Source: a candidate division TA06 bacterium B3_TA06 (GTDB lineage Bacteria > Hydrothermota > Tepidihabitantia > B3-TA06). From it: a stretch of DNA of 64,000 nucleotides. The translations under genes were made by a program, and so were the position numbers. Each line of letters begins with the position of its first letter. The first letter of the stretch is position 1. The notes under the pieces are model-generated. The model saw only the letters and a program-made list of their open reading frames with translations, was not told the DNA's origin and made no database searches. Shown here piece after piece: positions 1-64,000 of the stretch. The stretch is from contig NJBO01000006.1 in assembly GCA_005223075.1 (NCBI GenBank), positions 1-64,000 of the forward strand, in the 5' to 3' direction.

Positions 1-1554
1 GGGGGAGGCCTTGTAGAACCCTTTCGTATCGCAGAGGCTGAACTCGGTCATAATCAGAGACAGGGTTGTGCGGCAATGACCTCAGATGGCCATTTTGCTG
101 TAGCCTGGATAGACGGCATAGCCTCCGGCGATCCCGATGATCCTGATGATCAAGAGCCGGAGCTTTTCGTCCGCTTCTTTGACCGGGATGGAAATCCAAT
201 GACCGAGGCTTATAAGATTACAAAGCTTGCGGACACCTCGTGGATTTGGCACCCTTGCCTTGAGATGGACACGGTAGGCAACACCATCCTGCTTTGGGAA
301 GAGAGGAAGACTCGGGGCAAGGAGGAGCCTTCTTACGTGTGCTTTCAGCACTTTGCACCTGGCGGCAACCCTGTTGGCTCTGCGCACACCTTGGTTGCTC
401 GCGCACTCTTAGGTAAGCAGACGCCGCCATTCAGCCCGATTGACCTCAGCCTCAACAATAATGAGGAGTTCGTGGTTACCTGGTGTGAGATAGAGCCTGG
501 CCCCCCTACTTACAAGAACTACGTGTGGGTGGAGCGCTTTGATATGGAGGGTGATCCTAAGAACCGGCCCTTCCTGGCTTGTGATGAGGAGTGTGTATTC
601 TTCTATTATCCCAGGGTGGCGTTGAACGACGAAGGCGACGTGGTGGTAACCTGGCGTGATCAGCTTACTCCTTTTTATTCTGACACGGCGTATCAACGGT
701 TCCAGGTGTTCGATGCCGCAGATGAACCAATCCTGTCGTGGAGGTCCAGGGGGCATCTCTTGGATTATGAGGAGCACGACGACTGGGACCCCCAGTTCTT
801 TTGGCTTGAGGATGAGCGTTTCGTGGCGTTCTGGCGAAGATCTATAGATTTAAATTTATGGGGGCTTATGGGTCGAGTGTTCGTGCATCGCGGGTTGGCG
901 CGGCATCCCATACGCTTGGTGATGCTTGATCCTCACGAAGTTGGAGCCTGGGAAAAGATGTTCTCAGTTGCCTTTTCTTCGGATGGGCGGTTTGCTGAAA
1001 CGCATCTTCGAAGGAGTGAGTTACACGAAAACTGGTGGTGGGAGCGTCCGGGTGGCATAATTGGAGAGATTCGAGACAAGGAGGTTTGGCGACAGACTAA
1101 CCTCTTCGAGTATACGTTACCCTTCGAAAAAGATACCGCACAGGGAATTAACCCCGTATGGATGGCTTATTTTGTACCTGCCGTAGGGGTGTGCGATGAC
1201 CGAATCGTGTGGGTATATCCCCATTCCACGCCCGATAGCATCTGTGAGGCCTGGGCCATGATCACCGACTGGGACATGGGGGTAGGGGTGGTTGAGCAGC
1301 CGATTGTTGAAAAGCCGCCCAACTGGGAAGTGATAACCTCCATCGGTTCTCAAATAGTGCTGCGATATCAAGATAGACCCGATGGCTTTCGAGCTTCAAT
1401 CTTCGACGCCTCAGGCCGCAAGGTGGATGAGGTGCACGCAACTGAATCCTCTGGAATGATTATCTGGGGGAGGTGTTACGGGCCTGGTGTTTACTTCATC
1501 GTGCTGAAGTCCGCGGGAGCGACCAAGGCGCAGAAGGTAGTGTTGATTCGGTAA
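1..1554 (+). CDS. Exported protein with C-terminal sorting domain, 5' end missing
   Basis: The frame is open from the first base of the window, so the true start lies upstream and more than 517 residues are visible. The body is rich in Trp and aromatic residues with repeated FxVxW-like strands (FVVTWCE, VVVTWRD, FVAFWRR), typical of beta-propeller-like secreted proteins. The last ~70 residues (ASIFDASGRKVDE, then GPGVYFIVLKS and a basic end KVVLIR) look like a type IX secretion/Por-type C-terminal sorting domain. I infer a secreted, surface-anchored protein. No catalytic motif was recognised and the substrate is unknown. Confidence 0.75.
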   Translation, partial: GGGLVEPFRIAEAELGHNQRQGCAAMTSDGHFAVAWIDGIASGDPDDPDDQEPELFVRFFDRDGNPMTEAYKITKLADTSWIWHPCLEMDTVGNTILLWEERKTRGKEEPSYVCFQHFAPGGNPVGSAHTLVARALLGKQTPPFSPIDLSLNNNEEFVVTWCEIEPGPPTYKNYVWVERFDMEGDPKNRPFLACDEECVFFYYPRVALNDEGDVVVTWRDQLTPFYSDTAYQRFQVFDAADEPILSWRSRGHLLDYEEHDDWDPQFFWLEDERFVAFWRRSIDLNLWGLMGRVFVHRGLARHPIRLVMLDPHEVGAWEKMFSVAFSSDGRFAETHLRRSELHENWWWERPGGIIGEIRDKEVWRQTNLFEYTLPFEKDTAQGINPVWMAYFVPAVGVCDDRIVWVYPHSTPDSICEAWAMITDWDMGVGVVEQPIVEKPPNWEVITSIGSQIVLRYQDRPDGFRASIFDASGRKVDEVHATESSGMIIWGRCYGPGVYFIVLKSAGATKAQKVVLIR

Positions 1555-1589
1555 CCCTCTTCCCAGCCCTCTCCCGGTAGGAGAGTTCG

Positions 1590-1638
1590 TAGGGGCTGAC
1601 CTCAGCGCGCCCCCTTCGGGTGTCAGGTCAGCCCGAAT
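1590..1638. repeat. Palindromic intergenic repeat, GGGCTGACCT type
   Basis: GGGCTGACCT (1593-1602) pairs perfectly with AGGTCAGCCC (1625-1634) around a second small hairpin, CCCCCTTCGGG. Near-identical architecture recurs at 20890-20932 and in variant form at 26334-26372. It sits in the gap after the first gene and belongs to a dispersed palindrome family seen in most gaps of this window. Confidence 0.7.
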
Positions 1639-1759
1639 AATTAAACTTCGGGCAATCAATTAATCCACCTTATTCCCCGCCCCCTTAATCCCCCTCCACC
1701 AAGGAGGGGGAATTTCCTCTCCCAGTGGGAGAGGAATAAAAGGTGAGGGTACACCCAGC

Positions 1760-2312
1760 TTTTTTTACCCCAGACGTCTGCTCCGCATCCGCCCGGGGAC
1801 CCCGAACAATCAGCTGTGAGCCGATCGCTGTGAGCGTCACCCCTTGACCCCTTCATTTTACAATTTACAATTTGCATTTTGACTTTTGCACCGGAGGGCG
1901 ACGCTTGCGGAGCTATTCGCATTTTAAAATTTGCATTTTGCAATTTGATATTTGCAATGGCGACGCAGTCGCGCCCTCTGCCGTCAGCTGTCCGCTGTGA
2001 GCTGTTATTTGTCCCACTTTTTTACCCCAGACGTCTGCTTCCCGCCCCATCATTTTGAAATTTGCATTTTGTCCGAAGGACGACGCTTGCGGAGTAAATT
2101 TGATATTTGCATTCGCGACGAAGTCGCGTCCCCTGCCGTCAGCTGTGAGCTGTCAGCTGTGAGCGTCACCCCTTGACCCTTCCATTTTACACTTTGCACT
2201 TTGACTTTTGCACCGGAGGGCGACGCTTGCGGAGCAATCGCATTTTAAAATTTGCAATTTGATATTTGCAATGGCGACGCAGTCGCGCCTTTGTCCATCT
2301 TTTGTCCCACTT
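1760..2312. repeat. Degenerate direct-repeat cluster in a 1.1 kb gene-free gap
   Basis: The gap 1555-2683 holds no convincing gene. The block at about 1828-1980 is repeated at about 2159-2290: both carry GTGAGCGTCACCCCTTGACC, an AT-rich TTTGCA/TTTTGA run, CACCGGAGGGCGACGC, then a GGCGACGCAGTCGCGCC hairpin. TTTTTTACCCCAGACGTCTG occurs at about 1763 and 2019. Short CAGCTGTGAGC repeats lie between. Open frames here are by-products of repeats. It looks like layered palindromic or MITE-like insertions. Confidence 0.65.
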
Positions 2313-2337
2313 ATTCGGCATCGGACCCGCAAAATGT

Positions 2338-2420
2338 CCACCTTTTGACCAACTTTTGACCACCTTTTGACCAGCATCTGACCAGCTTTTTTGTGACGAG
2401 TTGGACTCAAACCTGACGCG
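2338..2420 (-). repeat. Composite repeat copy 1: five 11-bp units plus conserved head (minus orientation)
   Basis: Five exact 11-bp steps run from 2338 to 2392 (CCACCTTTTGA, CCAACTTTTGA, CCACCTTTTGA, CCAGCATCTGA, CCAGCTTTTTT). They are followed by GTGACGAG...AAACCTGACG at 2393-2419, the reverse complement of a head sequence shared with copies at 19593, 25510 and 63484. On the distal side it runs on into a CGCGACTGCGTCGC-type palindrome, as copy 2 also does. The promoter of the next gene begins 175 bp downstream. Confidence 0.75.
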
Positions 2421-2594
2421 CTGTGGGTATCTCCATGGGGATAAGTGGAAAACCTGTTGGTGAACCTACGGAGGTCCAAGAGAGTAGGATCGAGTAGCCC
2501 TTGTCTTGTAAGGGTCAACAAGAACGGCGTTCGCAGATATGGATCAGGCATGATGTAGTGTGTTTTGCCTCCTTAAGTCCCGTCTCCAAGAGAC

Positions 2595-2623
2595 TTGACA
2601 GATCCTTAGTTTTGTTGTATAAT
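2595..2623 (+). promoter_or_regulatory. Sigma-70-type promoter of the OmpA/PTS operon
   Basis: TTGACA at 2595-2600, a 17 bp spacer and TATAAT at 2618-2623: a full consensus match. The start codon at 2684 follows a ~55 nt leader ending in AAGGAGG. No other strong promoter was seen up to 10830, consistent with one long operon. Confidence 0.85.
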
Positions 2624-2683
2624 TTTATAATAGAGGGCGGACGTGCCCTAGAGAATGTGGAAATCCATTCAAGGAGGTTTGCT

Positions 2684-4366
2684 ATGAGAAAAGTCGTGCT
2701 TGTAACTATAATCCTTGCAAGCGTGGCCTTTCCCTACAATACCGTTTTAGGAAATCGCGGTACCTTCAGGGTTTACTCCGGTGCCTGCGAGGATATGGGG
2801 ATGCTTACCATCGACCTGAACGTCTTCGGGACGATGATGAACATCGACTCGGTGGTTGCTCCGGATACCGTTTCCAGCACTGCTCAGCTTACAGAGGTTC
2901 TGCCCTATGTGGCCCTATCCTTTACTCCCTGGCACTACCTTGAGTTTTCGCTATGGGGACACGGGCGTTACGCGACCTTCGGGAACTACACCTCCAGTAC
3001 GGCAGAGCTCTACAACGATCTCGGCCTTTCCGTTAAGGGGGGAGTGCCCATATACTTCAACAAGGCAAAGAATGTCTACCTTGCACCGGGTATCGACGGA
3101 TTTGCCTACATGCAGGGTCTGGGTACGAGCGTCTTCGGCTTCGGCGGCAGAGGGCTTATGACCCTCAGACTTAACTGGCTTGGGATGCATCTCAACGGCG
3201 GCTACGAGTACCTTACCGGATCTACCAGCCCAGGATACGTGCTCACGGGCGTAGGCTTGGAGGTTTGGCCTTTCAGTTTCGCCGGCCTTATAGTCGACGG
3301 CACGGCCAGGATTCCCCAGGATTCACTCTCTCAATTTACCAATTTCCTTTATGTAACCCCTGGTTTGCGCCTCGGTTTCGGAGGCAGGGCTACGAAGTTT
3401 AACGTCAATCTGGGTTGCGAGCTCGAGCCTATGCAGACGCCTTTCCGCTGGCACGCCTTGGCTGGAGTCGGTATCGGCTTCAATCTCATGCCAACAGCCG
3501 AGGGATACATAAACGGTATCGTCGTTGATAAGGTCACTCAGAAGCCTGTTGCTGAGGCCAAGATCTGCATAGAGGGGCATCCTGGGATCGATACCTACGT
3601 TACCGGTACAGACGGGCGTTTCTCGGTCGAGTACCCGGAAGGAACCTTCTTCCTTGTGGCCGAGCATCCTGATTACGTGACCACTCGCATCGGCTCGGAG
3701 CTGATCGAGCTTGAGGGCGGTACAGTGATGCTGGAGCTCGCTCCCATTACTGGAGGAGCTACGGTTGTTGGAACCGTGGTAGATGCCGTTAACAACGCCC
3801 CGGTTCAAGCGGTGCTCCGTTTCGTCAGCATAACCGGGGATACGGTTCTTTCTTCTTTCAAGAGCGATGCTGTGTCCGGTTACTATCGTGCCGTTGTGCC
3901 TGCGGGGACCTACCGCGTTGACGCGGAGGCCGCGGGTTACAAGAAGACCCACAAGAGCATGATACTTGAGGATACCGATGAGGTGGTGGTTGACTTTAAG
4001 CTGGAGCGTGTGGCCCCCCAGGCCCCTCCGCCGCCCATAGCCTTCCGGTCGATCTACTTCGGACGCGGTGAGGCCGGTCTTTCCCCACAAGACTATGCCC
4101 CACTCAAGGAGGCTGTTAGCGTCCTTAAGGCGCATCCTGAGGTTAAGGTACAGCTTAGAGGCTATACCGACAGCGTAGGGGATGCCGCATCCAACCAAAG
4201 GCTCTCTCTTCGCAGGGCCCAGTCGGTGCGTGATTTCCTGATCTCTAACGGCATCTCGCCTGATCGTATCGGAGTCGTTGGTTATGGTGAATCCCATCCG
4301 CGCGGCGACAACCGTACACGCACAGGACGTGATCTCAATCGGCGCGTAGATATCGTGGTTATGTAA
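2684..4366 (+). CDS. OmpA-family outer membrane protein with regulatory-like Ig domains
   Basis: 560 residues from the ATG at 2684, chosen because AAGGAGG sits 6 nt upstream and the protein then opens with a signal peptide (MRKVVLVTIILASVAF). Order of parts: a beta-strand-rich barrel-like half (about 20-280), two carboxypeptidase-regulatory-like domains (GIVVDKVTQKPVAEAKI near 290 and VVGTVVDAVNNAPV near 365), and a C-terminal OmpA peptidoglycan-binding domain (about 450-560; IYFGRGEAGL, LRGYTDSVGDAASNQRLS, RRVDIVV). It probably links outer membrane to cell wall. It is the first gene of the run that leads into the PTS genes. An in-frame extension to 2501 would include the promoter and is rejected. 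Confidence 0.85.
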   Translation: MRKVVLVTIILASVAFPYNTVLGNRGTFRVYSGACEDMGMLTIDLNVFGTMMNIDSVVAPDTVSSTAQLTEVLPYVALSFTPWHYLEFSLWGHGRYATFGNYTSSTAELYNDLGLSVKGGVPIYFNKAKNVYLAPGIDGFAYMQGLGTSVFGFGGRGLMTLRLNWLGMHLNGGYEYLTGSTSPGYVLTGVGLEVWPFSFAGLIVDGTARIPQDSLSQFTNFLYVTPGLRLGFGGRATKFNVNLGCELEPMQTPFRWHALAGVGIGFNLMPTAEGYINGIVVDKVTQKPVAEAKICIEGHPGIDTYVTGTDGRFSVEYPEGTFFLVAEHPDYVTTRIGSELIELEGGTVMLELAPITGGATVVGTVVDAVNNAPVQAVLRFVSITGDTVLSSFKSDAVSGYYRAVVPAGTYRVDAEAAGYKKTHKSMILEDTDEVVVDFKLERVAPQAPPPPIAFRSIYFGRGEAGLSPQDYAPLKEAVSVLKAHPEVKVQLRGYTDSVGDAASNQRLSLRRAQSVRDFLISNGISPDRIGVVGYGESHPRGDNRTRTGRDLNRRVDIVVM

Positions 4367-4397
4367 AGAGCCGATCTTTATCTCTAGGAGGCCTAAG

Positions 4398-4934
4398 ATG
4401 AAAAGGATCATCACGCTTGCTGTGCTCCTTGGGGCAGTGGTTTCGATTGCAACACAGGTGCCGTATGAGACCATCACCAGGGAAGAAGGCGTCTATCTTC
4501 TGGAACTGGCAGGTGTCGGGTTCGCTTTTGATGATCAGGATACCCTCATGCAACCTGAGACCTTTATGATTAAGGTGATATCACGCGTTCAGGAACTTGA
4601 GTCTATGTCCACACCTGAAGGTGGTTTGCCTGTTCGTCAGAAGGTTCTGGTTAAGCCTTCTGCTATCCGGGTGGGGTATACAACCTACCCCCTTGATGTG
4701 GTTGAACTCAGCTCTACCTATGTTGAGGCGAACGTATACTCCGGCAAGGTTACCGAACTGGGCGAGTTGGTTGCCGAAGAACGTATAGGTAAGCTTCAGG
4801 TGTCGTTTGCTATCTTCACAGGGCTTCCCGGCGGTAAGGGCACTCTCATGCTGGGTGAGAAGAGCTATTCTATCTTCTTCTATCAACCCGAAGCCCTGGA
4901 TGGTTTCTATAGGTGGGCACCAGAGTTCGAGTAG
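4398..4934 (+). CDS. Exported protein of unknown function
   Basis: 178 residues. TAGGAGG lies 7 nt before the ATG, and the N-terminus (MKRIITLAVLLGAVVSIAT) is a clear signal peptide. The mature part is mixed alpha/beta with no motif I recognise, mentions no cysteines of a lipobox, and ends with an aromatic FFYQPEALDGFYRWAPEFE-like tail. It lies 31 bp after the OmpA-like gene and 6 bp before the next gene in the same frame, so co-expression and an envelope role are inferred. Confidence 0.7.
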   Translation: MKRIITLAVLLGAVVSIATQVPYETITREEGVYLLELAGVGFAFDDQDTLMQPETFMIKVISRVQELESMSTPEGGLPVRQKVLVKPSAIRVGYTTYPLDVVELSSTYVEANVYSGKVTELGELVAEERIGKLQVSFAIFTGLPGGKGTLMLGEKSYSIFFYQPEALDGFYRWAPEFE

Positions 4935-4940
4935 CAAGAT

Positions 4941-5858
4941 TTGCTTAAGCTAATCCTGCTGTTTTCAGCAGCGTTTTGGGGAGATACCCAGGTGCGGGAG
5001 TGGGCAGCGGTTGATGCTTACTACGGAGTAGGGTTGCCTTTATGTAATCGGCTTAACGTTGTTGAGTTTACCTTGGGGTTGTCTTATATAGGGATTGGTT
5101 CTTCAATTGTCGAGTCCTACGGCTTTGGCTCTCGCGACAGCGGTCAGTTCATCGGTTCACTCCTGCCTTTGCATGTGAGTGTTCCGATCTATCAGAAGAT
5201 AGCCTTCTGGAGGAACGATGCATTTTTCAAACATTTCATCGCCTTCAATGTTCGCGGTTCTGGTTGGGGGCAACGCTACGATGTGCTCGGCCCGCTGTCT
5301 TTCATCCTTGAGCGTCGCTGGAGGGCCAAAGCCCCTTATCTTGTTTTTGAACTTATGGGACGCTGGTCTCCGGTGAGGATGGTGGGTCTGCAGGCTACCC
5401 TGGGGACGTTGATTGTAAAGGATGCTGCTGAACGAATCTACCTCACCCTTGGGATATGCATAGGCACTGCTGGCCCTGCATCGAAGTATAAGATCGGACC
5501 CCGTCTTGAGGTAGCCGGGGTCGTGTTCGATGATGCCATCGGTGGAAACAGCAACGGTATCCTTGAGCCTGGTGAGGAGGGCCGCCTTCTGGTTTTCCTG
5601 GTTAACCGCGGCTTGAAGGATTCAGATACAATCTTCCTGAAGGCTGTGATGCGAGACCCTCAGCTGTCGGAATATCTTACTATTTTGGATACCACAATTC
5701 CCCCTCTGGGGGCTAACCGCTCGATTGAGGTTTCTTTACCTGTCGTTGCCGGGGATCGTTTGCCTGCCCTTCCTTTGCGGCTGCGCGTGTGGGGCAAAGA
5801 TTCACAGGGTAATATGGTATCCCCGGCCAATATCGAGATCCCTACTGTGGGTTCGTGA
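4941..5858 (+). CDS. Exported protein with a C-terminal Ig-like (CARDB/NEW3-type) domain
   Basis: 305 residues from a TTG that opens a hydrophobic leader (LKLILLFSAAFWG). No good Shine-Dalgarno is visible and the TTG lies only 6 nt after the previous stop in the same frame, so translation may depend on coupling to the upstream gene. Residues ~20-190 are barrel-like strands. From about 190 the GNSNGILEPGEEGRLLVFL motif and following strands match the conserved-adhesin/NEW3 Ig-like domains common in secreted proteins of these bacteria. The stop overlaps the GTG of the EIIB gene. Function is not known. Confidence 0.65.
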   Translation: MLKLILLFSAAFWGDTQVREWAAVDAYYGVGLPLCNRLNVVEFTLGLSYIGIGSSIVESYGFGSRDSGQFIGSLLPLHVSVPIYQKIAFWRNDAFFKHFIAFNVRGSGWGQRYDVLGPLSFILERRWRAKAPYLVFELMGRWSPVRMVGLQATLGTLIVKDAAERIYLTLGICIGTAGPASKYKIGPRLEVAGVVFDDAIGGNSNGILEPGEEGRLLVFLVNRGLKDSDTIFLKAVMRDPQLSEYLTILDTTIPPLGANRSIEVSLPVVAGDRLPALPLRLRVWGKDSQGNMVSPANIEIPTVGS

Positions 5859-6352
5859 GTGCTATAGAGTGGTTCAGGGTCGATGATCGCTTGATCCACG
5901 GCCAGGTAATGGTGGGGTGGGTTCTTGTGTTGGATATCCCAAGGATAATCCTGGCCAACGATCGAGTTGCAACCGATGCCTGGCATCAAGATACTTTAAG
6001 GACTGTAGTAACCTCCTTTTCTGAGGGTGTGAAGCTGGAGATGCTAAGACTTTCAGAAACAGTTGCTTATGTGGAGAACAATCGCCTCAAAGGCCGCCAA
6101 ATGATTCTTGTGGAGTCCGTTAGCGACGTAGAGGCCCTCTATCGCCAGGGCTTGTCCTTGCCTGTGCTTAACCTTGGCGGCGTTCATTCACGCCAGGGGC
6201 GAGAGAAGTTCCTTTCGTTCCTCTATCTTGACTCAAGCGAGATCGAGGCTATACTGAGGTTGAGCCGTAAGGGCATTAAGGTAATCGCCCGGGATCTTCC
6301 AGGCTCAAGGGCCGTTGACGTGGTGAAATTGATTAAACGCAAGAGGAGATAG
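5855..6352 (+). CDS. PTS mannose/fructose/sorbose-family EIIB
   Basis: 165 residues, the usual EIIB size. The family signature FRVDDRLIHGQVMVGW surrounds His15, the residue phosphorylated by EIIA; the remainder (VILANDRVATD-like strand, VNLGGVHSRQGR loop) follows the PTSIIB_sorb fold. In the family EIIB passes phosphate to sugar carried by EIIC/EIID. The GTG start overlaps the preceding stop, and the stop overlaps the GTG of the EIIC remnant, indicating translational coupling. Because the permease downstream is damaged, this EIIB may act only in signalling. Confidence 0.88.
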   Translation: MSAIEWFRVDDRLIHGQVMVGWVLVLDIPRIILANDRVATDAWHQDTLRTVVTSFSEGVKLEMLRLSETVAYVENNRLKGRQMILVESVSDVEALYRQGLSLPVLNLGGVHSRQGREKFLSFLYLDSSEIEAILRLSRKGIKVIARDLPGSRAVDVVKLIKRKRR

Positions 6353-6512
6353 TGAACCCGCAACTTATCATAGCGGTTTTATGCGTCCTTTCCGGGTTGT
6401 TGATGCTGAATAAGTACTCAGTTGGGGAGTTCGGGGTTTCACAACCACTTGTTTCCGCATCTTTGTGGGATTTACAGCCTGGGTGGTTGTATGGGCGCTG
6501 CTAAGATTCTAA
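6352..6512 (+). pseudogene. Remnant of PTS EIIC permease (internal deletion and frameshift)
   Basis: From the GTG at 6352 the frame gives a typical EIIC N-terminus (NPQLIIAVLCVLSGLLMLNK, then GEFGVSQPLVSASLW) but stops at 6504 after only 50 residues; an intact EIIC is roughly 250. In a different frame, about 6459-6512, a hydrophobic end FVGFTAWVVVWALLRF followed by a stop resembles the last membrane helix of an EIIC. The simplest reading is an EIIC that lost ~190 internal codons out of frame. Start and stop still overlap the neighbouring genes, so the deletion appears internal. Confidence 0.65.
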
Positions 6513-6862
6513 AGAACTTCATTGCGCAGCTTTTTGTTCAGAACCTGTGGAACTTTGAAAGTGAGCAGGGGCCTGGGATGGCGTTTGTGCTTTCGGCTCG
6601 TTCCAGAAAGAAGGCGGTGATTCAACCTCCACAATCTACGTTCAACACCAACCCTTACCTTGCCTCTTTCCTCACCGGGGTTCTTGTTCGGGAGCAGAAC
6701 AAGGAGGGGATAGAAGGGGTTTCATCCCTGCTGATGGAGTCCTGGTTCGTTTTTATCCCTTGTTTCGCTATCTCGCTTGTTTTTGCGCTTCTCAGGATCT
6801 CGCCTCTGTTCAATCTTTTGGTTAATCTTCTTGTTGTAGTTGTGCTGGGGATTATTTTATGA
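6491..6862 (+). CDS. Truncated PTS mannose-family EIID-like protein
   Basis: 123 residues from ATG 6491. The N-terminal half matches EIID: FVQNLWNFESEQGPGMAFVL corresponds to the conserved QxxWNYERMQxxGFxF region and FNTNPYLASFLTGVLVREQN to FNTNPYLAPFILG. A normal EIID has ~260-280 residues; the GPLAGIGDSxFWG region and the C-terminal membrane bundle are absent, replaced by two hydrophobic segments (about 75-123). The stop overlaps the HPr ATG, so the frame is maintained by coupling. Whether it transports anything is doubtful. Confidence 0.7.
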   Translation: MGAAKILKNFIAQLFVQNLWNFESEQGPGMAFVLSARSRKKAVIQPPQSTFNTNPYLASFLTGVLVREQNKEGIEGVSSLLMESWFVFIPCFAISLVFALLRISPLFNLLVNLLVVVVLGIIL

Positions 6863-7119
6863 TTACACTCGAGGTTATCATCCGCAACAAGATAGGACTG
6901 CATGCGCGTCCGGCGGCCCAGTTTGTCAAGGTAGCTGAGGGTTTTAAGTGTGATATATGGGTTACCAAGGACGGTATTCGGGTTAACGGCAAGAGCATCC
7001 TCTCGCTTCTTACCCTGGCCGCCGAGGAGGGGAGCCTGGTTTTGCTTGAGGCTGAGGGCCTGGATGAAGCAGAGGCCCTTGAGGCGTTAAGGAATATACT
7101 CCAGGAGGATGGTGAATGA
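6859..7119 (+). CDS. ptsH: Phosphocarrier protein HPr
   Basis: 86 residues, standard length. GLHARPAAQFV contains the EI-phosphorylated His15, and NGKSILSLLTLAAEEGS places Ser46 where HPr kinase/phosphorylase acts in organisms that have it. HPr carries phosphate from EI to EIIA. It is joined by ATGA-type overlaps to EIID upstream and EI downstream. Both regulatory residues being intact next to a broken permease supports a phosphorelay kept for signalling. Confidence 0.95.
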   Translation: MITLEVIIRNKIGLHARPAAQFVKVAEGFKCDIWVTKDGIRVNGKSILSLLTLAAEEGSLVLLEAEGLDEAEALEALRNILQEDGE

Positions 7120-8879
7120 TTATCCTGCGTGGTATTGCGGTTTCAGGCAGCATAGGGATGGGTAAGGCGTTCCTTTTTACCTCCAAGCCGCCTGAACTTA
7201 GACGCGTTCGTATCCCGGAGAAGAACATCCAGACGGAGCAGGAACGCCTTGAGGCTATGCTTACCTCAACCAGAAAAGAACTTAAAGAATTCCAGGCTGG
7301 TATTCGCAAATCTCTTGGTCCGGAGTTCGCGGATCTTCTTGAGGTGCAGATACAGATCCTTTCCGATCCCTCGTTGCTTGAGACCTGCAAGCGCAATATC
7401 AGTGAGGCCTACAGTGCGGAGTATGCGTTCAGCAAAGCGGTAGCAGAGATTGCCAGGCCGCTCCTTGATGCGAAGGATGGGTTGTTTAAGGAACGTCTGG
7501 TCGACATCGAGGATATTACCAATCGTGTTCTGCGCAATCTTCTTTCCCTGCCCTCGGTTTCTATAATCGACGCGCCCCGCGATTCGGTGGTGCTAGCACA
7601 TAACATTCCGCCTTCGGAGATAGTGCTCCTCGATCCCAGAAGGGTCAGGGGTCTGGCGACCGAGATAGGGGGGCGAACCTCTCATGTTGCCATTATCGCC
7701 AGGGCGTTGGAGATACCGGCCGTCCTCGGCGTAGAGCATCTCTTGGAGAAACTCAAGGACGATGAGCAGGTGGTGGTGGACGGTCAGCGTGGACAGGTTG
7801 TGCTTGCCCCTACCGAGCACCGCGTCTCGATATACGCTGCTGAGATACGGGAATACGCCGCCCGTCGCAAGAGACTTTTCGATGAGGCCAAGCAGGCACC
7901 TATCACCCTGGACGAACGCAAGATTGATATCTCAGCCAATATAGAGCTGACGAGCGAGATTGGTGCCTTAAAACGCTATGGAGCGCAGGGGGTTGGGCTT
8001 TTCAGGACGGAGTATGTCTTTCTTACCAAACGCCGGTTTCCATCGGAGGAGGAGCAGTATCGTATCTACAGCGAGGCGGCGATCCAGCTGAAGCCGCATC
8101 CGGTGATCATACGAACCCTGGATATCGGGGGCGATAAGGTGTTGCCCGGTTACGAGGAGGCAAATCCCTTCCTTGGCTGGCGTGCGGTGCGATTTCTCTT
8201 CGACAACGAGGATATCTTCCTTGCGCAGCTGCGAGCCATACTTCGCGCTTCAGCTCACGGCAATGTGAAGATCATGTTTCCCATGATCTCAGATCTCTCC
8301 GAGATCAAGCGAGCCAAGCTTCTCTTAAAGAGGGCCCGCGAAGAGCTCGAAAGCAAAAAACAGAGGTTCGATCCCGATATGGAGGTGGGAATCATGGTGG
8401 AGGTTCCCTCCGCAGCCCTTATGGCCGACCGCATGGCGAAGTATGTTGATTTCTTCAGTATTGGCACGAATGATCTTACCCAGTACACATTGGCGGCGGA
8501 CAGGGGGAACGAGAAGATTTCGCTCCTCTTCAACCACTACCATCCGGCGGTACTGCAGCTTATAAGACGGGTGATCGGTGCCGGACACAAGGCTCATATC
8601 TGGGTGGGTGTATGCGGGGAGATGGCTGCCGAAGCCCTTGGCGTGGCTTTGCTTATAGGGTTAGGAGTTGATGAGCTTTCAATGACCCCAGGTGCCGTTC
8701 CTGTTGCCTGCAAGATCATACGCAACGTTAAGGTGGAGGAGTTGCGCCGCATTGCCAATCGCGCGGTGGAGTACTCTACACCGGTGGAGGTCATCCGCTA
8801 CCTGCGCAGGGAGCTGAGTCGGAAATACCACGATCTTGCTGTTCTGTTCCTTGAAAGGAAGAACGTATGCTATCCTTAG
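7116..8879 (+). CDS. ptsI: PTS enzyme I (phosphoenolpyruvate-protein phosphotransferase)
   Basis: 587 residues, full family length. The N-terminal HPr-binding helical domain is followed by the swivelling domain with GGRTSHVAIIARALEIPAV (active His near residue 190) and the PEP-binding TIM barrel with GVGLFRTEYVF, MFPMISDLSE, FSIGTNDLTQYTLAADR and the VCGEMAAE signature. It takes phosphate from PEP and passes it to HPr. The ATG overlaps the HPr stop, and its end overlaps the next gene by 13 nt. No EIIA gene was found in the window. Confidence 0.96.
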   Translation: MIILRGIAVSGSIGMGKAFLFTSKPPELRRVRIPEKNIQTEQERLEAMLTSTRKELKEFQAGIRKSLGPEFADLLEVQIQILSDPSLLETCKRNISEAYSAEYAFSKAVAEIARPLLDAKDGLFKERLVDIEDITNRVLRNLLSLPSVSIIDAPRDSVVLAHNIPPSEIVLLDPRRVRGLATEIGGRTSHVAIIARALEIPAVLGVEHLLEKLKDDEQVVVDGQRGQVVLAPTEHRVSIYAAEIREYAARRKRLFDEAKQAPITLDERKIDISANIELTSEIGALKRYGAQGVGLFRTEYVFLTKRRFPSEEEQYRIYSEAAIQLKPHPVIIRTLDIGGDKVLPGYEEANPFLGWRAVRFLFDNEDIFLAQLRAILRASAHGNVKIMFPMISDLSEIKRAKLLLKRAREELESKKQRFDPDMEVGIMVEVPSAALMADRMAKYVDFFSIGTNDLTQYTLAADRGNEKISLLFNHYHPAVLQLIRRVIGAGHKAHIWVGVCGEMAAEALGVALLIGLGVDELSMTPGAVPVACKIIRNVKVEELRRIANRAVEYSTPVEVIRYLRRELSRKYHDLAVLFLERKNVCYP

Positions 8880-9850
8880 TGCGATCGATTCCTGACCAGC
8901 TTGAGTATGGCTGGAAGGCTGCCGGGGCAGTTGTCCAGGGCATTCCCAAGGGTCTTCCCTCGATTCTTGTCGTCTGCGGCATGGGCGGATCAGGGGTCTC
9001 CGGCGATCTGATTCGAGGACTTTTACTTCATACCTCACCCGTCCCGATAGAGGTCGTTAAGGACTACACCCTGCCAGGCTGGATCAAGAACCAAGCCTTT
9101 GCGGTGCTCATAAGCTACTCAGGAGACACGGAGGAGGCGCTGGCTTTGTGGGAGGCTTTGACCGAGCGGGGAGTCCAACGTTTGGCAATAACCTCAGTGG
9201 GGAAGCTCAAGGAACTGGCCGAGGCGGAGAGCGTTCCGACGGTCACAGTACCTTCCGGAATCCCGCCGCGCGCAGCGGTAGGTTATCTCTTCGCGCCGCT
9301 TCTGCGGCTGGTTGATTACTGGAATCTGTATCCTGAGGCAGAACAGGAACTTACTGCAACCCTCGAGCTTTTGCGTTCACGTATGTCGGAATGGGAAAAA
9401 GAAACAGAGAAACTCGCCCAATCCCTGAAGGATCACTTTCCCATCATCCACTCGCTCGACCAGCGTTTTGCCGCCGTCGCGTATCGCCTTGTCTGTCAGC
9501 TCAACGAGAATGCCAAAGTCCTTGCGCACGCTCACGTGTATTCAGAGATGAACCACAACGAGATAATGGGCTTTGAGGGCGGGGTGGACGAGAACATCGC
9601 ATTAGTCGTTCTCGATCCTGGAGATGAGTTCATTCACCACCGCAACCGCAAGCGGGCCAGGATCGTGGATAGGATTCTTCCTTCCTCAATCCCGCGCTTG
9701 GTGATTCATGCCGAGGGTGAGAGTCTGCTCGATAGGTTTTTCTCCCTGTTGGTCAAAGGCGATCTTCTGAGCGTCTTCTTAGCTGAACTCCGTGGTGTTG
9801 ATCCCTTACCTGTTGCATCCATTGACCGGCTGAAAAAGGAGCTTTCATGA
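8867..9850 (+). CDS. Bifunctional phosphoglucose/phosphomannose isomerase (SIS family)
   Basis: 327 residues. VVCGMGGSGVSGDLIRGLL near residue 35 is the sugar-isomerase phosphate loop; LISYSGDTEEAL and a C-terminal NHNEIMGFEGG match the archaeal/bacterial bifunctional PGI/PMI family, which interconverts glucose-6-P, fructose-6-P and mannose-6-P. It overlaps EI by 13 nt and the next gene by 4 nt, so sugar-phosphate supply, nucleotide-sugar synthesis and the PTS relay are co-transcribed. Confidence 0.88.
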   Translation: MLSLVRSIPDQLEYGWKAAGAVVQGIPKGLPSILVVCGMGGSGVSGDLIRGLLLHTSPVPIEVVKDYTLPGWIKNQAFAVLISYSGDTEEALALWEALTERGVQRLAITSVGKLKELAEAESVPTVTVPSGIPPRAAVGYLFAPLLRLVDYWNLYPEAEQELTATLELLRSRMSEWEKETEKLAQSLKDHFPIIHSLDQRFAAVAYRLVCQLNENAKVLAHAHVYSEMNHNEIMGFEGGVDENIALVVLDPGDEFIHHRNRKRARIVDRILPSSIPRLVIHAEGESLLDRFFSLLVKGDLLSVFLAELRGVDPLPVASIDRLKKELS

Positions 9851-10830
9851 AAGTCCTGATACCCGCAGGAGGCAAGGGAATAAGGCTCAGACCTCACACC
9901 CTTTATACACCCAAGCCGCTTTTGTTCGTTGCAGGTGACACCATAATCGGTCACATCTTCTCTCTGCTCGACGGCCTTGAGATCGAAGAATACCGCATCG
10001 TCTACTCACCGGAAACCTCCCTTCCACGTTCGCTCAAGGAAGCATACCCTGACCGCAGCTTTTCCTTCTGGGAGCAGGCTGAGCCATTGGGGCTGGGGCA
10101 TGCGGTGCTGCAGGGTCTTACCGAGCTCGGCGACGAACCCATCCTTATCCTTCTCTCCGATACCATCATCCCCTTCGACATTCAGAAAGCTATTTCCGAT
10201 CTCGGTGAGAACGAAGGCTTCCTTGTTGCCAAGGAGGTTGCCGATCCTCGCCGGTTCGGGGTGATGGAGCTTTCCGGAGATTATGTTTCCAAGGTGGTTG
10301 AGAAGTCTGAGGATCCGCAGAGCAATCTAGCCATTTCGGGTATCTACTATCTATCCTCTGCCAGGCGTTTACGTGAGGCTTTGGAGGAGCTGATTGCCAA
10401 GGATCAGCGTACGCAGGGAGAGTACCAGCTGACCGACGCGTTGTCTATCTTGATTGAAAGAGGGGAGAAGCTGAAGCCGGTCAAGGTGGATACATGGCTG
10501 GACTGCGGTACCCCTGCAGCGTTGCTTGAGGCAAACCGGGCACTCTTGAAGCTGAGAAGCCGCGTTGTTCCTGTTGAAGGTTCGCTCATCAAGCCGCCCT
10601 GCTGGATCGGTGATGACATAACCATTGAGAACTCCATCATCGGCCCTAACGTTTCAATTGCAAAAGGTGCGGTGGTTCGCAACTCGATCGTCTCCGAGTC
10701 CATCATCAACGCAGGTGCTCAGATTGAGGGGATGGTTATCAAAGATACTATAGTAGGGGAGAGGGCTGTTCTTAGGCGCTCGCCTTCTTCGCTAGACGTT
10801 GGCTCTTTCTCTCGCCTTGAGGGCTTCTAG
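9847..10830 (+). CDS. Sugar-1-phosphate nucleotidyltransferase with left-handed beta-helix tail
   Basis: 327 residues. The N-terminus has the nucleotidyltransferase signature (PAGGKGIRLRPHTLYTPKPLL) and a LSDTIIPFD metal/sugar-site motif; residues ~235-320 carry hexapeptide repeats (IENSIIGPNVSIAKGAVV, RNSIVSESIINAGAQIEG). The family makes NDP-sugars such as dTDP- or GDP/UDP-hexoses; the exact nucleotide and sugar cannot be read here. With the isomerase just upstream, feeding glycan synthesis from fructose-6-P is a reasonable inference. Its 3' end overlaps the convergent folC by 39 bp. Confidence 0.85.
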   Translation: MKVLIPAGGKGIRLRPHTLYTPKPLLFVAGDTIIGHIFSLLDGLEIEEYRIVYSPETSLPRSLKEAYPDRSFSFWEQAEPLGLGHAVLQGLTELGDEPILILLSDTIIPFDIQKAISDLGENEGFLVAKEVADPRRFGVMELSGDYVSKVVEKSEDPQSNLAISGIYYLSSARRLREALEELIAKDQRTQGEYQLTDALSILIERGEKLKPVKVDTWLDCGTPAALLEANRALLKLRSRVVPVEGSLIKPPCWIGDDITIENSIIGPNVSIAKGAVVRNSIVSESIINAGAQIEGMVIKDTIVGERAVLRRSPSSLDVGSFSRLEGF

Positions 10831-12099
10831 CGCCTCTCCGGCCACGTAGATAGATCCGGAAATTACAAACAGGCCGTCTGCATCCAGGGAATCAAGGATA
10901 TCTTCTACACCATCTGCCACAGAATCCATACAACGGCAATTTCGATGCATCTTCCGACAGAGCTTCAAGAGGTTCTGCGTCGACTCAGCCCTGGGTAGCT
11001 TGGCCTGCGTAACATAGATTTCACTGAAGAACGGGGCCAGGGTCTCAATAATCCTGCGTTTCTGTTTGTGCCGTGTGATTCCGATAAGCAGGATGCGGCG
11101 GGGATAGCTTGCGAAATGCCTGTCCAGGGTTTTCCTTAAGGTTGCTGCCGATTCGGGGTTATGAGACATGTCAAGGATAACGGCAGGACGATCTTGGATG
11201 ATTTCGATGCGCGCAGGCAGCTTCAAGTTTGCAAGAGCCTTATGGACCTTTTTCTCTTTGATTTCATGGATCAGCATTTCTGCGGCGGCGATCGCTGCCG
11301 CCGCGTTCTCTATCTGGTGGGTGCCGATAAGCGGCAGAGTGAACTCCGTATCCAGCGTGAGTCCTTGATAGTGCATCTTCAAACCGTTCAGGTTATCCTC
11401 GATCGTTTGGGCGTTAAAGTCGTCCTGCCACCAGATTCCTTTCGCACCTCGTTCCTGGACGGCCTCTTTAATCACGGATCTTACCCTTGGTCGTTGAGCG
11501 GCTATTACCGCAGGCTTGCCAGGCCTCAACACCCCGCACTTCTCCCTTGCGATTCTGGTTAAGGTCTTGCCGAGCATCTTGGTGTGGTCGTAGCCGATGC
11601 GGGTGATTACCGAAATCTCCGGCTCGGTCACGTTGGTTGCATCCAGCCTGCCGCCCACCCCTATCTCCAGAACGTTGACGCTGGTTCCCTCTTCCAGGAA
11701 GTAGAGGAAGGCTGTGGTGGTCAGGGCCTCGAAGAAGGTGATGCGCGGCTCGTGGGCAAGGATTGCGGGGCGCAGAGTATCTAAAATCGAAGCAAAGCGA
11801 GTAGCAGGTATCTGCCGATCGTTGACTCCTATCCTTTCGCGATAATCCAGAAGATGGGGAGAGGTATATAGCCCCACCCTTTCACCGTGATCCTGAAGTA
11901 TCTTGGCCAGCATTATTGCGGTAGAGCCTTTGCCCTTTGTGCCGGCCACCAGCGTTACCCTTTTCAGCTGCTTTTGTGGATTACCTATCTTTGAAAGAAA
12001 CTCAAAGTAGTTATCAAGCTTGAAGGAGTAGTTGCGGTAAACCCAGCGCTCGTAATCAATCAGAGTGGAAAGAAAATCAATAGCCTGCGGGTAGTTCAC
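10792..12099 (-). CDS. folC: Folylpolyglutamate synthase / dihydrofolate synthase
   Basis: 435 residues from a GTG. The Mur-ligase-type P-loop VTLVAGTKGKGSTAIMLAKIL near residue 50, SPHLLDYRERIGV, and the NVLEIGVGGRLDATNV and DMSHNPESAATL motifs define FolC, which adds glutamate to folates. It follows tldE by 31 bp on the minus strand and is probably the last gene of the tldD-tldE-folC transcript. The 3' end overlaps the convergent nucleotidyltransferase. Confidence 0.92.
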   Translation of the reverse strand: MNYPQAIDFLSTLIDYERWVYRNYSFKLDNYFEFLSKIGNPQKQLKRVTLVAGTKGKGSTAIMLAKILQDHGERVGLYTSPHLLDYRERIGVNDRQIPATRFASILDTLRPAILAHEPRITFFEALTTTAFLYFLEEGTSVNVLEIGVGGRLDATNVTEPEISVITRIGYDHTKMLGKTLTRIAREKCGVLRPGKPAVIAAQRPRVRSVIKEAVQERGAKGIWWQDDFNAQTIEDNLNGLKMHYQGLTLDTEFTLPLIGTHQIENAAAAIAAAEMLIHEIKEKKVHKALANLKLPARIEIIQDRPAVILDMSHNPESAATLRKTLDRHFASYPRRILLIGITRHKQKRRIIETLAPFFSEIYVTQAKLPRAESTQNLLKLCRKMHRNCRCMDSVADGVEDILDSLDADGLFVISGSIYVAGEALEALKARERANV

Positions 12100-12130
12100 T
12101 TCTCGCTCGGTTGCGTTGTCTTACGCCAGC

Positions 12131-13468
12131 CTAGCCCGATGTGATCGAAATCCCTTCTACCGCGAGGTAGGGAAGGAGGTAGGAGTAGACCCTGGTCAGT
12201 TTCTTACTGATTCCGCTGATATTGCCGATTGCATCGAACACGTTGCCTGCGATCATTGTGTTGGTGACAGGGTAGGAGAGCCTTCCGTTGCGGATGTAGA
12301 AGCCGCCCTTGACCGTGCCTGAGAAGTCGCCCGAGATTGGATTCGCGTTGCCTGAGAATCTTGTAACCAGGATGCCTTCCTTGATGTCGCGGATGAGTTG
12401 CGCTTTAGTCGCCTCGCCAGGGGATATCACCAGATTTGTGGTACCGATTCCGGGCAGAGATCGGTAGCCGCCCGAGGCGTGGCCTGTTGTGGCTCGTCCT
12501 TCGCGGTTCGCGGTGTAGCTGTTGTAGAGGTAGGTTATCAGTTTTCCTTTGTTTACGATCTTTATCGTCTGGTGAGGTTGTCCTTCTCGGTCAAAGGCCG
12601 AGGATGCGATACCATCTTTAAGCAGGCCGTCGTCAACTATGGTTAACTTCGCAGAGGCTACACGCAGCCCAAGTTTGCCTGCCAGTTTACTCATGCCCTT
12701 CTGAACGTTCTGTGCGTTTATAGAGTAGGTTAGAGGAAAGAGCAGGGTTTCGGCAACGGCCACCGGCGAAAACAGCACCGTTCCCTTAAACGAGCGGGCG
12801 GGTTTTGCGCCCAGGGAACGGATCACGTTTTGTGCGAACCGCCTTGCCAGGGGTTCTATCTTGATGCCTGTAAGCCTCAGTGAACCGTCAAACTGGAAGT
12901 CGAAGGCCGAGACCTCATCGGCTTCTCTGGCCATCCCCATGATCATTGCGGTGATGGAGCTTCCCTGCTCGGATGCCGCCAGGCCGTTGGAATTGAAGAT
13001 TGCCTTCTCGCCCGTGTTGACAAACACACCGCCTGAGTCCACAGTTACCCTTCTGTCGTAGTCCTTGGCGGCTTTAAGCAGCCGCTTGGCCATGGCGATG
13101 GCTTCTTTGAGGGGCAGCTCTGCCAGCCTTGGATCGTAAAGTCCTTTAAGGGCAGATAGCTTGCGTGGCTCGGGGATAATCTGGAACTTGTCGGTAAGAT
13201 TGGCCGAGGCCAGCGCAAGAGCCTTCGTGCATAGTTCCTCAAAGTTTGCCTCATCAAGATTGTTGTCCGAGGCAAAGCCGAGTCTTTTATTCTTGATTAC
13301 CCGCAGACCGATTCCTTCTCCGGGATGGGATTTGGCGGTTTTGATTCTGTTGTTCTCAAGCCAGACCTCACGGCCTTCAAACCTCTGGCCGAACGCCTCG
13401 GCCTGGTCTGCGCCCTTGGCAAGAGCGCAGCGGACGAGTTCTTCCAGCCTATCAACCAACTCAGCCAT
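12131..13468 (-). CDS. pmbA: TldE/PmbA subunit, first copy
   Basis: 445 residues from the ATG at 13468, chosen because GGAGG lies 5 nt upstream; an extension to 13516 would overlap the upstream gene more. It belongs to the TldD/PmbA (U62) family but lacks HExxxH, as expected for the TldE partner. Features include GIGLRVIKNKRLGFASDNN near 45-65 and GTVKGGFYIRNGRLSYPVTN with TMIAGN near the C-terminus. In known systems TldD and TldE form a heterodimeric protease that trims unfolded or modified peptides. It overlaps tldD by 8 nt. A second pair lies at 45951-48634. Confidence 0.9.
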   Translation of the reverse strand: MAELVDRLEELVRCALAKGADQAEAFGQRFEGREVWLENNRIKTAKSHPGEGIGLRVIKNKRLGFASDNNLDEANFEELCTKALALASANLTDKFQIIPEPRKLSALKGLYDPRLAELPLKEAIAMAKRLLKAAKDYDRRVTVDSGGVFVNTGEKAIFNSNGLAASEQGSSITAMIMGMAREADEVSAFDFQFDGSLRLTGIKIEPLARRFAQNVIRSLGAKPARSFKGTVLFSPVAVAETLLFPLTYSINAQNVQKGMSKLAGKLGLRVASAKLTIVDDGLLKDGIASSAFDREGQPHQTIKIVNKGKLITYLYNSYTANREGRATTGHASGGYRSLPGIGTTNLVISPGEATKAQLIRDIKEGILVTRFSGNANPISGDFSGTVKGGFYIRNGRLSYPVTNTMIAGNVFDAIGNISGISKKLTRVYSYLLPYLAVEGISITSG

Positions 13469-14840
13469 GACGACCTCCGATGATAGCCTCGCAGCGAACG
13501 TAGGCTCCTCCTGCATCTACCTTTGCTCTCTGGAACTTGCCGCAGTAGCCGGCACCTAAAGCCCAGCGAAACTCCTTACTGATTGCGTCCACGCTCGCAA
13601 GCACATCGAACGCGTTGCCCGAGATGGTTACGCCGCGGAAGGTCTTCTTTCTCTTGCCCTTCTCGATCAGGGTCGCCTCCTGCACGCCGAACATGAACTC
13701 GGCGTTGGCGTCGGCCTGACCGCCGCCCGCGCCTTCAAGAAGAAGTGCCCGGTCGGTGGAAGCCAAGAGCTTGGCAAGACTCATCTTACCCGGCTCGATG
13801 TAGGTGTTGCGCATGCGGATTATCGGTTCGTCCGAGTACTCAAAGGCCCTGGCGTTGCCGGTGGGAGCGACCCCGAAGGAGGCCGCGCTCTCCCGATTGT
13901 GAAGGTAGGATTTAAGGATGCCATTCTCTATAATCACGGTGCGCTTGGTCATGACCCCTTCGTCATCCACCAGAAGAGTCCCTGAGGCACCCGGTATGTG
14001 AACCGACGGCCCGGAATCTGCAAGGGTAACAAGCTCGCTTGCCACGCGTTTACCGATCTTGCCCTTTGTTATCGCTCCGGAGAGCACGAAGTCGGCCTCC
14101 ACGGTGTGGCCTATGGCCTCGTGCGAGATCAGACCAACCATCTCAGGGCTGAGGATGACCTTCATTCGTCCGCCCTTGGGGAACTCTGCTGAAAGAAGTC
14201 TCTGGGCGCGCTTAACCGCTTTCTCGACAATCTCTTCCCAGGCTCCGTATCGCCACAGGTCCTTCCAGCCTCCGGTGACTCCTGCGAATTCAGATGCGGT
14301 TACCATGTTTGTTCCTTCTGCGGCCACCACGGTGATACGGAATTCCGGCTTCACGTCGGTTAGGAGTGCGGCTGCACCGTCAGAGGTCACGATGGCCTTC
14401 TTATCCAGGTACTCGATGTAAGCGGATGATGCCGAGGCCACTTTTTTAGACCGCCGCGCCTTGGCTTCGGCCTTTTTTACCAGCTTCAGCTTCTCCTCCA
14501 GTGAGTGATTCTCTATCGGGTCTTCAACAGGCGGTCTGAACTCTCCCTTTGCCAGTTTTGCTTTCGCCAGGTTTTTTTTGGTCCTGCTCATGGCCTTGGC
14601 TGCGGTTGCAGCGTCACCTATCGCTCGCATGATATCCGCGCGCTTGCTGCCTGGGGTAGAGGAGAATCCCCACCGACCAGAGTCCAGCAGCCGAACACCC
14701 ACGCCCGCAAGATGATTAGCCTGCGCCGCTTCAGGTTCTCCCTTGCGAACCGAGACCGCGTTCACCCTGCGCTCGTGGTAGCGCAGCTCGGCGTAGTCCG
14801 CTGGCACATGCGCCAGAATCTCCTTGAGATAACTGATCAT
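13461..14840 (-). CDS. tldD: TldD metalloprotease subunit, first copy
   Basis: 459 residues. The zinc-binding SHEAIGHTVEAD (HExxxH) lies near residue 235 and the GTLLVDDEGVMTKRT and EPGKMSLAKLLASTDRALLLEGAGGG segments are family hallmarks. It is the catalytic half of the TldD/TldE protease. GCAGGAGG sits 4 nt before the ATG and a TTGACA/TAAAAT promoter precedes it, so this is the first gene of a tldD-tldE-folC unit. Only weak identity to the second TldD in the window is evident, so the two pairs are not recent duplicates. Confidence 0.92.
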   Translation of the reverse strand: MISYLKEILAHVPADYAELRYHERRVNAVSVRKGEPEAAQANHLAGVGVRLLDSGRWGFSSTPGSKRADIMRAIGDAATAAKAMSRTKKNLAKAKLAKGEFRPPVEDPIENHSLEEKLKLVKKAEAKARRSKKVASASSAYIEYLDKKAIVTSDGAAALLTDVKPEFRITVVAAEGTNMVTASEFAGVTGGWKDLWRYGAWEEIVEKAVKRAQRLLSAEFPKGGRMKVILSPEMVGLISHEAIGHTVEADFVLSGAITKGKIGKRVASELVTLADSGPSVHIPGASGTLLVDDEGVMTKRTVIIENGILKSYLHNRESAASFGVAPTGNARAFEYSDEPIIRMRNTYIEPGKMSLAKLLASTDRALLLEGAGGGQADANAEFMFGVQEATLIEKGKRKKTFRGVTISGNAFDVLASVDAISKEFRWALGAGYCGKFQRAKVDAGGAYVRCEAIIGGRHG

Positions 14841-14890
14841 GCATCCTCCTGCAAACTCTAAAGAGGTTTACCTTCTTGAAATCCGCGTGG

Positions 14891-14919
14891 ATTTTACTCT
14901 ATCACGAATGGGCTGTCAA
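14891..14919 (-). promoter_or_regulatory. Promoter of tldD-tldE-folC
   Basis: Read on the minus strand: TTGACA (14919-14914), 17 bp, TAAAAT (14896-14891), then a ~45 nt leader with GGAGG before the tldD ATG. It lies just past the 3' end of ftsK. Confidence 0.75.
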
Positions 14920-14931
14920 ATCCCGTTTGCC

Positions 14932-17358
14932 TCACACTCCTTCCAACCCCTTAAGGATCTTTTCCAGTTCGGCTTCGTCCCCGATCAGGACCTTCCTTGA
15001 CTTGCTGCCCTCGTAGGGGCCGACGATGCCTGCCTGCTCAAGCTGATCTATGATGCGTCCGGCCCGCGCCCAGCCCACGTTCAGCCGGCGCTGAAGCATG
15101 GATACCGAGGCCTCCTTGTGGCGCATCACCAGCCTTGCCGCCTCTGCGAAGAACTCGTCTGTTTCCTCCAGACTGCCCTGGCGTTCCATCTGTTCGCGAA
15201 TCGGGGCGAGTTCCTCCATGGGTGGATAGTAGCGGCCCTCGAGCTCTGCAAGTACCTGGGGGGAGATGATCTCTGCCAGGCGCTTGCGTTTGGTTTCGTA
15301 GAGTGGCTCTGAGGGATCAAGCAACGGATCAAGGAGATCTGCGGATATGATGGCGTCAGAGAGTTCTGCGGCTTTCTCTTCGTCTACCTGGGTTGAAAGC
15401 AACACCCTAAGCCTTGCCCGGGCAAGCTTGTCTACTATCCTCTTGACCTCACCGGTTGAGACGAATGGTCCATGCAGCCTTACGGGCTCGCCTTTACCTG
15501 GCGGTAAGAAGAGCATGTCTCCGCGCCCAAGCAACGCCTCGGCACCGTTCATATCAAGGATGGTTCTGGAGTCGGTCTTGGATGCCACCTGGAACGCGAT
15601 GCGGCCTGGGAAGTTGGCCTTGATAAGCCCGGTGATTACGTCAACCGAGGGGCGTTGGGTGGCGAGCACCAGGTGGATTCCCACCGCTCTGGCCATCTGG
15701 GTCAGTCTAATGATGCGCTGCTCGATCTCAGATGGTGCGGTGAACATAAGGTCAGCCAGCTCGTCCACCACCACCACAATGTATGGCTTTTTCTTCTTTT
15801 TTTCCCTCTCAGCATACCGGTTGTAACCTGTGATATCGCGAACCCCCACGCGGGAGAACTCCTTATAGCGTTCCTCCATTATTCGCACCACGAACTCAAG
15901 GCTACGAGTTGCCTTGCGTGGATCAACGATGGTGGGCTGGATCAGATGTGGAATCGGGTTGTATACCGGCAGCTCAAGCCGCTTGGGGTCTATCGCCATG
16001 AACCTAACCTGGTGCGGAGCGGACTTGATGAGCATGCTGGTCATGATGCTGTGGATGCAGACCGACTTGCCCGAACCGGTGGTTCCTGCGATCAAAAGAT
16101 GGGGGATGGATGCCAGGTCGGCCACCTGGGGGGTGCCGGTGATTGTGGTTCCCAGTGCAATGGTCAGTGGGTTGGGCGAGTCCTTGAAATCCTTTGAGCC
16201 AACAACCAGCCTGAAGGGGACGGTCTTTCGAGCGCGGTTGGGTATCTCGATGCCTACCGCCGATTTACCCGGGATGGGAAGGATGCGGATGCGCTCGGCC
16301 TTAAGTGCCAATGAGAGATCGTCTGCAAGGCTCATGATCTTGGAGATCTTTATTCCCGGCGCAGGATGGAACTCATACCGGGTGATGACCGGGCCAGGGA
16401 TGATGTCGCCTACCTTTCCTGTCACCTCGAACTCCTCAAGGCGTTTAATCAACACCTTCGCGCCTTCGCGTGCCTCGCGGTCAGGCAACGCCTCCCAGCC
16501 TTCGGGAACAGGATCAAGAAGCTCTGCAAGCCCAAGCTCTTCAGGGGAGACCTCACTTGCTGGTGTACGAACGATGCGCTCGGTCACCCCCATCGGTGGT
16601 TCAGCCCTGGGTGGAGTCTCCTCTTGCTCATCCCTTGCCATCTCCGCCTCAAGCCTTTCCTGTTCTCGCCTTGCTTCCTCGGCTTTCTGTTTTTCCGCCA
16701 TGAATGCTGCATGCCTTTCACGGCGCTCTTCAGCTGCGGCCTTGGCGCGCTCAAGCGCTTCAACTATCAACTTGTGGAGGTTGATGTCGAAGATAAGAAC
16801 GATGGATACCAACAGGAGGAAACCAAGGATGAACCCAAGTCCCAGCCCTCCCACCAGACCGGTCAGATAGTCGAACACGTCCTTGCCGATCTTGCCGCCC
16901 AGGCTCACGAGCTTTTTGCCACCAACCAGGTGATACATGTTATACAGGGGGAAGCCGGGTGAGAGTTTGCTTCGTGGGATGAGGAAGTAGCCGAGGGTTA
17001 TCTGGACGAAGAAGGCAAATCCCACGAGCGTCGAGCTCGTCAGCACGAGTTTTTTTACCGATCGGCGCAGCAACCGGTTTATTCCCCACAGCAAGAGAAG
17101 CAGAGGCAGAAGATAGGCGATGAAACCAAGCCACGCGTAGAGTCCGCGCGCCAGAAGGAAACCCAGCATACCGCCCCAGTTTTCAGGTCTTGTGGGTATC
17201 GCTTGAGGGTTAAGGCTCGCCAGGCTGATGGTTACAAACCCGGCAAGAAGCAGGAGAAGAAGGCCGATGATGATGTCGGTGTTGTCCCGCTTGCGTGGCT
17301 TAGCCTGTGATTTGGGGTTGTTCGATTTGGTTTTTCTTGCAGAAACTTTCTTACCCAT
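14932..17358 (-). CDS. ftsK: DNA translocase FtsK/SpoIIIE
   Basis: 808 residues, typical. A basic N-terminus is followed by four or five membrane helices (about 28-215), a charged Ala/Glu-rich linker (about 215-290), the alpha-beta motor with Walker A GTTGSGKSVCIHS near residue 425 and Walker B IVVVVDELADLM, and the C-terminal gamma winged helix (MLQRRLNVGWARAGRIIDQLE). It pumps chromosomal DNA through the division septum. It starts 10 bp after the M50 protease gene, suggesting one transcript with cca and DUF3467. Confidence 0.95.
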   Translation of the reverse strand: MGKKVSARKTKSNNPKSQAKPRKRDNTDIIIGLLLLLLAGFVTISLASLNPQAIPTRPENWGGMLGFLLARGLYAWLGFIAYLLPLLLLLWGINRLLRRSVKKLVLTSSTLVGFAFFVQITLGYFLIPRSKLSPGFPLYNMYHLVGGKKLVSLGGKIGKDVFDYLTGLVGGLGLGFILGFLLLVSIVLIFDINLHKLIVEALERAKAAAEERRERHAAFMAEKQKAEEARREQERLEAEMARDEQEETPPRAEPPMGVTERIVRTPASEVSPEELGLAELLDPVPEGWEALPDREAREGAKVLIKRLEEFEVTGKVGDIIPGPVITRYEFHPAPGIKISKIMSLADDLSLALKAERIRILPIPGKSAVGIEIPNRARKTVPFRLVVGSKDFKDSPNPLTIALGTTITGTPQVADLASIPHLLIAGTTGSGKSVCIHSIMTSMLIKSAPHQVRFMAIDPKRLELPVYNPIPHLIQPTIVDPRKATRSLEFVVRIMEERYKEFSRVGVRDITGYNRYAEREKKKKKPYIVVVVDELADLMFTAPSEIEQRIIRLTQMARAVGIHLVLATQRPSVDVITGLIKANFPGRIAFQVASKTDSRTILDMNGAEALLGRGDMLFLPPGKGEPVRLHGPFVSTGEVKRIVDKLARARLRVLLSTQVDEEKAAELSDAIISADLLDPLLDPSEPLYETKRKRLAEIISPQVLAELEGRYYPPMEELAPIREQMERQGSLEETDEFFAEAARLVMRHKEASVSMLQRRLNVGWARAGRIIDQLEQAGIVGPYEGSKSRKVLIGDEAELEKILKGLEGV

Positions 17359-17368
17359 TCTCAGTCCT

Positions 17369-18034
17369 TTAGAGTATTATACCCAAGGCGCTTGGGCCTG
17401 CAAGGATTGCGGTAAGATAGAGGCTGGGTACGCCGATTATATACCAGAGAACCCGTGTGAAGATGAGAACGAGAAGTATAATGAAGCCGTAACGCTGCAG
17501 CCACAGCAAGGCGTTTGTGTAGCGCAGGGGTAGGAGAGAAAAAAGTATCTGCGAGCCGTCAAGTGGGGGGATAGGGATTATATTAAAAAACGCCAGGATC
17601 AGGTTGTAGAAAACGGCTAAACCGAGAATCCCCTGGATATAAGCGATAACCGACGACGTTTGCAGGGAAATCAATCCAAAGAGTCTGAAGAGTGCGGCGA
17701 AGAGCAAGGCCAAAAGCAGATTCGATCCCGGACCGGCTATTGATACGAGGAGGGTTCCCTTGCGGCGATCCATGAAGTTGTCCGGATTGATGGGAACGGG
17801 TTTTGCCCAGCCGAACCTGAAAAATATGATAGCCAGGGTGCCTATTAGATTCAGATGCTTTAGTGGGTTTAAGGTTAGGCGCCCCATCATCTTAGCTGTA
17901 GGATCACCCAACCGATTCGCCATCCATGCGTGAGCAAACTCATGGAACGTTAAACCAATGAGTATCCCTGGCAATGCAAGAAGGATAGTGAGCCAGTAGT
18001 TAATATCGGCAAATCGGGAAAAGAAACCAGACAT
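17369..18034 (-). CDS. Site-2-protease-like M50 membrane metalloprotease
   Basis: 221 residues with five or six predicted membrane helices. TFHEFAHAWMANRLGDPTAK holds the HExxH zinc motif near residue 31, and NIIPIPPLDGSQILFSLLP contains the second, NPxPPLDG-type motif with the third zinc ligand Asp. This compact form is the common bacterial YwhC-like S2P branch, with no PDZ domain. The substrate is unknown. Its start overlaps the cca stop by 1 nt, and ftsK follows. Confidence 0.92.
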   Translation of the reverse strand: MSGFFSRFADINYWLTILLALPGILIGLTFHEFAHAWMANRLGDPTAKMMGRLTLNPLKHLNLIGTLAIIFFRFGWAKPVPINPDNFMDRRKGTLLVSIAGPGSNLLLALLFAALFRLFGLISLQTSSVIAYIQGILGLAVFYNLILAFFNIIPIPPLDGSQILFSLLPLRYTNALLWLQRYGFIILLVLIFTRVLWYIIGVPSLYLTAILAGPSALGIIL

Positions 18035-19254
18035 TATTTCTCCCTTAGCCAGTGCCCCAGAAGCGCTTGTTCCTCACGCTTGTTACGAACCCTCGCGTCG
18101 AGCTTCGAGGCAAGGAGGTTGTCCAGTAACTCCTTGTACCTTGGTCCAGGTTGGATACCCATACGCTTTAGATCCTCGCCGGTTGTTGAGATCTTTACAT
18201 TACTGTAGTCCTCCAGATAGCGGGTGATCTTCTCACAGCTTTTAGCTCTTGTGGTTTCTGCGATAATCCCCAGCCCCCTTTGATCGTAGTTATTGAGGTA
18301 GAAGGTGATCTGGGATGGGGTCCTGAGTCGTGCAAGGGAGGAAAGGATCTTTCTGGCCTCCCGCAGGGTGCTTGTGGTTTCAAGGCATGCCTTCTTTACC
18401 GGGAGTTTCTTTACATGGGTCTCGTCAAATAAAGAAAGGAGCAGACACAGGAACTCGCAGCTTTCCTTGATGCGTCCCAGCCGCGTAGGGGAGAGGGAAG
18501 CAAGGGGTTTTCCAAGGAAGGCAAGCGCGTCCAATGACTTCAATCTCTTGATTGTCCTTACCCTCACCTCTTTCGGTTCCTGCGCGATGCATCGTAACTC
18601 ATAAAGATGTCTCTCCCTTGATAGGGCAGGTGTTCTCTTCACCGCTTTCTTGAGCAACACTAACGTATGCGGCTCAATCCTGAATCCAAACCTTGCTGCA
18701 TATCGCACCGCGCGGAAGATTCGGGTAGGATCGTCGGTAAAACTCTTATCGTGCAGAACACGGATCAACCTTTTCTTAAGGTCTCTTTGACCCTTAAGAG
18801 GATCAAGCAGGTTCCCGAAGTCTGAAGGATGCAGGGACTGGGCCATGGCGTTCACGGTAAAGTCCCGCCGGTGTAGGTCATCCGTGATCGAAGCAGGCTC
18901 GACCTTCGGGAGTTCGCCTGGTTTTGGGTAACTCTCGCGGCGTGTTCTTGCGATATCTATCCTTTCCCCTTTCGGTCCTTGAAGTGTTCCTGTCTTGAAC
19001 GGCGGGTAGTAGAGAAAGCGAGTCCCTAGTTCTTTTGCCAATCGCTCGCCCAGGCGCTGAACATTGCCTTCGCAGGCCAGATCGATATCCAGGGTCTTCT
19101 TGCCCAACAGCCTATCGCGTACCACCCCTCCTACCAGGTAAAGCTTAGCCCCTTCCTGGGCCGCTATCTCTCCCAGCCAGCGCAGGCCGGTGTTAGTGCT
19201 GCGGCGGAGTAAAGCCCATCTCTTTTGCGGGGCCGGGCTTTTCTTTGATTTCAA
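18034..19254 (-). CDS. cca: CCA tRNA nucleotidyltransferase / poly(A) polymerase family
   Basis: About 406 residues. LYLVGGVVRDRLLGKKTLDIDL gives the class II nucleotidyltransferase core with the catalytic DxD, and DDLHRRDFTVNAMAQSL plus FTDDPTRIFRAVRYAARFGF are the family motifs; the C-terminus is helical. It adds or repairs the CCA end of tRNAs. The TTG at 19254 has a GGAAAG just upstream but makes the gene overlap DUF3467 by 62 nt; no better start was found before the first conserved motif, so the start is uncertain. Confidence 0.9.
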   Translation of the reverse strand: MKSKKSPAPQKRWALLRRSTNTGLRWLGEIAAQEGAKLYLVGGVVRDRLLGKKTLDIDLACEGNVQRLGERLAKELGTRFLYYPPFKTGTLQGPKGERIDIARTRRESYPKPGELPKVEPASITDDLHRRDFTVNAMAQSLHPSDFGNLLDPLKGQRDLKKRLIRVLHDKSFTDDPTRIFRAVRYAARFGFRIEPHTLVLLKKAVKRTPALSRERHLYELRCIAQEPKEVRVRTIKRLKSLDALAFLGKPLASLSPTRLGRIKESCEFLCLLLSLFDETHVKKLPVKKACLETTSTLREARKILSSLARLRTPSQITFYLNNYDQRGLGIIAETTRAKSCEKITRYLEDYSNVKISTTGEDLKRMGIQPGPRYKELLDNLLASKLDARVRNKREEQALLGHWLREK

Positions 19255-19507
19255 TCTTTCCGTAGCGTGCCTCGTATTTCTTGATGTTTTCCTCTAACGT
19301 GCGGCGCAGAAGCTCGATATGCTGAGGGGACATGACGATACGCGAAAGCACCCTTGCCTTGGGCAGTCCTGGCAGCATGCGCGCGAAATCCAGTATGAAC
19401 TCCGATGAAGAGTGAGCAACCAGCACAAGGTTCGAGTAGGTGCCCTCGGCCTGCTCGGGCTTTATCTCAACGTCCAGTCTGCGAACAGGTTTCGGTTGTT
19501 CGTTCAT
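19193..19507 (-). CDS. DUF3467 domain protein
   Basis: 104 residues. The stretch EGTYSNLVLVAHSSSEFILD, followed by FARMLPGLPKARVLSRIVMSPQHIELL, is the conserved core of DUF3467, a small widespread protein of unknown function often encoded near housekeeping genes. GGAGG lies 6 nt before the ATG and a promoter at 19529-19556 precedes it. It is the first gene of a DUF3467-cca-M50-ftsK transcript. Confidence 0.88.
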   Translation of the reverse strand: MNEQPKPVRRLDVEIKPEQAEGTYSNLVLVAHSSSEFILDFARMLPGLPKARVLSRIVMSPQHIELLRRTLEENIKKYEARYGKIEIKEKPGPAKEMGFTPPQH

Positions 19508-19528
19508 CTTCGCCTCCGATCTAATAAC

Positions 19529-19556
19529 ATTCTATTCGCAGACGGCGGGGAGTCAA
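19529..19556 (-). promoter_or_regulatory. Promoter of DUF3467-cca-M50-ftsK
   Basis: Minus strand: TTGACT (19556-19551), 16 bp spacer, TAGAAT (19534-19529), 21 nt before the start codon at 19507. Confidence 0.75.
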
Positions 19557-19592
19557 GTTCTTGCAGCCCTCCAGGATATCTTCCATGGCTTA

Positions 19593-19735
19593 ATTCTTCA
19601 GGTTTCTATTGCACTCGTCATAAAAAAGCTGGTCAAATGCTGGTCAAAAGATGGTCAAAAGGTGGTCAAATGATGGACAAAAACGCGACTTCGTCGCGAT
19701 TTTAAACTGCAAAAGTCAAAATGCAAAATGGTATG
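19593..19735 (+). repeat. Composite repeat copy 2: conserved head, five 11-bp units, palindrome, AT tail
   Basis: Head at 19593-19622 (TTCAGGTTTCTATTGCACTC followed by GTCATA), then five 11-bp steps at 19622-19676 ending in CTGG/ATGG/GTGG, then CGCGACTTCGTCGCG and TTTTAAACTGCAAAAGTCAA. Copy 1 (2338-2420, inverted) has the same order and the same number of 11-bp units. The rest of the gap 19736-19817 holds only a partial GTCATTGCGAG-type repeat end. Confidence 0.75.
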
Positions 19736-19817
19736 GGGTAAAAGCTCGCCGCCCTCACTTCGCTCCCGATGACAGGATGCGGGCTATTTCTTGATAATCC
19801 ATAGCGAACCCCGAAGT

Positions 19818-20810
19818 CTATTTCGTTACTTTTATTCTACGTGTTAGGAAGTATGTTATAATGAGAGAGGCGACGCCAAAGCCGCCAACAACACATGCTA
19901 TTATTATTTTCCCAACGTTTTGGCTTTGGAGTAATGAAATTATGGTATACATGAGAGAGCCAGCGCCTATGAGAGCGCCTATAACCGCGCCGAATCTTTT
20001 GTCAAACAACTGAGAGGCCTCTTTTAAAACATTTTCTATCTTTTCCGAAAGCCTTTCCCTGACGTCTACGATTTTGGAAGATAATTCGGTTATTTGTTTC
20101 TGGAATTCTTGTTTTAAAAAAATCACATCTTTTGAAACTTGGTCAAATTTGCCACCGAGTTCTACAAGTTCTGTACCGATATGATTAAAAGGATATCCTG
20201 CTTCTTTCAATATTGTCGTTGGAGGGATGTTAGTGTAGCTTGAAGCTATGATCTTGCTTTTAGGAATACTGGTAGGGATACGACGTGCAGAAGGCCTGAT
20301 TCCTTCCGTATCCTGGTAGTGGTCAATTTCTTTCTCACCATATAAGACTTCCGATAATTCTTCCTCTGTTTCAAGTAAGAAAATAGTCAATTTAAAGATA
20401 GGCTCCCCGTATTCTAGTGTAATCTTATTAATTGAATTATTTCGAATTCCCCAATTTAGATTACCTCTGAAGCCAGCGTCAACTTTTGTTGTTAATAGGG
20501 ATAGTCCTTCTCTCATCATAGTTGTTGTTGGTGTGAGGAGTCCCATTAACAACATTTTGGGATATTGCTTTTGAACTGTTTCTTTTGTAAAATCGATTTT
20601 TTCAAGACTAGAGATGAGGACAGTTTCGCTGAGGTGTATTACAAGGAAGTATCCTGGTTTTAACTCTTTCTCTTCGCCCGTTGAAAGGAATTGCACATGA
20701 TTACCTAGGTGAAGTCTAATCCCATGTGTGTGTATGGCATTATCGTCTCCTCCAAGGATTACTGTGCCACATAATTTTTTTATTTCACGGTCAGCAAGAA
20801 TCTTTGCCAT
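19818..20810 (-). CDS. dCTP-deaminase/dUTPase-fold domain fused to coiled coil and two membrane helices
   Basis: 330 residues; AAGGAGGG lies 5 nt before the ATG. Residues 1-185 follow the Dcd layout: ILADREIKKL, GIRLHLGNHVQF, LKPGYFLVIHLSETVLI, TTTMMREGLSL, VDAGFRGNLNWGIRNNS, YGEKEIDHYQ. Against the Dcd consensus the RSS of the phosphate-binding RSSLGRLGL motif reads TTT, and the catalytic Glu (LEL/LEF) reads Gly, so deaminase activity is unlikely. A helical, probably coiled-coil stretch (about 215-270) leads to two C-terminal membrane helices (about 275-297 and 302-322). The gene is visibly AT-richer than its neighbours, suggesting transfer. A nucleotide-sensing membrane role is inference. 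Confidence 0.7.
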   Translation of the reverse strand: MAKILADREIKKLCGTVILGGDDNAIHTHGIRLHLGNHVQFLSTGEEKELKPGYFLVIHLSETVLISSLEKIDFTKETVQKQYPKMLLMGLLTPTTTMMREGLSLLTTKVDAGFRGNLNWGIRNNSINKITLEYGEPIFKLTIFLLETEEELSEVLYGEKEIDHYQDTEGIRPSARRIPTSIPKSKIIASSYTNIPPTTILKEAGYPFNHIGTELVELGGKFDQVSKDVIFLKQEFQKQITELSSKIVDVRERLSEKIENVLKEASQLFDKRFGAVIGALIGAGSLMYTIISLLQSQNVGKIIIACVVGGFGVASLIITYFLTRRIKVTK

Positions 20811-20854
20811 TCGACCCTCCTTGTAAAGTAAACCTTAGTATTCTCATCTTTATA

Positions 20855-20882
20855 ATTTTAACCAAAAATGGAACGTTGTCAA
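20855..20882 (-). promoter_or_regulatory. Promoter of the dCTP-deaminase-like gene
   Basis: Minus strand: TTGACA (20882-20877), 16 bp, TAAAAT (20860-20855), followed by a ~45 nt leader ending in AAGGAGGG. Confidence 0.75.
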
Positions 20883-20889
20883 GTTTATA

Positions 20890-20932
20890 GGGGCCGACCT
20901 CAGCGCACCCCCTTCGGGTGTTAGGTCGGCCC
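20890..20932. repeat. Palindromic intergenic repeat, GGGCCGACCT type
   Basis: GGGCCGACCT pairs with AGGTCGGCCC around a CCCCCTTCGGG hairpin; same design as 1590-1638. It separates the promoter of the deaminase-like gene from the end of the lipoate-ligase-like gene. Confidence 0.7.
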
Positions 20933-20940
20933 GGCTGAAA

Positions 20941-21339
20941 CTATTCCTCGATCTTCAACGCCAGCAGCATATCCTCGACCGAGACGCCGGGAAGCTCTAG
21001 GCCCTGCTCAGAAATCACTCGGCCGATCCGAGTACCAACCTCACCTCGTGTTCTGTAAGCACCTTTCAGACCATCCTCGATCCTTGGCAGCCCCTGAAGC
21101 GGAAGAAGGGTAAAATCGCCGGAGATGATCACATCCGCCAATCTGTTTTCGTGAACCTCTGACGCCGTCCTTATCAGTCCGCCCGGTGCCTTGTGCATCC
21201 CCATGACGAACTCCACACCCGATCTGATGCGGACCTGGCCGGGTTTCTTCATGGTGCGCTTGAAGAGAAAGCTCGAATCGGTCATCCTGGCGATGGTCTC
21301 GGCATTCTCCCCTAGATTAAGTGAGTGGTGACTTGACAA
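20941..21339 (-). CDS. Stand-alone lipoate-protein ligase C-terminal (LplB-like) domain
   Basis: Up to 132 residues from a TTG; an internal ATG at 21285 would give 114. KAPGGLIRTASEVHENRLADVIISGDFTLLP and the helical IEDGLKG...VSVEDMLLAL tail fit the accessory domain at the C-terminus of lipoate ligase LplA, which exists separately as LplB in some archaea. The ~240-residue catalytic domain is not found beside it. It could be half of a split ligase whose partner lies elsewhere, or a decayed LplA. No strong Shine-Dalgarno is visible for either start. Confidence 0.6.
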   Translation of the reverse strand: MSSHHSLNLGENAETIARMTDSSFLFKRTMKKPGQVRIRSGVEFVMGMHKAPGGLIRTASEVHENRLADVIISGDFTLLPLQGLPRIEDGLKGAYRTRGEVGTRIGRVISEQGLELPGVSVEDMLLALKIEE

Positions 21340-21361
21340 TACACCAATGAATGCTTATAGT
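21333..21361 (+). promoter_or_regulatory. Promoter of the YD-repeat protein gene
   Basis: TTGACA (21333-21338), 17 bp, TATAGT (21356-21361). A mini-ORF ATG follows 6 nt later and the main ATG is at 21393. Confidence 0.75.
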
Positions 21362-21367
21362 TCAGGT

Positions 21368-21403
21368 ATGAGGACGACACGAAAGGCTCGTGATGGCAAA
21401 TAA
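21368..21403 (+). other. Possible leaderless 11-codon leader peptide overlapping the next start
   Basis: ATG lies 6 nt after the -10 box, the same spacing as the apparent leaderless genes of this window. The frame reads MRTTRKARDGK and stops at 21403, running across the start codon of the 21393 gene in another frame. It could couple or restrain translation of the main gene, or be chance. Confidence 0.35.
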
Positions 21404-22418
21404 GTACGATCACGATAAGGGCTACACCGAGTATCTGGAGCTGGCCAAAAACCAGGAAGAACTCGAAGGCCGCGTAGCTAAACTACTGGAAGAGCGCCGA
21501 AAGCTCAAGGAGAAGGCAGACAAGCATCTTGAGAGGGCGAGACAGGCGGTGAATTTCGATCTCATCAAGACCGCCGCCCACGAGTTCCAGGTGGAGATTC
21601 TCAACGAGATAACCAAGGCCGTGATTGAGTCAAACAACCTGGAGAAGGCGGTAAAGCTCATAGATCATCTCGAGACCCACCTTGAGGCGCGCCTTCGGCT
21701 TTCGCCCAAACGTGAAGACGAGGCAACCAGGAAAAAGACACCACCTACTGTATCCCCGGCCATCGCGGCAAGGAAGAAACCCCAGCCCACAAAGAAGCCT
21801 GCTCGCCTCGAACCAAGGAGACCAAGAGAACAGGCAGCATATCCACCACCTCCTCCATCAGAGGGGGCAGGGGGGAAGATGATAGAGCGCAGGACTATCC
21901 TTAACGATCGTCTCCACGAGATATGCCGCTACGAATACGACAACGATCGGCTTACCCGCATGATCTTTCTTGACCCCAACGGCAATCCCCTCAGAACCCA
22001 CCAGTTGATCTACAATAAGGACGGCACACTTGTTCAGGAAATCCACATCGACAGGGCAGGTATCACCCTGCAGGTTTGCGATCGCGAGTTCAACAAACAG
22101 GACAAGATCGCAAAAGAGATCGTACGCAACCCCCATAACGAGGTGCTCCATACCGTAGACTTCAAATACGACAGACACGCACGCCTTACAAAGAAAGAGT
22201 GGCGTGACTCGCGTCACAAAAGGACCAAGTCCTGGGAGTATCGCTACGAGAAGGACGCCGCAGACCCTGCAAAGATAATCTGGCGCGATGAACGCAACAA
22301 ACCTTATGGATTCGTAGAGTTGCGCTACGACGACAAGGGGCACATCATCGAGGAGACAAGCAAGGACCGCACAGGCGATCTTATTAGATCGATCACCTAC
22401 CAGTACTTCTACGGTTAA
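21393..22418 (+). CDS. Cytoplasmic coiled-coil protein with YD/RHS-like repeats
   Basis: 341 residues from ATG 21393; AAAGG is 6 nt upstream. There is no signal peptide. Residues 1-110 are charged and helical (ELEGRVAKLLEERRKLKEKA) and should form a coiled coil. Residues ~110-160 are a Pro/Lys/Arg-rich linker. Residues ~165-341 hold about six repeats of the form Y-x-YD-x(2)-R/G-x-L-x(3)-I/W-x-D-x(2)-G (YEYDNDRLTRMIFLDPNG, FKYDRHARLTKKEWRD, LRYDDKGHIIEETSKD), as in YD/RHS proteins, which are normally secreted. Function is not known. Confidence 0.7.
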   Translation: MANKYDHDKGYTEYLELAKNQEELEGRVAKLLEERRKLKEKADKHLERARQAVNFDLIKTAAHEFQVEILNEITKAVIESNNLEKAVKLIDHLETHLEARLRLSPKREDEATRKKTPPTVSPAIAARKKPQPTKKPARLEPRRPREQAAYPPPPPSEGAGGKMIERRTILNDRLHEICRYEYDNDRLTRMIFLDPNGNPLRTHQLIYNKDGTLVQEIHIDRAGITLQVCDREFNKQDKIAKEIVRNPHNEVLHTVDFKYDRHARLTKKEWRDSRHKRTKSWEYRYEKDAADPAKIIWRDERNKPYGFVELRYDDKGHIIEETSKDRTGDLIRSITYQYFYG

Positions 22419-22492
22419 CATCAAGAGGGCAGCGGTGGTGGGCTTCCAAGCATCGGTTTCAGAAACACTTGGATAAATCATAAGGAGATTCT

Positions 22493-24055
22493 ATGCGTGT
22501 AGTGCGGCGTGAGGAGATGCGTGCGATTGATAAGCGGGCAACCGAAGAGTTCAAGATCCCCTCGATGATTCTTATGGAAAACGCAGGGCGTGGGGTTGCC
22601 GAAACGATCGAGGAGTACTTTGAGCCGGAAGGCCTTTCTGTGCTGTGCGTCTGCGGCAAGGGTAATAACGGCGGCGACGGATTCGTGGTCGCGCGGGATC
22701 TGGCCAACTCGGGTGCCGAGGTTGAAATCCTTCTACTCGGAAAGATTGATGAGCTGAAGGGCGACGCATTGGTCAACGCTCAAATAGCAAAGAGCATGGG
22801 ACTCGCGATTGAGGAGGTGACCGACGAGGAGGCGTTTGAAGGAATGCAGGGGTTCGATGTGATGGTTGACGCCATCCTTGGAACAGGGTTCAAAGGCAAG
22901 CCTCTAGGCCTTGCGGGGCGTGCGATACAGCTAATCAATGAATCGAAAGCCTTCGTGGTGAGCGTTGACCTGCCCTCAGGGATTGAAGCGGACGGGATGC
23001 TCGCCGAGCCTGAGGTGGCGGTTCAGGCCGATCTTACCGTTACCATGGCCTATCTCAAACCATGCCACCTCCTATACCCAACCAGTCTATACTGCGGTGA
23101 TGTCTGGGTGGCGGATATCGGAATCCCCAACACTATAATCGACAGCGAGGGAGAGCTGAGATTGATGACCTCAGAGGATGCGGCAGCACTTTTGCCCGAG
23201 CGCTCCCCTTCGGGCAACAAGGCGACCTTTGGCAAGGTATTGATAGTTGCCGGCTCCCGCGGGATGAGCGGTGCGGCGAGGCTTGCAGCCATGGCTGCCG
23301 CAAGGACAGGTGCAGGGCTTGTGTATCTGGGATTTCCGGAGACTATGGCTGATGTGTTTGATTCAAGCCTTTTGGAGACGGTCAAGCGGCCTCTTGCGGA
23401 TACCGGAGACGGCCATCTGGCAGAGGGTGCGGCAGATGAGATATTAAAGATGGCCGATGACGTAAAGCTTCTGGCAATCGGCCCGGGGCTGGGAACGCAT
23501 CAGGAAACGGTAGAACTCGTTAAGCGATTGTTCGCCGAGTGGAAGAAGCCTTTAATCATCGACGCGGACGGAATCAACGCCATCGCTACAGAACCTGAGC
23601 TGCTTGAGGGCAAGAAGCCGCCCCTGATCCTTACCCCTCATCCGGGTGAGCTGGCAAGATTGATCGGACGCGAAGCCAAAAAGATCGACCGTAAGAGACT
23701 GGATGTAGCCGAAGAGTATGCCAAGAAGTACAGTACCGTCCTGGTTCTCAAAGGCGCACCCACGATTATAGGTTGTCCGGCAGAAACATGGATCAACCCC
23801 ACAGGCAACTCAGGCCTTGCCTCAGGCGGAACGGGGGATGTATTGACCGGCATCATCGCAGGATTGGTAGCCCAGGGCCTGGCCCTGGCCCCTGCCGCAC
23901 GCCTGGGGGTATGGCTTCACGGGGCGGCAGCAGATGAGGCAGTCCAGGACATCGGCGAATACTCGCTTGTTGCAGGAGACCTCTTGGATTATCTACCCGA
24001 TGCTATAGGCTCCTTGTTTGCCGACGAAGACGAAGAGATCTACGAATCGGATTAG
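22493..24055 (+). CDS. nnr: Bifunctional NAD(P)H-hydrate epimerase / ADP-dependent dehydratase
   Basis: 520 residues. The N-terminal YjeF epimerase domain (about 1-215) has MRVVRREEMRAIDKRA and CVCGKGNNGGDGFVVARDL. The C-terminal ribokinase-like dehydratase (about 235-510) has GNKATFGKVLIVAGSRGMSGAA (start), LTPHPGELARL and SGGTGDVLTGIIAGL. The enzyme repairs damaged NAD(P)HX. AAGGAG lies 6 nt before the ATG. The next gene begins 4 nt after its stop. Confidence 0.95.
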   Translation: MRVVRREEMRAIDKRATEEFKIPSMILMENAGRGVAETIEEYFEPEGLSVLCVCGKGNNGGDGFVVARDLANSGAEVEILLLGKIDELKGDALVNAQIAKSMGLAIEEVTDEEAFEGMQGFDVMVDAILGTGFKGKPLGLAGRAIQLINESKAFVVSVDLPSGIEADGMLAEPEVAVQADLTVTMAYLKPCHLLYPTSLYCGDVWVADIGIPNTIIDSEGELRLMTSEDAAALLPERSPSGNKATFGKVLIVAGSRGMSGAARLAAMAAARTGAGLVYLGFPETMADVFDSSLLETVKRPLADTGDGHLAEGAADEILKMADDVKLLAIGPGLGTHQETVELVKRLFAEWKKPLIIDADGINAIATEPELLEGKKPPLILTPHPGELARLIGREAKKIDRKRLDVAEEYAKKYSTVLVLKGAPTIIGCPAETWINPTGNSGLASGGTGDVLTGIIAGLVAQGLALAPAARLGVWLHGAAADEAVQDIGEYSLVAGDLLDYLPDAIGSLFADEDEEIYESD

Positions 24056-24059
24056 AGAA

Positions 24060-25472
24060 ATGAGCATCCTGCTTGCACTTCTGGCATACATCTACAACCC
24101 ATCCGACTGGCAGCACTACCCGCGTCTGGATGAGATCCGCAACTTCACCGCCGACGCGTTCAACACGGTGTATATGATAACGAACGATGCAATCATCGAA
24201 CTCGACGATGACTCCTCCACGCCTGAACGCATCTTTGGCGCGGCAGAAGGTCTGCCCCTAGAGATAGCGTTTGCCGTCTACGATACGGACCTGAGACGTG
24301 TCTGGGTGGTTTCAACAAGTGGTGAACTGTACACGTTCAACACCACAGGCGGGCTTGCAAGGAAGATATTCCTCACCACCACATCCTCGATCAGACGTCT
24401 GGGCATCAACCACGAGTATGTTTTCCTCGATCACGGCTCGTCCGTTCAGGCGGTGCATAAACGATCAGAACGGCAGGCGGACGTTGCACCTGACTCAACC
24501 ACGGTCTGGGTCGGCTCATATAACCCGCAAAACATCCGCAAGGACTACCCCTTCCTTGCCCCCTGGGTGTTCCTTGACGAGCGAATGCACCAGATCCCCT
24601 ACTCTGCGGTCTTTACGCACCGCAACAAGGCGTACGTGTCTGTCTATGGATACGGGTATCTTGTCTTTGACCGCCTTAGCTGGCGCGAGACCCTGCGCTA
24701 CCAGAGCCCACGTGCAAGCGAAGTCCACTCCATCTTCGCCGCAGACAGCTCGCTTTACGCGTTCGGCAAAAACGGGGTGGACCAGCTTGTTCTGAAGCAG
24801 AAAAAGATGCTCTACCACCCCTTTGAGTGGTGGGGAACAACACGAAATGAGACGCCGTCATGGGGCGTGGGAATCATGGACAAACTGCGACGCACCAACT
24901 ACGAGAAAGCGAGGCTGATCGAAGGCAACCTGTTCCTGCTTGAGCGACGCGAGGCGGATGTCTTTAACGTTGATAAAAAAGTTCTATCAGAGATCAGAAC
25001 CCAATCCTGGATATACGACGTTGACTTCCGTGGTGACTCTTTATTTGTGGCCACCGACGAAGGGGTATTCCTTACATTAATCTCAAAGGGCGAACCGAAG
25101 CCCTTAAAGGACGAGCGCTCAAAGCTTTACAGGGACGATGTGCTGGCAATCGTGCGAGGCGATCATGCCCGCTACTTCTGGACAGGCAGGCTCCTGGTCA
25201 AGCAGACAGGTGAGGGTTGGGAATACTTCACCTCGCCTGGATTTATCCCTGTGCCTCAGAAGGCGATAGCCGGCCGGGACAGCTTGATCGCGCTGGGCGG
25301 AGCAGGCGGGGTGGTCATCTACAACCCTGAGACCTACTTCCAGGTTCAGTTGACAACCAAGGACGGTCTCCTATCTGACGATGTTACGGCACTTTATCTC
25401 GAGGGCAACTATCTCTGGATCGCCACCGACGCCGGGCTGCAGCGGTTTGACCTAAACGCCGTTTTTCCTTAA
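24060..25472 (+). CDS. Exported two-component-regulator-type propeller protein
   Basis: 470 residues from ATG 24060, just after the nnr stop, which opens a short signal-like segment (MSILLALLAYIYNPSDWQHY). The body shows repeats of the Reg_prop kind: GLPLEIAFAVYDTDLRRVWV near the N-terminus and KDGLLSDDVTALYLEGNYLW, then IATDAGLQRFD at the end, the classic final blade. It is probably a seven-bladed periplasmic or surface propeller. No kinase domain is attached. Function is unknown. Confidence 0.7.
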   Translation: MSILLALLAYIYNPSDWQHYPRLDEIRNFTADAFNTVYMITNDAIIELDDDSSTPERIFGAAEGLPLEIAFAVYDTDLRRVWVVSTSGELYTFNTTGGLARKIFLTTTSSIRRLGINHEYVFLDHGSSVQAVHKRSERQADVAPDSTTVWVGSYNPQNIRKDYPFLAPWVFLDERMHQIPYSAVFTHRNKAYVSVYGYGYLVFDRLSWRETLRYQSPRASEVHSIFAADSSLYAFGKNGVDQLVLKQKKMLYHPFEWWGTTRNETPSWGVGIMDKLRRTNYEKARLIEGNLFLLERREADVFNVDKKVLSEIRTQSWIYDVDFRGDSLFVATDEGVFLTLISKGEPKPLKDERSKLYRDDVLAIVRGDHARYFWTGRLLVKQTGEGWEYFTSPGFIPVPQKAIAGRDSLIALGGAGGVVIYNPETYFQVQLTTKDGLLSDDVTALYLEGNYLWIATDAGLQRFDLNAVFP

Positions 25473-25509
25473 CTTACACACCTTTTCGGACCAAAAAGCC
25501 ACGCAACAA

Positions 25510-25580
25510 CTCGTCAGGTTTGAATGCCACTCGTCGCATTTTTTGGGTGATTTTGGGCGATTTTGAGGGTTTTTCCCTCC
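25510..25580 (+). repeat. Composite repeat copy 3: conserved head plus four 10-bp units
   Basis: Head CTCGTCAGGTTTGAATGCCA followed by CTCGTCGCA at 25510-25539 matches the heads at 19593 and 63484. It runs into TTTTGGGTGA, TTTTGGGCGA, TTTTGAGGGT, TTTTCCCTCC (25541-25580), a 10-bp period instead of 11. Confidence 0.6.
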
Positions 25581-25584
25581 CGTT

Positions 25585-25925
25585 GTGGACAGCGTGCCCC
25601 AAGGGGCACGCTGAGGTCGGTCCCTACGAGCTCTACTCTTTAATGTAGCACAGGCTCTCCAGCCTGTGGGATAATCATAAAAGAACGGGCTAGAGAGCCC
25701 GTTCCACATTTTTAATTCGGGGTCCCCGCGAAGAAACGAAGTTACTTCATGGGGTTGCTGGCTACTACTTGAGGCCCGAATATTATTAACGGGCCGACCT
25801 GAAGGTCGGCCCCTACGAGCTAGGGGGAGGGGAATAATGAATGTCATCGCGACCGACCGTCCGCCTCATTAGAGGCGGGGAAGGGTGGCGATCTATTCCC
25901 GAAGGTAATGTACCGATTCTTTCTC
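25585..25925. repeat. Cluster of palindromic intergenic repeats
   Basis: The gene-free gap 25473-25958 contains, in order: AGCGTGCCCCAAGGGGCACG (25591, an inverted relative lies at 28302), CACAGGCTCTCCAGCCTGTG (about 25650, again near 51190), AACGGGCTAGAGAGCCCGTT (about 25685), GGGCCGACCTGAAGGTCGGC (about 25791, again at 27467), and a partial GTCATCGCGA element near 25841. No gene was seen. Confidence 0.7.
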
Positions 25926-25957
25926 TGCGATCTTTTCGCCACAGGCGAAAAGGAGCA
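25926..25957 (-). repeat. 3' hairpin family copy A (TGCTCC-stem-GATCGCA)
   Basis: Minus strand reads TGCTC, CTTTTCGCC, loop TGT, GGCGAAAAG, ATCGCA. It touches the stop codon of the XRE gene at 25959. Three further copies with the same flanks but different stems lie at 37594, 50104 and 50169. Confidence 0.65.
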
Positions 25958-25958
25958 T

Positions 25959-26312
25959 TTACTTGAGCAGCTTGGCAGCCTCCTCGGCAAGACGCTTGAT
26001 AAACTCCACCTGAAGCTTCGGCTTTCCCTTCAATAATTGGAGCAGCTTTTCAGAAAGAATCCTGGGGTCATGGGAACTTTCACTGGAAGGACTGAACCCC
26101 AGCAAATCGTTTGGTGAGACCTTAAGTGCAACTGCAATCCGAAACAGCGTAGTGGCGCTTGGATTGGAGAGAAAGCGTTCGAGCTTGCTCACATACCTGG
26201 GATTTAAATCGGCTTCCTCGGCTAACTTCTCCTGGGACCATCCCAGTGCTCTCCGTCTGCTACGTATCTCTACCCCAATTCTCTTAACTAATGCAACGTC
26301 ATCTGCTTTCAT
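25959..26312 (-). CDS. XRE-family helix-turn-helix regulator, paralog 1
   Basis: 117 residues. RIGVEIRSRRRALGWSQEKL, AEEADLNPRYVSKLE and FLSNPSATTLFRIAVALKVS form the five-helix XRE DNA-binding domain (about 8-70). The C-terminal ~45 residues are charged and helical, probably for dimerisation. It is over 70% identical by eye to the next upstream gene, with most changes in the recognition helix region (RYVSKLE against KYLSEIE) and C-terminal tail, so the two may bind different sites. The Shine-Dalgarno is weak. A palindrome containing GCGAACCT lies between the two genes. Confidence 0.85.
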   Translation of the reverse strand: MKADDVALVKRIGVEIRSRRRALGWSQEKLAEEADLNPRYVSKLERFLSNPSATTLFRIAVALKVSPNDLLGFSPSSESSHDPRILSEKLLQLLKGKPKLQVEFIKRLAEEAAKLLK

Positions 26313-26333
26313 GTTTAAAGAACAGCATGTAGT

Positions 26334-26372
26334 GCGAACCTCAGCGTGCCCCCTGTGGGGTATGAGGTTCGC
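26334..26372. repeat. Palindrome between the two XRE genes
   Basis: GCGAACCT (26334-26341) pairs with AGGTTCGC (26365-26372) around CAGCGTGCCCCCTGTGGGGT. It resembles 1590-1638 and 20890-20932 with a changed but still complementary stem. It could be an intergenic repeat or an operator. Confidence 0.5.
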
Positions 26373-26387
26373 CAGTGTTTAGATACA

Positions 26388-26741
26388 CTACTTGAGCAGC
26401 CTGGCAGTCTCATCTAAAAGACGCTTGAGAAGCTCCATTTGGAGCTTTGGCTTGCCTTTCAACGAGTCAAGCAGTTTCTCAAAAAGAACCCTGGGGTCAT
26501 GGGAAGTTTCGCCGGAAGGACTGAAGTCCAGCAAATCGTTCGGCGATGTCTTAAGTGCAACCGCAATCCGGTTCAGTATAGTAGCGCTGGGATTGGAGAG
26601 AAAGCGTTCGATCTCGCTCAGATACTTAGGGTTTAGATCGGCTTCCTCGGCTAACTTTTCCTGCGACCACCCCAGCGCTTTCCGTCTGCTGCGTATCTCT
26701 ACTCCTATCCTCTTAACTAATGCAACGTCATCTTTTTTCAT
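26388..26741 (-). CDS. XRE-family helix-turn-helix regulator, paralog 2
   Basis: 117 residues from ATG 26741, chosen because homology to paralog 1 begins exactly there (MKKDDVALVKRIGVEIRSRR); an in-frame ATG at 26771 would add ten residues. Same layout: XRE domain about 8-70 then a charged helical tail ending TARLLK. It lies 75 bp upstream of paralog 1, a clear tandem duplication. It diverges from the GIY-YIG-like gene at 26887, which it may control. Confidence 0.85.
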   Translation of the reverse strand: MKKDDVALVKRIGVEIRSRRKALGWSQEKLAEEADLNPKYLSEIERFLSNPSATILNRIAVALKTSPNDLLDFSPSGETSHDPRVLFEKLLDSLKGKPKLQMELLKRLLDETARLLK

Positions 26742-26795
26742 ATCCGAAGAATAAACAAGACAGCCCAACATTCCACCTGCTAAATACCGAAAGAC

Positions 26796-26823
26796 TTGAC
26801 AACTCCACCCATATCCTTAAAAT
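26796..26823 (+). promoter_or_regulatory. Promoter of the GIY-YIG-like gene
   Basis: TTGACA (26796-26801), 16 bp, TAAAAT (26818-26823), 63 nt before the ATG at 26887, which is preceded by AGGGGAAG. Confidence 0.65.
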
Positions 26824-26886
26824 ATAAAACGCGTTTTTATTGATAACTTTAAGATGCAATGCTGATGCGAAAACAGGGGAAGATTA

Positions 26887-27231
26887 ATGGTCGTCAACTT
26901 CGGTGGATACCGGTTCAGCGAGCCGGTTAGACTGGTGGGGTGGAAGCCGCTTCCGTCATCAGGGGTTTACGCCCTTCTGATAGCTGGCAGTTCCCTGCTT
27001 ACCAGGTCTGGCTATCAGGTGATTTATTTTGGCGAATCGAAAAACCTCGCCGGGCTGAGTGTTGACGAGCACCATCCTGCCTATCCGTGCTGGCTCCTCC
27101 TGGCTGGTTCCAGAGACAATCTTTACGTCTCTGCGTATCTTACCTACAACTGGCTAAAGGCAAAAAGACAAGCCCTGGCCAAAAAACTCGCAGCAGATTA
27201 CAGACCCTTCTGCAACTACGAGGCAAGGTGA
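26887..27231 (+). CDS. GIY-YIG-like small protein
   Basis: 114 residues. SGVYALLIAGS, then GYQVIYFGESKNLAGL with spacing typical of GIY-YIG nucleases (GIY...YIGxTxNL), and a later YNWLKAKRQALAKKLAADYRPFCNYE helical end. The catalytic Arg and Glu could not be assigned with certainty. The family includes repair and homing nucleases. It sits divergent from two XRE regulators in an accessory region, which hints at a mobile or defence origin. Confidence 0.55.
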   Translation: MVVNFGGYRFSEPVRLVGWKPLPSSGVYALLIAGSSLLTRSGYQVIYFGESKNLAGLSVDEHHPAYPCWLLLAGSRDNLYVSAYLTYNWLKAKRQALAKKLAADYRPFCNYEAR

Positions 27232-27296
27232 CTCCTTTTCCCCTTCCCCCGACGCATTGCGTCGACCCCTCCCACCAGGGGAGGAGTGGAATAATT

Positions 27297-27401
27297 GTCG
27301 TTGCGAGCGGCTAAAAGCCGCGAAGCAATCTCATAGCAGAAAGTGTCCACACATAGAGGTATGAGATCGCCACGGGTGCTTTCAGCATCCTCGCGATGAC
27401 A
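27297..27401. mobile_element. MITE-like GTCATTGCGAG repeat, copy 1
   Basis: About 105 bp bounded by near-inverted ends TGTCGTTGCGAG and CTCGCGATGACA, with an inner GCGAAGCAATCTCAT facing ATGAGATCGCC. A second copy with the same length and ends is at 49885-49987, and part of one is near 25841. It matches the widely dispersed GTCATTGCGAG-type palindromic repeat of many phyla. It carries no gene. Confidence 0.65.
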
Positions 27402-27407
27402 AAATGT

Positions 27408-27490
27408 AGGGGCCGGTTTTTACAACTCCGTTGCGCTTCGCGTAAACCGGCCCGAATATTATCAGCGGGCCGACCTGAAGGTCGGCCCCT
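27408..27490. repeat. Two adjacent palindromic intergenic repeats
   Basis: GGGGCCGGTTTTTAC...GTAAACCGGCCC (about 27410-27453) is followed by AATATTATCAGC and GGGCCGACCTGAAGGTCGGC (27467-27488). The second unit with its AATATTAT flank is the same as at 25787-25815. They lie in the gap between the GIY-YIG-like gene and the acidic protein. Confidence 0.65.
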
Positions 27491-27525
27491 ACGGGCTTAG
27501 AAAATCGGTTCTTCGTACTTCCTGA

Positions 27526-27684
27526 TTAATTTTTCTTTCTTATCTCTTTAGGGACTTCTTTGCCCTCATCGATGTAATTAGAATCTTCAGGGTCATGTTG
27601 AGGCGTTGGTGGTTCAACAGGTTTCTGCGGTTCTTTCTTTGGTTCCTCGTCCTGATCTGGACTGCTTACAATTTCTTCGTTCAC
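27526..27684 (-). CDS. Small acidic, proline-rich protein
   Basis: 52 residues from GTG 27684, chosen because TGGAGG lies 5 nt upstream and the previous stop is one base away. The sequence is disordered and charged (SSPDQDEEPKKEPQKPVEPP) with a KEIRKKN end. It is translationally coupled to the three-TM protein gene. No family was recognised; a partner or inhibitor of the membrane protein is a guess. Confidence 0.55.
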   Translation of the reverse strand: MNEEIVSSPDQDEEPKKEPQKPVEPPTPQHDPEDSNYIDEGKEVPKEIRKKN

Positions 27685-27685
27685 T

Positions 27686-28192
27686 TCAACCTCCAATAAT
27701 AACGTAGATTGCAAAATACAATCCAATCAATGCTACACCTGCTCCCTCAAAAGCTAAAGAAAACCTTAACAGGTTTGTCTTAGTCTTTAAGGTCTTCTGA
27801 ATTTCTTCACAAGTAGTTCTAATTGAAGCCGCTATCTGTGCTACTGTACCAACTTCTTCCGAATCGAAAGTTTCAGGTTTTCTTTTAATATATTTTTCCA
27901 TAAGAGATTTCGGACTCGGATGATATGCCCATTTCCTTGGCCAAAAAGCAAAAACAGCAAGGATAAAACCAGTTAAAAGAAACAACATAGGAGGTACAAA
28001 TACCCATCTCAGTTCTAACTCACTTAATGCAAATAATGCAACGACTATGGAAACGATAATCCCATCCATTCCCAAAAGAATGACCAGCTTATTATCAATT
28101 GCGTCAATAACTCTTGTCAGGTTAGCCCTCTGTTGACGCAATTCTTCAAGGACCACCACACCGCTTGGGTATAAAGACTTCTTTTCTTCCAC
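27686..28192 (-). CDS. Three-TM protein resembling Pycsar-type effectors
   Basis: 168 residues from GTG 28192. The promoter's -10 box ends 6 nt before this GTG, so longer starts are excluded. An N-terminal helix with IDAIDNKLVILLGMDGIIVS runs into TM1 (about 38-58), TM2 follows (about 63-85, ending FAFWPRKW), then a ~55-residue soluble helical part with KTLKTKTNLLRFS leading into TM3 (about 140-165). The D-x-K before TM1, the P after TM2 and the K-x(n) before TM3 recall the DUF5706/Pycsar effector layout, but this is resemblance only. The gene is AT-rich. Confidence 0.5.
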   Translation of the reverse strand: MEEKKSLYPSGVVVLEELRQQRANLTRVIDAIDNKLVILLGMDGIIVSIVVALFALSELELRWVFVPPMLFLLTGFILAVFAFWPRKWAYHPSPKSLMEKYIKRKPETFDSEEVGTVAQIAASIRTTCEEIQKTLKTKTNLLRFSLAFEGAGVALIGLYFAIYVIIGG

Positions 28193-28198
28193 ATATTT

Positions 28199-28227
28199 AT
28201 TATGCCACTGAAAAGTAGGTTTGTCAA
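28199..28227 (-). promoter_or_regulatory. Leaderless-type promoter of the three-TM protein gene
   Basis: Minus strand: TTGACA (28227-28222), 17 bp, CATAAT (28204-28199), then 6 nt and the in-frame GTG. No Shine-Dalgarno. Confidence 0.7.
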
Positions 28228-28424
28228 GCCCGTTTCGTCTTCGCATCCTTCGGCTCGCTCACAATGCCACACTCCCCCTACCCTATGGGGTGCAGTAAAA
28301 TTGGCACCCCAAGGGGCACGCTGTCCACAAGGGAGGGGGAATACCGGAAGCTATCCACATAATCCCCAAATTTCCCTTCCCTGGTGGAAGGGGATAAAGG
28401 GGAAGGGGAAAATCAGTCATTTAG

Positions 28425-28452
28425 TTGACATCTCCCACCTGCCGGATAACAT
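28425..28452 (+). promoter_or_regulatory. Promoter of P5C dehydrogenase
   Basis: TTGACA (28425-28430), 16 bp, TAACAT (28447-28452), then a ~35 nt leader with AAAGGAGG before the ATG. The rest of the gap 28228-28424 holds palindromic repeats (AAGGGGCACGCTGTCCAC and a CCTTCCCT...GGGGAAGGGG run) and no gene. Confidence 0.65.
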
Positions 28453-28492
28453 TCCACAAATCAAAATCTAAAAATTAACCAAAGGAGGCACA

Positions 28493-30040
28493 ATGGTTCT
28501 TCCGTTCAAAAACGAGCCATACAAGAATTTTTCCTGCGAGCCGTGCAAGAAAGCCCAACTTGAAGCCATCGCAGCACTTGAGAAAAACTACGGCAAGACC
28601 TACCCGGCGTTCATCGGCGGTAAAGAGGTTGCCGCTTCCGAAACCTTTGCGTCCATCAACCCGGCAGACAAGGACAAGGTTATCGGCCTTTTCCAGAAGG
28701 CGGACGAAAAACTCGCCGAGCAGGCGCTTCAGGCAGCTTTGGCCGCGTTCGAGTGGTGGCGGTTCTACGACTTTCGCGAGCGCGCCAACATCCTTCTCAA
28801 GGCCGCGCACATCGCCCGGCGCCGCCGCTTCGAGATCAACGCGGGCATGATCCTTGAGGAGGGCAAGAACTGGATCGAGGCCGACGTGGACACAGCCGAA
28901 GGCATCGACTTTTTAGAGTTCTATGGCCGCGAGATGCTGCGGCTCGGCCCCAACCAGCCCGTAACACCTTTCCTTGGGGAAAATAACGAGCTTCGCTACA
29001 TCCCCCTGGGCGTGGGCATCATCATCCCGCCCTGGAACTTCCCATGGGCGATACTCGTGGGCATGAGTTCGGCGGCTATCGTGACCGGCAACACCATAGT
29101 GCTCAAGCCCTCGTCGGATTCACCTTACATCGGCTGGCTCTTTACCGAGATCATGCGCGAGGCCGGTCTGCCCGATGGTGTATTAAACTACCTTAGCGGT
29201 CCGGGTGCGATCGCCGGCGAGTATCTGGTCAAGCATCCAAAGACCCGGTTCATCAGCTTCACCGGTTCCAAGGAAGTAGGCCTGCGAATCGTTGAGAACG
29301 CGGCCAAGAAACAGGAAGGCCAGATATGGATCAAGCGGGTAGTGGCCGAGATGGGCGGCAAGGACTGCATCCTGGTAGACGAAGAGGCCGATCTCGACGC
29401 CGCGGTGGAAGGCGTCGCCGTTTCCGCATACGGGTTCGGAGGCCAGAAATGCTCGGCCTGCTCCCGCGCCATCATTGACGAGAAGGTCTACGACGAGTTC
29501 GTCAAAAAGCTTATTCCACGTATCAAGGAGATCACGGTCGGGGAAACCAAGGACACCGCCAACTGGATGGGCCCGGTCATCAACGAGAAGGCTTTGAAGA
29601 ACACGCTGGCATACATCGAGATCGGCAAGAAGGAAGGCGAACTGCTCTGCGGCGGTAATGTTGTCGAGGGCAACGGCTTCTTCCTCGAGCCGACCGTGTT
29701 CGGCAACGTTGCATGGGATGCCCGCATTGCCCAGGAGGAGATATTCGCTCCGGTGCTGGCCATCGTTAAATGTAAGGACTTTGACGACGGGTTGCGCATC
29801 GTCAACTCCACGGAATACGGTCTTACCGGATCAGTGTACACCAACAATCGCTGTAAGATCGCCAAGGCCAAGCGGCTGTTCCACGTGGGGAATATGTATA
29901 TCAACCGCAAGTGCACCGGTGCTCTGGTTGACGTGCAGCCCTTCGGCGGGTTCAACATGTCCGGCACCGACTCCAAGGCCGGCGGCAGGGACTATCTGTT
30001 GCTGTTCATGCAGGGAAAATCGATCGCTGAACGTTTTTGA
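28493..30040 (+). CDS. rocA: L-glutamate gamma-semialdehyde (1-pyrroline-5-carboxylate) dehydrogenase
   Basis: 515 residues, full length. The aldehyde dehydrogenase fold is shown by IIPPWNFPWAILVGM, FTGSKEVGLRI, VVAEMGGKDCILVDEEAD (catalytic Glu) and FGGQKCSACSRAI (catalytic Cys near 322). FIGGKEV and the ending VDVQPFGGFNMSGTDSKAGG match the RocA/PutA P5CDH branch. It oxidises glutamate semialdehyde to glutamate with NAD+ in proline or arginine use. No proline dehydrogenase is nearby, so its substrate source is not shown here. It stands alone with its own promoter. Confidence 0.93.
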   Translation: MVLPFKNEPYKNFSCEPCKKAQLEAIAALEKNYGKTYPAFIGGKEVAASETFASINPADKDKVIGLFQKADEKLAEQALQAALAAFEWWRFYDFRERANILLKAAHIARRRRFEINAGMILEEGKNWIEADVDTAEGIDFLEFYGREMLRLGPNQPVTPFLGENNELRYIPLGVGIIIPPWNFPWAILVGMSSAAIVTGNTIVLKPSSDSPYIGWLFTEIMREAGLPDGVLNYLSGPGAIAGEYLVKHPKTRFISFTGSKEVGLRIVENAAKKQEGQIWIKRVVAEMGGKDCILVDEEADLDAAVEGVAVSAYGFGGQKCSACSRAIIDEKVYDEFVKKLIPRIKEITVGETKDTANWMGPVINEKALKNTLAYIEIGKKEGELLCGGNVVEGNGFFLEPTVFGNVAWDARIAQEEIFAPVLAIVKCKDFDDGLRIVNSTEYGLTGSVYTNNRCKIAKAKRLFHVGNMYINRKCTGALVDVQPFGGFNMSGTDSKAGGRDYLLLFMQGKSIAERF

Positions 30041-30163
30041 CGTTCTGCGATAATGCAAAGTGTAAAAGGCAAAATGCAAAGTGCACACGAAGTGACGACA
30101 CTGAGCCTGCCCCTTGAGATGCTAACTTTACTGCATCTCATAGGGTATGCGTAGTAAATTGAA

Positions 30164-30186
30164 GGGCCGGCGAAGCCGGCCCTTTT
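30164..30186 (+). terminator. Rho-independent terminator after P5C dehydrogenase
   Basis: GGGCCGGC, loop GAA, GCCGGCCC, then TTTT. It ends 2 bp before the next -35 box, isolating the two transcripts. Confidence 0.85.
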
Positions 30187-30188
30187 GT

Positions 30189-30216
30189 TTGACATTGAAC
30201 AATTAATCGCTATATT
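30189..30216 (+). promoter_or_regulatory. Promoter of PQQ-like lipoprotein 1
   Basis: TTGACA (30189-30194), 16 bp, TATATT (30211-30216), AAAGGAGG and GTG at 30233. Confidence 0.85.
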
Positions 30217-30232
30217 TCAGAAAGGAGGCTTA

Positions 30233-31453
30233 GTGAAAAGGACCCTGCTTTTATTTCTGGGATTAGTATTAACTATCGGAATCCTCGGATGCAAAGAGAA
30301 AGTTGGGGAGGACGATCGCCTAATATGGAAGTATAAGATTGGAGCGCTCTGCAAATCCTGCCCGGCAATAGACGAAGAAGGCACCATATACATAGGATCG
30401 GGAGATAATTACCTTTACGCGATAAACACAGATGGAACCCTCAAGCAGATGTGGGAAACCAGTGGCTGCCCAGCTTCACCGGTAATAAGTCTAAATAAAA
30501 TCATATATGTCGGATGCGACGATGGGGATATTAATGCAATCCAAATAGGCCCACCCGATCCAGAAGATACCTTAAAACCCGTGAGTTTTTACTACCACAC
30601 CAACTATAAACCCGGCTATGATGTCTCCTATTCGCCAGCCATTGGAGAAGACGGAACAATATACATGGTTCGGTATTATTACGGAGATTCTTATCTGTAT
30701 GGTTCATACGAACAACTTTGTCGTTTAGGGGGCTATCCCACCCAATCTTCCCCAAGTATAGGTTCGGATGGCACAATCTATATTGAGAAGGAGTATAGCT
30801 TTTGTGCGATAAATAAAGATGGTAGTTTGAAGTGGGGATACAAATTGCCGAAAGACGAAACCAAATACAGCTCACCTTCTCCAGCGGCAATAGGTGCTGA
30901 TGGCACAATCTATTTGGGATTAGGGGGCTCCCTCTATGTCCTTACCAGGAACGGCAACCTGAAATGGAGGTATAGAACCGGCTATGCAATCAATGCATCC
31001 CCTGTAATCGACAAAGCTGGGAATATCTATGTTGTTTCCGGGACTGACTGCCTCCTGGCTATCACTCCCAGAGGTAACCTCAAATGGAGGCATGAGTTTG
31101 AAGGATACATCTCCACTCCGGTGATTGGTTCGGAGGGTACCATTTACCTAGTAGAAAACAGGAAAAACATTATATGGTTTACCACATCCTTCCGCATCAA
31201 AGCTCTGCTTCACGCAATCAATTCCAATGGTAGTCTCAAATGGACATACAATGTTAGATCTGAGTGTCGACATATTACTAGATATTCCGACACGGAGATT
31301 AGCGAACCAACCATCGGCTCGGACGGCACCCTCTATTTCTCCTTTGGCAAATATCTATACGCAGTTAAGAGTGACTCAAAAGGTTTAGCCAATTCCTCTT
31401 GGCCAAGACAAGGACACGATAACCAGAATACCGGACGCGTAAACGCGCCTTAG
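30233..31453 (+). CDS. PQQ-like beta-propeller lipoprotein 1
   Basis: 406 residues from GTG 30233 (AAAGGAGG 5 nt upstream; the promoter excludes the longer frame). Signal peptide ending in the lipobox ILGC. The mature part has about eight repeats of the form P-x-I-x-x-D-G-T-I-Y-x-G...L-Y-A-I-N-x-D-G-x-L-K-W (for example SIGSDGTIY, KDGSLKWGYKLP), the PQQ-like/YncE type blade. C-terminal WPRQGHDNQNTGR closes the repeat. Surface or periplasmic scaffold; enzymatic PQQ binding is not implied. A paralog follows. Confidence 0.8.
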   Translation: MKRTLLLFLGLVLTIGILGCKEKVGEDDRLIWKYKIGALCKSCPAIDEEGTIYIGSGDNYLYAINTDGTLKQMWETSGCPASPVISLNKIIYVGCDDGDINAIQIGPPDPEDTLKPVSFYYHTNYKPGYDVSYSPAIGEDGTIYMVRYYYGDSYLYGSYEQLCRLGGYPTQSSPSIGSDGTIYIEKEYSFCAINKDGSLKWGYKLPKDETKYSSPSPAAIGADGTIYLGLGGSLYVLTRNGNLKWRYRTGYAINASPVIDKAGNIYVVSGTDCLLAITPRGNLKWRHEFEGYISTPVIGSEGTIYLVENRKNIIWFTTSFRIKALLHAINSNGSLKWTYNVRSECRHITRYSDTEISEPTIGSDGTLYFSFGKYLYAVKSDSKGLANSSWPRQGHDNQNTGRVNAP

Positions 31454-31549
31454 GCGCTCATTGTAAATCTCAAATTGCAAATTTTAAATTTAGGGGGCTT
31501 GGCCTGCTTCCCTTATTTATTTTCCCACAGGACAACGTTTCTTGTAGAT

Positions 31550-31577
31550 TTGACAACAATATAAACTTGTGTATATT
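31550..31577 (+). promoter_or_regulatory. Promoter of PQQ-like lipoprotein 2
   Basis: TTGACA (31550-31555), 16 bp, TATATT (31572-31577), then AAAGGAGG. The -10 box and spacer length are the same as at 30189, suggesting the promoter was duplicated with the gene. Confidence 0.85.
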
Positions 31578-31593
31578 TCCCAAAGGAGGAATG

Positions 31594-32778
31594 ATGAAGA
31601 GACTATTCTCTCTAAGTATGGGATTGCTTCTTGTCATAGGCTCAATCTCATGCCAACAGGATATCAGATTAAAGTGGAAATTGAAGTTAGGTCCAAGATG
31701 CACCCCTCCGGCAATAGCTAAAGACGGCACCATATACGTGGCCTGCGAAAACGGAGGGCTATACGCTGTTAACTCAAGCGGTGAAATCATATGGCAGGAT
31801 ACTATTTATTCCGCGAGATTTAAAAATCTCGCGATTGGAGAGAACAGTAGACTGTATGCGGGAACAAAAGATAATTCAATATATGCTGTAACTCATCACA
31901 GAAAATTCAATCCCGAGGATACAAGCCAAGTTGGTTTACCGTTTTATGATACTAAAGATAGATATAGTCACCCTGCCTATCTCGCTCTCGCAAAAGATGG
32001 AACAGTATTCATGGCTATATATTGGAGACTTATTGCACTGGACACATCATACTATGATTTTGAACCAAGATGGGTTTTTAATTCCCCAGAACTGGGTCGT
32101 TTTGAATGCCCGCCGGCAATAGGAATGGATGGCACTATCTATTTAGGCTCAACTGACGGAAAGCTGTATGCGCTTAATCCTGACAGTACGCTCAAATGGG
32201 AATTTGAGACTGATGATAACATTTCCTCATCCCCTGTAATTGGTGCTAATGGTACATTATATCTAGGGTCTTCTGATAGCTGTTTCTATGCAGTAAATCC
32301 TGATGGAAGTCTAAAATGGAAGTTCAAAACAGGCAGTTTCATCTTCTCTGCAGCCGCAATAGGAGAAGATGGAACAATATACTTCGGTTCTGAAGACAGG
32401 CACATATATGCTTTAAGCGAAGGCGGGAAACTCAAGTGGCGTTATAAAACGGACATCTGGGATTTCTCATCCCCGGTAGTAGGTGCAGATGGTGTAATAT
32501 ATATAGGCCCCGGAGAGGGATGTTCTCTCTTGAGATTAATCAGTAACTTCCGCCTTAGGGGAAAACCATTTATCTATGCAATCAACCCTGATGGAACCCT
32601 TAAATGGAAATACAGAGTGAGATCGAACATAAGTGACCCGACACTAGGGGCGGACGGTACGCTCTATTTCACCTGTTCAAAACACCTTTATGCGCTCCAA
32701 ACCGCTTCTCCAGGCCTTGCTTCCTCCCCCTGGCCCAAGTTCGGTGCCGATAACCAGAATACCGGACGCGTGCAGTAG
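31594..32778 (+). CDS. PQQ-like beta-propeller lipoprotein 2
   Basis: 394 residues; two ATGs follow GGAGG and the second (31594) has the better spacing. Signal peptide with lipobox GSISC. Repeats such as GMDGTIYLGSTDGKLYALNP and GANGTLYLGSSDSCFYAVNP build a PQQ-like propeller; WPKFGADNQNTGR ends it, nearly as in the preceding gene. It is a diverged tandem duplicate of 30233-31453 with its own promoter. The gap between them holds an AT-rich TTGCAAATTTTAAATT repeat, which occurs again after this gene. Confidence 0.8.
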   Translation: MKRLFSLSMGLLLVIGSISCQQDIRLKWKLKLGPRCTPPAIAKDGTIYVACENGGLYAVNSSGEIIWQDTIYSARFKNLAIGENSRLYAGTKDNSIYAVTHHRKFNPEDTSQVGLPFYDTKDRYSHPAYLALAKDGTVFMAIYWRLIALDTSYYDFEPRWVFNSPELGRFECPPAIGMDGTIYLGSTDGKLYALNPDSTLKWEFETDDNISSSPVIGANGTLYLGSSDSCFYAVNPDGSLKWKFKTGSFIFSAAAIGEDGTIYFGSEDRHIYALSEGGKLKWRYKTDIWDFSSPVVGADGVIYIGPGEGCSLLRLISNFRLRGKPFIYAINPDGTLKWKYRVRSNISDPTLGADGTLYFTCSKHLYALQTASPGLASSPWPKFGADNQNTGRVQ

Positions 32779-32879
32779 CACGCGCATTTCAAATTGCAAA
32801 GTGTAAATTGCAAATTTTAAATTGGGATCAGGAAGGAGTTTTCAACTAGCCGCCCATTTGCAATTTCCCCCTTGTCTCC

Positions 32880-32907
32880 TTGACATATCCTTTAGCGCCG
32901 TTAAGAT
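32880..32907 (+). promoter_or_regulatory. Leaderless-type promoter of the GWxTD gene
   Basis: TTGACA (32880-32885), 16 bp, TAAGAT (32902-32907). ATG codons begin 4 nt and 7 nt downstream (32912, 32915). No Shine-Dalgarno is present. Confidence 0.65.
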
Positions 32908-32911
32908 ATAG

Positions 32912-34057
32912 ATGATGCATCTGTTACTGTCTCTGGCGCTGCTCTCACAGACAGGCGAGGCAGAATACAGCTTCCGCCACGTGATCGAGCAAGGCGAACG
33001 TGACGGCTCGTTCTATGTTACCGCCTACGTCTCTATACCCTACTCAAGCCTTCAGTTCACAAAGTCTAACTCAGGCTACCAAGCGGGCTACCACATAACC
33101 TTTCAGCTTCTGGATCGCCGCAAGAACATCTACGGAGACGAGCGCTTCGGTGATGTAATTGTAACGGACGCCAACATCGCCAAGTCGAAAAGCCTCGCGG
33201 TAGCAGAAACCCTTAATGTCCTTCTGCCCCGGGGAAGCTACAATGCCAATCTAAGCGTAGCCGCCCTGGGTGCAACAAGACGAATCGAGAAGGAGTTTGA
33301 TGTCGAGATCTTCCATCGGGCACTGGGAAGCCTGCGGATTACCGACGCTAATGGTAGCCGTATGCTTGAGCGCCCCTTTGACAGCCGCGACACCATGCTG
33401 GTGAGTGTGTCGGTGTATGAAGATGGTCTCGATTCGCTGCTTCTCGAGATTACGCGTCCGGGCGCCCCAGACTACAATAAAACCCTGACCGAACCTGACT
33501 CACAAGCATCGTGGAGTGTTGCACTTGAGGATTTCTCAAGCGGAGACTACCAGCTTTGGGTGAAGGCATTTCAAGGTAAGAAGGCAGTAGACGAACGCAA
33601 GGCTCTATTCGTCCTGCGCAATCCGTTTCGCTTCGACCCTGGGCGCTACGAGGAACTCGTTGAGAAGCTTATATACATAACGACCTTCGGTGAACGTGAG
33701 CGAATGAAGTCCGTGCCGCCTGAAGCAAGACAGGCCACCTGGGATAGCTTCTGGCTAGCAAAGGACCCAACCCCGCAAACCGACTATAACGAAGAGCTTG
33801 AGTCCTACTTTGCCAAGATCTCCTACTGCGAGCGCAACTTCGGATACGGGGATAAGGGCTACCTCTCGGATCGTGCCAGGATATACATGAGGTTCGGCCC
33901 ACCGGACGAGATCGAAGACCATCCATTTGAGCCTAACAGATACCCATACATCGTTTGGACCTACAACCTTCAGGGAATGCAGTTCGTATTCGAAGAAAGG
34001 CTCGGTTTCGGCGAGTACGTGCTTGTTTATCCACAAGGCTTCCTTTCCCCATGGTAG
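32912..34057 (+). CDS. Exported GWxTD-domain protein
   Basis: 381 residues; the second ATG (32915) is an equally good start given the 7 nt distance from the -10 box. A short signal peptide (MHLLLSLALLSQTGEA) is followed by beta-rich domains. The C-terminal ~110 residues contain WDSFWLAKDPTPQTDYNEEL and GYLSDRARIYMRFGPPDEI, the GWxTD domain (here GYLSD) found in secreted proteins of the FCB group and Acidobacteria. Role unknown. Its end overlaps the next gene. Confidence 0.8.
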   Translation: MMHLLLSLALLSQTGEAEYSFRHVIEQGERDGSFYVTAYVSIPYSSLQFTKSNSGYQAGYHITFQLLDRRKNIYGDERFGDVIVTDANIAKSKSLAVAETLNVLLPRGSYNANLSVAALGATRRIEKEFDVEIFHRALGSLRITDANGSRMLERPFDSRDTMLVSVSVYEDGLDSLLLEITRPGAPDYNKTLTEPDSQASWSVALEDFSSGDYQLWVKAFQGKKAVDERKALFVLRNPFRFDPGRYEELVEKLIYITTFGERERMKSVPPEARQATWDSFWLAKDPTPQTDYNEELESYFAKISYCERNFGYGDKGYLSDRARIYMRFGPPDEIEDHPFEPNRYPYIVWTYNLQGMQFVFEERLGFGEYVLVYPQGFLSPW

Positions 34058-34776
34058 ATATGAGCGATAAACACTACCTCGTAGAGTGCCATCCCCTGAT
34101 GAGGGTTGTGGTAACGGCCGCTGTAGGCCTTGAGATTAAACGTGGGGAGTATGTAGTTTTGCGATTCAAGGGTTGTGAGGACATAGGCTACGTGAGGGGA
34201 TTAACCGACGATCCTCAGGCCAAGGCCATAGCCATCAGTAAGGCCGCCCCAGAGGATCTGGCCAAAAGAAAAGAAGCCAGGCAGTGGGAGAAAGAGGCGC
34301 TTGCCTCCTTCCTTGAACTTCTCGCAAAACACAACCTGTCCATGAAGGTAGTAGATGTGCACGCATGGGTGGATCGCAACAAGATCGCCTTCTACTTCCT
34401 CTCCGAACACCGCCTCGACTTCCGCAAGCTGCACAAGGAGATAGGAATGTTGCTTGGATGCAGGGTGGTCATAAAGCAGATAGGAATCCGTGATCATGCA
34501 AGGCTGATCGGTGGGCTGGGCCCATGCGGAAGACCGCTTTGCTGCACCGCATTCCTGACAGAGCTGCGCCCGATAAGTCTGCGCACCGCCAGGAGACAGA
34601 ATCTCTACGTGAATCCCGAGAAGATCTCAGGTATGTGCGGACGCCTGCTGTGTTGTCTAAGATTCGAGGATGAAATCTACCCATCACCATGCCTGAAGAA
34701 TGATGCAAAATCAAAGGTGCCGGACGAGGAGGACTGGGATGAGGGATTTACAAGCCACGATGAAGCAGCTAGCTAG
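34051..34776 (+). CDS. ricT: PSP1-domain protein, RicT/YaaT family
   Basis: About 241 residues from ATG 34051, overlapping the GWxTD stop; ATG 34060 is an alternative. The N-terminus MSDKHYLVECHPLMRVVV and the PSP1 core are followed by the cysteine-rich GPCGRPLCCTAFLTELRPIS and SGMCGRLLCCLRFE motifs of RicT. In Bacillus RicT binds Fe-S clusters with RicA/RicF and helps RNase Y-dependent mRNA maturation; other relatives are uncharacterised. The acidic tail (DEEDWDEGF) is unremarkable. Confidence 0.85.
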   Translation: MVDMSDKHYLVECHPLMRVVVTAAVGLEIKRGEYVVLRFKGCEDIGYVRGLTDDPQAKAIAISKAAPEDLAKRKEARQWEKEALASFLELLAKHNLSMKVVDVHAWVDRNKIAFYFLSEHRLDFRKLHKEIGMLLGCRVVIKQIGIRDHARLIGGLGPCGRPLCCTAFLTELRPISLRTARRQNLYVNPEKISGMCGRLLCCLRFEDEIYPSPCLKNDAKSKVPDEEDWDEGFTSHDEAAS

Positions 34777-35064
34777 CAGAGGTTCCCAGTTATCGGACAA
34801 AATAAACACTTGCGACGGCCGGCCGCGAGCCCGACGTTCAACCTTATCAAGATGTATGCTGGACGACTTGACGGGTTCGACGAGATAAGGAATCTTGCCC
34901 GCTGGCTTTATTCATCCGAGATCGTGAACTACGCAACATTCCTCAAAGCTGGCCGTGTGTCGGGCAAATCCCAGGGAGCCTTAGGATCCCCTGGATGGTA
35001 AAACAGCCGTGAGCCGTCAGCGGTAAGCTGTGAGCCGGAAGCCGTATACCCCTGACGGTAAAAC
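34777..35064. other. Gap with a possible gene fragment and short repeats
   Basis: A frame from ATG 34852 to 35001 gives 49 residues (starting MYAGRLDGFDEIRNLARWLY) with coding-like composition but no Shine-Dalgarno and no recognised family; it may be a relic. From 35000 to 35060 there are GTGAGCCGTCAGC/GCTGTGAGCC repeats like those at 1810 and 2135. Confidence 0.3.
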
Positions 35065-35092
35065 TTGACAGACACCACGGCTGGTCTATACT
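35065..35092 (+). promoter_or_regulatory. Promoter of the exported protein at 35111
   Basis: TTGACA (35065-35070), 16 bp, TATACT (35087-35092), AAAGGAGG, ATG 35111. Confidence 0.85.
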
Positions 35093-35110
35093 TTTTCAAA
35101 AGGAGGAAGC

Positions 35111-35815
35111 ATGAAGAGACTACACCCTTCCGTTATCTCCCCCTTGACGGGGGAGAATAAAAGAGGGGGTGGAATCATAAAGGCAACGCTTGCACTGCTT
35201 GTGGCCGCAAGCCTTTCCGCAGCGCCCGTGCTGGTCGAGGCGTATCAGGAAGGAACGATTACGATCCCTGAGGGAGAACATGATACGGTCACGGTAGTAG
35301 AACTGTCGTTCTCTGTGGATACCTCGTGTTACGTGCAGTTCACGGCGGGAGGATTAACCAGTTTCCAAACAAAGATGTTGCTAGAATTAGATGGTAATTA
35401 CCTATTCCCCGCAGCGATCGTACAGGGGAGTACAACCCTATCAGCCCTTGTTGTTTATACCTGCCTGATTACTCCGGGGGAACATACCGTTCGTTTTAAG
35501 GGAATTACCCTTATACGAGGCCCTTCCACTTTTTATAACGCCTACCTTCAGGTCCTTATTTTCCTGCCGGACACGACCAGCGGTGTGGCGGAGCAGCCCA
35601 CCAGCGATGCCGAGCCAACGGGTGCCACGCCGAGCCTCATCAGCCAAGGCCCTTACGTGAACGTGGCCGGCGCAACCGAGCTGGTGGATGCAACAGGGAG
35701 AGTGATCGAGGGCGCAATCTCAGATGACAAGGTCTTCATCTCCAACCTGCCTACCGGCACCTACTTCGCAAGGGATGAAGATCGGACGATAGTAAAGATC
35801 GTCAAGGTAGAATAA
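35111..35815 (+). CDS. Exported protein with C-terminal sorting domain and repeat-expanded leader
   Basis: 234 residues; AAAGGAGG lies 6 nt before the ATG. The signal peptide is unusually long: MKR is followed by ~20 polar residues (LHPSVISPLTGENKRGGG) and then the hydrophobic core ATLALLVAASLSAAP. The extra DNA contains a perfect 8-bp palindrome (35136-35156) like those in nearby gaps. The mature protein is beta-rich, with a C-terminal domain (VNVAGATELVDATGRVIEGA, LPTGTYFAR, VKIVKVE) of type IX sorting style. Function unknown. Confidence 0.7.
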   Translation: MKRLHPSVISPLTGENKRGGGIIKATLALLVAASLSAAPVLVEAYQEGTITIPEGEHDTVTVVELSFSVDTSCYVQFTAGGLTSFQTKMLLELDGNYLFPAAIVQGSTTLSALVVYTCLITPGEHTVRFKGITLIRGPSTFYNAYLQVLIFLPDTTSGVAEQPTSDAEPTGATPSLISQGPYVNVAGATELVDATGRVIEGAISDDKVFISNLPTGTYFARDEDRTIVKIVKVE

Positions 35816-35846
35816 ACCGCAGATTACGCAGATTGCACCGATTTAA

Positions 35847-35870
35847 GGCCGCCTGCGGGCGGCCCCTTTT
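35847..35870 (+). terminator. Rho-independent terminator
   Basis: GGCCGCC, loop TGCG, GGCGGCC, then CCTTTT. It ends 3 bp before the next -35 box, the same terminator-promoter packing as at 30164-30216. Confidence 0.8.
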
Positions 35871-35872
35871 AT

Positions 35873-35900
35873 TTGACAGCCCTCTTGTCTGGATTACAAT
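35873..35900 (+). promoter_or_regulatory. Promoter of the exported pair 35926/36554
   Basis: TTGACA (35873-35878), 16 bp, TACAAT (35895-35900), then AAAGGAGG and ATG 35926. Confidence 0.85.
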
Positions 35901-35925
35901 AAACGACTAATCCAAAGGAGGAATT

Positions 35926-36549
35926 ATGAAAAGAGCCCTTTTGGTGCTATTTGTGCTCGCTCTAGCGGCGTGGGCCACGCCCAACCTCATCTCGTACCAG
36001 GGCAAGCTGGATAAGGATGGGGAGCCCTTTTCAGGCGAGGCCTCGATGAACTTTGCTCTCTATGAGAGCGAGGATGCCACAACCTCATTCTGGGAGGAAA
36101 CTCAAACCGTAATTGTGGTAGACGGTATCTTCAATGTGCTTTTAGGTTCAGTAACCGAACTTCCTGCTTTACCCACAGACGGATGCTGGCTTGAGGTTGT
36201 AATAGATGGCGACGCCCTACCGCGCCAGCAGATAACCAGCGTGCCCTACGCCCAAGTAGCCGATCAAGCCTATTCGCATTTCAAGATGGTAGAGGATACG
36301 GCAATGGATTATGACTGCCCCGCGGATGGTATCTTGTTAGTGGGTTATTGGATACAGGGAGCAGCATTATATCGTAGTGTTCATTTATATGTGGATGACA
36401 TGAGAGTTGCGGGATGGCCGGGAAACAACATTGAATCTTTCATCTGTACAGCTATAGCAATAGAGGAAGGTTCACACAGAATACGAATAACTGTTTCGCC
36501 TGGGGCTACGATTACGGACGTTCGTCTTTGGGCGATTTTTATGAGGTGA
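35926..36549 (+). CDS. Exported ISYQGxL-type surface protein
   Basis: 207 residues with a signal peptide (MKRALLVLFVLALAAWA). NLISYQGKLDKDGEPFSGEA, then MNFALYESEDATT and PRQQITSVPYAQVADQAYS form a recurring N-terminal module of bacterial secreted proteins (ISYQGRLTD...LPRQ...SVPYA), often heading collagen-like or fibre proteins. The C-terminal ~90 residues are beta-rich and unrecognised. The next gene begins 4 nt after its stop, so the two are co-expressed. Confidence 0.7.
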   Translation: MKRALLVLFVLALAAWATPNLISYQGKLDKDGEPFSGEASMNFALYESEDATTSFWEETQTVIVVDGIFNVLLGSVTELPALPTDGCWLEVVIDGDALPRQQITSVPYAQVADQAYSHFKMVEDTAMDYDCPADGILLVGYWIQGAALYRSVHLYVDDMRVAGWPGNNIESFICTAIAIEEGSHRIRITVSPGATITDVRLWAIFMR

Positions 36550-36553
36550 GGCG

Positions 36554-36931
36554 ATGTTGATTTTGCTTCTTTTCTCGGCCTGGGCGCTGGCAGGCACCAT
36601 GCCTGCATTAGGCACTGAGACCTCTACCCTGGGCCAGCCAGTAATAGGTATAGCCGAGGGTTCGTCGTGGACAGTCTATTCCGGCTTCTGGTACGTGGAG
36701 CCTTTGTCTGGCATAGAGGAGGCCCCGAATACCCCGGATATAAACCCCCCGATCGCACCTAAAGGCGTCTATCGTGTCGGAGAGGCTATCCCTTTGGAAG
36801 CCGGAGCCGCCGTCTACGACGCCACCGGAAGACTCTTAGAACATCCTGAAGCTTCTTGGATTCCCGGAGTGCCAGGGGTGTATTTCTTGAAGACGGAAAC
36901 CCAAATACAGAAAGTGGTAGTGGTAAGATAG
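36554..36931 (+). CDS. Short exported protein ending in a sorting domain
   Basis: 125 residues. Signal peptide MLILLLFSAWALAGTMPA, a short Pro-rich linker (APNTPDINPPIAPKG), then a domain AAVYDATGRLLEHPEAS, PGVYFLKTETQIQKVVVVR typical of type IX-like C-terminal sorting signals. The passenger between leader and sorting domain is only about 45 residues, so it may be a small surface protein or the product of an internal deletion. Confidence 0.7.
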   Translation: MLILLLFSAWALAGTMPALGTETSTLGQPVIGIAEGSSWTVYSGFWYVEPLSGIEEAPNTPDINPPIAPKGVYRVGEAIPLEAGAAVYDATGRLLEHPEASWIPGVPGVYFLKTETQIQKVVVVR

Positions 36932-37072
36932 TCTCGTAGATAGGAAACAAAACTACAGCAAACATCAAAAACAATGCACCAAATTGCATAATAAACACCT
37001 CTCCCCGGGGGCAATTTGCATAGTCGCCGACAACTCATAACGTGGACCTAGGCATATAGGAAATGATCTGTG

Positions 37073-37540
37073 CTATTCAAGCAGGACGGCGGCCATGGCT
37101 GAGATGCCCTCTTTGCGGCCAACGAACCCCATACCCTCCCCCCTCTTTGGCTTTATTGCGATGTTGGTTGTGGGAATACCCAGGATTCCTGATATGCGCT
37201 CACGCATCTTATCCCGGTAAGGAACCAGCTTAGGTTCTTCGGCGAGCACGGTGCAGTCAAGATTGACGATACTGTAACCTTGTTCCCGTACCAAAACCAC
37301 TACTCTCTCAAGGAGCGCGGTGCTGTCAGCGTCTTTGTAGGCTGGATCGGTGTCAGGAAAGAGTTCTCCGATGCTTGGAAGCCCTGCCGCGCCGAGGAGC
37401 GCATCGGCTATCGCGTGAAGTAGAACGTCTGCGTCCGAATGGCCCGAAAGACCCCGGTCGTAGTGTATCTTTACCCCGCCGATTACCAAGGGTCTATCCT
37501 TAACAAGAGGATGAGAATCGAAACCGAACCCTACTCGCAT
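37073..37540 (-). CDS. ispF: 2-C-methyl-D-erythritol 2,4-cyclodiphosphate synthase
   Basis: 155 residues, standard. GFGFDSHPLVKDRPLVIGG supplies the metal ligands DxH, GLSGHSDADVLLHAIADALLG the third His and active loop, and IKPKRGEGMGFVGRKEGI the C-terminal signature (usually KATTxExxGF). It makes the cyclic diphosphate of the MEP isoprenoid pathway. It has a consensus promoter with the -10 box 6 nt before the ATG and no Shine-Dalgarno, so it is probably leaderless. Confidence 0.95.
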   Translation of the reverse strand: MRVGFGFDSHPLVKDRPLVIGGVKIHYDRGLSGHSDADVLLHAIADALLGAAGLPSIGELFPDTDPAYKDADSTALLERVVVLVREQGYSIVNLDCTVLAEEPKLVPYRDKMRERISGILGIPTTNIAIKPKRGEGMGFVGRKEGISAMAAVLLE

Positions 37541-37546
37541 GTGGTG

Positions 37547-37575
37547 ATTATAGGAATAATAGAGGCCGGTGTCAA
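37547..37575 (-). promoter_or_regulatory. Leaderless-type promoter of ispF
   Basis: Minus strand: TTGACA (37575-37570), 17 bp, TATAAT (37552-37547), six bases, ATG (37540). Both boxes are perfect consensus. Confidence 0.85.
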
Positions 37576-37593
37576 ACCGGCTACCGTCTCATC

Positions 37594-37624
37594 TGCGATC
37601 TTTTTGCTTTAGCAAAAAGGAGCA
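37594..37624 (-). repeat. 3' hairpin family copy B
   Basis: Minus strand: TGCTC, CTTTTTGCT, AA, AGCAAAAAG, ATCGCA. It has the same flanks as copies A, C and D with a different stem. A separate perfect 14-bp palindrome CCCCATGCGCTCGC/GCGAGCGCATGGGG lies at 37638-37668. Confidence 0.65.
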
Positions 37625-37672
37625 TCTTTATCGGGGTCCCCATGCGCTCGCTACGCGAGCGCATGGGGCACT

Positions 37673-37711
37673 AAAAAAACCCCTGGAGAGGCAGGACGCA
37701 CTCTCCAGGGG
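37673..37711 (-). terminator. Strong rho-independent terminator
   Basis: An 11-bp perfect stem (37680-37690 with 37701-37711), 10 nt loop, then T7 on the minus strand. It can end both the candidate small RNA and the phoU transcript. Confidence 0.85.
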
Positions 37712-37837
37712 AGGGGGTGAGGGAAGGGAGGTGTGTTACGGGAATCTCTTTCGAACCTTATTTCCTCTCACCAAGGCCTTCATCTCCATTCCTATTTGTT
37801 TCTAATCTAATCTTAATCAAAATTCAGAACTTGTCAA
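37673..37837 (-). ncRNA. Candidate small RNA or leader-peptide transcript downstream of phoU
   Basis: Minus strand: TTGACA (37837-37832), 17 bp, AAGATT (37814-37809), then about 90 nt, then a strong terminator: CCCCTGGAGAG pairing with CTCTCCAGGGG and followed by seven T (37711-37673). Inside is a 15-codon ORF at 37783-37736 (MKALVRGNKVRKRFP) with a GGAATGGAG just upstream. It begins within 30 bp of the phoU stop and has its own boundaries. It could be a small RNA, a very short basic peptide, or simply the phoU terminator region. Confidence 0.45.
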
Positions 37838-37858
37838 GTCCCTTGTGGTTAATTGAAA

Positions 37859-38515
37859 CTAGTCTTCTTTTTCGTTTGGTCGGTAACCGATCCTATGATA
37901 GGGATTCACCACACTTGATGCAACGTTCTTGAGATGTGCGCTGACCCTTTTTATGTACCGGGACAGAAGTGCTGCTACAATTCCTTCCTTAACCGCGATG
38001 TCTTTGCTCTCGATGAGTTGATCCATCAGTCTATCGGCCTGCATGGCAAGATTAGCCTGATCTGCCATCACCTTGCGAGCCAGCTCGGTGTCGCTCTCGG
38101 TGATTGCGATCTTGGTCTCTCTAAACATCTCTTTGACTCGCTGTGCCATGGGGCGCAGAGCGTCAAAGGCGCCGCCCGAGATAGGCTTGGGATAGTGCTT
38201 GGCTATCTCATCCAGGTTCTTCACATAGTCACCGATACGCTCAAGGTCAATCACGAGTATTGCGAGAACGAACGTTGCGTTGATGTCCTGTGCAGGGTTT
38301 ATTGCAAGATGTTCGAGTATCCGACGCCTGATGGCAATCTGCAGCTCGTTCAGATGGCGGTCTATCTTATAAAGATCCTCGACCTTGCCTGAGCCGGTAA
38401 TCATCTCCCAGGCGGCGCTAAACATACTCTCGGAGATGTCGAACATCTTGAATAAATCCTCCATACACAACTTCAACAACCCTGACCCCTTCCAGATACT
38501 GAGAAGATTCTTCAT
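37859..38515 (-). CDS. phoU: PhoU-domain protein
   Basis: 218 residues, helical. ILVIDLERIGDYVKNLDEIAK and a second RLMDQLIESKDIAVKEG...YIKRVSAHLKNVAS are the two PhoU three-helix motifs with the conserved E/DRxGD metal site (second copy degenerate, KRVSAH). It is encoded 3 bp after a Na+/phosphate symporter, so it probably tunes that transporter, as PhoU-like domains do for NptA/YjbB homologs. Confidence 0.85.
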   Translation of the reverse strand: MKNLLSIWKGSGLLKLCMEDLFKMFDISESMFSAAWEMITGSGKVEDLYKIDRHLNELQIAIRRRILEHLAINPAQDINATFVLAILVIDLERIGDYVKNLDEIAKHYPKPISGGAFDALRPMAQRVKEMFRETKIAITESDTELARKVMADQANLAMQADRLMDQLIESKDIAVKEGIVAALLSRYIKRVSAHLKNVASSVVNPYHRIGYRPNEKED

Positions 38516-38517
38516 AC

Positions 38518-39633
38518 TTACCTCCTAAGAAGTAAAATCAACCCAACAGGGATGATCACAAAGATAACTGCAATGTAGACAAAAGCAAGCCAGCGGCGGT
38601 TCGCAACACTTTTCCCTACCAACCTCGCAAGGGTAAGTGGCACTATCTTCAACGGATACCAGATGGCTATCCCGAAGATGTTAAAAATAAGATGAGCGAA
38701 CGCAACCTGTATTGCAAAAGGCGAACCGGTTACCAACGCAGCAAGGATTGCGGTAACCGTCGTCCCCACGTTAGCCCCAAGGGTGTAGGGAAATATCCGT
38801 TCAAGCGCAACAAGACCCGCACCCACAAGAGGCACGATGAAGGATGTAGTCACAGATGAAGACTGAATTACAGACGTGATTACCAAACCCAAGAGAAACG
38901 CACGCACCGCCCCACCGAAGAGATAGCGGTCTATCACAACCTCGGTCTTGGAACCCACAAGCTTACGCATCGTATCAACCATGAACTTAAGCCCGAAGAA
39001 GAGGAAGACAAGAGCTATAGGTAGACTGAAGTAGACCTTTGAGCCAACCAGATGGATAATCGCTTTAGCCACCGGCTTCACCGCGATCTGCAAGGGACCC
39101 AACACCTTGAAGCCGCCTATCCCGGTAAAACCCTTGGCAAGAAACCCGGAGACGTATCCAATAGGATGCAGGAATATCTCCAGCGGCAGGAGGACCGCCA
39201 CGGCAAGGATATTAAAGATGTCATGAACCATCGCTGCGGGGAAGGCCCTGGTGAACTCATCCCTTCGCGAGACGTGGTAAAGTGAAACAAGTGCGTTGGT
39301 GATTGTGGTACCTATGTTGGCTCCCATGATGATGGGTATGGCGTGTTCCACTGAAAGCGTCCCTGCAGCAACAAAGCATACAACCAGCGAGGTGGTGGCT
39401 GAGGAACTCTGAATAATAACGGTGACAAGTATACCTATAAACAGACCCGTTACTGGATTTCTAGTCATCGTTATGAGCAGCTCGGCAAAGGGCATCCCAA
39501 GGAGCTTGAGTGAGCCGGAGATCATCTCGATGCTTAAAAGAAACGCATAGAGTGCTGCAACAAATATAACTATCCGCAGAGCACGTTTCAAGACACGGGG
39601 GGGCTTTCTTTCCGGTGCCAGGGATTCACTCAA
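38518..39633 (-). CDS. Na+/phosphate cotransporter (PNaS/NptA family)
   Basis: 371 residues with about nine membrane helices. Two inverted-repeat halves each carry the QSSS motif: GILVTVIIQSSSATTSLVV near residue 60 and LVITSVIQSSSVTTSFIVPL near residue 255, with GANIGTTITNALVS and GANVGTTVTAILAA following. It imports (or exports) phosphate with Na+. It overlaps thpR by 8 nt and precedes phoU, giving a thpR-nptA-phoU transcript. Confidence 0.92.
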   Translation of the reverse strand: MSESLAPERKPPRVLKRALRIVIFVAALYAFLLSIEMISGSLKLLGMPFAELLITMTRNPVTGLFIGILVTVIIQSSSATTSLVVCFVAAGTLSVEHAIPIIMGANIGTTITNALVSLYHVSRRDEFTRAFPAAMVHDIFNILAVAVLLPLEIFLHPIGYVSGFLAKGFTGIGGFKVLGPLQIAVKPVAKAIIHLVGSKVYFSLPIALVFLFFGLKFMVDTMRKLVGSKTEVVIDRYLFGGAVRAFLLGLVITSVIQSSSVTTSFIVPLVGAGLVALERIFPYTLGANVGTTVTAILAALVTGSPFAIQVAFAHLIFNIFGIAIWYPLKIVPLTLARLVGKSVANRRWLAFVYIAVIFVIIPVGLILLLRR

Positions 39634-40168
39634 GTTTGAACTCCTCTACGATTTTATAGATGGGTCCATTTGGGGTAAGGGTGCTTTGATAGAGGGTGAA
39701 GCTGGAGGCAGTAAAGGAGAGCCCTTCCGGTAGAGTGAATGAGTCAAGCCGAAGCGGTGAAGGATAGCGAAGACGAGCAAGCGTAATGTGTGGATGGTAG
39801 CGTCTTTTCTCCGATTCGAACCCTTGGCCCACCAAACATCCCTCAAGGCGATTAAACAGATTACTGGATTCTTCTGCCCCCTCTGAAAGTCCCCACCAGA
39901 ACACACGGGCGCGCCTGGGATTAGGAAACGCTCCTAGTGATCCAAGCACCATCCGGAATCCCTCCAGACCTGATGCAGTCTCGCGCGCCGCTCCAATGAT
40001 AGCAGTCAGTCTGGTTTCTTCCACCTCTCCCATGAATCTCAGCGTGATGTGGAGGTTCTTCTCTTCCACCCACTTCATGCGGGGAAGCCGAGTCCTCAAA
40101 GTTTCTAAAAAATCACCAACCTGTTTGCGGATGTCTGGGGGCAGCCCTATGCCAAAGAAAACCCTCAT
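39626..40168 (-). CDS. thpR: RNA 2',3'-cyclic phosphodiesterase
   Basis: 180 residues from ATG 40168, where the family N-terminus MRVFFGIGLPPDIRKQV begins. The two catalytic HxTx motifs are HITLRFMGEV (near 43) and HPHITLARLR (near 125). It hydrolyses 2',3'-cyclic phosphate ends of RNA. The start lies 7 nt after a TATACT -10 box without a Shine-Dalgarno, so it is probably leaderless; a longer frame to 40222 would run through the promoter. Confidence 0.92.
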   Translation of the reverse strand: MRVFFGIGLPPDIRKQVGDFLETLRTRLPRMKWVEEKNLHITLRFMGEVEETRLTAIIGAARETASGLEGFRMVLGSLGAFPNPRRARVFWWGLSEGAEESSNLFNRLEGCLVGQGFESEKRRYHPHITLARLRYPSPLRLDSFTLPEGLSFTASSFTLYQSTLTPNGPIYKIVEEFKLE

Positions 40169-40175
40169 CAGGCGA

Positions 40176-40203
40176 AGTATAACCCTGCGCCTGCGGATGT
40201 CAA
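40176..40203 (-). promoter_or_regulatory. Leaderless-type promoter of thpR
   Basis: Minus strand: TTGACA (40203-40198), 16 bp, TATACT (40181-40176), seven bases, ATG (40168). Confidence 0.8.
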
Positions 40204-40208
40204 GAACG

Positions 40209-40236
40209 TAGGGGCACGGCACAGCGTGCCCCTACA
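40209..40236. repeat. Palindromic repeat GTAGGGGCACGG...CCCCTAC
   Basis: GTAGGGGCACG pairs with CGTGCCCCTAC; the family recurs at 49828-49854 and 51152-51179. Its last bases enter the cinA 3' end, so it provides the end of that gene. Confidence 0.75.
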
Positions 40237-41455
40237 GCAAATTGCGCCGCAGTAGATCCAACGCAGCCACAACGCTTCGCTCGCGGATTGATGAACGATC
40301 TCCTGGAAAAACGAAGCGTTTGATCCGAACCGAATCCTGGGAGGCCAGAGCGATATAGACCAATCCCACAGGCTTGGTTCTCGTTGCACCGCCAGGACCT
40401 GCGATACCTGTGATACCTATACCATAGGTCGAGTTGAAGCGCTCACGAACTCCCTCGGCCATCGCCTTGGCAACTTCCGGACTCACCGCACCGTGACGTT
40501 TAAGTAGGATGTGTGGAAGACCAAGAAAATCCTCTTTTGCCTTGTTCGAGTAGCTTACCACACCACCTAGGAAATAATTTGAGCTTCCTGCAACGTCTAC
40601 GATGCTTGAGGCAAGCATCCCGCCGGTGCAGCTCTCAGCCACTGACAGGGTCTCACCACGACTAAGAAGCAGTTCCACTACTACCTCTGAGAGTTCTTTT
40701 CGCCCCACAGCGTAGAGATCGTCTTCAAGTATGCGGCTTAGTTCCTTCAAAGCTTGAGATTTCTCAGCGGCGCAAGCAGCCTGGATCCTTAAATCAACCC
40801 CGCCCCGCCTGGGAAGGTAGGAGACCTTAAGGTCGCTAAGACGGGAAAGCACAGGCGCTACCCGCTTCGCAAGCTCGGTCTCTATGGTTCCCACGGTGCG
40901 CAGAAGCAGGATGTGAGGGACACTGAGTTCAAAGTTTTCCTCAAGATACGGGAGGAGGGCGGTCTCGGTGATCGCCTGTATCTCCATGGGAACACCGGGC
41001 AGCATAACGAGCATGCGATTGTTGTCCTTAAGGATGATACCTGGTGCCGCGCCTGCTGGATTCGTAAAAAGTTCTGCTCCTCTCGGCACCTGAGCCTGGG
41101 TTTTGGCGACGGAGTCCATCTTGCGGCCAAGCCTGGAGTAACGTTTGGCAAGGAGATTAAGGAGCCGCTTGTTCGCATAAAGCTGGCGGTTGAATATATC
41201 AGCGGCTACTGCACGGGTGGAGTCGTCTGAGGTCGGGCCAAGCCCGCCGCATGAGATCACGAAACCGGTGCGCTCAAGCGCCTCGACGAGGACCTCTCGC
41301 AACTGCTCAGGGTCATCCCCGCTAAAGGTCACACGGGAGACTGAGATCCCAATAGATAGAAGTCTTGCGGCCAGATACGCAACGTTCGACTCACGCACCG
41401 CCCCTGAAAGGAGCTCGTCGCCGATTATCACCAGTTCTACGTTGTGACTAGCCAT
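40232..41455 (-). CDS. cinA: CinA (NMN deamidase / competence-damage protein)
   Basis: 407 residues. The N-terminal MoaB/COG1058 domain begins VELVIIGDELLSGAVRESN and has FVISCGGLGPTSDDSTRAV; the C-terminal amidohydrolase domain has AESCTGGMLASSIVDVAGSS and YGIGITGIAGPGGAT. The family hydrolyses NMN to NaMN and acts on ADP-ribose-type substrates. It overlaps pgpA by 8 nt at the start. Its stop lies inside a palindromic repeat. Confidence 0.93.
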   Translation of the reverse strand: MASHNVELVIIGDELLSGAVRESNVAYLAARLLSIGISVSRVTFSGDDPEQLREVLVEALERTGFVISCGGLGPTSDDSTRAVAADIFNRQLYANKRLLNLLAKRYSRLGRKMDSVAKTQAQVPRGAELFTNPAGAAPGIILKDNNRMLVMLPGVPMEIQAITETALLPYLEENFELSVPHILLLRTVGTIETELAKRVAPVLSRLSDLKVSYLPRRGGVDLRIQAACAAEKSQALKELSRILEDDLYAVGRKELSEVVVELLLSRGETLSVAESCTGGMLASSIVDVAGSSNYFLGGVVSYSNKAKEDFLGLPHILLKRHGAVSPEVAKAMAEGVRERFNSTYGIGITGIAGPGGATRTKPVGLVYIALASQDSVRIKRFVFPGDRSSIRERSVVAALDLLRRNLL

Positions 41456-41942
41456 GGAATAAAGGAACCGGGATAAGCAGGATTAACCTGATAAGACCGT
41501 TGGTCACAACCCCTGCAGCCAGATCGTCAGCCATCACACCCCAGCCGCCGGGCAAACGCTCAAGTAAGCGCAGAGGAGGGGGTTTGAAGATATCAAGAAG
41601 TCGGAACAGGATAAAAGCTATGCCAAAGATCAGGATCGAACCGAGCAGGGATACTGGACGCGGTAGCCAGAATAATGCAACAAGCATCCCGCAGAACTCA
41701 TCGAAGGTGATTCGTTTATCATCATGTTTCCATCCTTTGCGTTCGGCGTAGAAGCCGCCCCATACCCCTAACGCGGAAAGGATTATAATCACAGCCGCAA
41801 GTATCAAAGGATAAGGTGCAAGGAACCATGCCGGAACCAACGCGATCAAGCTCGCCACCGTCCCCCCTCCCCTTGGAATATAACCCGTTCCCAAGACTGA
41901 GAGGGCAAGCCGCACTGAAAGCAAGGGTTTAGAAGTATCCAT
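41448..41942 (-). CDS. pgpA: Phosphatidylglycerophosphatase A
   Basis: 164 residues with three or four membrane helices. GTGYIPRGGGTVASLIALV near residue 18 and ITFDEFCGMLVALFWLP correspond to the PgpA FG(x)GxxPxAPGTxGS and DExxG motifs; VMADDLAAGV is the last. It dephosphorylates phosphatidylglycerol phosphate. It lies 50 bp after secF and overlaps cinA. Confidence 0.9.
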   Translation of the reverse strand: MDTSKPLLSVRLALSVLGTGYIPRGGGTVASLIALVPAWFLAPYPLILAAVIIILSALGVWGGFYAERKGWKHDDKRITFDEFCGMLVALFWLPRPVSLLGSILIFGIAFILFRLLDIFKPPPLRLLERLPGGWGVMADDLAAGVVTNGLIRLILLIPVPLFHG

Positions 41943-41992
41943 ACATCAACGCAAACCCATTCCCCCAACGCCAACCAAGTTGCAGCTCCAAG

Positions 41993-42934
41993 CTAGGTTC
42001 TGCGCTTGCGCGAGGGCAGGATATTTTCCAACTCGATCACTAATGGAGCCACGATGAACGAGGAGGAGTAGGTTCCGATTACGACACCTATGGTCATGGT
42101 CATCGCGAATGGGAAGATCGCAGTACCCGACGCAAAGATCACTACAGCCACTGACACGAAGAGAGTGGTAAGCGAGGTAACGATGGTTCGGGAAAGGGCC
42201 ATGTTGATGCCTGAATCGATATTTTCGGTAAGCGTCGCGCCGCGACGGGTCTTTATAAGCTCCTGGATACGCTTGGAGATAACGATAGAGTCGTTCACCG
42301 AGTAACCTATGATGGTAAGTAAAGCGGCGATAACAGTGATGTCTATACGGATACCTGCAAGCGTGATTATTCCAAGGGTTATCCATATGTCGTGGAAGAC
42401 CGCGACTACAGTGCCGACGCCGAAGCGAAAGTCAATCCTAATCCAGATGTAGATAAGGATCAGAGCCAGCCCCAGAAGCAAGGCAAGTATAGCATCCCAC
42501 TGGAGTTCCTTGCCGAAGGCGGCAGATACCGTCTCCTCGCCGGTAAGCGTCACCTCAAGGCCAGGATATTTGGTCTCGAGTTTATCAATCACCCGCAGAC
42601 TGAAGCTTTTTTGTTCGTCTTTCTCTATCAGCAGGGTCTTCGGCGTGGTCTGGATCTGAAACGACGAGGTGCCTGTGCTCACATCCTGGATACGAAAGAT
42701 CTTGACATCGGTTTCTCCAAGCTCGGCAAGAGCGGATCGGATCTTCTCTGTGGTCATAGGGTCGGAGAAGGAAAGCCCTATCTTTGATCCACCCTCGAAA
42801 TCGATCCCGTAGTCAGGCCCGCCTTTCACGATAAGCAGGATAAGGGTAAGCACGATAAGTGCGCCGGAGGCGATGAAACCTATGTAACGAAGGCGGCTGA
42901 AGGGGATGTGTGTTTCTTTGAGTATCTGCAGCAT
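41993..42934 (-). CDS. secF: Protein translocase subunit SecF
   Basis: 313 residues. GGPDYGIDFEGGSKIGLSFS is the SecF D1 motif, followed by a periplasmic domain and five further helices with ITVIAALLTIIGYSVNDSIV and SRTIVTSLTTLFVSVAVVIF. With SecD it uses the proton or sodium gradient to pull exported proteins. The gap to secD is 8 bp. Confidence 0.96.
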   Translation of the reverse strand: MLQILKETHIPFSRLRYIGFIASGALIVLTLILLIVKGGPDYGIDFEGGSKIGLSFSDPMTTEKIRSALAELGETDVKIFRIQDVSTGTSSFQIQTTPKTLLIEKDEQKSFSLRVIDKLETKYPGLEVTLTGEETVSAAFGKELQWDAILALLLGLALILIYIWIRIDFRFGVGTVVAVFHDIWITLGIITLAGIRIDITVIAALLTIIGYSVNDSIVISKRIQELIKTRRGATLTENIDSGINMALSRTIVTSLTTLFVSVAVVIFASGTAIFPFAMTMTIGVVIGTYSSSFIVAPLVIELENILPSRKRRT

Positions 42935-42942
42935 CTCCTCTC

Positions 42943-44481
42943 CTAGATGTAGAGTTTTCGGTCAGGACGTTTGAACAGGTAGAGGTCGAAGAGGCCCTTG
43001 GAGAAGTAGATCGCGGTAACCATGTTTATAATCAATCCAACGATGAGTGTGATGGCGAATCCGCGCACCGGCCCGGAGTTGAAGACGGCAAGTATTATTG
43101 CTGCTATGATCGTCGTGATGTTGGCATCTATAATCACCCGCCAGGCTTTACTGTAACCCGTCTCAACAGCCGAACGTGGGAACTTGCCAGTCATTAACTC
43201 CTCCCGTATTCGTTCATAGATTAAGACGTTCGCGTCCACCGCCATACCGATGGTAAGGGCGATGGCTGCCAGACCAGGCAATGTAAGAGTGGCTCTGAAC
43301 CCGGCAAGGATAGCAAGTAGCCCGAAAAGGTTGAAGATAAGGGCCGCCACCGCTACAAGTCCTGAGCCGGTGTAGTAGATAATTATGAATAAAACGACTG
43401 CGGCCAAACCGATGATGATGGCTATAACGCCTGCACGGATGGAGTCGCGCCCTAAGGTAGGGCTAACCGTTCGCTCCTCGACGATGCGCAAAGGAACAGG
43501 CAGGGCACCGTGCCTGATGAGTATGGCCAGATCCCTCATCTCCTCTCCGGCCCTATCGTTACTCGTAATCGTGGCAGCCGAACCCGGTGGAATGCGTTCC
43601 TTTATTACCGGAGCAGACTTCACCACATCATCGAAAACGATCGCCAGACGTTCGCCGACGTTGTTGCCGGTCACATTGGCAAATCGCGCCTGGCCGCTGC
43701 GCTGAAGATCCATCTCAGTCATCCAGGTTCCCTGGTAGTTGGGGTCGTTGCCCTGGTAGGGCTTGGCTCTGGCGTCCTTGATGTCTGCACCGGTGATCTC
43801 GGCCCTCTTCTTTACCACGTAGACCCTGCGAATGGTTCGTCCCTCAACCTCCTCCTCATGGCCGAAAAGAATCTCAGCATCTGAGGGAACCACCGCACGG
43901 GTCTCATCAACAAGCTTCTTGAATGCCCAATACTTACGCTTCTCAACAGCGGCGTCGTTCCTGGCAGGAACAAGATACCCGCTGAACGGCCTTGCGCCTC
44001 CGAGCGAGTCCCCTGAAAGATGCACATCTATGTCGGAAAATATCTTCATGGTAGCTTCAGGGCTCGCAAGCAGCCTGAACTCAAGTAATCCTGTCTTTCC
44101 TATTACCTCAAGCGCTCTCTCCCTGTACGCGATCCCGGGAAGCTGGACCTGCATGCGGTTCTTTCCAACTCGCTGTATGTTAGGTTCGCTGACACCAAGG
44201 TCATCTACGCGATCCCTTATGATGCTTATGGCGTTGTCAGTGGCGCTCGCCACCTCTTGGGGGGAGAAATCTCTGCCAGAGGTATCCGCCTCAAGCACAA
44301 GGTGCATCCCACCCACAAGATCAAGCCCAAGGTGGAGCGCCCTCTTCTCGAGTGCCATACGCTCCTCTTCATCCAGATCGGTTGATACGAGCAGCCTGAG
44401 CGTAGGGTAAAGAAGAACACCGCCTATCACTAAAGCCAGTATGAAGAGAACCAACTTGATCCACAGACTTCGCTTCATCAA
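42943..44481 (-). CDS. secD: Protein translocase subunit SecD
   Basis: 512 residues. LGLDLVGGMHLVLEAD (D1), the P1 periplasmic domain with LQVQLPGI-type QVQLPGIAYRERALEVIGKT, and the membrane half with AIALTIGMAVDANVLIYERI and FITLIVG-type RGFAITLIVGLIINMVTAIY. GGAGG precedes the ATG. It is the second gene of a pdxJ-secD-secF-pgpA-cinA run. Confidence 0.96.
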   Translation of the reverse strand: MMKRSLWIKLVLFILALVIGGVLLYPTLRLLVSTDLDEEERMALEKRALHLGLDLVGGMHLVLEADTSGRDFSPQEVASATDNAISIIRDRVDDLGVSEPNIQRVGKNRMQVQLPGIAYRERALEVIGKTGLLEFRLLASPEATMKIFSDIDVHLSGDSLGGARPFSGYLVPARNDAAVEKRKYWAFKKLVDETRAVVPSDAEILFGHEEEVEGRTIRRVYVVKKRAEITGADIKDARAKPYQGNDPNYQGTWMTEMDLQRSGQARFANVTGNNVGERLAIVFDDVVKSAPVIKERIPPGSAATITSNDRAGEEMRDLAILIRHGALPVPLRIVEERTVSPTLGRDSIRAGVIAIIIGLAAVVLFIIIYYTGSGLVAVAALIFNLFGLLAILAGFRATLTLPGLAAIALTIGMAVDANVLIYERIREELMTGKFPRSAVETGYSKAWRVIIDANITTIIAAIILAVFNSGPVRGFAITLIVGLIINMVTAIYFSKGLFDLYLFKRPDRKLYI

Positions 44482-44515
44482 ACCTCCTTGAGGGGTTTGC
44501 CGGATTCTTCTCTCA

Positions 44516-45244
44516 TCAAACTTTCTTTCCCATAAGGTGCCCCATCTCTCTTACCGCCTGCCTAATACCTACCTTCAGTGCCCGCGCCACGATCGTAAAG
44601 CCTATTGAAGCGCCGACTATCTCTTCTATCTCCATGAGCGGCGCGATGTTATCGTAGTCGAGCGCGTGCCCGACGTGCGCTTCAATACCCAATGTGTTGG
44701 CGAACCCTGCCATCTTACGGAAAGACTCGATGAATTCAAGATAACTCCCAGAGCCGCTGGGATACGCTCGTGCGTAATGATCGGTGTTGAACTCGACCCT
44801 CTTGGCCCCGAGCTTTTGGGCAAGCTCTATCATCTCCTCGGCGGCCTCGATGAAGACCGAGAGACGGATACCTGCGCCGGTGATGCGTTCAGCATAGGGC
44901 TTGACATCCTTAAAGCGCGCCCGCAGATCAAGACCGCCCTGGGTAGTAACCTCTTCCGGACGTTCGGGAACCAGACTCACCTGGTGCGGCTTGATCTCAA
45001 GTGCGATCCGCGTCATCTCTTCAGTGGCGGCCATCTCCAGATTAAGCTCGCCGCTGATCGCCTCCTTTAGCCGACGGACGTCAGCCTCCTTTATATGCCG
45101 ACGGTCACAGCGCAGATGACAGGTTATACCGTCAGCCCCGCCTGTCTCGGCTTCCAAAGCAAACTCAACCGGGTCAGGAAAACGCTCGCGCCGAGCCTCG
45201 CGCAGGGTGGCGATATGATCCACGTTGACACTGAGCTCACGCAT
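44516..45244 (-). CDS. pdxJ: Pyridoxine 5'-phosphate synthase
   Basis: 242 residues from ATG 45244, where the conserved RELSVNVDHIATLREARRE begins. GGADGITCHLRCDRRHIKE, NLEMAATEEM, TTQGGLDL, RVEFNTDHYA and HAGHALDYDN-like EAHVGHALDYDN are PdxJ hallmarks. It condenses aminoacetone phosphate with deoxyxylulose phosphate to form PNP. A longer start at 45280 is the -35 box itself, so the gene is apparently leaderless with 7 nt from -10 to ATG. Confidence 0.95.
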   Translation of the reverse strand: MRELSVNVDHIATLREARRERFPDPVEFALEAETGGADGITCHLRCDRRHIKEADVRRLKEAISGELNLEMAATEEMTRIALEIKPHQVSLVPERPEEVTTQGGLDLRARFKDVKPYAERITGAGIRLSVFIEAAEEMIELAQKLGAKRVEFNTDHYARAYPSGSGSYLEFIESFRKMAGFANTLGIEAHVGHALDYDNIAPLMEIEEIVGASIGFTIVARALKVGIRQAVREMGHLMGKKV

Positions 45245-45251
45245 AAACGGA

Positions 45252-45280
45252 AGGATACTTGCAAAAAGGGAGTATGTCAA
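45252..45280 (-). promoter_or_regulatory. Leaderless-type promoter of pdxJ
   Basis: Minus strand: TTGACA (45280-45275), 17 bp, TATCCT (45257-45252), seven bases, ATG. Confidence 0.75.
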
Positions 45281-45356
45281 GATTTACGAAGTCCACCTAA
45301 ATACTGTAGAGGCCAAGAAGACTTGACGATCGCCCGAATTGGATTACCAGCCAGAC

Positions 45357-45512
45357 ATGCCCGAAAACGATCCTTGCAAAGCCAAGCGATTCTGGGAGGA
45401 GTGCTTTGCCAAAACCGAACCTGACATCAAGTTGCTTTTGGAGAGGAGTTTTTCTCCAATGATAACTCTCGTGCATACATCCTCAGACCGAAGGGGGAAG
45501 AATTCCCAATAG
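45357..45512 (+). pseudogene. Possible small gene, perhaps frameshifted, in a 670 bp gap
   Basis: ATG 45357 gives 51 residues (MPENDPCKAKRFWEECFAKT, then EPDIKLLLERSFSPM). At the TTTTT near 45445 the neighbouring frame continues as FSNDNSRAYILRPKGEEFPI and stops, which looks more protein-like, so one T may be missing. TTGACG lies 24 bp before the ATG with a poor -10. No family was recognised. Nothing else was seen in 45513-45889. Confidence 0.3.
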
Positions 45513-45889
45513 CGTAGTCCCCAACGCTTTCCAAGGTGTTGCACTTCATTATTGAACCCACGGACTCAAAAGATGGGCACGCAAAGAAAAAGATAAGCCG
45601 CCTAACGTCGCGGAGACGACTCCTATCTGCCCCGCATACTTAGAACGATGTTTTGACCCTAAACAAAGTTTCACCAAGAATCAACCCTCTTTATCCATCA
45701 TAAGCCGCAGCCTTAAAATCCCTGAGCCGAAAGACCCATACGGAGAGAATCGAGAGCGGATAGATAGAACACTCATGTATCCCCCTACTTAGATAACGAA
45801 TTCAATAGGACCCCTTCATCAAAGCGCCCCCTCCTTAAAAATACCCTTATAAGGTTTAATATCAGGGTAAACAAGTGGCTTCAATTTAC

Positions 45890-45917
45890 TTGACATGGAT
45901 GAGTTTTTCCCTATTGT
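45890..45917 (+). promoter_or_regulatory. Promoter of the second tldD-tldE pair
   Basis: TTGACA (45890-45895), 16 bp, TATTGT (45912-45917), then a leader with GCGAGG before ATG 45951. Confidence 0.65.
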
Positions 45918-45950
45918 GGTAGAATAATTGAGTTAAAAAAGCGAGGTCTT

Positions 45951-47333
45951 ATGCTTGACAAACTAGAGACAGCTATAGGTTCCTCCAAGGCTGACTACAC
46001 AGACATCCGATACGAGGAGAACCGGCGGGTTACAATAAGCTACGAGAACCGTGAGCTGCGCAGGCTTTCGACAACCACCAGCCGGGGTGGTCATGTGCGC
46101 TGCTACACCAAAGGCGGAAAGGCTATCCATTCGTTCTCTCGATTGGAAGATCTTGAGAAAGGAATAAAGCAATGTGCGGCTGACTCACAGATCGTAGGCT
46201 CGCACCGAAAAGCCAAGCTCTCCCTTGCCCCTACTGAGACTTTGCGCGGCCAGTTACTGCTTTCGCCTGAAAAGGATCCCCGCAAATGGCCTTTGGATGA
46301 AAAACACGAGTTACTCAAGCACTACCGCGATCTGCTTCTCTACATCCCAAAGGTGGTGGTTGTAGCAGGTGCCTACTCGGAGTGGTTCTCGCATCGCTGG
46401 TTCGTCTCATCTGAAGGCACCGCGATCGAGTACGATCTCCTGATCACCAACATCGGCTTCCAGATTACCGCAAGAGACGGCAATGTGGTAGAAAAAACCG
46501 CGTATTCTGTAGGTGGACGCGACGACTACTCCAACCTCCTCGACCGAGACGAGGAGTTCCTGGAGCGTGGCAGGATAGCGGTCGAGCTTACCACCGCAGA
46601 TCAACTGCCTGCAGGCAACTTCCCGGTGATCCTTGATTCTGATGAGGCAAGCGTCTTCATCCACGAGGCGTTCGGACATCTTTCAGAGGCGGACGGTCTT
46701 CAGGATAACCCCGCGTTTTTGGCCAAGCTCCAGATCGGCGCCGAGCTAGGCTCCGAGATTCTGAACGTAACGGACGACGGCACGATACTCACCGCGCCGG
46801 GCGGACATCTGGTTGACGATGAAGGAGTGCGGACCCGGCGCACCGAGCTCATAAAGAAAGGGGTGCTGGCAGGTCGCATGCACTCCCGCGAGACCGCCGC
46901 AGAGTTTTCCGAGGAGCTTTCAGGCAACATGAGGGCGGTCGGACCCAAGTTTACCCCAATCGTGCGCATGTCCAACATCTTTATCGAGAGGGGAACTTCC
47001 ACTTTTGAGGAGATGGTCTCTTCCATCGATCACGGCTACTACCTTGTAGGAGCCAAGGGTGGGCAGACCTCAGGTGATGCCTTCACCTTCGGCGCCCAGT
47101 ACGGATACGAGATAAAAGCTGGCAAGCTCGGCAGTCTCCTTCGCGACCTCAACATGTCAGGGGAGTTGTTTGAGACTTTGCAAAACATCTCCATGATCGG
47201 CGACGATTTAAGATTTGCAGAGCGCGGGGGCTGCGGCAAGGGCGGAGGCGGCCCCATGCAGCTTAATGCAAAATCAGGAAAGGGTGCTCCCCACATCAAG
47301 ATCAACAAGGTTACCCTCGGAGGTGCCAGATGA
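45951..47333 (+). CDS. tldD: TldD metalloprotease subunit, second copy
   Basis: 460 residues. IHEAFGHLSEADG (HExxxH) lies near residue 235 and APGGHLVDDEGVRTRRTELI and VGAKGGQTSGDAFTFGAQYG are family motifs. It overlaps the TldE-like partner by 4 nt. Sequence around the zinc site (HEAFGHLSEAD against HEAIGHTVEAD) and elsewhere differs enough from the copy at 13461-14840 that the two pairs probably act on different peptides. No peptide precursor gene is visible beside it. Confidence 0.92.
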   Translation: MLDKLETAIGSSKADYTDIRYEENRRVTISYENRELRRLSTTTSRGGHVRCYTKGGKAIHSFSRLEDLEKGIKQCAADSQIVGSHRKAKLSLAPTETLRGQLLLSPEKDPRKWPLDEKHELLKHYRDLLLYIPKVVVVAGAYSEWFSHRWFVSSEGTAIEYDLLITNIGFQITARDGNVVEKTAYSVGGRDDYSNLLDRDEEFLERGRIAVELTTADQLPAGNFPVILDSDEASVFIHEAFGHLSEADGLQDNPAFLAKLQIGAELGSEILNVTDDGTILTAPGGHLVDDEGVRTRRTELIKKGVLAGRMHSRETAAEFSEELSGNMRAVGPKFTPIVRMSNIFIERGTSTFEEMVSSIDHGYYLVGAKGGQTSGDAFTFGAQYGYEIKAGKLGSLLRDLNMSGELFETLQNISMIGDDLRFAERGGCGKGGGGPMQLNAKSGKGAPHIKINKVTLGGAR

Positions 47334-48634
47334 TAGATGAGGTGCTTAACGCGTCTATGGAGCTTTTCGACTCCTCGGAGATCTACCACAAGGAAAAGGC
47401 AGACACCAGTGTGCGCTACGGAAATTGGGATCTGAGAAACATCTCATCCAACCGGGTCTCAGGCGTGATGATGCGGGTAAAAAAACAAGGAAAGCTGGGT
47501 ATTGCCTCAGCCACCACACTGGACGATCCCAAAACCCTTCTTGAAGCGGCTCTGGATTCGGCAAAGCACGGCAATGAGATCCCCTACTCCTTCTCTCAGG
47601 CCACAGGGTTTCCCCAGGTTCAAAGTTACTCTCAAGAGGCCACGAATTACCCAACGGCAAGGATGATCGAGATGTGCGAGCGGGCAAAGGAAGAGGTGCG
47701 GGAGATTCTGCCCGACATCTCGCTGAACATCACGATGAGCAAGGAAGAAGAACACATACGTATAGCTACCTCCGGCGGCACGCGCGCAGAGCAACTCATC
47801 ACCAACGTGGATTTCACAATCTCCGCTCCTATCAAGGGCGCCGGCATATCAGTCTACCGCTTCAAATCGGAGGTCGCCCCATTTGAGTATCCCGCTGAAG
47901 TGGTCCGTGAGTTCATACGCCGCTACCGCTGGACAGAAAACGCAGTAACCCCTGCCACCAAACGCATGCCGGTCATCTGGGACCCTGTGGCCCTTTACAT
48001 GTTCGCCTTGGCCCTTTGCGCTGGAATCTCAGGCGAGGAGCTGGTCAAGAAGACCTCTCCCCTCATGGACAAACACGAAAACCAGATACTTTCGGATAAG
48101 ATCACCCTCGTAGACGATCCACATTCGCCTCGCGTAGGTGCCAGAGGTTTCGACGACGAAGGGGTTCCTACCGAGAAGCGAGCCCTTGTGGAGCGGGGCG
48201 TGCTGCGGAGCTTTCTCTTGGATCTTCGTACCGGTGCCAAGCTGGGAGCACGCTCCTCTGGCAACGGCTTCAAGCGTGCTCTATTTGGGGGCGGCACAAG
48301 CGCCATGCCCACCACATGGCCGGCAAACCTGTGGATCCAACCGGGTGATTCGTCGCTCGATGAGATGATTGATTCTTTAGATGAAGGCATCTTCCTCTCC
48401 GGCGGGATGGGATTCCATTCATCGAACTACACGCAAGGGCACATCGCGGTAAGGGCAATAGGTTTTGCGATCGCAAAAGGACGCATCACCGGGCGGCTTG
48501 AGAACACCATGCTCTCAGGAAACATCTACGAGGACTTCAAGCATGTGCGCGCTGTCTCCAAGGAGATAGAGCAAGGCTACGGCGGCTTCTACCCCTATCT
48601 GCTTGTAGATTCCATGCAGGTGGTAGGGAAGTAA
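47330..48634 (+). CDS. TldE/PmbA subunit, second copy
   Basis: 434 residues, start ATG overlapping the tldD stop. No HExxxH; SGVMMRVKKQGKLGIASATT near 40 and LSGNIYEDFKHVRAVSKE near the end are PmbA-like. It should form the TldD/TldE heterodimer with its upstream neighbour. An aromatic FLSGGMGFHSSNYTQGHIAV stretch replaces the usual GFY region. Confidence 0.88.
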   Translation: MIDEVLNASMELFDSSEIYHKEKADTSVRYGNWDLRNISSNRVSGVMMRVKKQGKLGIASATTLDDPKTLLEAALDSAKHGNEIPYSFSQATGFPQVQSYSQEATNYPTARMIEMCERAKEEVREILPDISLNITMSKEEEHIRIATSGGTRAEQLITNVDFTISAPIKGAGISVYRFKSEVAPFEYPAEVVREFIRRYRWTENAVTPATKRMPVIWDPVALYMFALALCAGISGEELVKKTSPLMDKHENQILSDKITLVDDPHSPRVGARGFDDEGVPTEKRALVERGVLRSFLLDLRTGAKLGARSSGNGFKRALFGGGTSAMPTTWPANLWIQPGDSSLDEMIDSLDEGIFLSGGMGFHSSNYTQGHIAVRAIGFAIAKGRITGRLENTMLSGNIYEDFKHVRAVSKEIEQGYGGFYPYLLVDSMQVVGK

Positions 48635-48646
48635 GGCTCACAGCTG

Positions 48647-49720
48647 TCAGCCCTGCGCCGTGCGCGGCTTTATCTCTAACCACAGGGAGACAAGTAGGGC
48701 ACCGAATCCGAAGACGAAGGCGGCGATCCTGAAGACCCACCCCACGTAAGGGATACGGAACAGCACCAGCGCGATGAAGGTACCCAGAAGCATGGAGATG
48801 ATGATGTGTGGTTCCTTGCCCTTCCTGGCCGCGGAAAGCAGCCAGCGTCCCATAGCCGTTCCTGCGTAAATTATTGAGAAAATGATACCTATCAAGTAGA
48901 AAGCACTGACAAACAGACCCGCACCTATTCCCACAACGGAGGCGAACAAGAGTATTACTATGAAAAGCACCAGCGGGAGCCCCAGAAGTGCTATGCCGCC
49001 GGTTAAGGCAGAAAGGCCGGGGTTGACCATCAGTCTGCCGGTAACGTTTTTGAAGTGGTGAGGAAGAACCAGTGAGATAAAGAGGCCTGCGCCGGCAAAG
49101 AAGAGGAAACCGATGATAGTCCCGATCAACCAGCGTCCAAAGGTACGCCTGGGCAGTTTCTTTTCCACTTCAGGTTTCTCTTTAGGCTCAGGAACAAACT
49201 CCCTGGCGCCACTTTTGAGCACGGCACCTTCCGCTATATGAAGCCTGCCCGCACTGTAGCGCAGGGTATCCTCGATAATCGCGCCATACTCTATGAATAT
49301 CTCCGCCCCTGAGAGCATCACCGGCCCCTTGACGTGTCCTCGAAGGAAGATCACCGCTCCCCCAGCCTCAAGCGAGTCGGTGAAGGTTCCGTCAAGCTGA
49401 AGACTTGCCCCGATGACATCAGCCTTACCTTTGATCTCACCTGAGATCTCCACCGCCGCTCCTGCAGCCATAAGGTTGCCTGCCACATCCGATAAGAGAC
49501 GCACATGCGCTCCTCCCAGGGTGGCATCTCCTGGAACGGGTGCCGCGACTTCAACAAAGGCACCTCCAGCAACCAGATCGTCTGAGATCTGCCGGGTTGA
49601 ATCAATGCGTACGGCTGCACCGATCAGCGCATTGTCGGAGGCAAACTCCCAGGGGTTGATCTCAACCGCGCCAAGACCGACCACAGAGAGAAGAACAACA
49701 AAGACTACATACTTTCTCAT
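48647..49720 (-). CDS. Polymer-forming (bactofilin-like) exported membrane protein
   Basis: 357 residues with a signal peptide (MRKYVVFVVLLSVVGLGAVE). Residues ~25-165 are short beta-helix repeats of the form G-D-A-x-x-G-G-A-x-V-x-L/I (LVAGGAFVEVAAPVPGDATL, VAGNLMAAGAAVEISGEIKG). A charged linker leads to four C-terminal membrane helices (about 195-345). This is the polymer-forming domain plus membrane anchor found in several phyla; it may scaffold the envelope. It converges with the second tldE, 12 bp away. Confidence 0.75.
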   Translation of the reverse strand: MRKYVVFVVLLSVVGLGAVEINPWEFASDNALIGAAVRIDSTRQISDDLVAGGAFVEVAAPVPGDATLGGAHVRLLSDVAGNLMAAGAAVEISGEIKGKADVIGASLQLDGTFTDSLEAGGAVIFLRGHVKGPVMLSGAEIFIEYGAIIEDTLRYSAGRLHIAEGAVLKSGAREFVPEPKEKPEVEKKLPRRTFGRWLIGTIIGFLFFAGAGLFISLVLPHHFKNVTGRLMVNPGLSALTGGIALLGLPLVLFIVILLFASVVGIGAGLFVSAFYLIGIIFSIIYAGTAMGRWLLSAARKGKEPHIIISMLLGTFIALVLFRIPYVGWVFRIAAFVFGFGALLVSLWLEIKPRTAQG

Positions 49721-49827
49721 GAACGCTCCTTTAGTTTCAGGTTTACTGGTAAAGACGCAGAGGGATAGGCTAAGGTTTCATAAAATTCTCCCTTTTGCTT
49801 TCGGAGAAAGGATCGGGGTTAGAAAGT

Positions 49828-49854
49828 TAGGGGCACGGCATGCCGTGCCCCTAC
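49828..49854. repeat. Palindromic repeat TAGGGGCACGGCATGCCGTG
   Basis: A perfect 27-bp palindrome-type unit, the same as 51152-51179. It lies in the gene-free gap 49721-50214. Confidence 0.8.
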
Positions 49855-49884
49855 ATCTTTTAGGGAAGATCACTGAAACCCTCA

Positions 49885-49987
49885 GTCATTGCGAGATTTT
49901 GCGAAGCAAAATCATGGCAATCTCATATGTGGCAGAATTCGAGAATTTACCACTAGTGTTTATCACCCTTCGGCGGCTCGCGATGAC
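49885..49987. mobile_element. MITE-like GTCATTGCGAG repeat, copy 2
   Basis: Ends GTCATTGCGAG and CTCGCGATGAC with GCGAAGCAAAATCATGGCAA inside, matching the element at 27297-27401 in length and ends. It carries no gene. Confidence 0.65.
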
Positions 49988-50103
49988 AGAAAAGGCAGAG
50001 GCAACGTATAATTATGCTTCACGCAGGCATATCCTTACAGGATGAGAGGTTGAGAGACAAAACCCGAAGGCCGGTCTTGGACCGGCCTCACAGATCCTTC
50101 AAT

Positions 50104-50199
50104 TGCGATCTTTCGTCCGTGGGACGAAAGGAGCATCTCTTGAGGTCACTTCTTACCGTTTTTTATATTGCGATCTTTTTGCGTTAGCAAAAAGGAGCA
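50104..50199 (-). repeat. 3' hairpin family copies C and D in tandem
   Basis: Copy C (50135-50104, minus): TGCTC, CTTTCGTCC, CAC, GGACGAAAG, ATCGCA. Copy D (50199-50169): TGCTC, CTTTTTGC, TAAC, GCAAAAAG, ATCGCA. Both lie just past the 3' end of the rubrerythrin gene. A GGCCGGTCTTGGACCGGCC hairpin is adjacent (about 50071-50089). Confidence 0.65.
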
Positions 50200-50214
50200 C
50201 TTGATTTGGGGTGT

Positions 50215-50700
50215 CTAAATACCGCGCTCCTTGCGCTTCTGGGTAAGATCGGTGATGTGCTTGCGTTCCTCATCTGCAATCGCTTCGATAAGCGGGTGAT
50301 CTTGTTTATTCACGAACCGCATCATCTCGTGGTAGAAGAGCAGAGAATCCTTCTCCAATCCTATAGCGGCATCGAATGCCGCGGCCTCGTCAGGTGCTTC
50401 TTTGGCTAACCGTGCTCCCATGTTCTCATCTGCAAAGACCTCTTTGGAGACCAGTGCCGCGAGGTAATCACGCGCCTCGTCCCAGTCGTAGGGAGCAACG
50501 TAGCCCTCTTTGGACAGCCTATCTCGCAGTTCCTTGAAACGCTCAAGATGAACATCTTCCTGATCGGCAAGATACTTGAAGAAGGTCCTCATATCAGCCT
50601 CGTTGGATTTTCTGGCAAGCTCTTCGTAGAACGCCTTGCCGTTGCGCTCGATCTGGATCGCCATCTCGCCTATCTCGTATCCTGAGAATTTAATGCCCAC
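50215..50700 (-). CDS. Rubrerythrin-like ferritin-family diiron protein
   Basis: 161 residues from GTG 50700 with AAAGGAGG 4 nt upstream. Two ExxH-containing helices, DQEDVHLERFKEL near 47-60 and DEERKHITDL near 143-152, plus Glu residues near 18 and 108, make the diiron site. The C-terminal rubredoxin domain of classical rubrerythrin is absent. The gene follows a desulforedoxin gene, which could supply electrons. A role in peroxide defence is inferred from the family. Confidence 0.85.
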   Translation of the reverse strand: MGIKFSGYEIGEMAIQIERNGKAFYEELARKSNEADMRTFFKYLADQEDVHLERFKELRDRLSKEGYVAPYDWDEARDYLAALVSKEVFADENMGARLAKEAPDEAAAFDAAIGLEKDSLLFYHEMMRFVNKQDHPLIEAIADEERKHITDLTQKRKERGI

Positions 50701-50834
50701 TTTGCCTCCTTTAATTTTCCTGCAAGTTTACTCCCGTTTCGTGACATCCAGCCGCAGTGTTACGGGTGTTATCTCCTTGTGCGCGGAGCGAAAGCTCCGA
50801 ATAATTATGAGAATGCCCCGAAGGGGTACGGGTG

Positions 50835-50957
50835 TTACGGGGCCTCCTTAGGTTCCATATCCTGGCCGCAGCAGACGAGCGTTCCGGCTCCCGCTTTGGT
50901 AACCTTCACTTCCTGTCCGCAGATGTTGCAGACGTAGATCTTTCCTTCCTCAGCCAT
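50835..50957 (-). CDS. Desulforedoxin-like small iron protein
   Basis: 40 residues; AAGGAGG lies 5 nt before the ATG. IYVCNICGQEVKV and TLVCCGQDM give C-x2-C and CC spaced exactly as in desulforedoxin (36 residues in Desulfovibrio) and the N-terminal domain of desulfoferrodoxin, which bind one Fe with four Cys. It is an electron carrier. It precedes rubrerythrin by 134 bp in the same direction, with no superoxide reductase domain nearby. Confidence 0.88.
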   Translation of the reverse strand: MAEEGKIYVCNICGQEVKVTKAGAGTLVCCGQDMEPKEAP

Positions 50958-51072
50958 TGGATCCTCCTTGTCTTTAATTCTAAGTTGCCTCGATTCTTAT
51001 CTTGCCTATAACCCGCTGGCGGGCGTAAGCTGGACGACTGTCCGGCGGAGGTCGTATGCTCTCCTTCAATTT

Positions 51073-51100
51073 ACTCTAAACAAAAATAGCCTCTTGTCAA
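51073..51100 (-). promoter_or_regulatory. Promoter of desulforedoxin-rubrerythrin
   Basis: Minus strand: TTGACA (51100-51095), 16 bp, TAGAGT (51078-51073). The start codon is 115 nt downstream, leaving a long leader with no obvious riboswitch. Confidence 0.6.
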
Positions 51101-51151
51101 GGCAACAACCAGGACCCCAATCCGTCCTTTCTTCTATTACACCCTAAGTCT

Positions 51152-51215
51152 GTAGGGGCACGGCATGCCGTGCCCCTACAGCCGGAGAGACTTGTGTGGC
51201 ACAGGCTCTCCAGCC
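51152..51215. repeat. Two palindromic repeats
   Basis: GTAGGGGCACGGCATGCCGT...CCCCTAC at 51152-51179, then CACAGGCTCTCCAGCCTGTG near 51193-51214. The second also occurs near 25650. The gap 50958-51294 has no gene. Confidence 0.75.
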
Positions 51216-51294
51216 TGTGTAAGTCTATGTTTGGAGTGCAATGACCGCGTCATTGCGCATCAACATGGTTGACGCACTCCAGAAGCCGAGTTCG

Positions 51295-51600
51295 CTACCT
51301 TTTGATGATCTTTTGGGCTTGCTGCCTTCCCTCTTCTGGTCTGTAGATACCGAAGTAAACTCCAGCTGGCAAGTCGGAGAGGTCTAGCTCAAGGTCTCCG
51401 TGAACAACCATCGGCCTTCTGACTCTTCTGCCTGATCTTCCTTCATAAAGGGTTAAAGTCCCTCTTTCATCAAACCTTGTGCTGTAGAGACCTGAACTTG
51501 GTAAGATAACATCACTTAATTCGTAACTTGGTTGCGATGGGTTTTCTTCTGCTCCGGTTATTATCATTCGGGTGGCGTGGAGGTAGACTTCGTCTACCAT
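51295..51600 (-). pseudogene. Orphan C-terminal sorting domain (gene fragment)
   Basis: 101 residues from ATG 51600 without a signal peptide or good Shine-Dalgarno. PSSGLYSTRFDERGTLTLYE, DLSDLPAGVYFGIYR and AQKIIKR form a type IX-style sorting domain normally at the end of a long secreted protein. Without an export signal it cannot work alone, so it is probably the remaining 3' end of a deleted gene. Confidence 0.55.
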
Positions 51601-51656
51601 ATGACTTACAAACTAGCCTCTCTGCCCATAAACTGAGCCTTCCCAAACGAAAGCAC

Positions 51657-51684
51657 TTGACTACGCCCGTTTTTTGAATAGGAT
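51657..51684 (+). promoter_or_regulatory. Leaderless-type promoter of the methyltransferase
   Basis: TTGACT (51657-51662), 16 bp, TAGGAT (51679-51684), five bases, ATG (51690). Confidence 0.6.
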
Positions 51685-51689
51685 GCCCC

Positions 51690-52346
51690 ATGAGAGATGC
51701 GGCAAGCAGAGCGGATTCCGACCCTCAAGCAGGCAGGCAAAAAAGGGCTATCCCTGATCTATTTCTGTTGCAGTACCTTCCTATAGTTCCGCGGGGGATA
51801 GCACTCGATCTGGGCGCTGGCAACGGTCGCAACAGCCTCTTCCTGGCCGAGCACGGCTTCGAGGTGGATGCATTTGACCGCGACGCCGAATCAGTAGCAG
51901 AACTTATGAGGGTAGCCCAGGAGCGGAATCTGCCTGTCAGGGCGATAAGGAACGAACTCACCACCCTCACTATTCTGCCCAAACGCTACTCGCTCGCCGT
52001 AATCGCCTGGGTGCTGATGTTTTTAAGGCGAGGCGAACGCGATGGACTGGTTAAGATGGCCATTCGAGGGCTCCTGCCTGGCGGATTCGTCTACCTTGGG
52101 GTGTTTTCTACCCAGGACCCTGGATACGCTCTGTGTAAGGAAAAGTTCGAGGAGATCGAAGAACGCACCTTCTTCGTGCCCAAACGCAAGATGACCATGC
52201 ACTACTTCCTCCCGGAAGAGGCCAAAGCGCTCCTGGGGGGCCTTGATTTGATCGCCTTCAAAGAAGGCTACGAGATGGACATAGGCCACGGCGATCCTCA
52301 CCATCATGGCCGCATAGAGGTAATCGCCCGTTTGCCCCAAAAATAG
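51690..52346 (+). CDS. Class I SAM-dependent methyltransferase (TehB-like)
   Basis: 218 residues. ALDLGAGNGRNSLFLAEHGF near residue 35 is the SAM-binding motif I, EVDAFDRDAESV the acidic strand 2 end, and YSLAVIAWVLMFLRRGE the motif IV region. It is closest in style to TehB/small-molecule methyltransferases. A late HGDPHHHGRIEVIAR motif is also typical of that group. The substrate is unknown. Apparently leaderless. Confidence 0.8.
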   Translation: MRDAASRADSDPQAGRQKRAIPDLFLLQYLPIVPRGIALDLGAGNGRNSLFLAEHGFEVDAFDRDAESVAELMRVAQERNLPVRAIRNELTTLTILPKRYSLAVIAWVLMFLRRGERDGLVKMAIRGLLPGGFVYLGVFSTQDPGYALCKEKFEEIEERTFFVPKRKMTMHYFLPEEAKALLGGLDLIAFKEGYEMDIGHGDPHHHGRIEVIARLPQK

Positions 52347-52376
52347 AAGCTTTGCATCTTTCAAAACCCCTATACC

Positions 52377-52404
52377 TTGACTCCATCCGAGTAAAATCTA
52401 TAAT
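52377..52404 (+). promoter_or_regulatory. Leaderless-type promoter of fmdB
   Basis: TTGACT (52377-52382), 16 bp, TATAAT (52399-52404), seven bases, ATG (52412). Confidence 0.8.
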
Positions 52405-52411
52405 CTAGGGT

Positions 52412-52639
52412 ATGCCTATAAGAGAGTTCTGCTGCCGCGACTGCGGAGCAAGCTTTGAGTTTCTGATCCTCAAGAAGTCGGACGAGGCTAAGGCAAGTTG
52501 TCCGAAGTGCAAGTCTCGCAATCTTGAAAGATTGCTCTCGGTGTTCGGGGTAGCAGGAGCGGTTGAGAGACCTACGGCATCGGGTGGCGGCGGATGTTCC
52601 ACCTGCTCCTCCAGCGACTGCTCCACCTGCGGACGTTAA
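52412..52639 (+). CDS. FmdB-family zinc-ribbon protein
   Basis: 75 residues. MPIREFCCRDCGASFEFLIL and SCPKCKSRNLERLLSVFG supply two CxxC pairs of a zinc ribbon, the FmdB regulatory-protein family; the C-terminus is Gly/Ser/Cys-rich (GGGGCSTCSSSDCSTCGR), also typical. Role unclear, suspected transcriptional regulator or RNA-associated factor. No Shine-Dalgarno; probably leaderless. Confidence 0.85.
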   Translation: MPIREFCCRDCGASFEFLILKKSDEAKASCPKCKSRNLERLLSVFGVAGAVERPTASGGGGCSTCSSSDCSTCGR

Positions 52640-52720
52640 AACCGGCCACGACTTGGCTGCACGAGGAGGCGGAATCCCCGAGGAGTCACGGCTACCAAAC
52701 AATCGTTAAAAGGAGGGAAA

Positions 52721-54286
52721 ATGAAGTCTTTTAGGGCTTTGGTTGTACTTCTTACGTTGGGGCTTTGGGTTGCATGGTTGGATGCTGCACGCTGGGAGGT
52801 TGATCTGGATCAGCTTCTGAAGACCACTGCCGAATCCGAGCAAGAAAAATTGATCTCAAGAATCGTTTCCGCTAAGCCCTCGTGGCAGGAGGTATCGGAT
52901 TATCTCCGGAACCTTCAATTCCCCGAGGCCGAGACCGGAAAGATTCACTTGCGCAAGACCACATGCAGTGACGGTGTGGAGCGTTCCTGGATTCTTTACG
53001 TTCCCACCTCCTACGACCCCGTCCATCCCACCCCGTTGTTTGTAAACCTGCACGGAGGGGTAAGCCGGCCAGAACCCATACCTGATTCTGAAGCACTCGA
53101 GTTCATGGGAGATAACTTATTCAAGGATCTGGCGGAAGAAAACGGTTGGTTGCTTTTGTTCCCGTTTGGTCAGGAAGGAGCCACGTGGTGGGACGAGGTA
53201 GGCATGAGTAACATCAATAATCTGGTCAGAACCGTCAAGAGAGAGTACAATGTTGACGACGACCGGGTATGGCTGGGCGGATATTCGGACGGGGCTTCTG
53301 CCGCCTTCCTTTACGCCATGGTTTTCCCTACCGACTACGCCGCGTTCATTGCCCTGAGCGGTCACATGGGAACAGGCAGCCTGGGCGGCGATCTGCACAC
53401 CTACGCTCCCAACTTCTACAACACCGCTGTGTACGCGGTAACCTCGTTTGAGGATCAACTCTTTCCCTCAGCCAAGATGCGGCCTGCTATCCAGATGGCC
53501 AGGGAGGCGGGTGGGGATATCTTCTACCGCGAACAGGAAGGTGAGCACGATTTTTCTTACGCAGAAGAGGAGCTGCCCAAGATCGTTCACTTCCTTGAGC
53601 GCCATCCCCGCGATCCCTTCCCAACGCGCATAATCTGGGAGTCAGCGGTGCCCTGGTTCGGCACCTGCCGCTGGTTTGCCATCGATCGCATCAGCGCCGA
53701 TCCCTCTGCATCGTGGCACGTTGACCATAACCTTGTCCTTACCGACGACCGCATCACCATAGGCTTTCGCCACGACGACACCTTCCCAGGTCCAGGTATC
53801 AAGGTGAGAGAGATCGTTGAGGGCACTGCCGCGGAGCAGATGGGCCTTGCGGCTGGAGACGTAATCATTCGCGGTAAGAAGAGGAAGATAAAGGATATGG
53901 ATGACCTGATGGCCTATAAAGCCGGTCTCAAGCGAGGCGACCCGATCCAGCTCACCGTTCTGCGCGATGGCCAGAAGGAGTTACTTAAAGGCACATTGCC
54001 TCCTCCTACCAACTACTACCTCTTTAAGCGTGAGCGTCCCTCGGCTATGGCACGGGTTTCCTTCTCTGCAAATCGGGTGGAGATCGAAGGTTCGCGTCTA
54101 GGAGGATTCAGCGTCTTTGTTCACCCTGATATGATTCGCCTTGAGAGGAACCTTGTGGTGACCGTTAACGGCGAGGAGGTCTTCAACCGGAGGGTAGAAC
54201 CCGATATCGATTTTATGCTGCAAAACTTCCTTGCCAATCGCGACCGCAAGCTCATCTACGTTGCGAAGATAGAGGTAGAAATTTAA
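52721..54286 (+). CDS. Exported esterase (alpha/beta hydrolase) with PDZ domain
   Basis: 521 residues; AAAGGAGG lies 7 nt before the ATG. Signal peptide MKSFRALVVLLTLGLWVAW. The hydrolase part (about 85-300) has LYVPTSYDPVHPTPLFVNLH, the nucleophile elbow GGYSDGASAAF near 187-197, SFEDQLFP and EGEHDFSY (candidate His), as in PHB-depolymerase/feruloyl-esterase-like enzymes. A PDZ domain (about 360-425; KVREIVEGTAAEQMGLAAGD) follows, then a beta domain. It likely cleaves esters or peptides outside the cytoplasm. Confidence 0.8.
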   Translation: MKSFRALVVLLTLGLWVAWLDAARWEVDLDQLLKTTAESEQEKLISRIVSAKPSWQEVSDYLRNLQFPEAETGKIHLRKTTCSDGVERSWILYVPTSYDPVHPTPLFVNLHGGVSRPEPIPDSEALEFMGDNLFKDLAEENGWLLLFPFGQEGATWWDEVGMSNINNLVRTVKREYNVDDDRVWLGGYSDGASAAFLYAMVFPTDYAAFIALSGHMGTGSLGGDLHTYAPNFYNTAVYAVTSFEDQLFPSAKMRPAIQMAREAGGDIFYREQEGEHDFSYAEEELPKIVHFLERHPRDPFPTRIIWESAVPWFGTCRWFAIDRISADPSASWHVDHNLVLTDDRITIGFRHDDTFPGPGIKVREIVEGTAAEQMGLAAGDVIIRGKKRKIKDMDDLMAYKAGLKRGDPIQLTVLRDGQKELLKGTLPPPTNYYLFKRERPSAMARVSFSANRVEIEGSRLGGFSVFVHPDMIRLERNLVVTVNGEEVFNRRVEPDIDFMLQNFLANRDRKLIYVAKIEVEI

Positions 54287-54310
54287 GACATCCCACGAAA
54301 AAGATTAATA

Positions 54311-54377
54311 AGCCAACCTGAGGCTGGCTTTACCTGTTTTATTTTCCTCCCTTTCGCCCTTCGAGCGAAAGGGAGGA
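54311..54377. terminator. Two hairpins between convergent genes
   Basis: AGCCAACCTGAGGCTGGCT (54311-54329) is followed by TTTACC on the + strand. TCCTCCCTTTCGC (54345-54357) pairs perfectly with GCGAAAGGGAGGA (54365-54377). They probably end the convergent transcripts; neither has a long T-run. Confidence 0.5.
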
Positions 54378-54392
54378 GATTGAGTGGGGTGA

Positions 54393-55874
54393 TTAGTCGT
54401 TTCTGGACCAGCGGCCGCCTTCGACAGCCTCCTCAAGATCAGCGGGTGAAAGATCAAGGTAGCCGAGTGCGTTATCCGGAATCTCTATCGGTAAAGGCTC
54501 AGGCCCGGCTCTCTTGCCCTCAAGGAAGCCCGCCGAGGCGGCAAAACCTGAGATAAGGGATTCATCTATCGTGCAGTAGTAGAACCTGCCGTTACGGCCT
54601 ATAACTGAGAGATTTTTGAACCGATCTAAATAATCGAGTATCAACTCCAGCGGTCCCCGGTAGCCTACGTTCCATACAGGATAAGCATGCGGCACGAGCA
54701 ACTTTTCGGCCTTATCTATCTCAGAACCCTCCAGGAGTTCCAACCGGCGAGCGGTGCTCAGGGTCATATCCAGAAGCTCGTCGGTTGAAGCGTTCCAGAA
54801 CCGATCCCCCTCGTTTGCAAAGAACTCAACCACCAGGGATGAGTGGCTGGAGTCAGGCACCATCGCAGCGCTCCAGTTGCGTGGCTCGTGCCAGCGGCTG
54901 AACGGAACCGACTCGTCAGGGAAGTATATCCATGAATCACCGGTAACCTTGGACGCGTTGATGCGGATAAAAAGGATAACCAGATCGCGGTATCGAAGCC
55001 TGGAGGCCGCGGCAAGGACTTCGGGTGGAGGCAAAGGATCAAGTGCGGCGACCAGAAGGTCAAGGTCTATTGATGAGGCGACCCATTCGGGTCTGATGGA
55101 TCTTCTACTGCCTTTTGGGTCTCGGCTGATGATTCTCGTGATGCGCTTGCCGTCGTGGACGATCTTAACTACCTCATGCCCAAGATGAACCACTCCTCCA
55201 CGCTCCCTTACCTCCCTTTCCAGATAACGAGCGATCTGGCCGATCCCGTGTCTTGGATAGAGGAAGCGGTCAACAAGGGTGGCGATATCGCCTCTGCGCG
55301 AGAAGAACTCACGAACCACCTTGCCCAGGGAGAGTCCCTTGATTCTGAGTGCTGCCCAGTCTGCTGAAAGTTCGGAAGGCTCAACCCCCCACACCTTCCG
55401 GGTGTAGTTTTCGAAGTTGAACTCGTAAAGCGAGCGGCCAAAACGGTGCACCACCCAATCCTCGAAGCTCTCCTCTTTTCTGCTTCTAGTGCTCCTGGCC
55501 TTTTCTACCAGATAATCGGTGAGCATCTTAGCCGAGTGTGTTACGGGAAGCTTACGCAGCACGTCACTGAGACGCACAGGGTAATCGAAGAAGCGGCCGT
55601 CGAGGTAGAAGCGGCTCTTGCGCGGGGTCATGATCAATTCCTCACCCAGAAGCTTCTTTAGGAACACTGCAAGATAGCGCGAGGGGCTGTAGTAGCGGTG
55701 CCCACCCAGGTCGTGGTAGTATCCGTCGTCGGTGCGGCGGGTAAGAGCGAGCCCACCGGGGATCTTGCGCCTCTCGATTACCTCGGTATCCACCCCTGCA
55801 CGGCCCGCAAGGTAGGCTGCACCCAGGCCAGCCGTGCCAGCGCCCAGCACACAGAGGCAACATCCCCTACTCAT
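54393..55874 (-). CDS. FAD-dependent amine-oxidase-type oxidoreductase
   Basis: 493 residues. CVLGAGTAGLGAAYLAGRAG is the FAD GxGxxG fingerprint, GYYHDLGGHRYYSP the following substrate-side motif, and LVPHAYPVWNVGYRG and IGRNGRFYYCTIDESLISGF the C-terminal FAD motifs. It resembles protoporphyrinogen oxidase/phytoene-desaturase-like and UDP-galactopyranose-mutase-like proteins encoded in glycan clusters. Its ATG overlaps the stop of the glycosyltransferase upstream, so a sugar- or lipid-linked substrate is likely. Confidence 0.8.
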   Translation of the reverse strand: MSRGCCLCVLGAGTAGLGAAYLAGRAGVDTEVIERRKIPGGLALTRRTDDGYYHDLGGHRYYSPSRYLAVFLKKLLGEELIMTPRKSRFYLDGRFFDYPVRLSDVLRKLPVTHSAKMLTDYLVEKARSTRSRKEESFEDWVVHRFGRSLYEFNFENYTRKVWGVEPSELSADWAALRIKGLSLGKVVREFFSRRGDIATLVDRFLYPRHGIGQIARYLEREVRERGGVVHLGHEVVKIVHDGKRITRIISRDPKGSRRSIRPEWVASSIDLDLLVAALDPLPPPEVLAAASRLRYRDLVILFIRINASKVTGDSWIYFPDESVPFSRWHEPRNWSAAMVPDSSHSSLVVEFFANEGDRFWNASTDELLDMTLSTARRLELLEGSEIDKAEKLLVPHAYPVWNVGYRGPLELILDYLDRFKNLSVIGRNGRFYYCTIDESLISGFAASAGFLEGKRAGPEPLPIEIPDNALGYLDLSPADLEEAVEGGRWSRND

Positions 55875-57262
55875 AGCCGACGTAGCGTGTTTGTCTTCTC
55901 AAGACCGAAGATCAATCCATGTGCTGCAAGAAGCGCTGCAAGCGGCAACAAGGGCAGAAAGTGGCGAGGCTGTCCAGCAGGGCCGGTAACACCTATAAAG
56001 TAGATCGCTACAATGAATGCCAAAAGATTGAAGGGTGATCGAAAACCCTTGATTAAGAATCCCCTGAGTGCCAAACCGATGATAAAAAGTTTGAAAAGGA
56101 ACGCAGCCACATACAAGAAGAAGATACCCCCTGTAGGCACAACACGCTCTTCCCATATCAACCGAAGGGCCTCTCCAGGGCGTCCTTGAAGTAAGGCGGC
56201 GTGCACGGAAGGAGTAAGATTGCGGATGTCCTGCTCAGGATCCGTATAGAAAAGCAGGAACTCGCTTAACCCCATCGGCAGAAATACCTTGAGTACCCCT
56301 GCGGCGTAAAGGCCAGCGTAACGAACCGGATGCTTGATGAGGTAGCGCATCGCTTCACGACCGGCAAAAAGCAACCTCTCAGCCTCGTTACGAGGTTCAC
56401 CATATCGCTCTAACGCCGCTTGCTCAATCTCCTGCGACGCTTCATTGAAGCTCTTTCCTTCCACCGCAATCTTTACTGGCGCCGCATGTATATACAAAAG
56501 ATTATACCCCTGGACAGTAGAGAAAAAGAGGTGTCCGAACACTATCCGATTGCGAATAAACCAAGGGGACACGATAACGATATGGCTTAAAAGCAACACC
56601 CCGTAGCCCCGCAAGCGCTGCTTGTTGGGCTTCCTTAAAAGGAAAAGGAAGGGGAGAATAAGAGGGAAGTAGAGTCCTACCGGACGGGTAAGTGCTCCTA
56701 GCCCGAAAAGCACACCTGCCCCTAAACCTGATCTTGTGGGTGCATTCCCTTCGAAGACCTGCAACACAAGCCACAATGCCGGAACGAGAAATGTAAGAAA
56801 CAGCACATCGGTCATGAACTGAACGGAATGAAATGCAAGAGCCACATTAAGAATTAGGAGCGCCCCTGCAATTATTCCTGTCTTGGGAGAGAACTCCCGC
56901 GCTCCCCAACGGATCATCCAGGCGATAACACCCAAGCTCAAGATAATCTGAATCGCTATCACCACATAAGGAACGCGGCCAACGGAAGCGTAGACTCCTG
57001 TGACAAACAAAGGGTGAAGGGGAACAATGGTGGAGTTAAGGGTATAGGGTCCAGAGGTTGCCAATGAGTAACCGTTCCCTGTAATAATGTTGAGCGGCAA
57101 ACGCTCATACCACACTGCATCGGTAGAGACGAAGAGCCAGGAGGAACCCTTAGCAGCAGGGATAAGCAAAAGAAAATGAATCACTAAGGCTAAACCAAGC
57201 AATACGATTAACCATCTATGTCTCACTGAGGTAGAGCGGAGATCAAATCGGCAATTCTTCAT
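55871..57262 (-). CDS. GT39/ArnT-type membrane glycosyltransferase, paralog 2
   Basis: 463 residues with about eleven membrane helices. The first periplasmic loop has STDAVWYERLPLNIITGNGY (acidic residue D near 47, as in GT-C enzymes), with GALTRPVGLYFPLILPFLFL later. The family transfers sugars from polyprenyl phosphates to lipids or proteins in the periplasm. It shares high overall similarity with the next gene, and the last ~50 codons are almost identical at DNA level. Confidence 0.82.
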   Translation of the reverse strand: MKNCRFDLRSTSVRHRWLIVLLGLALVIHFLLLIPAAKGSSWLFVSTDAVWYERLPLNIITGNGYSLATSGPYTLNSTIVPLHPLFVTGVYASVGRVPYVVIAIQIILSLGVIAWMIRWGAREFSPKTGIIAGALLILNVALAFHSVQFMTDVLFLTFLVPALWLVLQVFEGNAPTRSGLGAGVLFGLGALTRPVGLYFPLILPFLFLLRKPNKQRLRGYGVLLLSHIVIVSPWFIRNRIVFGHLFFSTVQGYNLLYIHAAPVKIAVEGKSFNEASQEIEQAALERYGEPRNEAERLLFAGREAMRYLIKHPVRYAGLYAAGVLKVFLPMGLSEFLLFYTDPEQDIRNLTPSVHAALLQGRPGEALRLIWEERVVPTGGIFFLYVAAFLFKLFIIGLALRGFLIKGFRSPFNLLAFIVAIYFIGVTGPAGQPRHFLPLLPLAALLAAHGLIFGLEKTNTLRRL

Positions 57263-57300
57263 TGGTCTTGCTCTCCTTCAAAGGAAGGCCCTCATTCATA

Positions 57301-58713
57301 TCAGGAGGGGGTGTCATGAGGCGGACTCTTAGCTTCTGAAGGTATACCGATGGCTAATCCATGTGCTGCAAGAAGCGCTGCAAGCGGCAACAAGGGCAGG
57401 AAGTGGCGAGGCTGTCCTGCCGGGCCGGTAACGCCTAAAAAGTAGATCGCTACAATGAATGCCAAAAGATTGAAGGGTGATCGAAATCCCTTCTTAACAA
57501 ATCCCTTTATCGCCAGTACGATAATGAAGATATTGAATAGCAACCCCAGCACGTAGACAACAAACACCCAGCCGGTGGGTGCTATACGTTCCTGCCAGAT
57601 CACCCTTAGCGCCTCCCTCACATCACCCTTCAGAATAGCCTTTTGGACGGGGGGAGTAAGGTTTCTGATCCCTTGCTCAGGGGAAGCGTAAAAAAGCAGG
57701 AACTCGGCAAAGCCCAAGGGGAGCAGGGTTTTGGCCACACCTGCGGCGTAGAGCACTGTGTATCGACCGGGATGCTTCAGGATGTAGCGCACGGCTTCCC
57801 GCCCGGTAAAGATGAACCCCTCCGCCTCATTGCACGGCTCGCCGTATCTTGCAAAGGCGGCACGCTCCAGATCGGCTTCGGCCTCATAGACGGTCTTGCC
57901 TTCAATACTGGCTTTTATCGGGGCGGCATGAATATGCGACAGGTTAAAGGACTGAACGGTAGAGAAGAAGAAGTGCCCGAATACTACCCGATTTCGAATA
58001 AACCAGGGAGAGACAACCGCGATGCAGACCAGAAGCAGCGCTCCGTAGCCGAACAAACGAGATCGGCCAGGCTTACCGAAGGGTTTGATGAAGAAAAGAA
58101 AGGCGAGGATAAGAGGGAAGTATAGTCCAATGGGTCGTGTAAGAGCGCCCAACCCTAAAAGCAGGCCTGCACCAAGACCGGAACATATGGGACGATATCC
58201 TTGAAAAAGGCGAAATACCAACCACAAACCAGGGAGAAGAAACGCAAGGAAAAGCACATCAGTCATGATCTGGGTAGAATAAAAGGCAAGGCACAGATTA
58301 AGTAGAAGCAGGATGCCTGCAATGATACCCGCCTTCTTGGAGAACTGCCGAATTCCACACCACATCAGCCCTGCGATAAGCGCAAGGCTCAAGATAACCT
58401 GGATTATCACAACAGCATAGGGCGATTGTCCGAATACTGCATAGATACCGGCTATAAACAGTGGATAGCCGGGTACCATGGTCGAGTTCGGTTCGTAAGG
58501 AGAGGCTCGGGCCAAGGAGTAGCCATTGCCGGAAAGCATGTTTAAAGCCAGGCTTTCGTAGCACGATGAATCAGCCCATACAAATAGCCTTGAGGAATCT
58601 TTGAGTGCAGGGATAAGTAGAAGGAAGTGGATCGCCAGCGAAGCCGCCAGAAGCAGAAATAGCCACCGATTCCTCCTTAAGGTCTCCCCCAGATTCAATC
58701 GGCAGCCGTGCAT
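57301..58713 (-). CDS. GT39/ArnT-type membrane glycosyltransferase, paralog 1
   Basis: 470 residues, same helix pattern. WADSSCYESLALNMLSGNGY is the catalytic-loop region and GALTRPIGLYFPLILAFLFF the conserved later helix. The C-terminus differs from paralog 2 only after AALLAAHGL. The gene starts 8 nt after the TPR lipoprotein stop. A two-glycosyltransferase plus oxidoreductase operon suggests synthesis of a surface glycan or protein glycosylation. Confidence 0.82.
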   Translation of the reverse strand: MHGCRLNLGETLRRNRWLFLLLAASLAIHFLLLIPALKDSSRLFVWADSSCYESLALNMLSGNGYSLARASPYEPNSTMVPGYPLFIAGIYAVFGQSPYAVVIIQVILSLALIAGLMWCGIRQFSKKAGIIAGILLLLNLCLAFYSTQIMTDVLFLAFLLPGLWLVFRLFQGYRPICSGLGAGLLLGLGALTRPIGLYFPLILAFLFFIKPFGKPGRSRLFGYGALLLVCIAVVSPWFIRNRVVFGHFFFSTVQSFNLSHIHAAPIKASIEGKTVYEAEADLERAAFARYGEPCNEAEGFIFTGREAVRYILKHPGRYTVLYAAGVAKTLLPLGFAEFLLFYASPEQGIRNLTPPVQKAILKGDVREALRVIWQERIAPTGWVFVVYVLGLLFNIFIIVLAIKGFVKKGFRSPFNLLAFIVAIYFLGVTGPAGQPRHFLPLLPLAALLAAHGLAIGIPSEAKSPPHDTPS

Positions 58714-58721
58714 TTAATAAA

Positions 58722-59789
58722 CTATTCCAGGGATTCTTCAGCCTCGGCGCGCAGGTTCTTGAGATAGGTGCGGGCTGCTGAAGAAAAGGACCCGTCAGGG
58801 TCGACCTCAAGCACCGCTTCGAAGTCGCTGTGTGCGGCATCCATCTGGCCTTGCTCAAGACGTATCTTACCGCGCTCAAGGTAGGCTTCGGCAATCCTGG
58901 AGCGGGCAAGCTCGCTTTCAGGATCCCTCTCAAGTGCTTTTTTGTAGTCGTCAAGTGCGGCGTTGTATTCGGCCTGGTCAAGGTATACCCTTCCCCGGTT
59001 CAGGTAGACGCGGGTGAGGCCTGGATCGAGGAGCAACGCCTTGGTGTAGTCGGCCTCTGCTCTGATTAGATCGCCCATTCTGTAGTAGGCGGTGCCGCGA
59101 TTGTTGTAAGCCATCGCGTAGCCGGGCTTTAGTTCAAGAGCATGTGTATAGTCGGCTATGGCCTCCTCAAGACGGCCCGCATCCGCATGCAGGGCACCTC
59201 GGTTGTTATAGGTCAGGGCCGAGCCCGGATCAAGCTCTAAGGCCTGATCATAGAACTTCAAGGCCTCCTCGCCTGCACCTTCGTATTCCGCGCACAGTGC
59301 AAGGTTAAGGTATATCTCCGGGTTCTGGGAATCAAGCTTGAGAGCCTTCTCATATATCAGTCGTGCCTGGTTGTAGTTCTCCTTCTTGAAGTAGACGTTG
59401 CCCAGGTTGTTGTGGTAGTCGGCCCTTGTCGAATCGAGCCTTATAGCCTGCTCGAAGTCCAGCCTTGCCTGATCCAGGGCCTTCATGTGCATGTAGGTGG
59501 TGGCGCGATTGTGGTAGTAGACCGCGTCCTTCGGGCTAAGTCCTATCGCCTTACTGAAGACGGCGGCTGCGGCCTCGTAGTCGGCGAGCGCGTCGTAGGC
59601 CAACCCCATGCGGTTGAATGGCTCGGGCTTCTGGGGCTTCTTCTCGGTATATTCCTTGTATAGCTCGGCGGCTTTGGCGTAATCTCCCTCTTCTAGAGCC
59701 GTATCTGCATCGCGGATCAACCGCGGGGTGCAGCCGAATAACGTAAGGGCAGCGGCTAAAAGACCCGCCATATAAAGAAACTTCTTCAC
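58722..59789 (-). CDS. TPR-repeat lipoprotein
   Basis: 355 residues from GTG 59789 (GGAGG six bases upstream). The signal peptide ends in the lipobox TLFGC. About nine tetratricopeptide repeats follow (for example YNNRGTAYYRMGDLIRAEAD and NLGNVYFKKENYNQARLIYE). As first gene of the glycosyltransferase operon it may organise the complex at the membrane. The C-terminus ends in a charged helix. Confidence 0.85.
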   Translation of the reverse strand: MKKFLYMAGLLAAALTLFGCTPRLIRDADTALEEGDYAKAAELYKEYTEKKPQKPEPFNRMGLAYDALADYEAAAAVFSKAIGLSPKDAVYYHNRATTYMHMKALDQARLDFEQAIRLDSTRADYHNNLGNVYFKKENYNQARLIYEKALKLDSQNPEIYLNLALCAEYEGAGEEALKFYDQALELDPGSALTYNNRGALHADAGRLEEAIADYTHALELKPGYAMAYNNRGTAYYRMGDLIRAEADYTKALLLDPGLTRVYLNRGRVYLDQAEYNAALDDYKKALERDPESELARSRIAEAYLERGKIRLEQGQMDAAHSDFEAVLEVDPDGSFSSAARTYLKNLRAEAEESLE

Positions 59790-59819
59790 GATCAACCTCC
59801 GGGTTTTCTTGTTTGCTAA

Positions 59820-59847
59820 ATCATACAGAGAGTTTGAGAGGTGTCAA
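59820..59847 (-). promoter_or_regulatory. Promoter of the TPR-glycosyltransferase-oxidase operon
   Basis: Minus strand: TTGACA (59847-59842), 16 bp, TATGAT (59825-59820), then GGAGG and the start at 59789. Confidence 0.8.
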
Positions 59848-59880
59848 CTCTTAAAACCATGCCCCAACCGAACCAACCCC

Positions 59881-59909
59881 TTGACAAGGCCCCAAAAACT
59901 GGATAATAT
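59881..59909 (+). promoter_or_regulatory. Promoter of the FN3/PPC lipoprotein
   Basis: TTGACA (59881-59886), 17 bp, TAATAT (59904-59909), then a ~65 nt leader ending in AAGGAGG before ATG 59981. It is divergent from the TPR operon promoter 34 bp away. Confidence 0.8.
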
Positions 59910-59980
59910 CAATGGATCGGATGTTTCTTCTAAAGATTGAGAAGCAACCGTACTTTTTACAAACCAACCAAGGAGGAGTA

Positions 59981-61117
59981 ATGGGACTATCCAAAAGGTT
60001 GCCGCTACTTGTGGCATCTATCTTTCTTTTAGGGGGACTACTTCTATCCCTAAGCTGCACAAGCAACAATCCACCGTTGGTTCCGTCAGACCCACAGCCG
60101 AGCGACGGCGCTGGGGGTCAGCCGAGGAGCTTGACGCTTCACTGGAGCGGAGGGGATCCCGACCCGGAGCTTCCCTATTATGACGTTTATCTGGGAACCA
60201 CAGATCCCCCGCCCCTTAGAGAGGTCAACCTCATAGAAAAATACTGCGAGATCAGCGATCTTGACTCCAACACCACCTACTACTGGATGATCGTTGCCCA
60301 GGACGAGCAAGGCGACACCGCCGCCGGGCCGATCTGGTCCTTTACCACCACAATGGGTGATTCCTACGAGCCAAACAACTTGTTCGACCAGGCCTACGGT
60401 CCCTTGAGTTTTGGAACGGTCTACGAATCCTGGATCTGGGACTGGGAGGACTATTATGACATCTACTACTTTATCCCGGACTCAAGTGGTATTGTTAAGA
60501 TCGATCTTTACAGCCTGCCCACAGACTACGACCTGGTGCTTTTTGATGAGAACCAGGAGGAGCTTGATTGGTCCAGCAAGTGGGGACCGGCAGATGAATC
60601 GATCTCCTACTACGTCACGGGATCGGAGCTTTACTATGTGGTAGTCATTCTATACGATCGTCCCGACTCCAGAGACTCCTATCTACTGAAGGTAGACTAT
60701 ATCCAAACCCAAGACTCTTACGAGCCTAACGACTCCTTCGATGATGCCTACGGCCCACTGGATTTTGAAACGACCTACGAGTCATGGATATCAACCTGGG
60801 ATGATGTAGACTACTACTACTTTGTTCCCGCAAGCGACGGCTGGATAGGGATCGATCTCTACAGCCTGCCCGAAGACTACGATCTCTACCTGTGTGACTC
60901 CAACTACGATCTAATAGACGCCTCCGAAAATGAATACACTGAGAGTGAATGGATAGAATTCGAGGGGTCGGCTTCCGAGACCTACTACGTGGTTGTGGTG
61001 CCTTTCGAAGGATACGATGCTACTGATTCCTACTACCTGGAAATCTATTATTCTTACGGCTCCGCCCAAACATGGGGCCACACGCACAGGGAGAAAAGAA
61101 ACCTGAAAATCGATTAG
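59981..61117 (+). CDS. Lipoprotein with FN3 and two PPC domains
   Basis: 378 residues from ATG 59981 (AAGGAGG five nt upstream). Lipobox LLSLSC. Residues ~30-125 are a fibronectin-III-like domain (LTLHWSGGDPDPELPYYDVY, TTYYWMIVAQDEQGD). Two bacterial pre-peptidase C-terminal domains follow (about 127-240 and 245-360), each starting DSYEPN with D/F-DxAYGPL and containing IDLYSLPxDYDL. PPC domains usually accompany secreted proteases; here no enzyme is attached, so it may be a carbohydrate- or surface-binding protein. Confidence 0.8.
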   Translation: MGLSKRLPLLVASIFLLGGLLLSLSCTSNNPPLVPSDPQPSDGAGGQPRSLTLHWSGGDPDPELPYYDVYLGTTDPPPLREVNLIEKYCEISDLDSNTTYYWMIVAQDEQGDTAAGPIWSFTTTMGDSYEPNNLFDQAYGPLSFGTVYESWIWDWEDYYDIYYFIPDSSGIVKIDLYSLPTDYDLVLFDENQEELDWSSKWGPADESISYYVTGSELYYVVVILYDRPDSRDSYLLKVDYIQTQDSYEPNDSFDDAYGPLDFETTYESWISTWDDVDYYYFVPASDGWIGIDLYSLPEDYDLYLCDSNYDLIDASENEYTESEWIEFEGSASETYYVVVVPFEGYDATDSYYLEIYYSYGSAQTWGHTHREKRNLKID

Positions 61118-61133
61118 AAAGCATTAATAACCT

Positions 61134-61167
61134 CCCCCTATCTCCGCACGGGGATAGGGGGCTTTTT
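61134..61167 (+). terminator. Rho-independent terminator
   Basis: CCCCCTATC (61134-61142) pairs with GATAGGGGG (61153-61161), then CTTTTT. It ends 24 bp before the next promoter. Confidence 0.85.
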
Positions 61168-61190
61168 AAATATCTCCGGGATGATTATGC

Positions 61191-61218
61191 TTGACAACAT
61201 TCTCCAACTAGCTAATAT
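61191..61218 (+). promoter_or_regulatory. Promoter of the barrel-like protein
   Basis: TTGACA (61191-61196), 16 bp, TAATAT (61213-61218), 79 nt before ATG 61297. Confidence 0.85.
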
Positions 61219-61241
61219 AAGCAACAAATAAATCACTCAAA

Positions 61242-61290
61242 GGATAGAGAAATAATCTCTATCCGTAATAAGGTGAAAACCTTAAGGAGG
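61242..61290 (+). promoter_or_regulatory. Structured 5' leader: two hairpins next to the ribosome-binding site
   Basis: GGATAGAGA/AATAA/TCTCTATCC (61242-61264, nine perfect pairs), five bases, then AAGGT/GAAA/ACCTT (61270-61283, GNRA tetraloop), directly abutting AAGGAGG (61284-61290). Such a leader could stabilise the mRNA or gate initiation. No known riboswitch class was recognised. Confidence 0.55.
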
Positions 61291-61296
61291 AGCCAC

Positions 61297-61995
61297 ATGA
61301 AGAAAGCATTATCGCTAGGATTGCTTCTTATAGGCATGCTGGCGTTCAGCCATGCCCAAGCCAACCTGGTCGACATCGGCATAAACCTTGGCAGGGATTA
61401 CGTTGTAAATTATGTCATTGGACCGGTAACCTACTGGTCTCAACCTACCATAACAGCCTCCCCCTTCCATGTGGGGCTGGTCTTCGCGGTCTCACCTGTC
61501 AAAGGATTTAAACTGGGAGTGCGCGGCGGCTACTCGAACAAGATATTAACCAGAGAATTTAACTCTGTCTCCGATTACTTAGACAGCTGGGAGGAAGAAA
61601 TCACCATCCACGGCGGGATGGGTGAGTTCAGGATACTGGGTGAGGCCCCCATAGGCGGTGAACTGGCTTTTCTTTACGGTGGATTAGGACTAGGCTACTA
61701 CAATTACTTCACCGAATACTCAAAGGAAATATACAGTGATCCGACACAGACGGAGTACTCTGAAAGCAACACCCTGGGTTGGGCTCAGACCTTTATTGCC
61801 GGTGCTCATATCGGAATAGTCAAATGGGTAGGATTCAACGTGGAGATTGAGAAGCTGGGATGGCAGTCTCTGCAATATGTAGTCGAAGAAGTCACTGTAG
61901 ATGATGAGAATATTGGCGATTATGAAGGCAGCTATGAGCCTGCAGGTGGACTAGGAGATATAGGCGTCTCGGTTGCTTTGGTTTTCAAGATATAG
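61297..61995 (+). CDS. Exported beta-barrel-like outer membrane protein
   Basis: 232 residues from ATG 61297, six bases after AAGGAGG; the in-frame GTG at 61273 lies inside the leader hairpins. Signal peptide MKKALSLGLLLIGMLAFSHA. The mature part alternates polar and aromatic residues in strands (FHVGLVFAVSPVKGFKLGVR, GLGLGYYNYFTEYSKEIY) and ends in a strand closing with FKI, as outer membrane barrels do. Function unknown. Confidence 0.7.
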   Translation: MKKALSLGLLLIGMLAFSHAQANLVDIGINLGRDYVVNYVIGPVTYWSQPTITASPFHVGLVFAVSPVKGFKLGVRGGYSNKILTREFNSVSDYLDSWEEEITIHGGMGEFRILGEAPIGGELAFLYGGLGLGYYNYFTEYSKEIYSDPTQTEYSESNTLGWAQTFIAGAHIGIVKWVGFNVEIEKLGWQSLQYVVEEVTVDDENIGDYEGSYEPAGGLGDIGVSVALVFKI

Positions 61996-62088
61996 CCGGC
62001 TTGTAAGAGAAACCCTAATCGCCTTACGTTGCCCGGGCAAGCCATTATTGCAATTGGGGCATGGGAACTATAACTTAAGCCGAAACTT

Positions 62089-62116
62089 TTGACACGTACG
62101 GGGTAAGAGATATACT
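62089..62116 (+). promoter_or_regulatory. Leaderless-type promoter of the alkX-like gene
   Basis: TTGACA (62089-62094), 16 bp, TATACT (62111-62116), eight bases, ATG (62125). Confidence 0.8.
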
Positions 62117-62124
62117 GTGTCCCA

Positions 62125-63344
62125 ATGACGAAGATATCCTCGGCACTTGCCAGAAGATTGACCCTGCACTCCCAATTACTGGACGGTCGAACAAAACTGC
62201 CTAAAGGGAAGGAAGGAATAGCCCAGGCTATCGAGAAACTGGGCTACGTTCAGATAGACACCATAGCGGTCATCAACCGCGCCCATCATCATACCCTCTG
62301 GACAAGGCGACCGGACTACAGCCCTGCGATGCTCGATGAGCTTCAGGCCAAGGACCGCCGGGTATTCGAGTACTGGGGACACGCCGCTTCGTATCTGCCG
62401 ATGAAAGACTACCGATACTACATACCCAGGATGCGTGCCTTCCCCTGGGGTGACGGCTGGATCAAAAGGATGCACGAGAGGCATAAAGACGTGATGAAGG
62501 ACGTGCTGGAAAGGATACGCAAGGAAGGTCCTCTGGGCTCGGTGGACTTCAAGGCGCATGATGGCAAGAAGCGCGGGGCGTGGTGGGATTGGAAACCGGC
62601 AAAGACGGCGTTGGAGATGCTTTTCTGGAAGGGAGATCTGATGGTCACCGAGCGCCGCAACTTCCAAAGGATCTATGACTTGACCGAACGGGTGCTGCCT
62701 GGGGGGGGGTAGATACCACGGTTCCAGATCCAGCTGAAGTGGCCAGGTTCAGGGTAAAAAGGGCGCTTTGCGCGCATGGTATAGCCACCCAGCGAGAGAT
62801 CTTAGACCATCTACATATAAGTTCGAAAGAGAAAGTTCCAGATGCTTTAGACGAAATGGTTGATTCGGGAGAAGTAGTCCAGGTAGAAATCGTGGGACTT
62901 GAAGGGATCAATTATTATGTCCTTAGCGATGTTCTGAGAAATGCATCGCGGCTTAGCAAACGCAAACCCCGCCTGCATCTTCTCTCTCCTTTCGACAACC
63001 TGATCATCCACAGACCTCGAACAGAACAACTTTTCGGGTTCTCATACTCACTTGAGTGCTACACTCCCCCTGCCAAGCGCAGGTTCGGCTACTTCTGCCT
63101 GCCCATCCTATGGGGTGAGCAATTCGTAGGAAGGCTCGACCCGAAAGCCGACCGAAAACAAAAGACGCTTGTGGTCCGCAACCTTGTATTCGAGGAGGGG
63201 TTTAAACACTACGAGGGGATTCTTCACTCGCTTGCAGAAAAACTGAAAGCCCTGGCCTCATTCAATAGATGCGAGAAGGTACTGATCGAGCAGACAATGC
63301 CCGGCAAGGTAAAAACTCACTTAAGTAGAACGTTAAGACTTTAA
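62125..63344 (+). pseudogene. AlkX/YcaQ-type DNA glycosylase, frameshifted at a G9 tract
   Basis: Frame one (62125-62712) gives 195 residues with KLGYVQIDTIAVINRAHHHT, the QxD motif region of the HTH_42 family, then WGHAASYLPMKDYRYY. It stops at TAG right after nine G (62701-62709). One extra G would join it without a break to the frame read to 63344 (VDTTVPDPAEVARFRVKRAL onward, ending with FDNLIIHRPRTEQLFGF and GKVKTHLSRTL), giving about 406 residues, the family's usual length. AlkX/AlkZ enzymes unhook interstrand crosslinks or remove alkylated bases. The gene is either off by phase variation, recently broken, or a sequencing error. Confidence 0.8.
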
Positions 63345-63451
63345 GCTAACAGTAGTTCTCTTGCTAAAACCTTCTCCCACCCGGGATATCCACCGACATG
63401 GTGGTACAGGGATTTGAGATTCAGGTTAGTCAGTTTCTTGTGTTTGTTCAT
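63341..63451 (-). CDS. Possible 36-residue protein
   Basis: From ATG 63451 with GGAGG six bases upstream: MNKHKKLTNLNLKSLYHHVG, then GYPGWEKVLARELLLA. The strong ribosome-binding site is the main support; composition is plausible for a basic helical peptide. It converges with the alkX-like gene. No promoter box was found. It could be a fragment. Confidence 0.35.
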   Translation of the reverse strand: MNKHKKLTNLNLKSLYHHVGGYPGWEKVLARELLLA

Positions 63452-63483
63452 CTTTAGCCTCCGATCGCGATCTCCATGGCTTT

Positions 63484-63513
63484 ATTCGTCAGGTTTCTAT
63501 TGCACTCGTCATA
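63484..63513 (+). repeat. Composite repeat copy 4: head only
   Basis: ATTCGTCAGGTTTCTATTGC then ACTCGTCATAA, preceded by CCATGGCTTT as copy 2 is by CCATGGCTTA. The tandem 10-11 bp units are missing here. It lies about 40 bp before the start of the last gene. Confidence 0.7.
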
Positions 63514-63551
63514 ATCCAGAGGAGACTTAATAAACAAAAAAGGGAGATATT

Positions 63552-64000
63552 ATGCCTTACGCAACGATAAGAGAAATTTTGTCCGAGGTGGATGCGGAGA
63601 ATCCTCCTGCACCCGAGCATTTTCCTGATTTTAATCCGACGGATATAGAGGCCTGGGCATATCTTATACACGTCTATCTCGATTCTTCGCAGTCGGATTT
63701 TGGTCGTCCGTCCTTTCTGCCCAAATATACACGGGCAACCGGTGGGTTCCAATATGGATTTCTCAGCCAGGAGAATCCCTTCGCACCCCGATATCCCGCA
63801 AACTACGATAAAGCGATCAAAGCGACTTACATCAAGAAGATATTGGATTACATCACGATTCTGACGCGAGCATGGATAGGGAGGGATAAAATAAGTCTGA
63901 TTGGACAAAAGCAGGTGATGGGTTTTGATCTCAAAGGTGAAACAATAGACGATCGTTGGACCTTTTTCCTCGGGCTTTACAACAGAGCCATGCAAGCGCG
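63552..64000 (+). CDS. Unrecognised protein, 3' end outside the window
   Basis: From ATG 63552, preceded by AAAAGGGAG, the frame is open for 149 codons to the window edge. It starts MPYATIREILSEVDAENPPA and contains FLPKYTRATGGFQYGFLSQE and AIKATYIKKILDYITILTRA. No signal peptide or membrane helix. I do not recognise the family. The open frame, the ribosome-binding site and balanced composition favour this strand over the antisense frame. Confidence 0.6.
   Translation, partial: MPYATIREILSEVDAENPPAPEHFPDFNPTDIEAWAYLIHVYLDSSQSDFGRPSFLPKYTRATGGFQYGFLSQENPFAPRYPANYDKAIKATYIKKILDYITILTRAWIGRDKISLIGQKQVMGFDLKGETIDDRWTFFLGLYNRAMQA

Follow-up and report, generated by a model that had tools for sequence, protein, structure and literature searches.

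A putative membrane-anchored pseudoenzyme of the dUTPase/dCTP deaminase superfamily encoded by an apparently mobile bacterial gene

In the window (the whole stretch of 64,000 nucleotides analysed here, from a candidate division TA06 bacterium), we have characterized a 330-aa open reading frame with an ATG start codon, the product of which joins a predicted dCTP deaminase (Dcd)/dUTPase domain to a coiled coil and two putative membrane helices (Table 1). We tentatively favour the view that this protein is a stand-alone pseudoenzyme, encoded by a mobile gene and anchored in the membrane, which descends from the archaeal-type branch of dUTPases within the dUTPase/dCTP-deaminase superfamily and has had its pocket repurposed. 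The wider meaning would be that the dUTPase/Dcd fold has been turned, in several lineages, into membrane-fixed proteins that are without the catalytic motifs and are carried on mobile DNA.

Table 1. Features of the gene and of the DNA beside it (positions in the window; residues are those of the 330-aa protein).
Feature	Position	Strand	Basis
Whole gene (330 aa), predicted to encode a Dcd/dUTPase-fold domain, then a coiled coil and a pair of membrane helices	19818..20810	-	ORF list, profiles, structure model
Dcd/dUTPase-fold domain (predicted), residues 1-150	20361..20810	-	AF2 pLDDT about 80-93; Foldseek
Substituted phosphate-binding motif TPTTTMMREG, residues 93-102 (relatives: RSSLAREG)	20505..20534	-	Alignment, five members
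Motif-3 hairpin, residues 108-126, with Asp111 kept and Gly121 at the place of the deaminase Glu	20433..20489	-	Alignment
Conserved domain-to-coil element LKEAGYPFNHIGTELVELGGKF..VSKDV..LK, residues 201-233	20112..20210	-	20/33 residues invariant
Coiled coil (predicted), residues about 209-272	19995..20186	-	AF2 helix 209-296; heptad core
Membrane helix 1 (predicted), residues 276-294	19929..19985	-	Hydropathy; matching place in orthologs
Membrane helix 2 (predicted), residues 302-320	19851..19907	-	Hydropathy; matching place in orthologs
Promoter-like TTGACA-16-TAAAAT	20855..20882	-	Consensus match only
11-bp tandem array (A)TGGTCAAA, 3' of the gene	19624..19682	.	First base is the end of homology to related genomes
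Copy of the dispersed GGGCCGACC..GGTCGGCCC repeat, 5' of the gene	20888..20934	.	5' boundary of the variable segment

The original prediction of a Dcd layout is borne out by profiles and by structure models. TIGR02274 matched the 330-aa protein above chance (E=3.8e-7, 30 bits), short of its equivalog cut-off of 92.8 bits, and PF22769 scored 23.7 bits (E=5.7e-5) against a cut-off of 27 bits, which is exceeded by the orthologs from Gemmatimonadota (L006, 30.1 bits), Bryobacterales (L007, 34.7 bits) and the Stahlbacteria genome G001 (34.7 bits). PHROG 1663 (dCTP deaminase) also matched (E=1.2e-10); the trimeric dUTPase profile, PF00692, gave no match to the protein in the Pfam search. A first AlphaFold2 model, built from an alignment of four orthologs only with no Dcd enzyme included, was of low confidence (pLDDT 48), and its 50 best PDB matches were all dUTPases or dCTP deaminases (best E 4.2e-7). 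The second run, a monomer prediction with 11 diverse sequences in the alignment, gave a mean pLDDT of 74.9, with about 80-93 over residues 1-150. The best Foldseek match of this model was Dcd-Dut from Mycobacterium tuberculosis (2qlp; E 4.6e-10), and its rmsd to the dUTPase of Thermococcus pacificus (8y1w) was 1.8 A over 145 columns. According to these models, residues about 1-150 have the Dcd/dUTPase fold, and not an unrelated one.

In the remainder of the deeper model, one long helix covers residues 209-296 and a second covers residues 301-328. All four intact members show full heptad occupancy over 28 residues from residue about 208, and hydropathy places two hydrophobic C-terminal helices at corresponding positions in the same 4/4 copies, so the coiled coil and paired membrane helices that had been proposed are upheld as predictions. 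Positive residues precede helix 1 and follow helix 2, which, by the positive-inside rule, suggests a membrane hairpin with the Dcd-fold domain in the cytoplasm. When the protein was compared with PADLOC models there was no defence match, only LeoBC over the coil (E=0.038), and Pfam families of two-helix effectors such as SLATT were not matched, the only hits being weak ones to MtrG and DUF2207_C.

In a multiple alignment, R110-S111-S112 of E. coli Dcd are replaced by Thr-Thr-Thr in the window protein and the catalytic Glu138 by Gly; R115 and D128 are retained as Arg100 and Asp111. Both substitutions had been predicted, and both are common to 5/5 family members (the window copy, Stahlbacteria G001, Gemmatimonadota L006, Bryobacterales L007 and a second Acidobacteriota copy, L026/L027), no ortholog having the Glu. 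They had also been taken to signify a catalytically dead domain; of the two, only the change of RSS to TTT is informative on this. The deaminase Glu is absent also from archaeal dUTPases (Ala in 2yzj, Met in 8y1w), and as this residue serves deamination, its loss says nothing about dUTPase activity; we have therefore rejected it as proof of inactivity. Loss of the Glu would abolish deamination only. The same archaeal dUTPases retain K/R-S-S/T at the phosphate-binding motif, and the loss of RSS is the stronger sign of inactivity. By this sign dUTPase activity of the window protein seems unlikely, though Asp111, the motif-3 residue corresponding to the catalytic Asp of dUTPases, is invariant in 5/5 members and residual activity is possible.

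The TPTTTMMREG motif is wholly invariant in the five members and the motif-3 hairpin mostly so; in the coil and membrane residues 234-330, only 4/97 positions are invariant. Per site, pN is 0.24-0.35 vs a pS of 0.79-0.90, with synonymous sites saturated, and by this measure the gene is under purifying selection. Together, the invariance of the motif and the low non-synonymous change suggest that the altered pocket is maintained by selection, and we read it as repurposed, not decayed. Uracil recognition in trimeric dUTPases is through the main chain of the motif-3 hairpin (PMC12524310). Since that hairpin is kept in the family, a ligand bound without the usual triphosphate contacts is conceivable.

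The family is rare and scattered across phyla. Counting the known carriers themselves, it was found in 2/147 genomes of its own phylum, 1/298 in the phylum of G100 and 2/396 in the phylum of G101, the five members belonging to Stahlbacteria (two), Gemmatimonadota (one) and Acidobacteriota (two). Identity among the four intact copies is about 50% across three phyla, which makes horizontal transfer likely. The gene is indeed AT-richer, as had been claimed (38% GC vs 52% for the window), and at all four intact loci its GC content is lower than that of the surroundings (38/52, 44/53, 53/66 and 51/58%). On both sides of the gene, the DNA is 96-97% identical to that of the same-genus sister genome G001 (SOJW01000056, Ca. 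Stahlbacteria), which has a peptidase-M15-like gene and two paralogous genes at this place instead; homology to three genomes ends at one base, 19623, where the 11-bp array begins. The copy of G001 itself, 54% identical, lies at another variable site, and the window genome has other genes there. As the contents differ at both Stahlbacteria sites, both placements are strain-specific and probably recent, and the gene appears to be mobile. Scans of viral contigs found no member of the query family, and tblastn of plasmids and phages with the window protein as query gave no match. One Acidobacteriota copy (end of L026 and start of L027, genome G471) is broken near residue 166, its parts lying on two contigs that both read Gln-Asn-Thr at the break; an insertion that duplicated its target, or a break in the assembly, may be the cause.

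The variable site (19624-20940) lies between a 104-aa gene (19193-19507) and a ligase-like gene, and in relatives it is occupied by a peptidase-M15-like gene together with one, two or three paralogous genes of 290 aa. Beside it, at 20941-21339 on the minus strand, is a partial duplication: a fragment of 132 aa that corresponds to the C-terminal portion of a gene of 350 aa, which we take to be lipoate-protein-ligase-like. The fragment shares 93% identity with the full copy (G000:C6:66852-67217; G000 is the window genome), and a Pfam search with it gave no match. A repeat element was said to adjoin the gene, and there is one on either side: the 11-bp array 3' and the dispersed GGGCCGACC repeat 5'. 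We rejected the array as a feature of the gene, as it occurs also at 2344-2375. The dispersed TAGGGGCCGACC repeat is found at 7 places in the window, including 20888, 25804 and 27480 (7 vs 0.25 expected). As for the promoter attributed to the gene, TTGACA-16-TAAAAT lies 45 nt upstream of the ATG with an 11/12 consensus match, which makes it a candidate. Two tandem small HTH regulator genes, very similar to each other (117 and 127 aa), lie at 25959-26771 on the minus strand. In a same-genus genome (L011, G003:C52), a 388-aa protein carries two tandem PF22769 matches.

A receptor-effector in defence had also been proposed. Between the loci of the query family no neighbour gene recurs, and none of these loci has a convincing defence gene adjoining it; around the Bryobacterales copy (L007) there are one marginal HEPN and one weak AbiEi-like protein. 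All that favours the proposal is the mobile, variable nature of the gene and the contexts of its distant cousins, groups B and C. These came to light when the Gemmatimonadota ortholog was used as query, and they are linked to the query family by profile comparison only, the match lying in the Dcd domain (group B, E 1.4e-9; group C, E 4.6e-11).

Group B is found on plasmids of Rhizobium, Sinorhizobium, Acuticoccus, Bradyrhizobium, Acinetobacter, Qipengyuania and Sulfitobacter, and also in two Acidobacteriota. Its Dcd domain has K/R-A/T/S-x in place of RSS and Ser/Ala at the Glu position, and its C-terminus has a coil and one membrane helix, clear by hydropathy in 8/9. Among its neighbours are an ImmA/IrrE peptidase with HTH, a C1 peptidase, uracil-DNA glycosylase (UDG), MazG_C and thymidylate synthase, with a 5hmdU DNA kinase-like protein (HMUDK) in one case. 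Group C (Sinorhizobium, Rhizobium, Priestia and prophage contigs) has K-G-x in place of RSS, Val at the Glu position and two C-terminal helices, and its conserved operon includes an Oxidored_FMN protein, frequently accompanied by MazG; in one case it follows immediately on Gabija genes. A search of 396 genomes of G101's phylum, run without a positive control, found no group C member at E 1e-20. Many group B and C proteins are annotated as deoxycytidine triphosphate deaminase, and the cousins are carried on plasmids, prophages and islands. Such contexts speak for a role of the wider set in nucleotide conflicts, but give no direct support to such a role in the query family.

In the plasmid islands L031 (5001-10666), L034, L037, L028, L033 and L032, an XRE regulator, ImmA/IrrE, a papain-like C1 peptidase, UDG, MazG_C and a Dcd-like membrane protein are found together, and the ImmA/IrrE of some of them bears a chagasin-like I42 inhibitor domain. 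This XRE-ImmA/IrrE-C1 peptidase-UDG-MazG_C arrangement looks like an undescribed multigene conflict system. A conserved operon of a Dcd-like two-helix protein, in some cases MazG, and Oxidored_FMN is seen at L038, L039, L040 and L042-L044, in Alphaproteobacteria, Priestia and prophages.

In the explanation that we tentatively favour, the window protein would form a trimer, held by both its domain and its coil, and the domain would face the cytoplasm. The Thr-Thr-Thr pocket would no longer process triphosphates and would instead bind a different ligand; a pyrimidine nucleoside or nucleotide, or one derived from an invader, is plausible. By way of the 201-233 element and then the coil, the state of this ligand might reach the membrane hairpin, whose part would be to anchor the protein or to perturb the membrane; the function would most likely be an accessory role against invaders or stress. 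Retention of Asp111 and of the hairpin leaves room for residual dUTPase activity. The evidence for the family comes from five sequences, which are few, and the membrane parts of the cousins differ (one or two helices).

Several other explanations have to be weighed against this. A serious rival, though a less likely one, is that the protein is a regulator or scaffold in which the trimeric Dcd platform binds a protein partner at the membrane and no small ligand, in the way that staphylococcal phage dUTPases bind the Stl repressor. Regulation by protein binding is known for dUTPases (PMC5593958), and the loss of the triphosphate-binding residues and the conservation of the 201-233 element, outside the Dcd domain, would both fit. 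However, the former substrate-pocket motif is the most invariant stretch of the protein, beyond the needs of a pure scaffold, and there is no recurring partner gene. That the protein is a working, membrane-tethered dUTPase, in which Thr replaces Ser/Arg and the Asp still hydrolyses dUTP, either lowering dUTP or helping a lineage with no other dUTPase, we consider unlikely. The nearest solved relatives are dUTPases that are also without the Glu, Asp111 is retained, PF00692 is absent from the window genome (G000) and its relatives G001-G007, and neither the window genome nor sister G001 has another PF22769 member; on the other hand, TTT removes the phosphate-binding Arg/Lys and Ser that relatives retain, several family-level relatives survive with neither dUTPase nor Dcd, the Gemmatimonadota and Acidobacteriota carriers possess their own dUTPase, and a membrane anchor would be unneeded. 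The idea of a housekeeping dUTPase of the cell is likewise weakened by relatives without any dUTPase and by other carriers with their own.

More doubtful still is a part in a membrane-held nucleotide-modification complex: the group B and C cousins lie near thymidylate synthase, MazG, UDG and 5hmdU-kinase-like genes, but they are distant, and the query family stands alone at every locus. Lost catalytic motifs and a rare family might also describe a relic, that is, a transferred Dcd fragment drifting without function, yet this is already contradicted, since across phyla the frames are open, the motifs invariant and the selection purifying, and we find it scarcely credible. Beyond the repurposed pseudoenzyme that we favour, a bolder proposal, which we regard as fairly unlikely, is that the query family and groups B and C are branches of an undescribed class of one-protein membrane receptor, whose re-made pocket would respond to the state of pyrimidine nucleotides or nucleosides, such as pools that a phage has modified or raised. 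As effectors against invaders, these receptors would target the inner membrane directly. Should the pocket be a sensor, a nucleotide-state receptor has been masked by the annotation 'dCTP deaminase', and this would be a new kind of system only if the receptor reading were proven. Direct targets for mutation are offered by the TTT motif and by the AGYPF..HI.TEL element, both invariant.

The combination described here is, as far as the searched literature and profile libraries show, undescribed, and a literature search found no paper on membrane-tethered Dcd proteins without catalysis; it is a variant within a known fold family. The archaeal dUTPases of Sulfolobus tokodaii (2yzj/2zdc) and Thermococcus pacificus (8y1w), which are annotated as dCTP deaminase, resemble the query in fold, in the 'DxG..G' hairpin and in having no deaminase Glu, and 2yzj is the closest sequence match among solved structures (E 1.6e-8). 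However, K/R-S-S/T is retained in these soluble proteins, which are about 155-170 aa long, whereas the query has TTT, a putative coiled coil and two predicted membrane helices. Dcd itself (TIGR02274, PF22769) shares the domain layout and fold, but the query is without Glu138 and RSS and scores 30 vs 92.8 bits. dUTPases can act as dUTP-switched regulators, and those of staphylococcal phages, which bind the Stl repressor, use a domain of the superfamily in signalling, as proposed for the query, although they are active soluble enzymes with no membrane part (PMC5593958). Clover is a phage defence that monitors dTTP (PMC12265719), and with the dUTP-switched regulators it offers a precedent for the steps proposed for the query. 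Similarly to the query, the group B plasmid proteins (WP_309199644.1, WP_104840050.1 and others) have a Dcd domain without the Glu and with an altered RSS, a coil and a C-terminal membrane helix; they differ in their single helix, their K/R-A/T/S-x pocket and their multigene context (ImmA/IrrE, C1 peptidase, UDG and MazG). Finally, group C, from Sinorhizobium, Rhizobium, Priestia and prophages, shares with the query a Dcd domain without Glu or RSS and two C-terminal helices, but is set apart by its K-G-x pocket and by its operon with an Oxidored_FMN protein and often MazG.

Follow-up and report, generated by a model that had tools for sequence, protein, structure and literature searches.

Promoters placed directly before start codons point to a broad class of leaderless genes beside a complete Shine-Dalgarno system in the WOR-3 lineage

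The stretch of DNA analysed here (the window) comprises the first 64 kb of one contig in a 2.41-Mb, 42-contig assembly, referred to below as the discovery genome (G000). The nearest named relatives of this genome are MAGs of Candidatus Stahlbacteria (now Candidatus Stahliibacteriota in the NCBI taxonomy) or candidate division WOR-3, with 83-95% protein identity. Eight genes of the window were originally predicted to have consensus-like promoters only a few nucleotides before their start codons, and direct reading of the upstream regions confirms all eight at the positions proposed (Table 1). A Shine-Dalgarno (SD) motif was predicted to be absent, and indeed none of the eight starts (0/8) has one of at least 5 nt; the AGGA upstream of the methyltransferase gene is a piece of the -10 box. 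The protein names given with the prediction agree with Pfam, and the profiles for YgbB (IspF), PdxJ and Zn_ribbon_8 (FmdB) start at residue 1-3 of the proposed proteins. The remaining promoters of the window had been described as belonging mostly to exported proteins, with leaders of 30-110 nt. Predicted export holds for 7 of the 12 other promoter-led genes, but their leaders are somewhat shorter, about 10-72 nt. Upstream of ispF (37639-37690), a strong inverted repeat rich in GC, with a short A run behind it, resembles a terminator hairpin.

Table 1. Promoters and genes of the eight putatively leaderless transcription units in the window
Feature	Positions	Strand	Description
ispF promoter	37547..37575	-	TTGACA (37575-37570), N17, TATAAT (37552-37547), 6 nt to ATG
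ispF (Pfam YgbB), start ATG 37540	37073..37540	-	profile 1-154 on residues 1-154
thpR promoter	40176..40203	-	TTGACA, N16, TATACT, 7 nt to ATG
thpR (LigT-like phosphoesterase), start 40168	39626..40168	-	Pfam
pdxJ promoter	45252..45280	-	TTGACA, N17, TATCCT, 7 nt to ATG
pdxJ, start ATG 45244	44516..45244	-	PdxJ profile from residue 3
three-TM protein promoter	28199..28227	-	TTGACA, N17, CATAAT, 6 nt to GTG
three-TM protein, start GTG 28192	27686..28192	-	no Pfam match
GWxTD gene promoter	32880..32907	+	TTGACA, N16, TAAGAT, 4 or 7 nt to ATGATG
GWxTD-domain protein (starts 32912/32915), signal-like N-terminus	32912..34057	+	PF20094
methyltransferase promoter	51657..51684	+	TTGACT, N16, TAGGAT, 5 nt to ATG
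methyltransferase (TehB/Methyltransf_25-like)	51690..52346	+	Pfam
fmdB promoter	52377..52404	+	TTGACT, N16, TATAAT, 7 nt to ATG
FmdB-type zinc ribbon protein	52412..52639	+	Zn_ribbon_8 profile from residue 1
alkX-like gene promoter	62089..62116	+	TTGACA, N16, TATACT, 8 nt to ATG
AlkZ-like (YcaQ/AlkX) DNA glycosylase-family protein	62125..62712	+	PF06224

Gene calling covered 864 kb of the discovery genome (741 genes) and parts of the genomes of relatives, and the pooled set comprises 2368 genes in eight genome samples from six families. Starts were assigned by our own caller, a self-trained coding model that is blind to all sequence upstream of the start. A promoter model (PWM) was trained on the upstream regions of the genes called by coding score; promoters without a -35 box would escape it. 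With the discovery genome sample the model converged on TTGACA, a spacer of 16 nt (78%) or 17 nt (21%) and TANNNT, and 276 among the 741 genes were promoter-led at training. TTGAC is near-invariant in the promoters of this genome, and families f9 and f5 prefer the 17-bp spacer. On a Deinococcus deserti plasmid, the intended positive control, the sigma-70-seeded promoter model did not converge.

The arrangement is strongly enriched in the whole discovery genome. The strict pattern TTGACA-N15-18-TATAAT-N4-9-ATG occurs 35 times and never in the reversed control, and the loose pattern TTGACN-N15-17-TANNNT-N5-8-ATG gives 342 matches against 3. With a gap of 11-14 nt instead of 5-8 nt the loose pattern is found 71 times, in part because the same promoters are met again with a second ATG. 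About one third of the 104 perfect TTGACA-N16/17-TATAAT promoters aim straight at an ATG. At coding-score starts, a -10 box ends 4-9 nt upstream in 86/741 genes, compared to 0-4 in shuffled upstream regions and 1 at internal ATGs, whereas E. coli passed through the identical pipeline yields 1/166, which is under its own shuffle. The genome-wide scan that had been proposed thus reveals the enrichment at exactly the predicted distance. When neighbouring start codons are allowed, the sample contains 115 genes (15.5%) that we term leaderless by promoter position; 112 of them are operon heads (divergent or >60 nt from the upstream gene) and only 2 carry an SD of at least 5 nt. Pooled over the samples, 273 promoters end 5-9 nt before the start, followed by about 11 per position at 10-14 nt and, beyond, a flat tail of leadered promoters at about 10 per position. 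A pyrimidine at position -1 is found in 61% of leaderless and 41% of SD genes of the discovery genome (p=3e-4), with an excess also in G006 and f7, while none was found in the f3 samples. Where present, this excess is in line with transcription starting at the start codon and lends indirect support. Non-ATG starts make up 22% of leaderless and 11% of leadered-SD genes in the eight samples, and part of these may be false starts.

The arrangement is not a peculiarity of one genome. Its strict form is present in all 41 class genomes searched, and the loose search of 65 class genomes returned 81-395 matches per genome against 1-31 in the control. The loose search also shows enrichment in most families that belong to other classes of the phylum. 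The arrangement is therefore old in the lineage, occurring in all families of the class and in most of the phylum. Among the pooled genes, 380/2368 (16%) are leaderless by promoter position, so that about one gene in six should be leaderless in this uncultured bacterium and its relatives. Low strict counts had suggested a loss in the f6 families; this was rejected, as the f6 consensus is TTGACC/TARAAT. Families f22 and f23, from other classes, show no enrichment, but consensus promoters themselves are rare there and the absence is uninformative. In these genomes (G092-G103) TTGACA-N16/17-TATAAT is nearly absent (0-10 per genome searched), and in G103 AGGAGG before ATG shows no excess (456 against 499 in the reversed control). 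Expression signals in f22 and f23 thus seem to differ from the rest.

Leaderless genes exist here side by side with conventional initiation. The anti-SD sequence GGATCACCTCCTTT at the 16S 3' end is intact, AGGAGG-N4-8-ATG occurs 629 times in the discovery genome against 135 in the control, bS21 was detected in 40/41 class genomes, and six S1 repeats lie within one 691-aa frame. Together with the AAGGAGG-bearing leaders these features indicate a complete SD apparatus. In control genomes of Corynebacterium, Thermus and Deinobacterium bS21 was not detected. Promoters of both modes are scored alike by the same PWM (18.8 vs 18.6), promoter strength does not differ between them, and no difference was found in folding of the 5' coding region.

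The original prediction also held that the two modes are sorted partly by protein location. This stands for signal-peptide proteins, over the seven other samples taken together, but not for polytopic membrane proteins, and it is a bias rather than a rule. We compared leaderless genes with promoter-led genes that have a leader and an SD, using three definitions of export; these rest on hydropathy rules of our own instead of SignalP, and the last two were added once the first had been seen, so that p-values are descriptive. Under the first definition, 20/115 leaderless and 57/124 leadered-SD genes of the discovery genome are exported (p=2e-6), or 18/109 and 40/105 when one gene per paralogue cluster is counted (p=4e-4). 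Over the eight samples the numbers are 66/380 and 120/333 (Mantel-Haenszel OR 0.38, p=1e-7), and the bias persists when the discovery genome is left out (OR 0.49, p=0.003), although one f3 sample, G012, shows none under this definition. A classical signal-peptide definition (basic n-region plus hydrophobic core) sharpens the difference to 39/380 (10%) against 116/333 (35%) over the eight samples (Mantel-Haenszel OR 0.22, p=2e-14), with similar values without the discovery genome (OR 0.27, p=2e-7) and outside the family of the window (OR 0.25, p=1e-6). The bias depends neither on conditioning on SD nor on promoter-guided starts (34/284 against 140/455, OR 0.32, p=2e-8). Leaderless genes show no depletion of proteins with at least three TM segments (OR 2.0, p=0.03), hence the bias concerns exported signal-peptide proteins and not membrane proteins at large. 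An exception lies in the window itself, where the GWxTD protein has a signal-like N-terminus yet is leaderless. Lysine or AAA at codon 2 was considered as the cause of the bias and rejected, since cytosolic proteins of the two modes do not differ in Lys at position 2.

What lies behind this sorting is a separate question from the existence of the class. We favour the view that SD-led initiation is needed by those exported proteins that are abundant or regulated, whereas leaderless initiation would serve constitutive cytosolic and inner-membrane proteins. Codon adaptation, our proxy for expression, shows little codon bias and no difference between leaderless and leadered genes, and an expression-level reason for the sorting therefore stays a matter of plausibility. 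It is roughly an even bet that the bias is a by-product of expression level or of lineage-specific gene families, unrelated to export as such; this would touch only the sorting and is compatible with a genuine leaderless class. In line with a by-product, SDs are longer in leadered genes whose products are exported (7-8 nt in 38/57, compared to 18/67 of the others), tufA, fusA and rpsL of G012 are leadered with an SD, and SD genes are more highly expressed in M. tuberculosis (PMC3898074). However, the bias survives counting one gene per paralogue cluster, codon adaptation is equal in both modes, and polytopic membrane proteins trend the opposite way. We think it possible, though rather unlikely, that an export-linked constraint itself divides the modes and has been kept class-wide, such that an SD leader is required by signal-peptide proteins, be it for targeting, timing or regulation, but not by cytosolic or polytopic inner-membrane proteins.

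For the class as such, the main alternative is that start codons are mis-assigned, the real ones being further downstream and preceded by an SD, with the promoter giving an ordinary short leader. Starts of uncharacterised proteins do rest on prediction, and some genes have a second ATG nearby (GWxTD, 32912/32915; methyltransferase, ATGAGAGATG). The orthologues speak against this. In 29 of 30 class orthologues of ispF, down to 44% identity, an in-frame ATG, GTG or TTG follows the promoter at a distance of 5-8 nt. The ispF start precedes the conserved core glycine by anything between 2 and 28 codons and the promoter shifts along with it, as is needed for a transcript that begins at the start codon; the least certain cases are L081, L085 and L086 (3 of the 29), whose promoters are weaker and whose starts precede the core by 21-28 codons. 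Starts in the relatives are thus found where the promoter predicts, and for ispF mis-assignment is largely refuted. This tracking test covers ispF plus RBH pairs. Between one-to-one orthologues of different families the leaderless mode is conserved more often than by chance (OR 5.1, p=1e-4), but switches are common: the mode is kept in 15/31, about half of the leaderless genes with a sampled orthologue not being leaderless in the other family. Orthologues of pdxJ were found in 59/61 genomes. Since, in addition, the IspF, PdxJ and FmdB profiles begin at the proposed N-termini, the peak at 5-9 nt appears with starts called from coding sequence only, and SD motifs are nearly absent at these starts, we regard mis-assignment as a very improbable account of the class. 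It is even less credible that the TA-rich elements act as AT-rich or S1-type enhancers and not as promoters, a view considered for non-SD genes in Bacteroidetes and Cyanobacteria: an AT-rich bias near -20 to -10 does have two readings in the literature (PMC5397173), but here a spacer of 16/17 nt separates the -10 box from a nearly invariant TTGAC, leadered promoters of the genome are recognised with equal scores by the same PWM, and the genes sit at operon heads.

We therefore consider a genuine leaderless class, old in the lineage and standing beside a complete SD system, to be the best explanation, with a probability of roughly 0.9. The promoter geometry, its enrichment and coupling to the start codon, the missing SD, the coexistence with SD genes and the signal-peptide bias are shown here. 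Judged from that geometry, a housekeeping sigma factor of the sigma-70 type would recognise TTGACN-N16/17-TANNNT and transcription would begin about 7 nt downstream of the -10 box, on the first nucleotide of the ATG, GTG or TTG, leaving a leader of 0-3 nt. With no SD, ribosomes would then start on the bare 5' codon, probably by leaderless, 70S-type translation.

Leaderless genes have been known in many bacterial phyla since 2011, when a survey of 953 bacterial genomes of 2010 described them in 207, marked by a TANNNT lying about 12 bp upstream (Zheng et al., 2011; PMC3160421). The genes described here share with these TA-led genes the -10-like TANNNT, the missing SD, the mixture with SD genes and partial conservation between relatives (PMC3160421), and TANNNT lies about 10-12 bp upstream of the start above the shuffled expectation. 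As far as the survey was accessible, it names no WOR-3 genome, and the biases it reports concern COG categories (fewer leaderless genes in cellular processes and signalling), not signal peptides (PMC3160421). In Deinococcus-Thermus, about one third of genes are -10-adjacent ORFs, in which 6-7 bp separate the -10 box from the start, beside SD genes (PMC12340547). The Deinococcus motif is reported as the -10 element alone and no pathway bias is described (PMC12340547), whereas WOR-3 has a near-consensus -35 box with a 16-bp spacer. A -10 box working without a -35 was not seen here, TTGAC being nearly invariant in a model that is blind to promoters lacking it. WOR-3 also keeps bS21, unlike the Deinobacterium and Thermus control genomes. 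In Mycobacterium about one quarter of primary transcripts are leaderless with ATG or GTG at the 5' end and the SD mode coexists (PMC3898074, PMC4633059). No unifying criterion that separates leadered from leaderless genes was found there (PMC4633059), while WOR-3 shows a clear signal-peptide bias; the nearest, partial precedent comes from M. tuberculosis, in which 0/49 expressed PE/PPE genes and 4/52 type VII secretion genes are leaderless (PMC3898074). GeneMarkS-2 predicted leaderless genes in 21.6% of bacterial species (as cited in PMC9581028), and the discovery genome fits its mixed leaderless and SD type as outlined in that citing source, but comes from an uncultured candidate phylum. It is unlike the Bacteroidetes type, a genome without functional SD motifs, given the AGGAGG excess and the intact anti-SD. 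Literature naming both "leaderless" and "WOR-3" was not found, most subscription journals being outside the search.

What is new, then, is the WOR-3 lineage, how widely the class extends across it, and the bias of signal-peptide proteins. Leaderless initiation is extended to a large uncultured phylum by strong comparative evidence, and gene callers blind to leaderless starts will misplace N-termini in WOR-3. Because the lineage keeps bS21, a six-domain S1 and the full SD system, abundant leaderless genes need no loss of the SD machinery. That signal-peptide proteins are biased towards SD leaders across the class provides a concrete regularity for the question why bacteria keep two modes of initiation.
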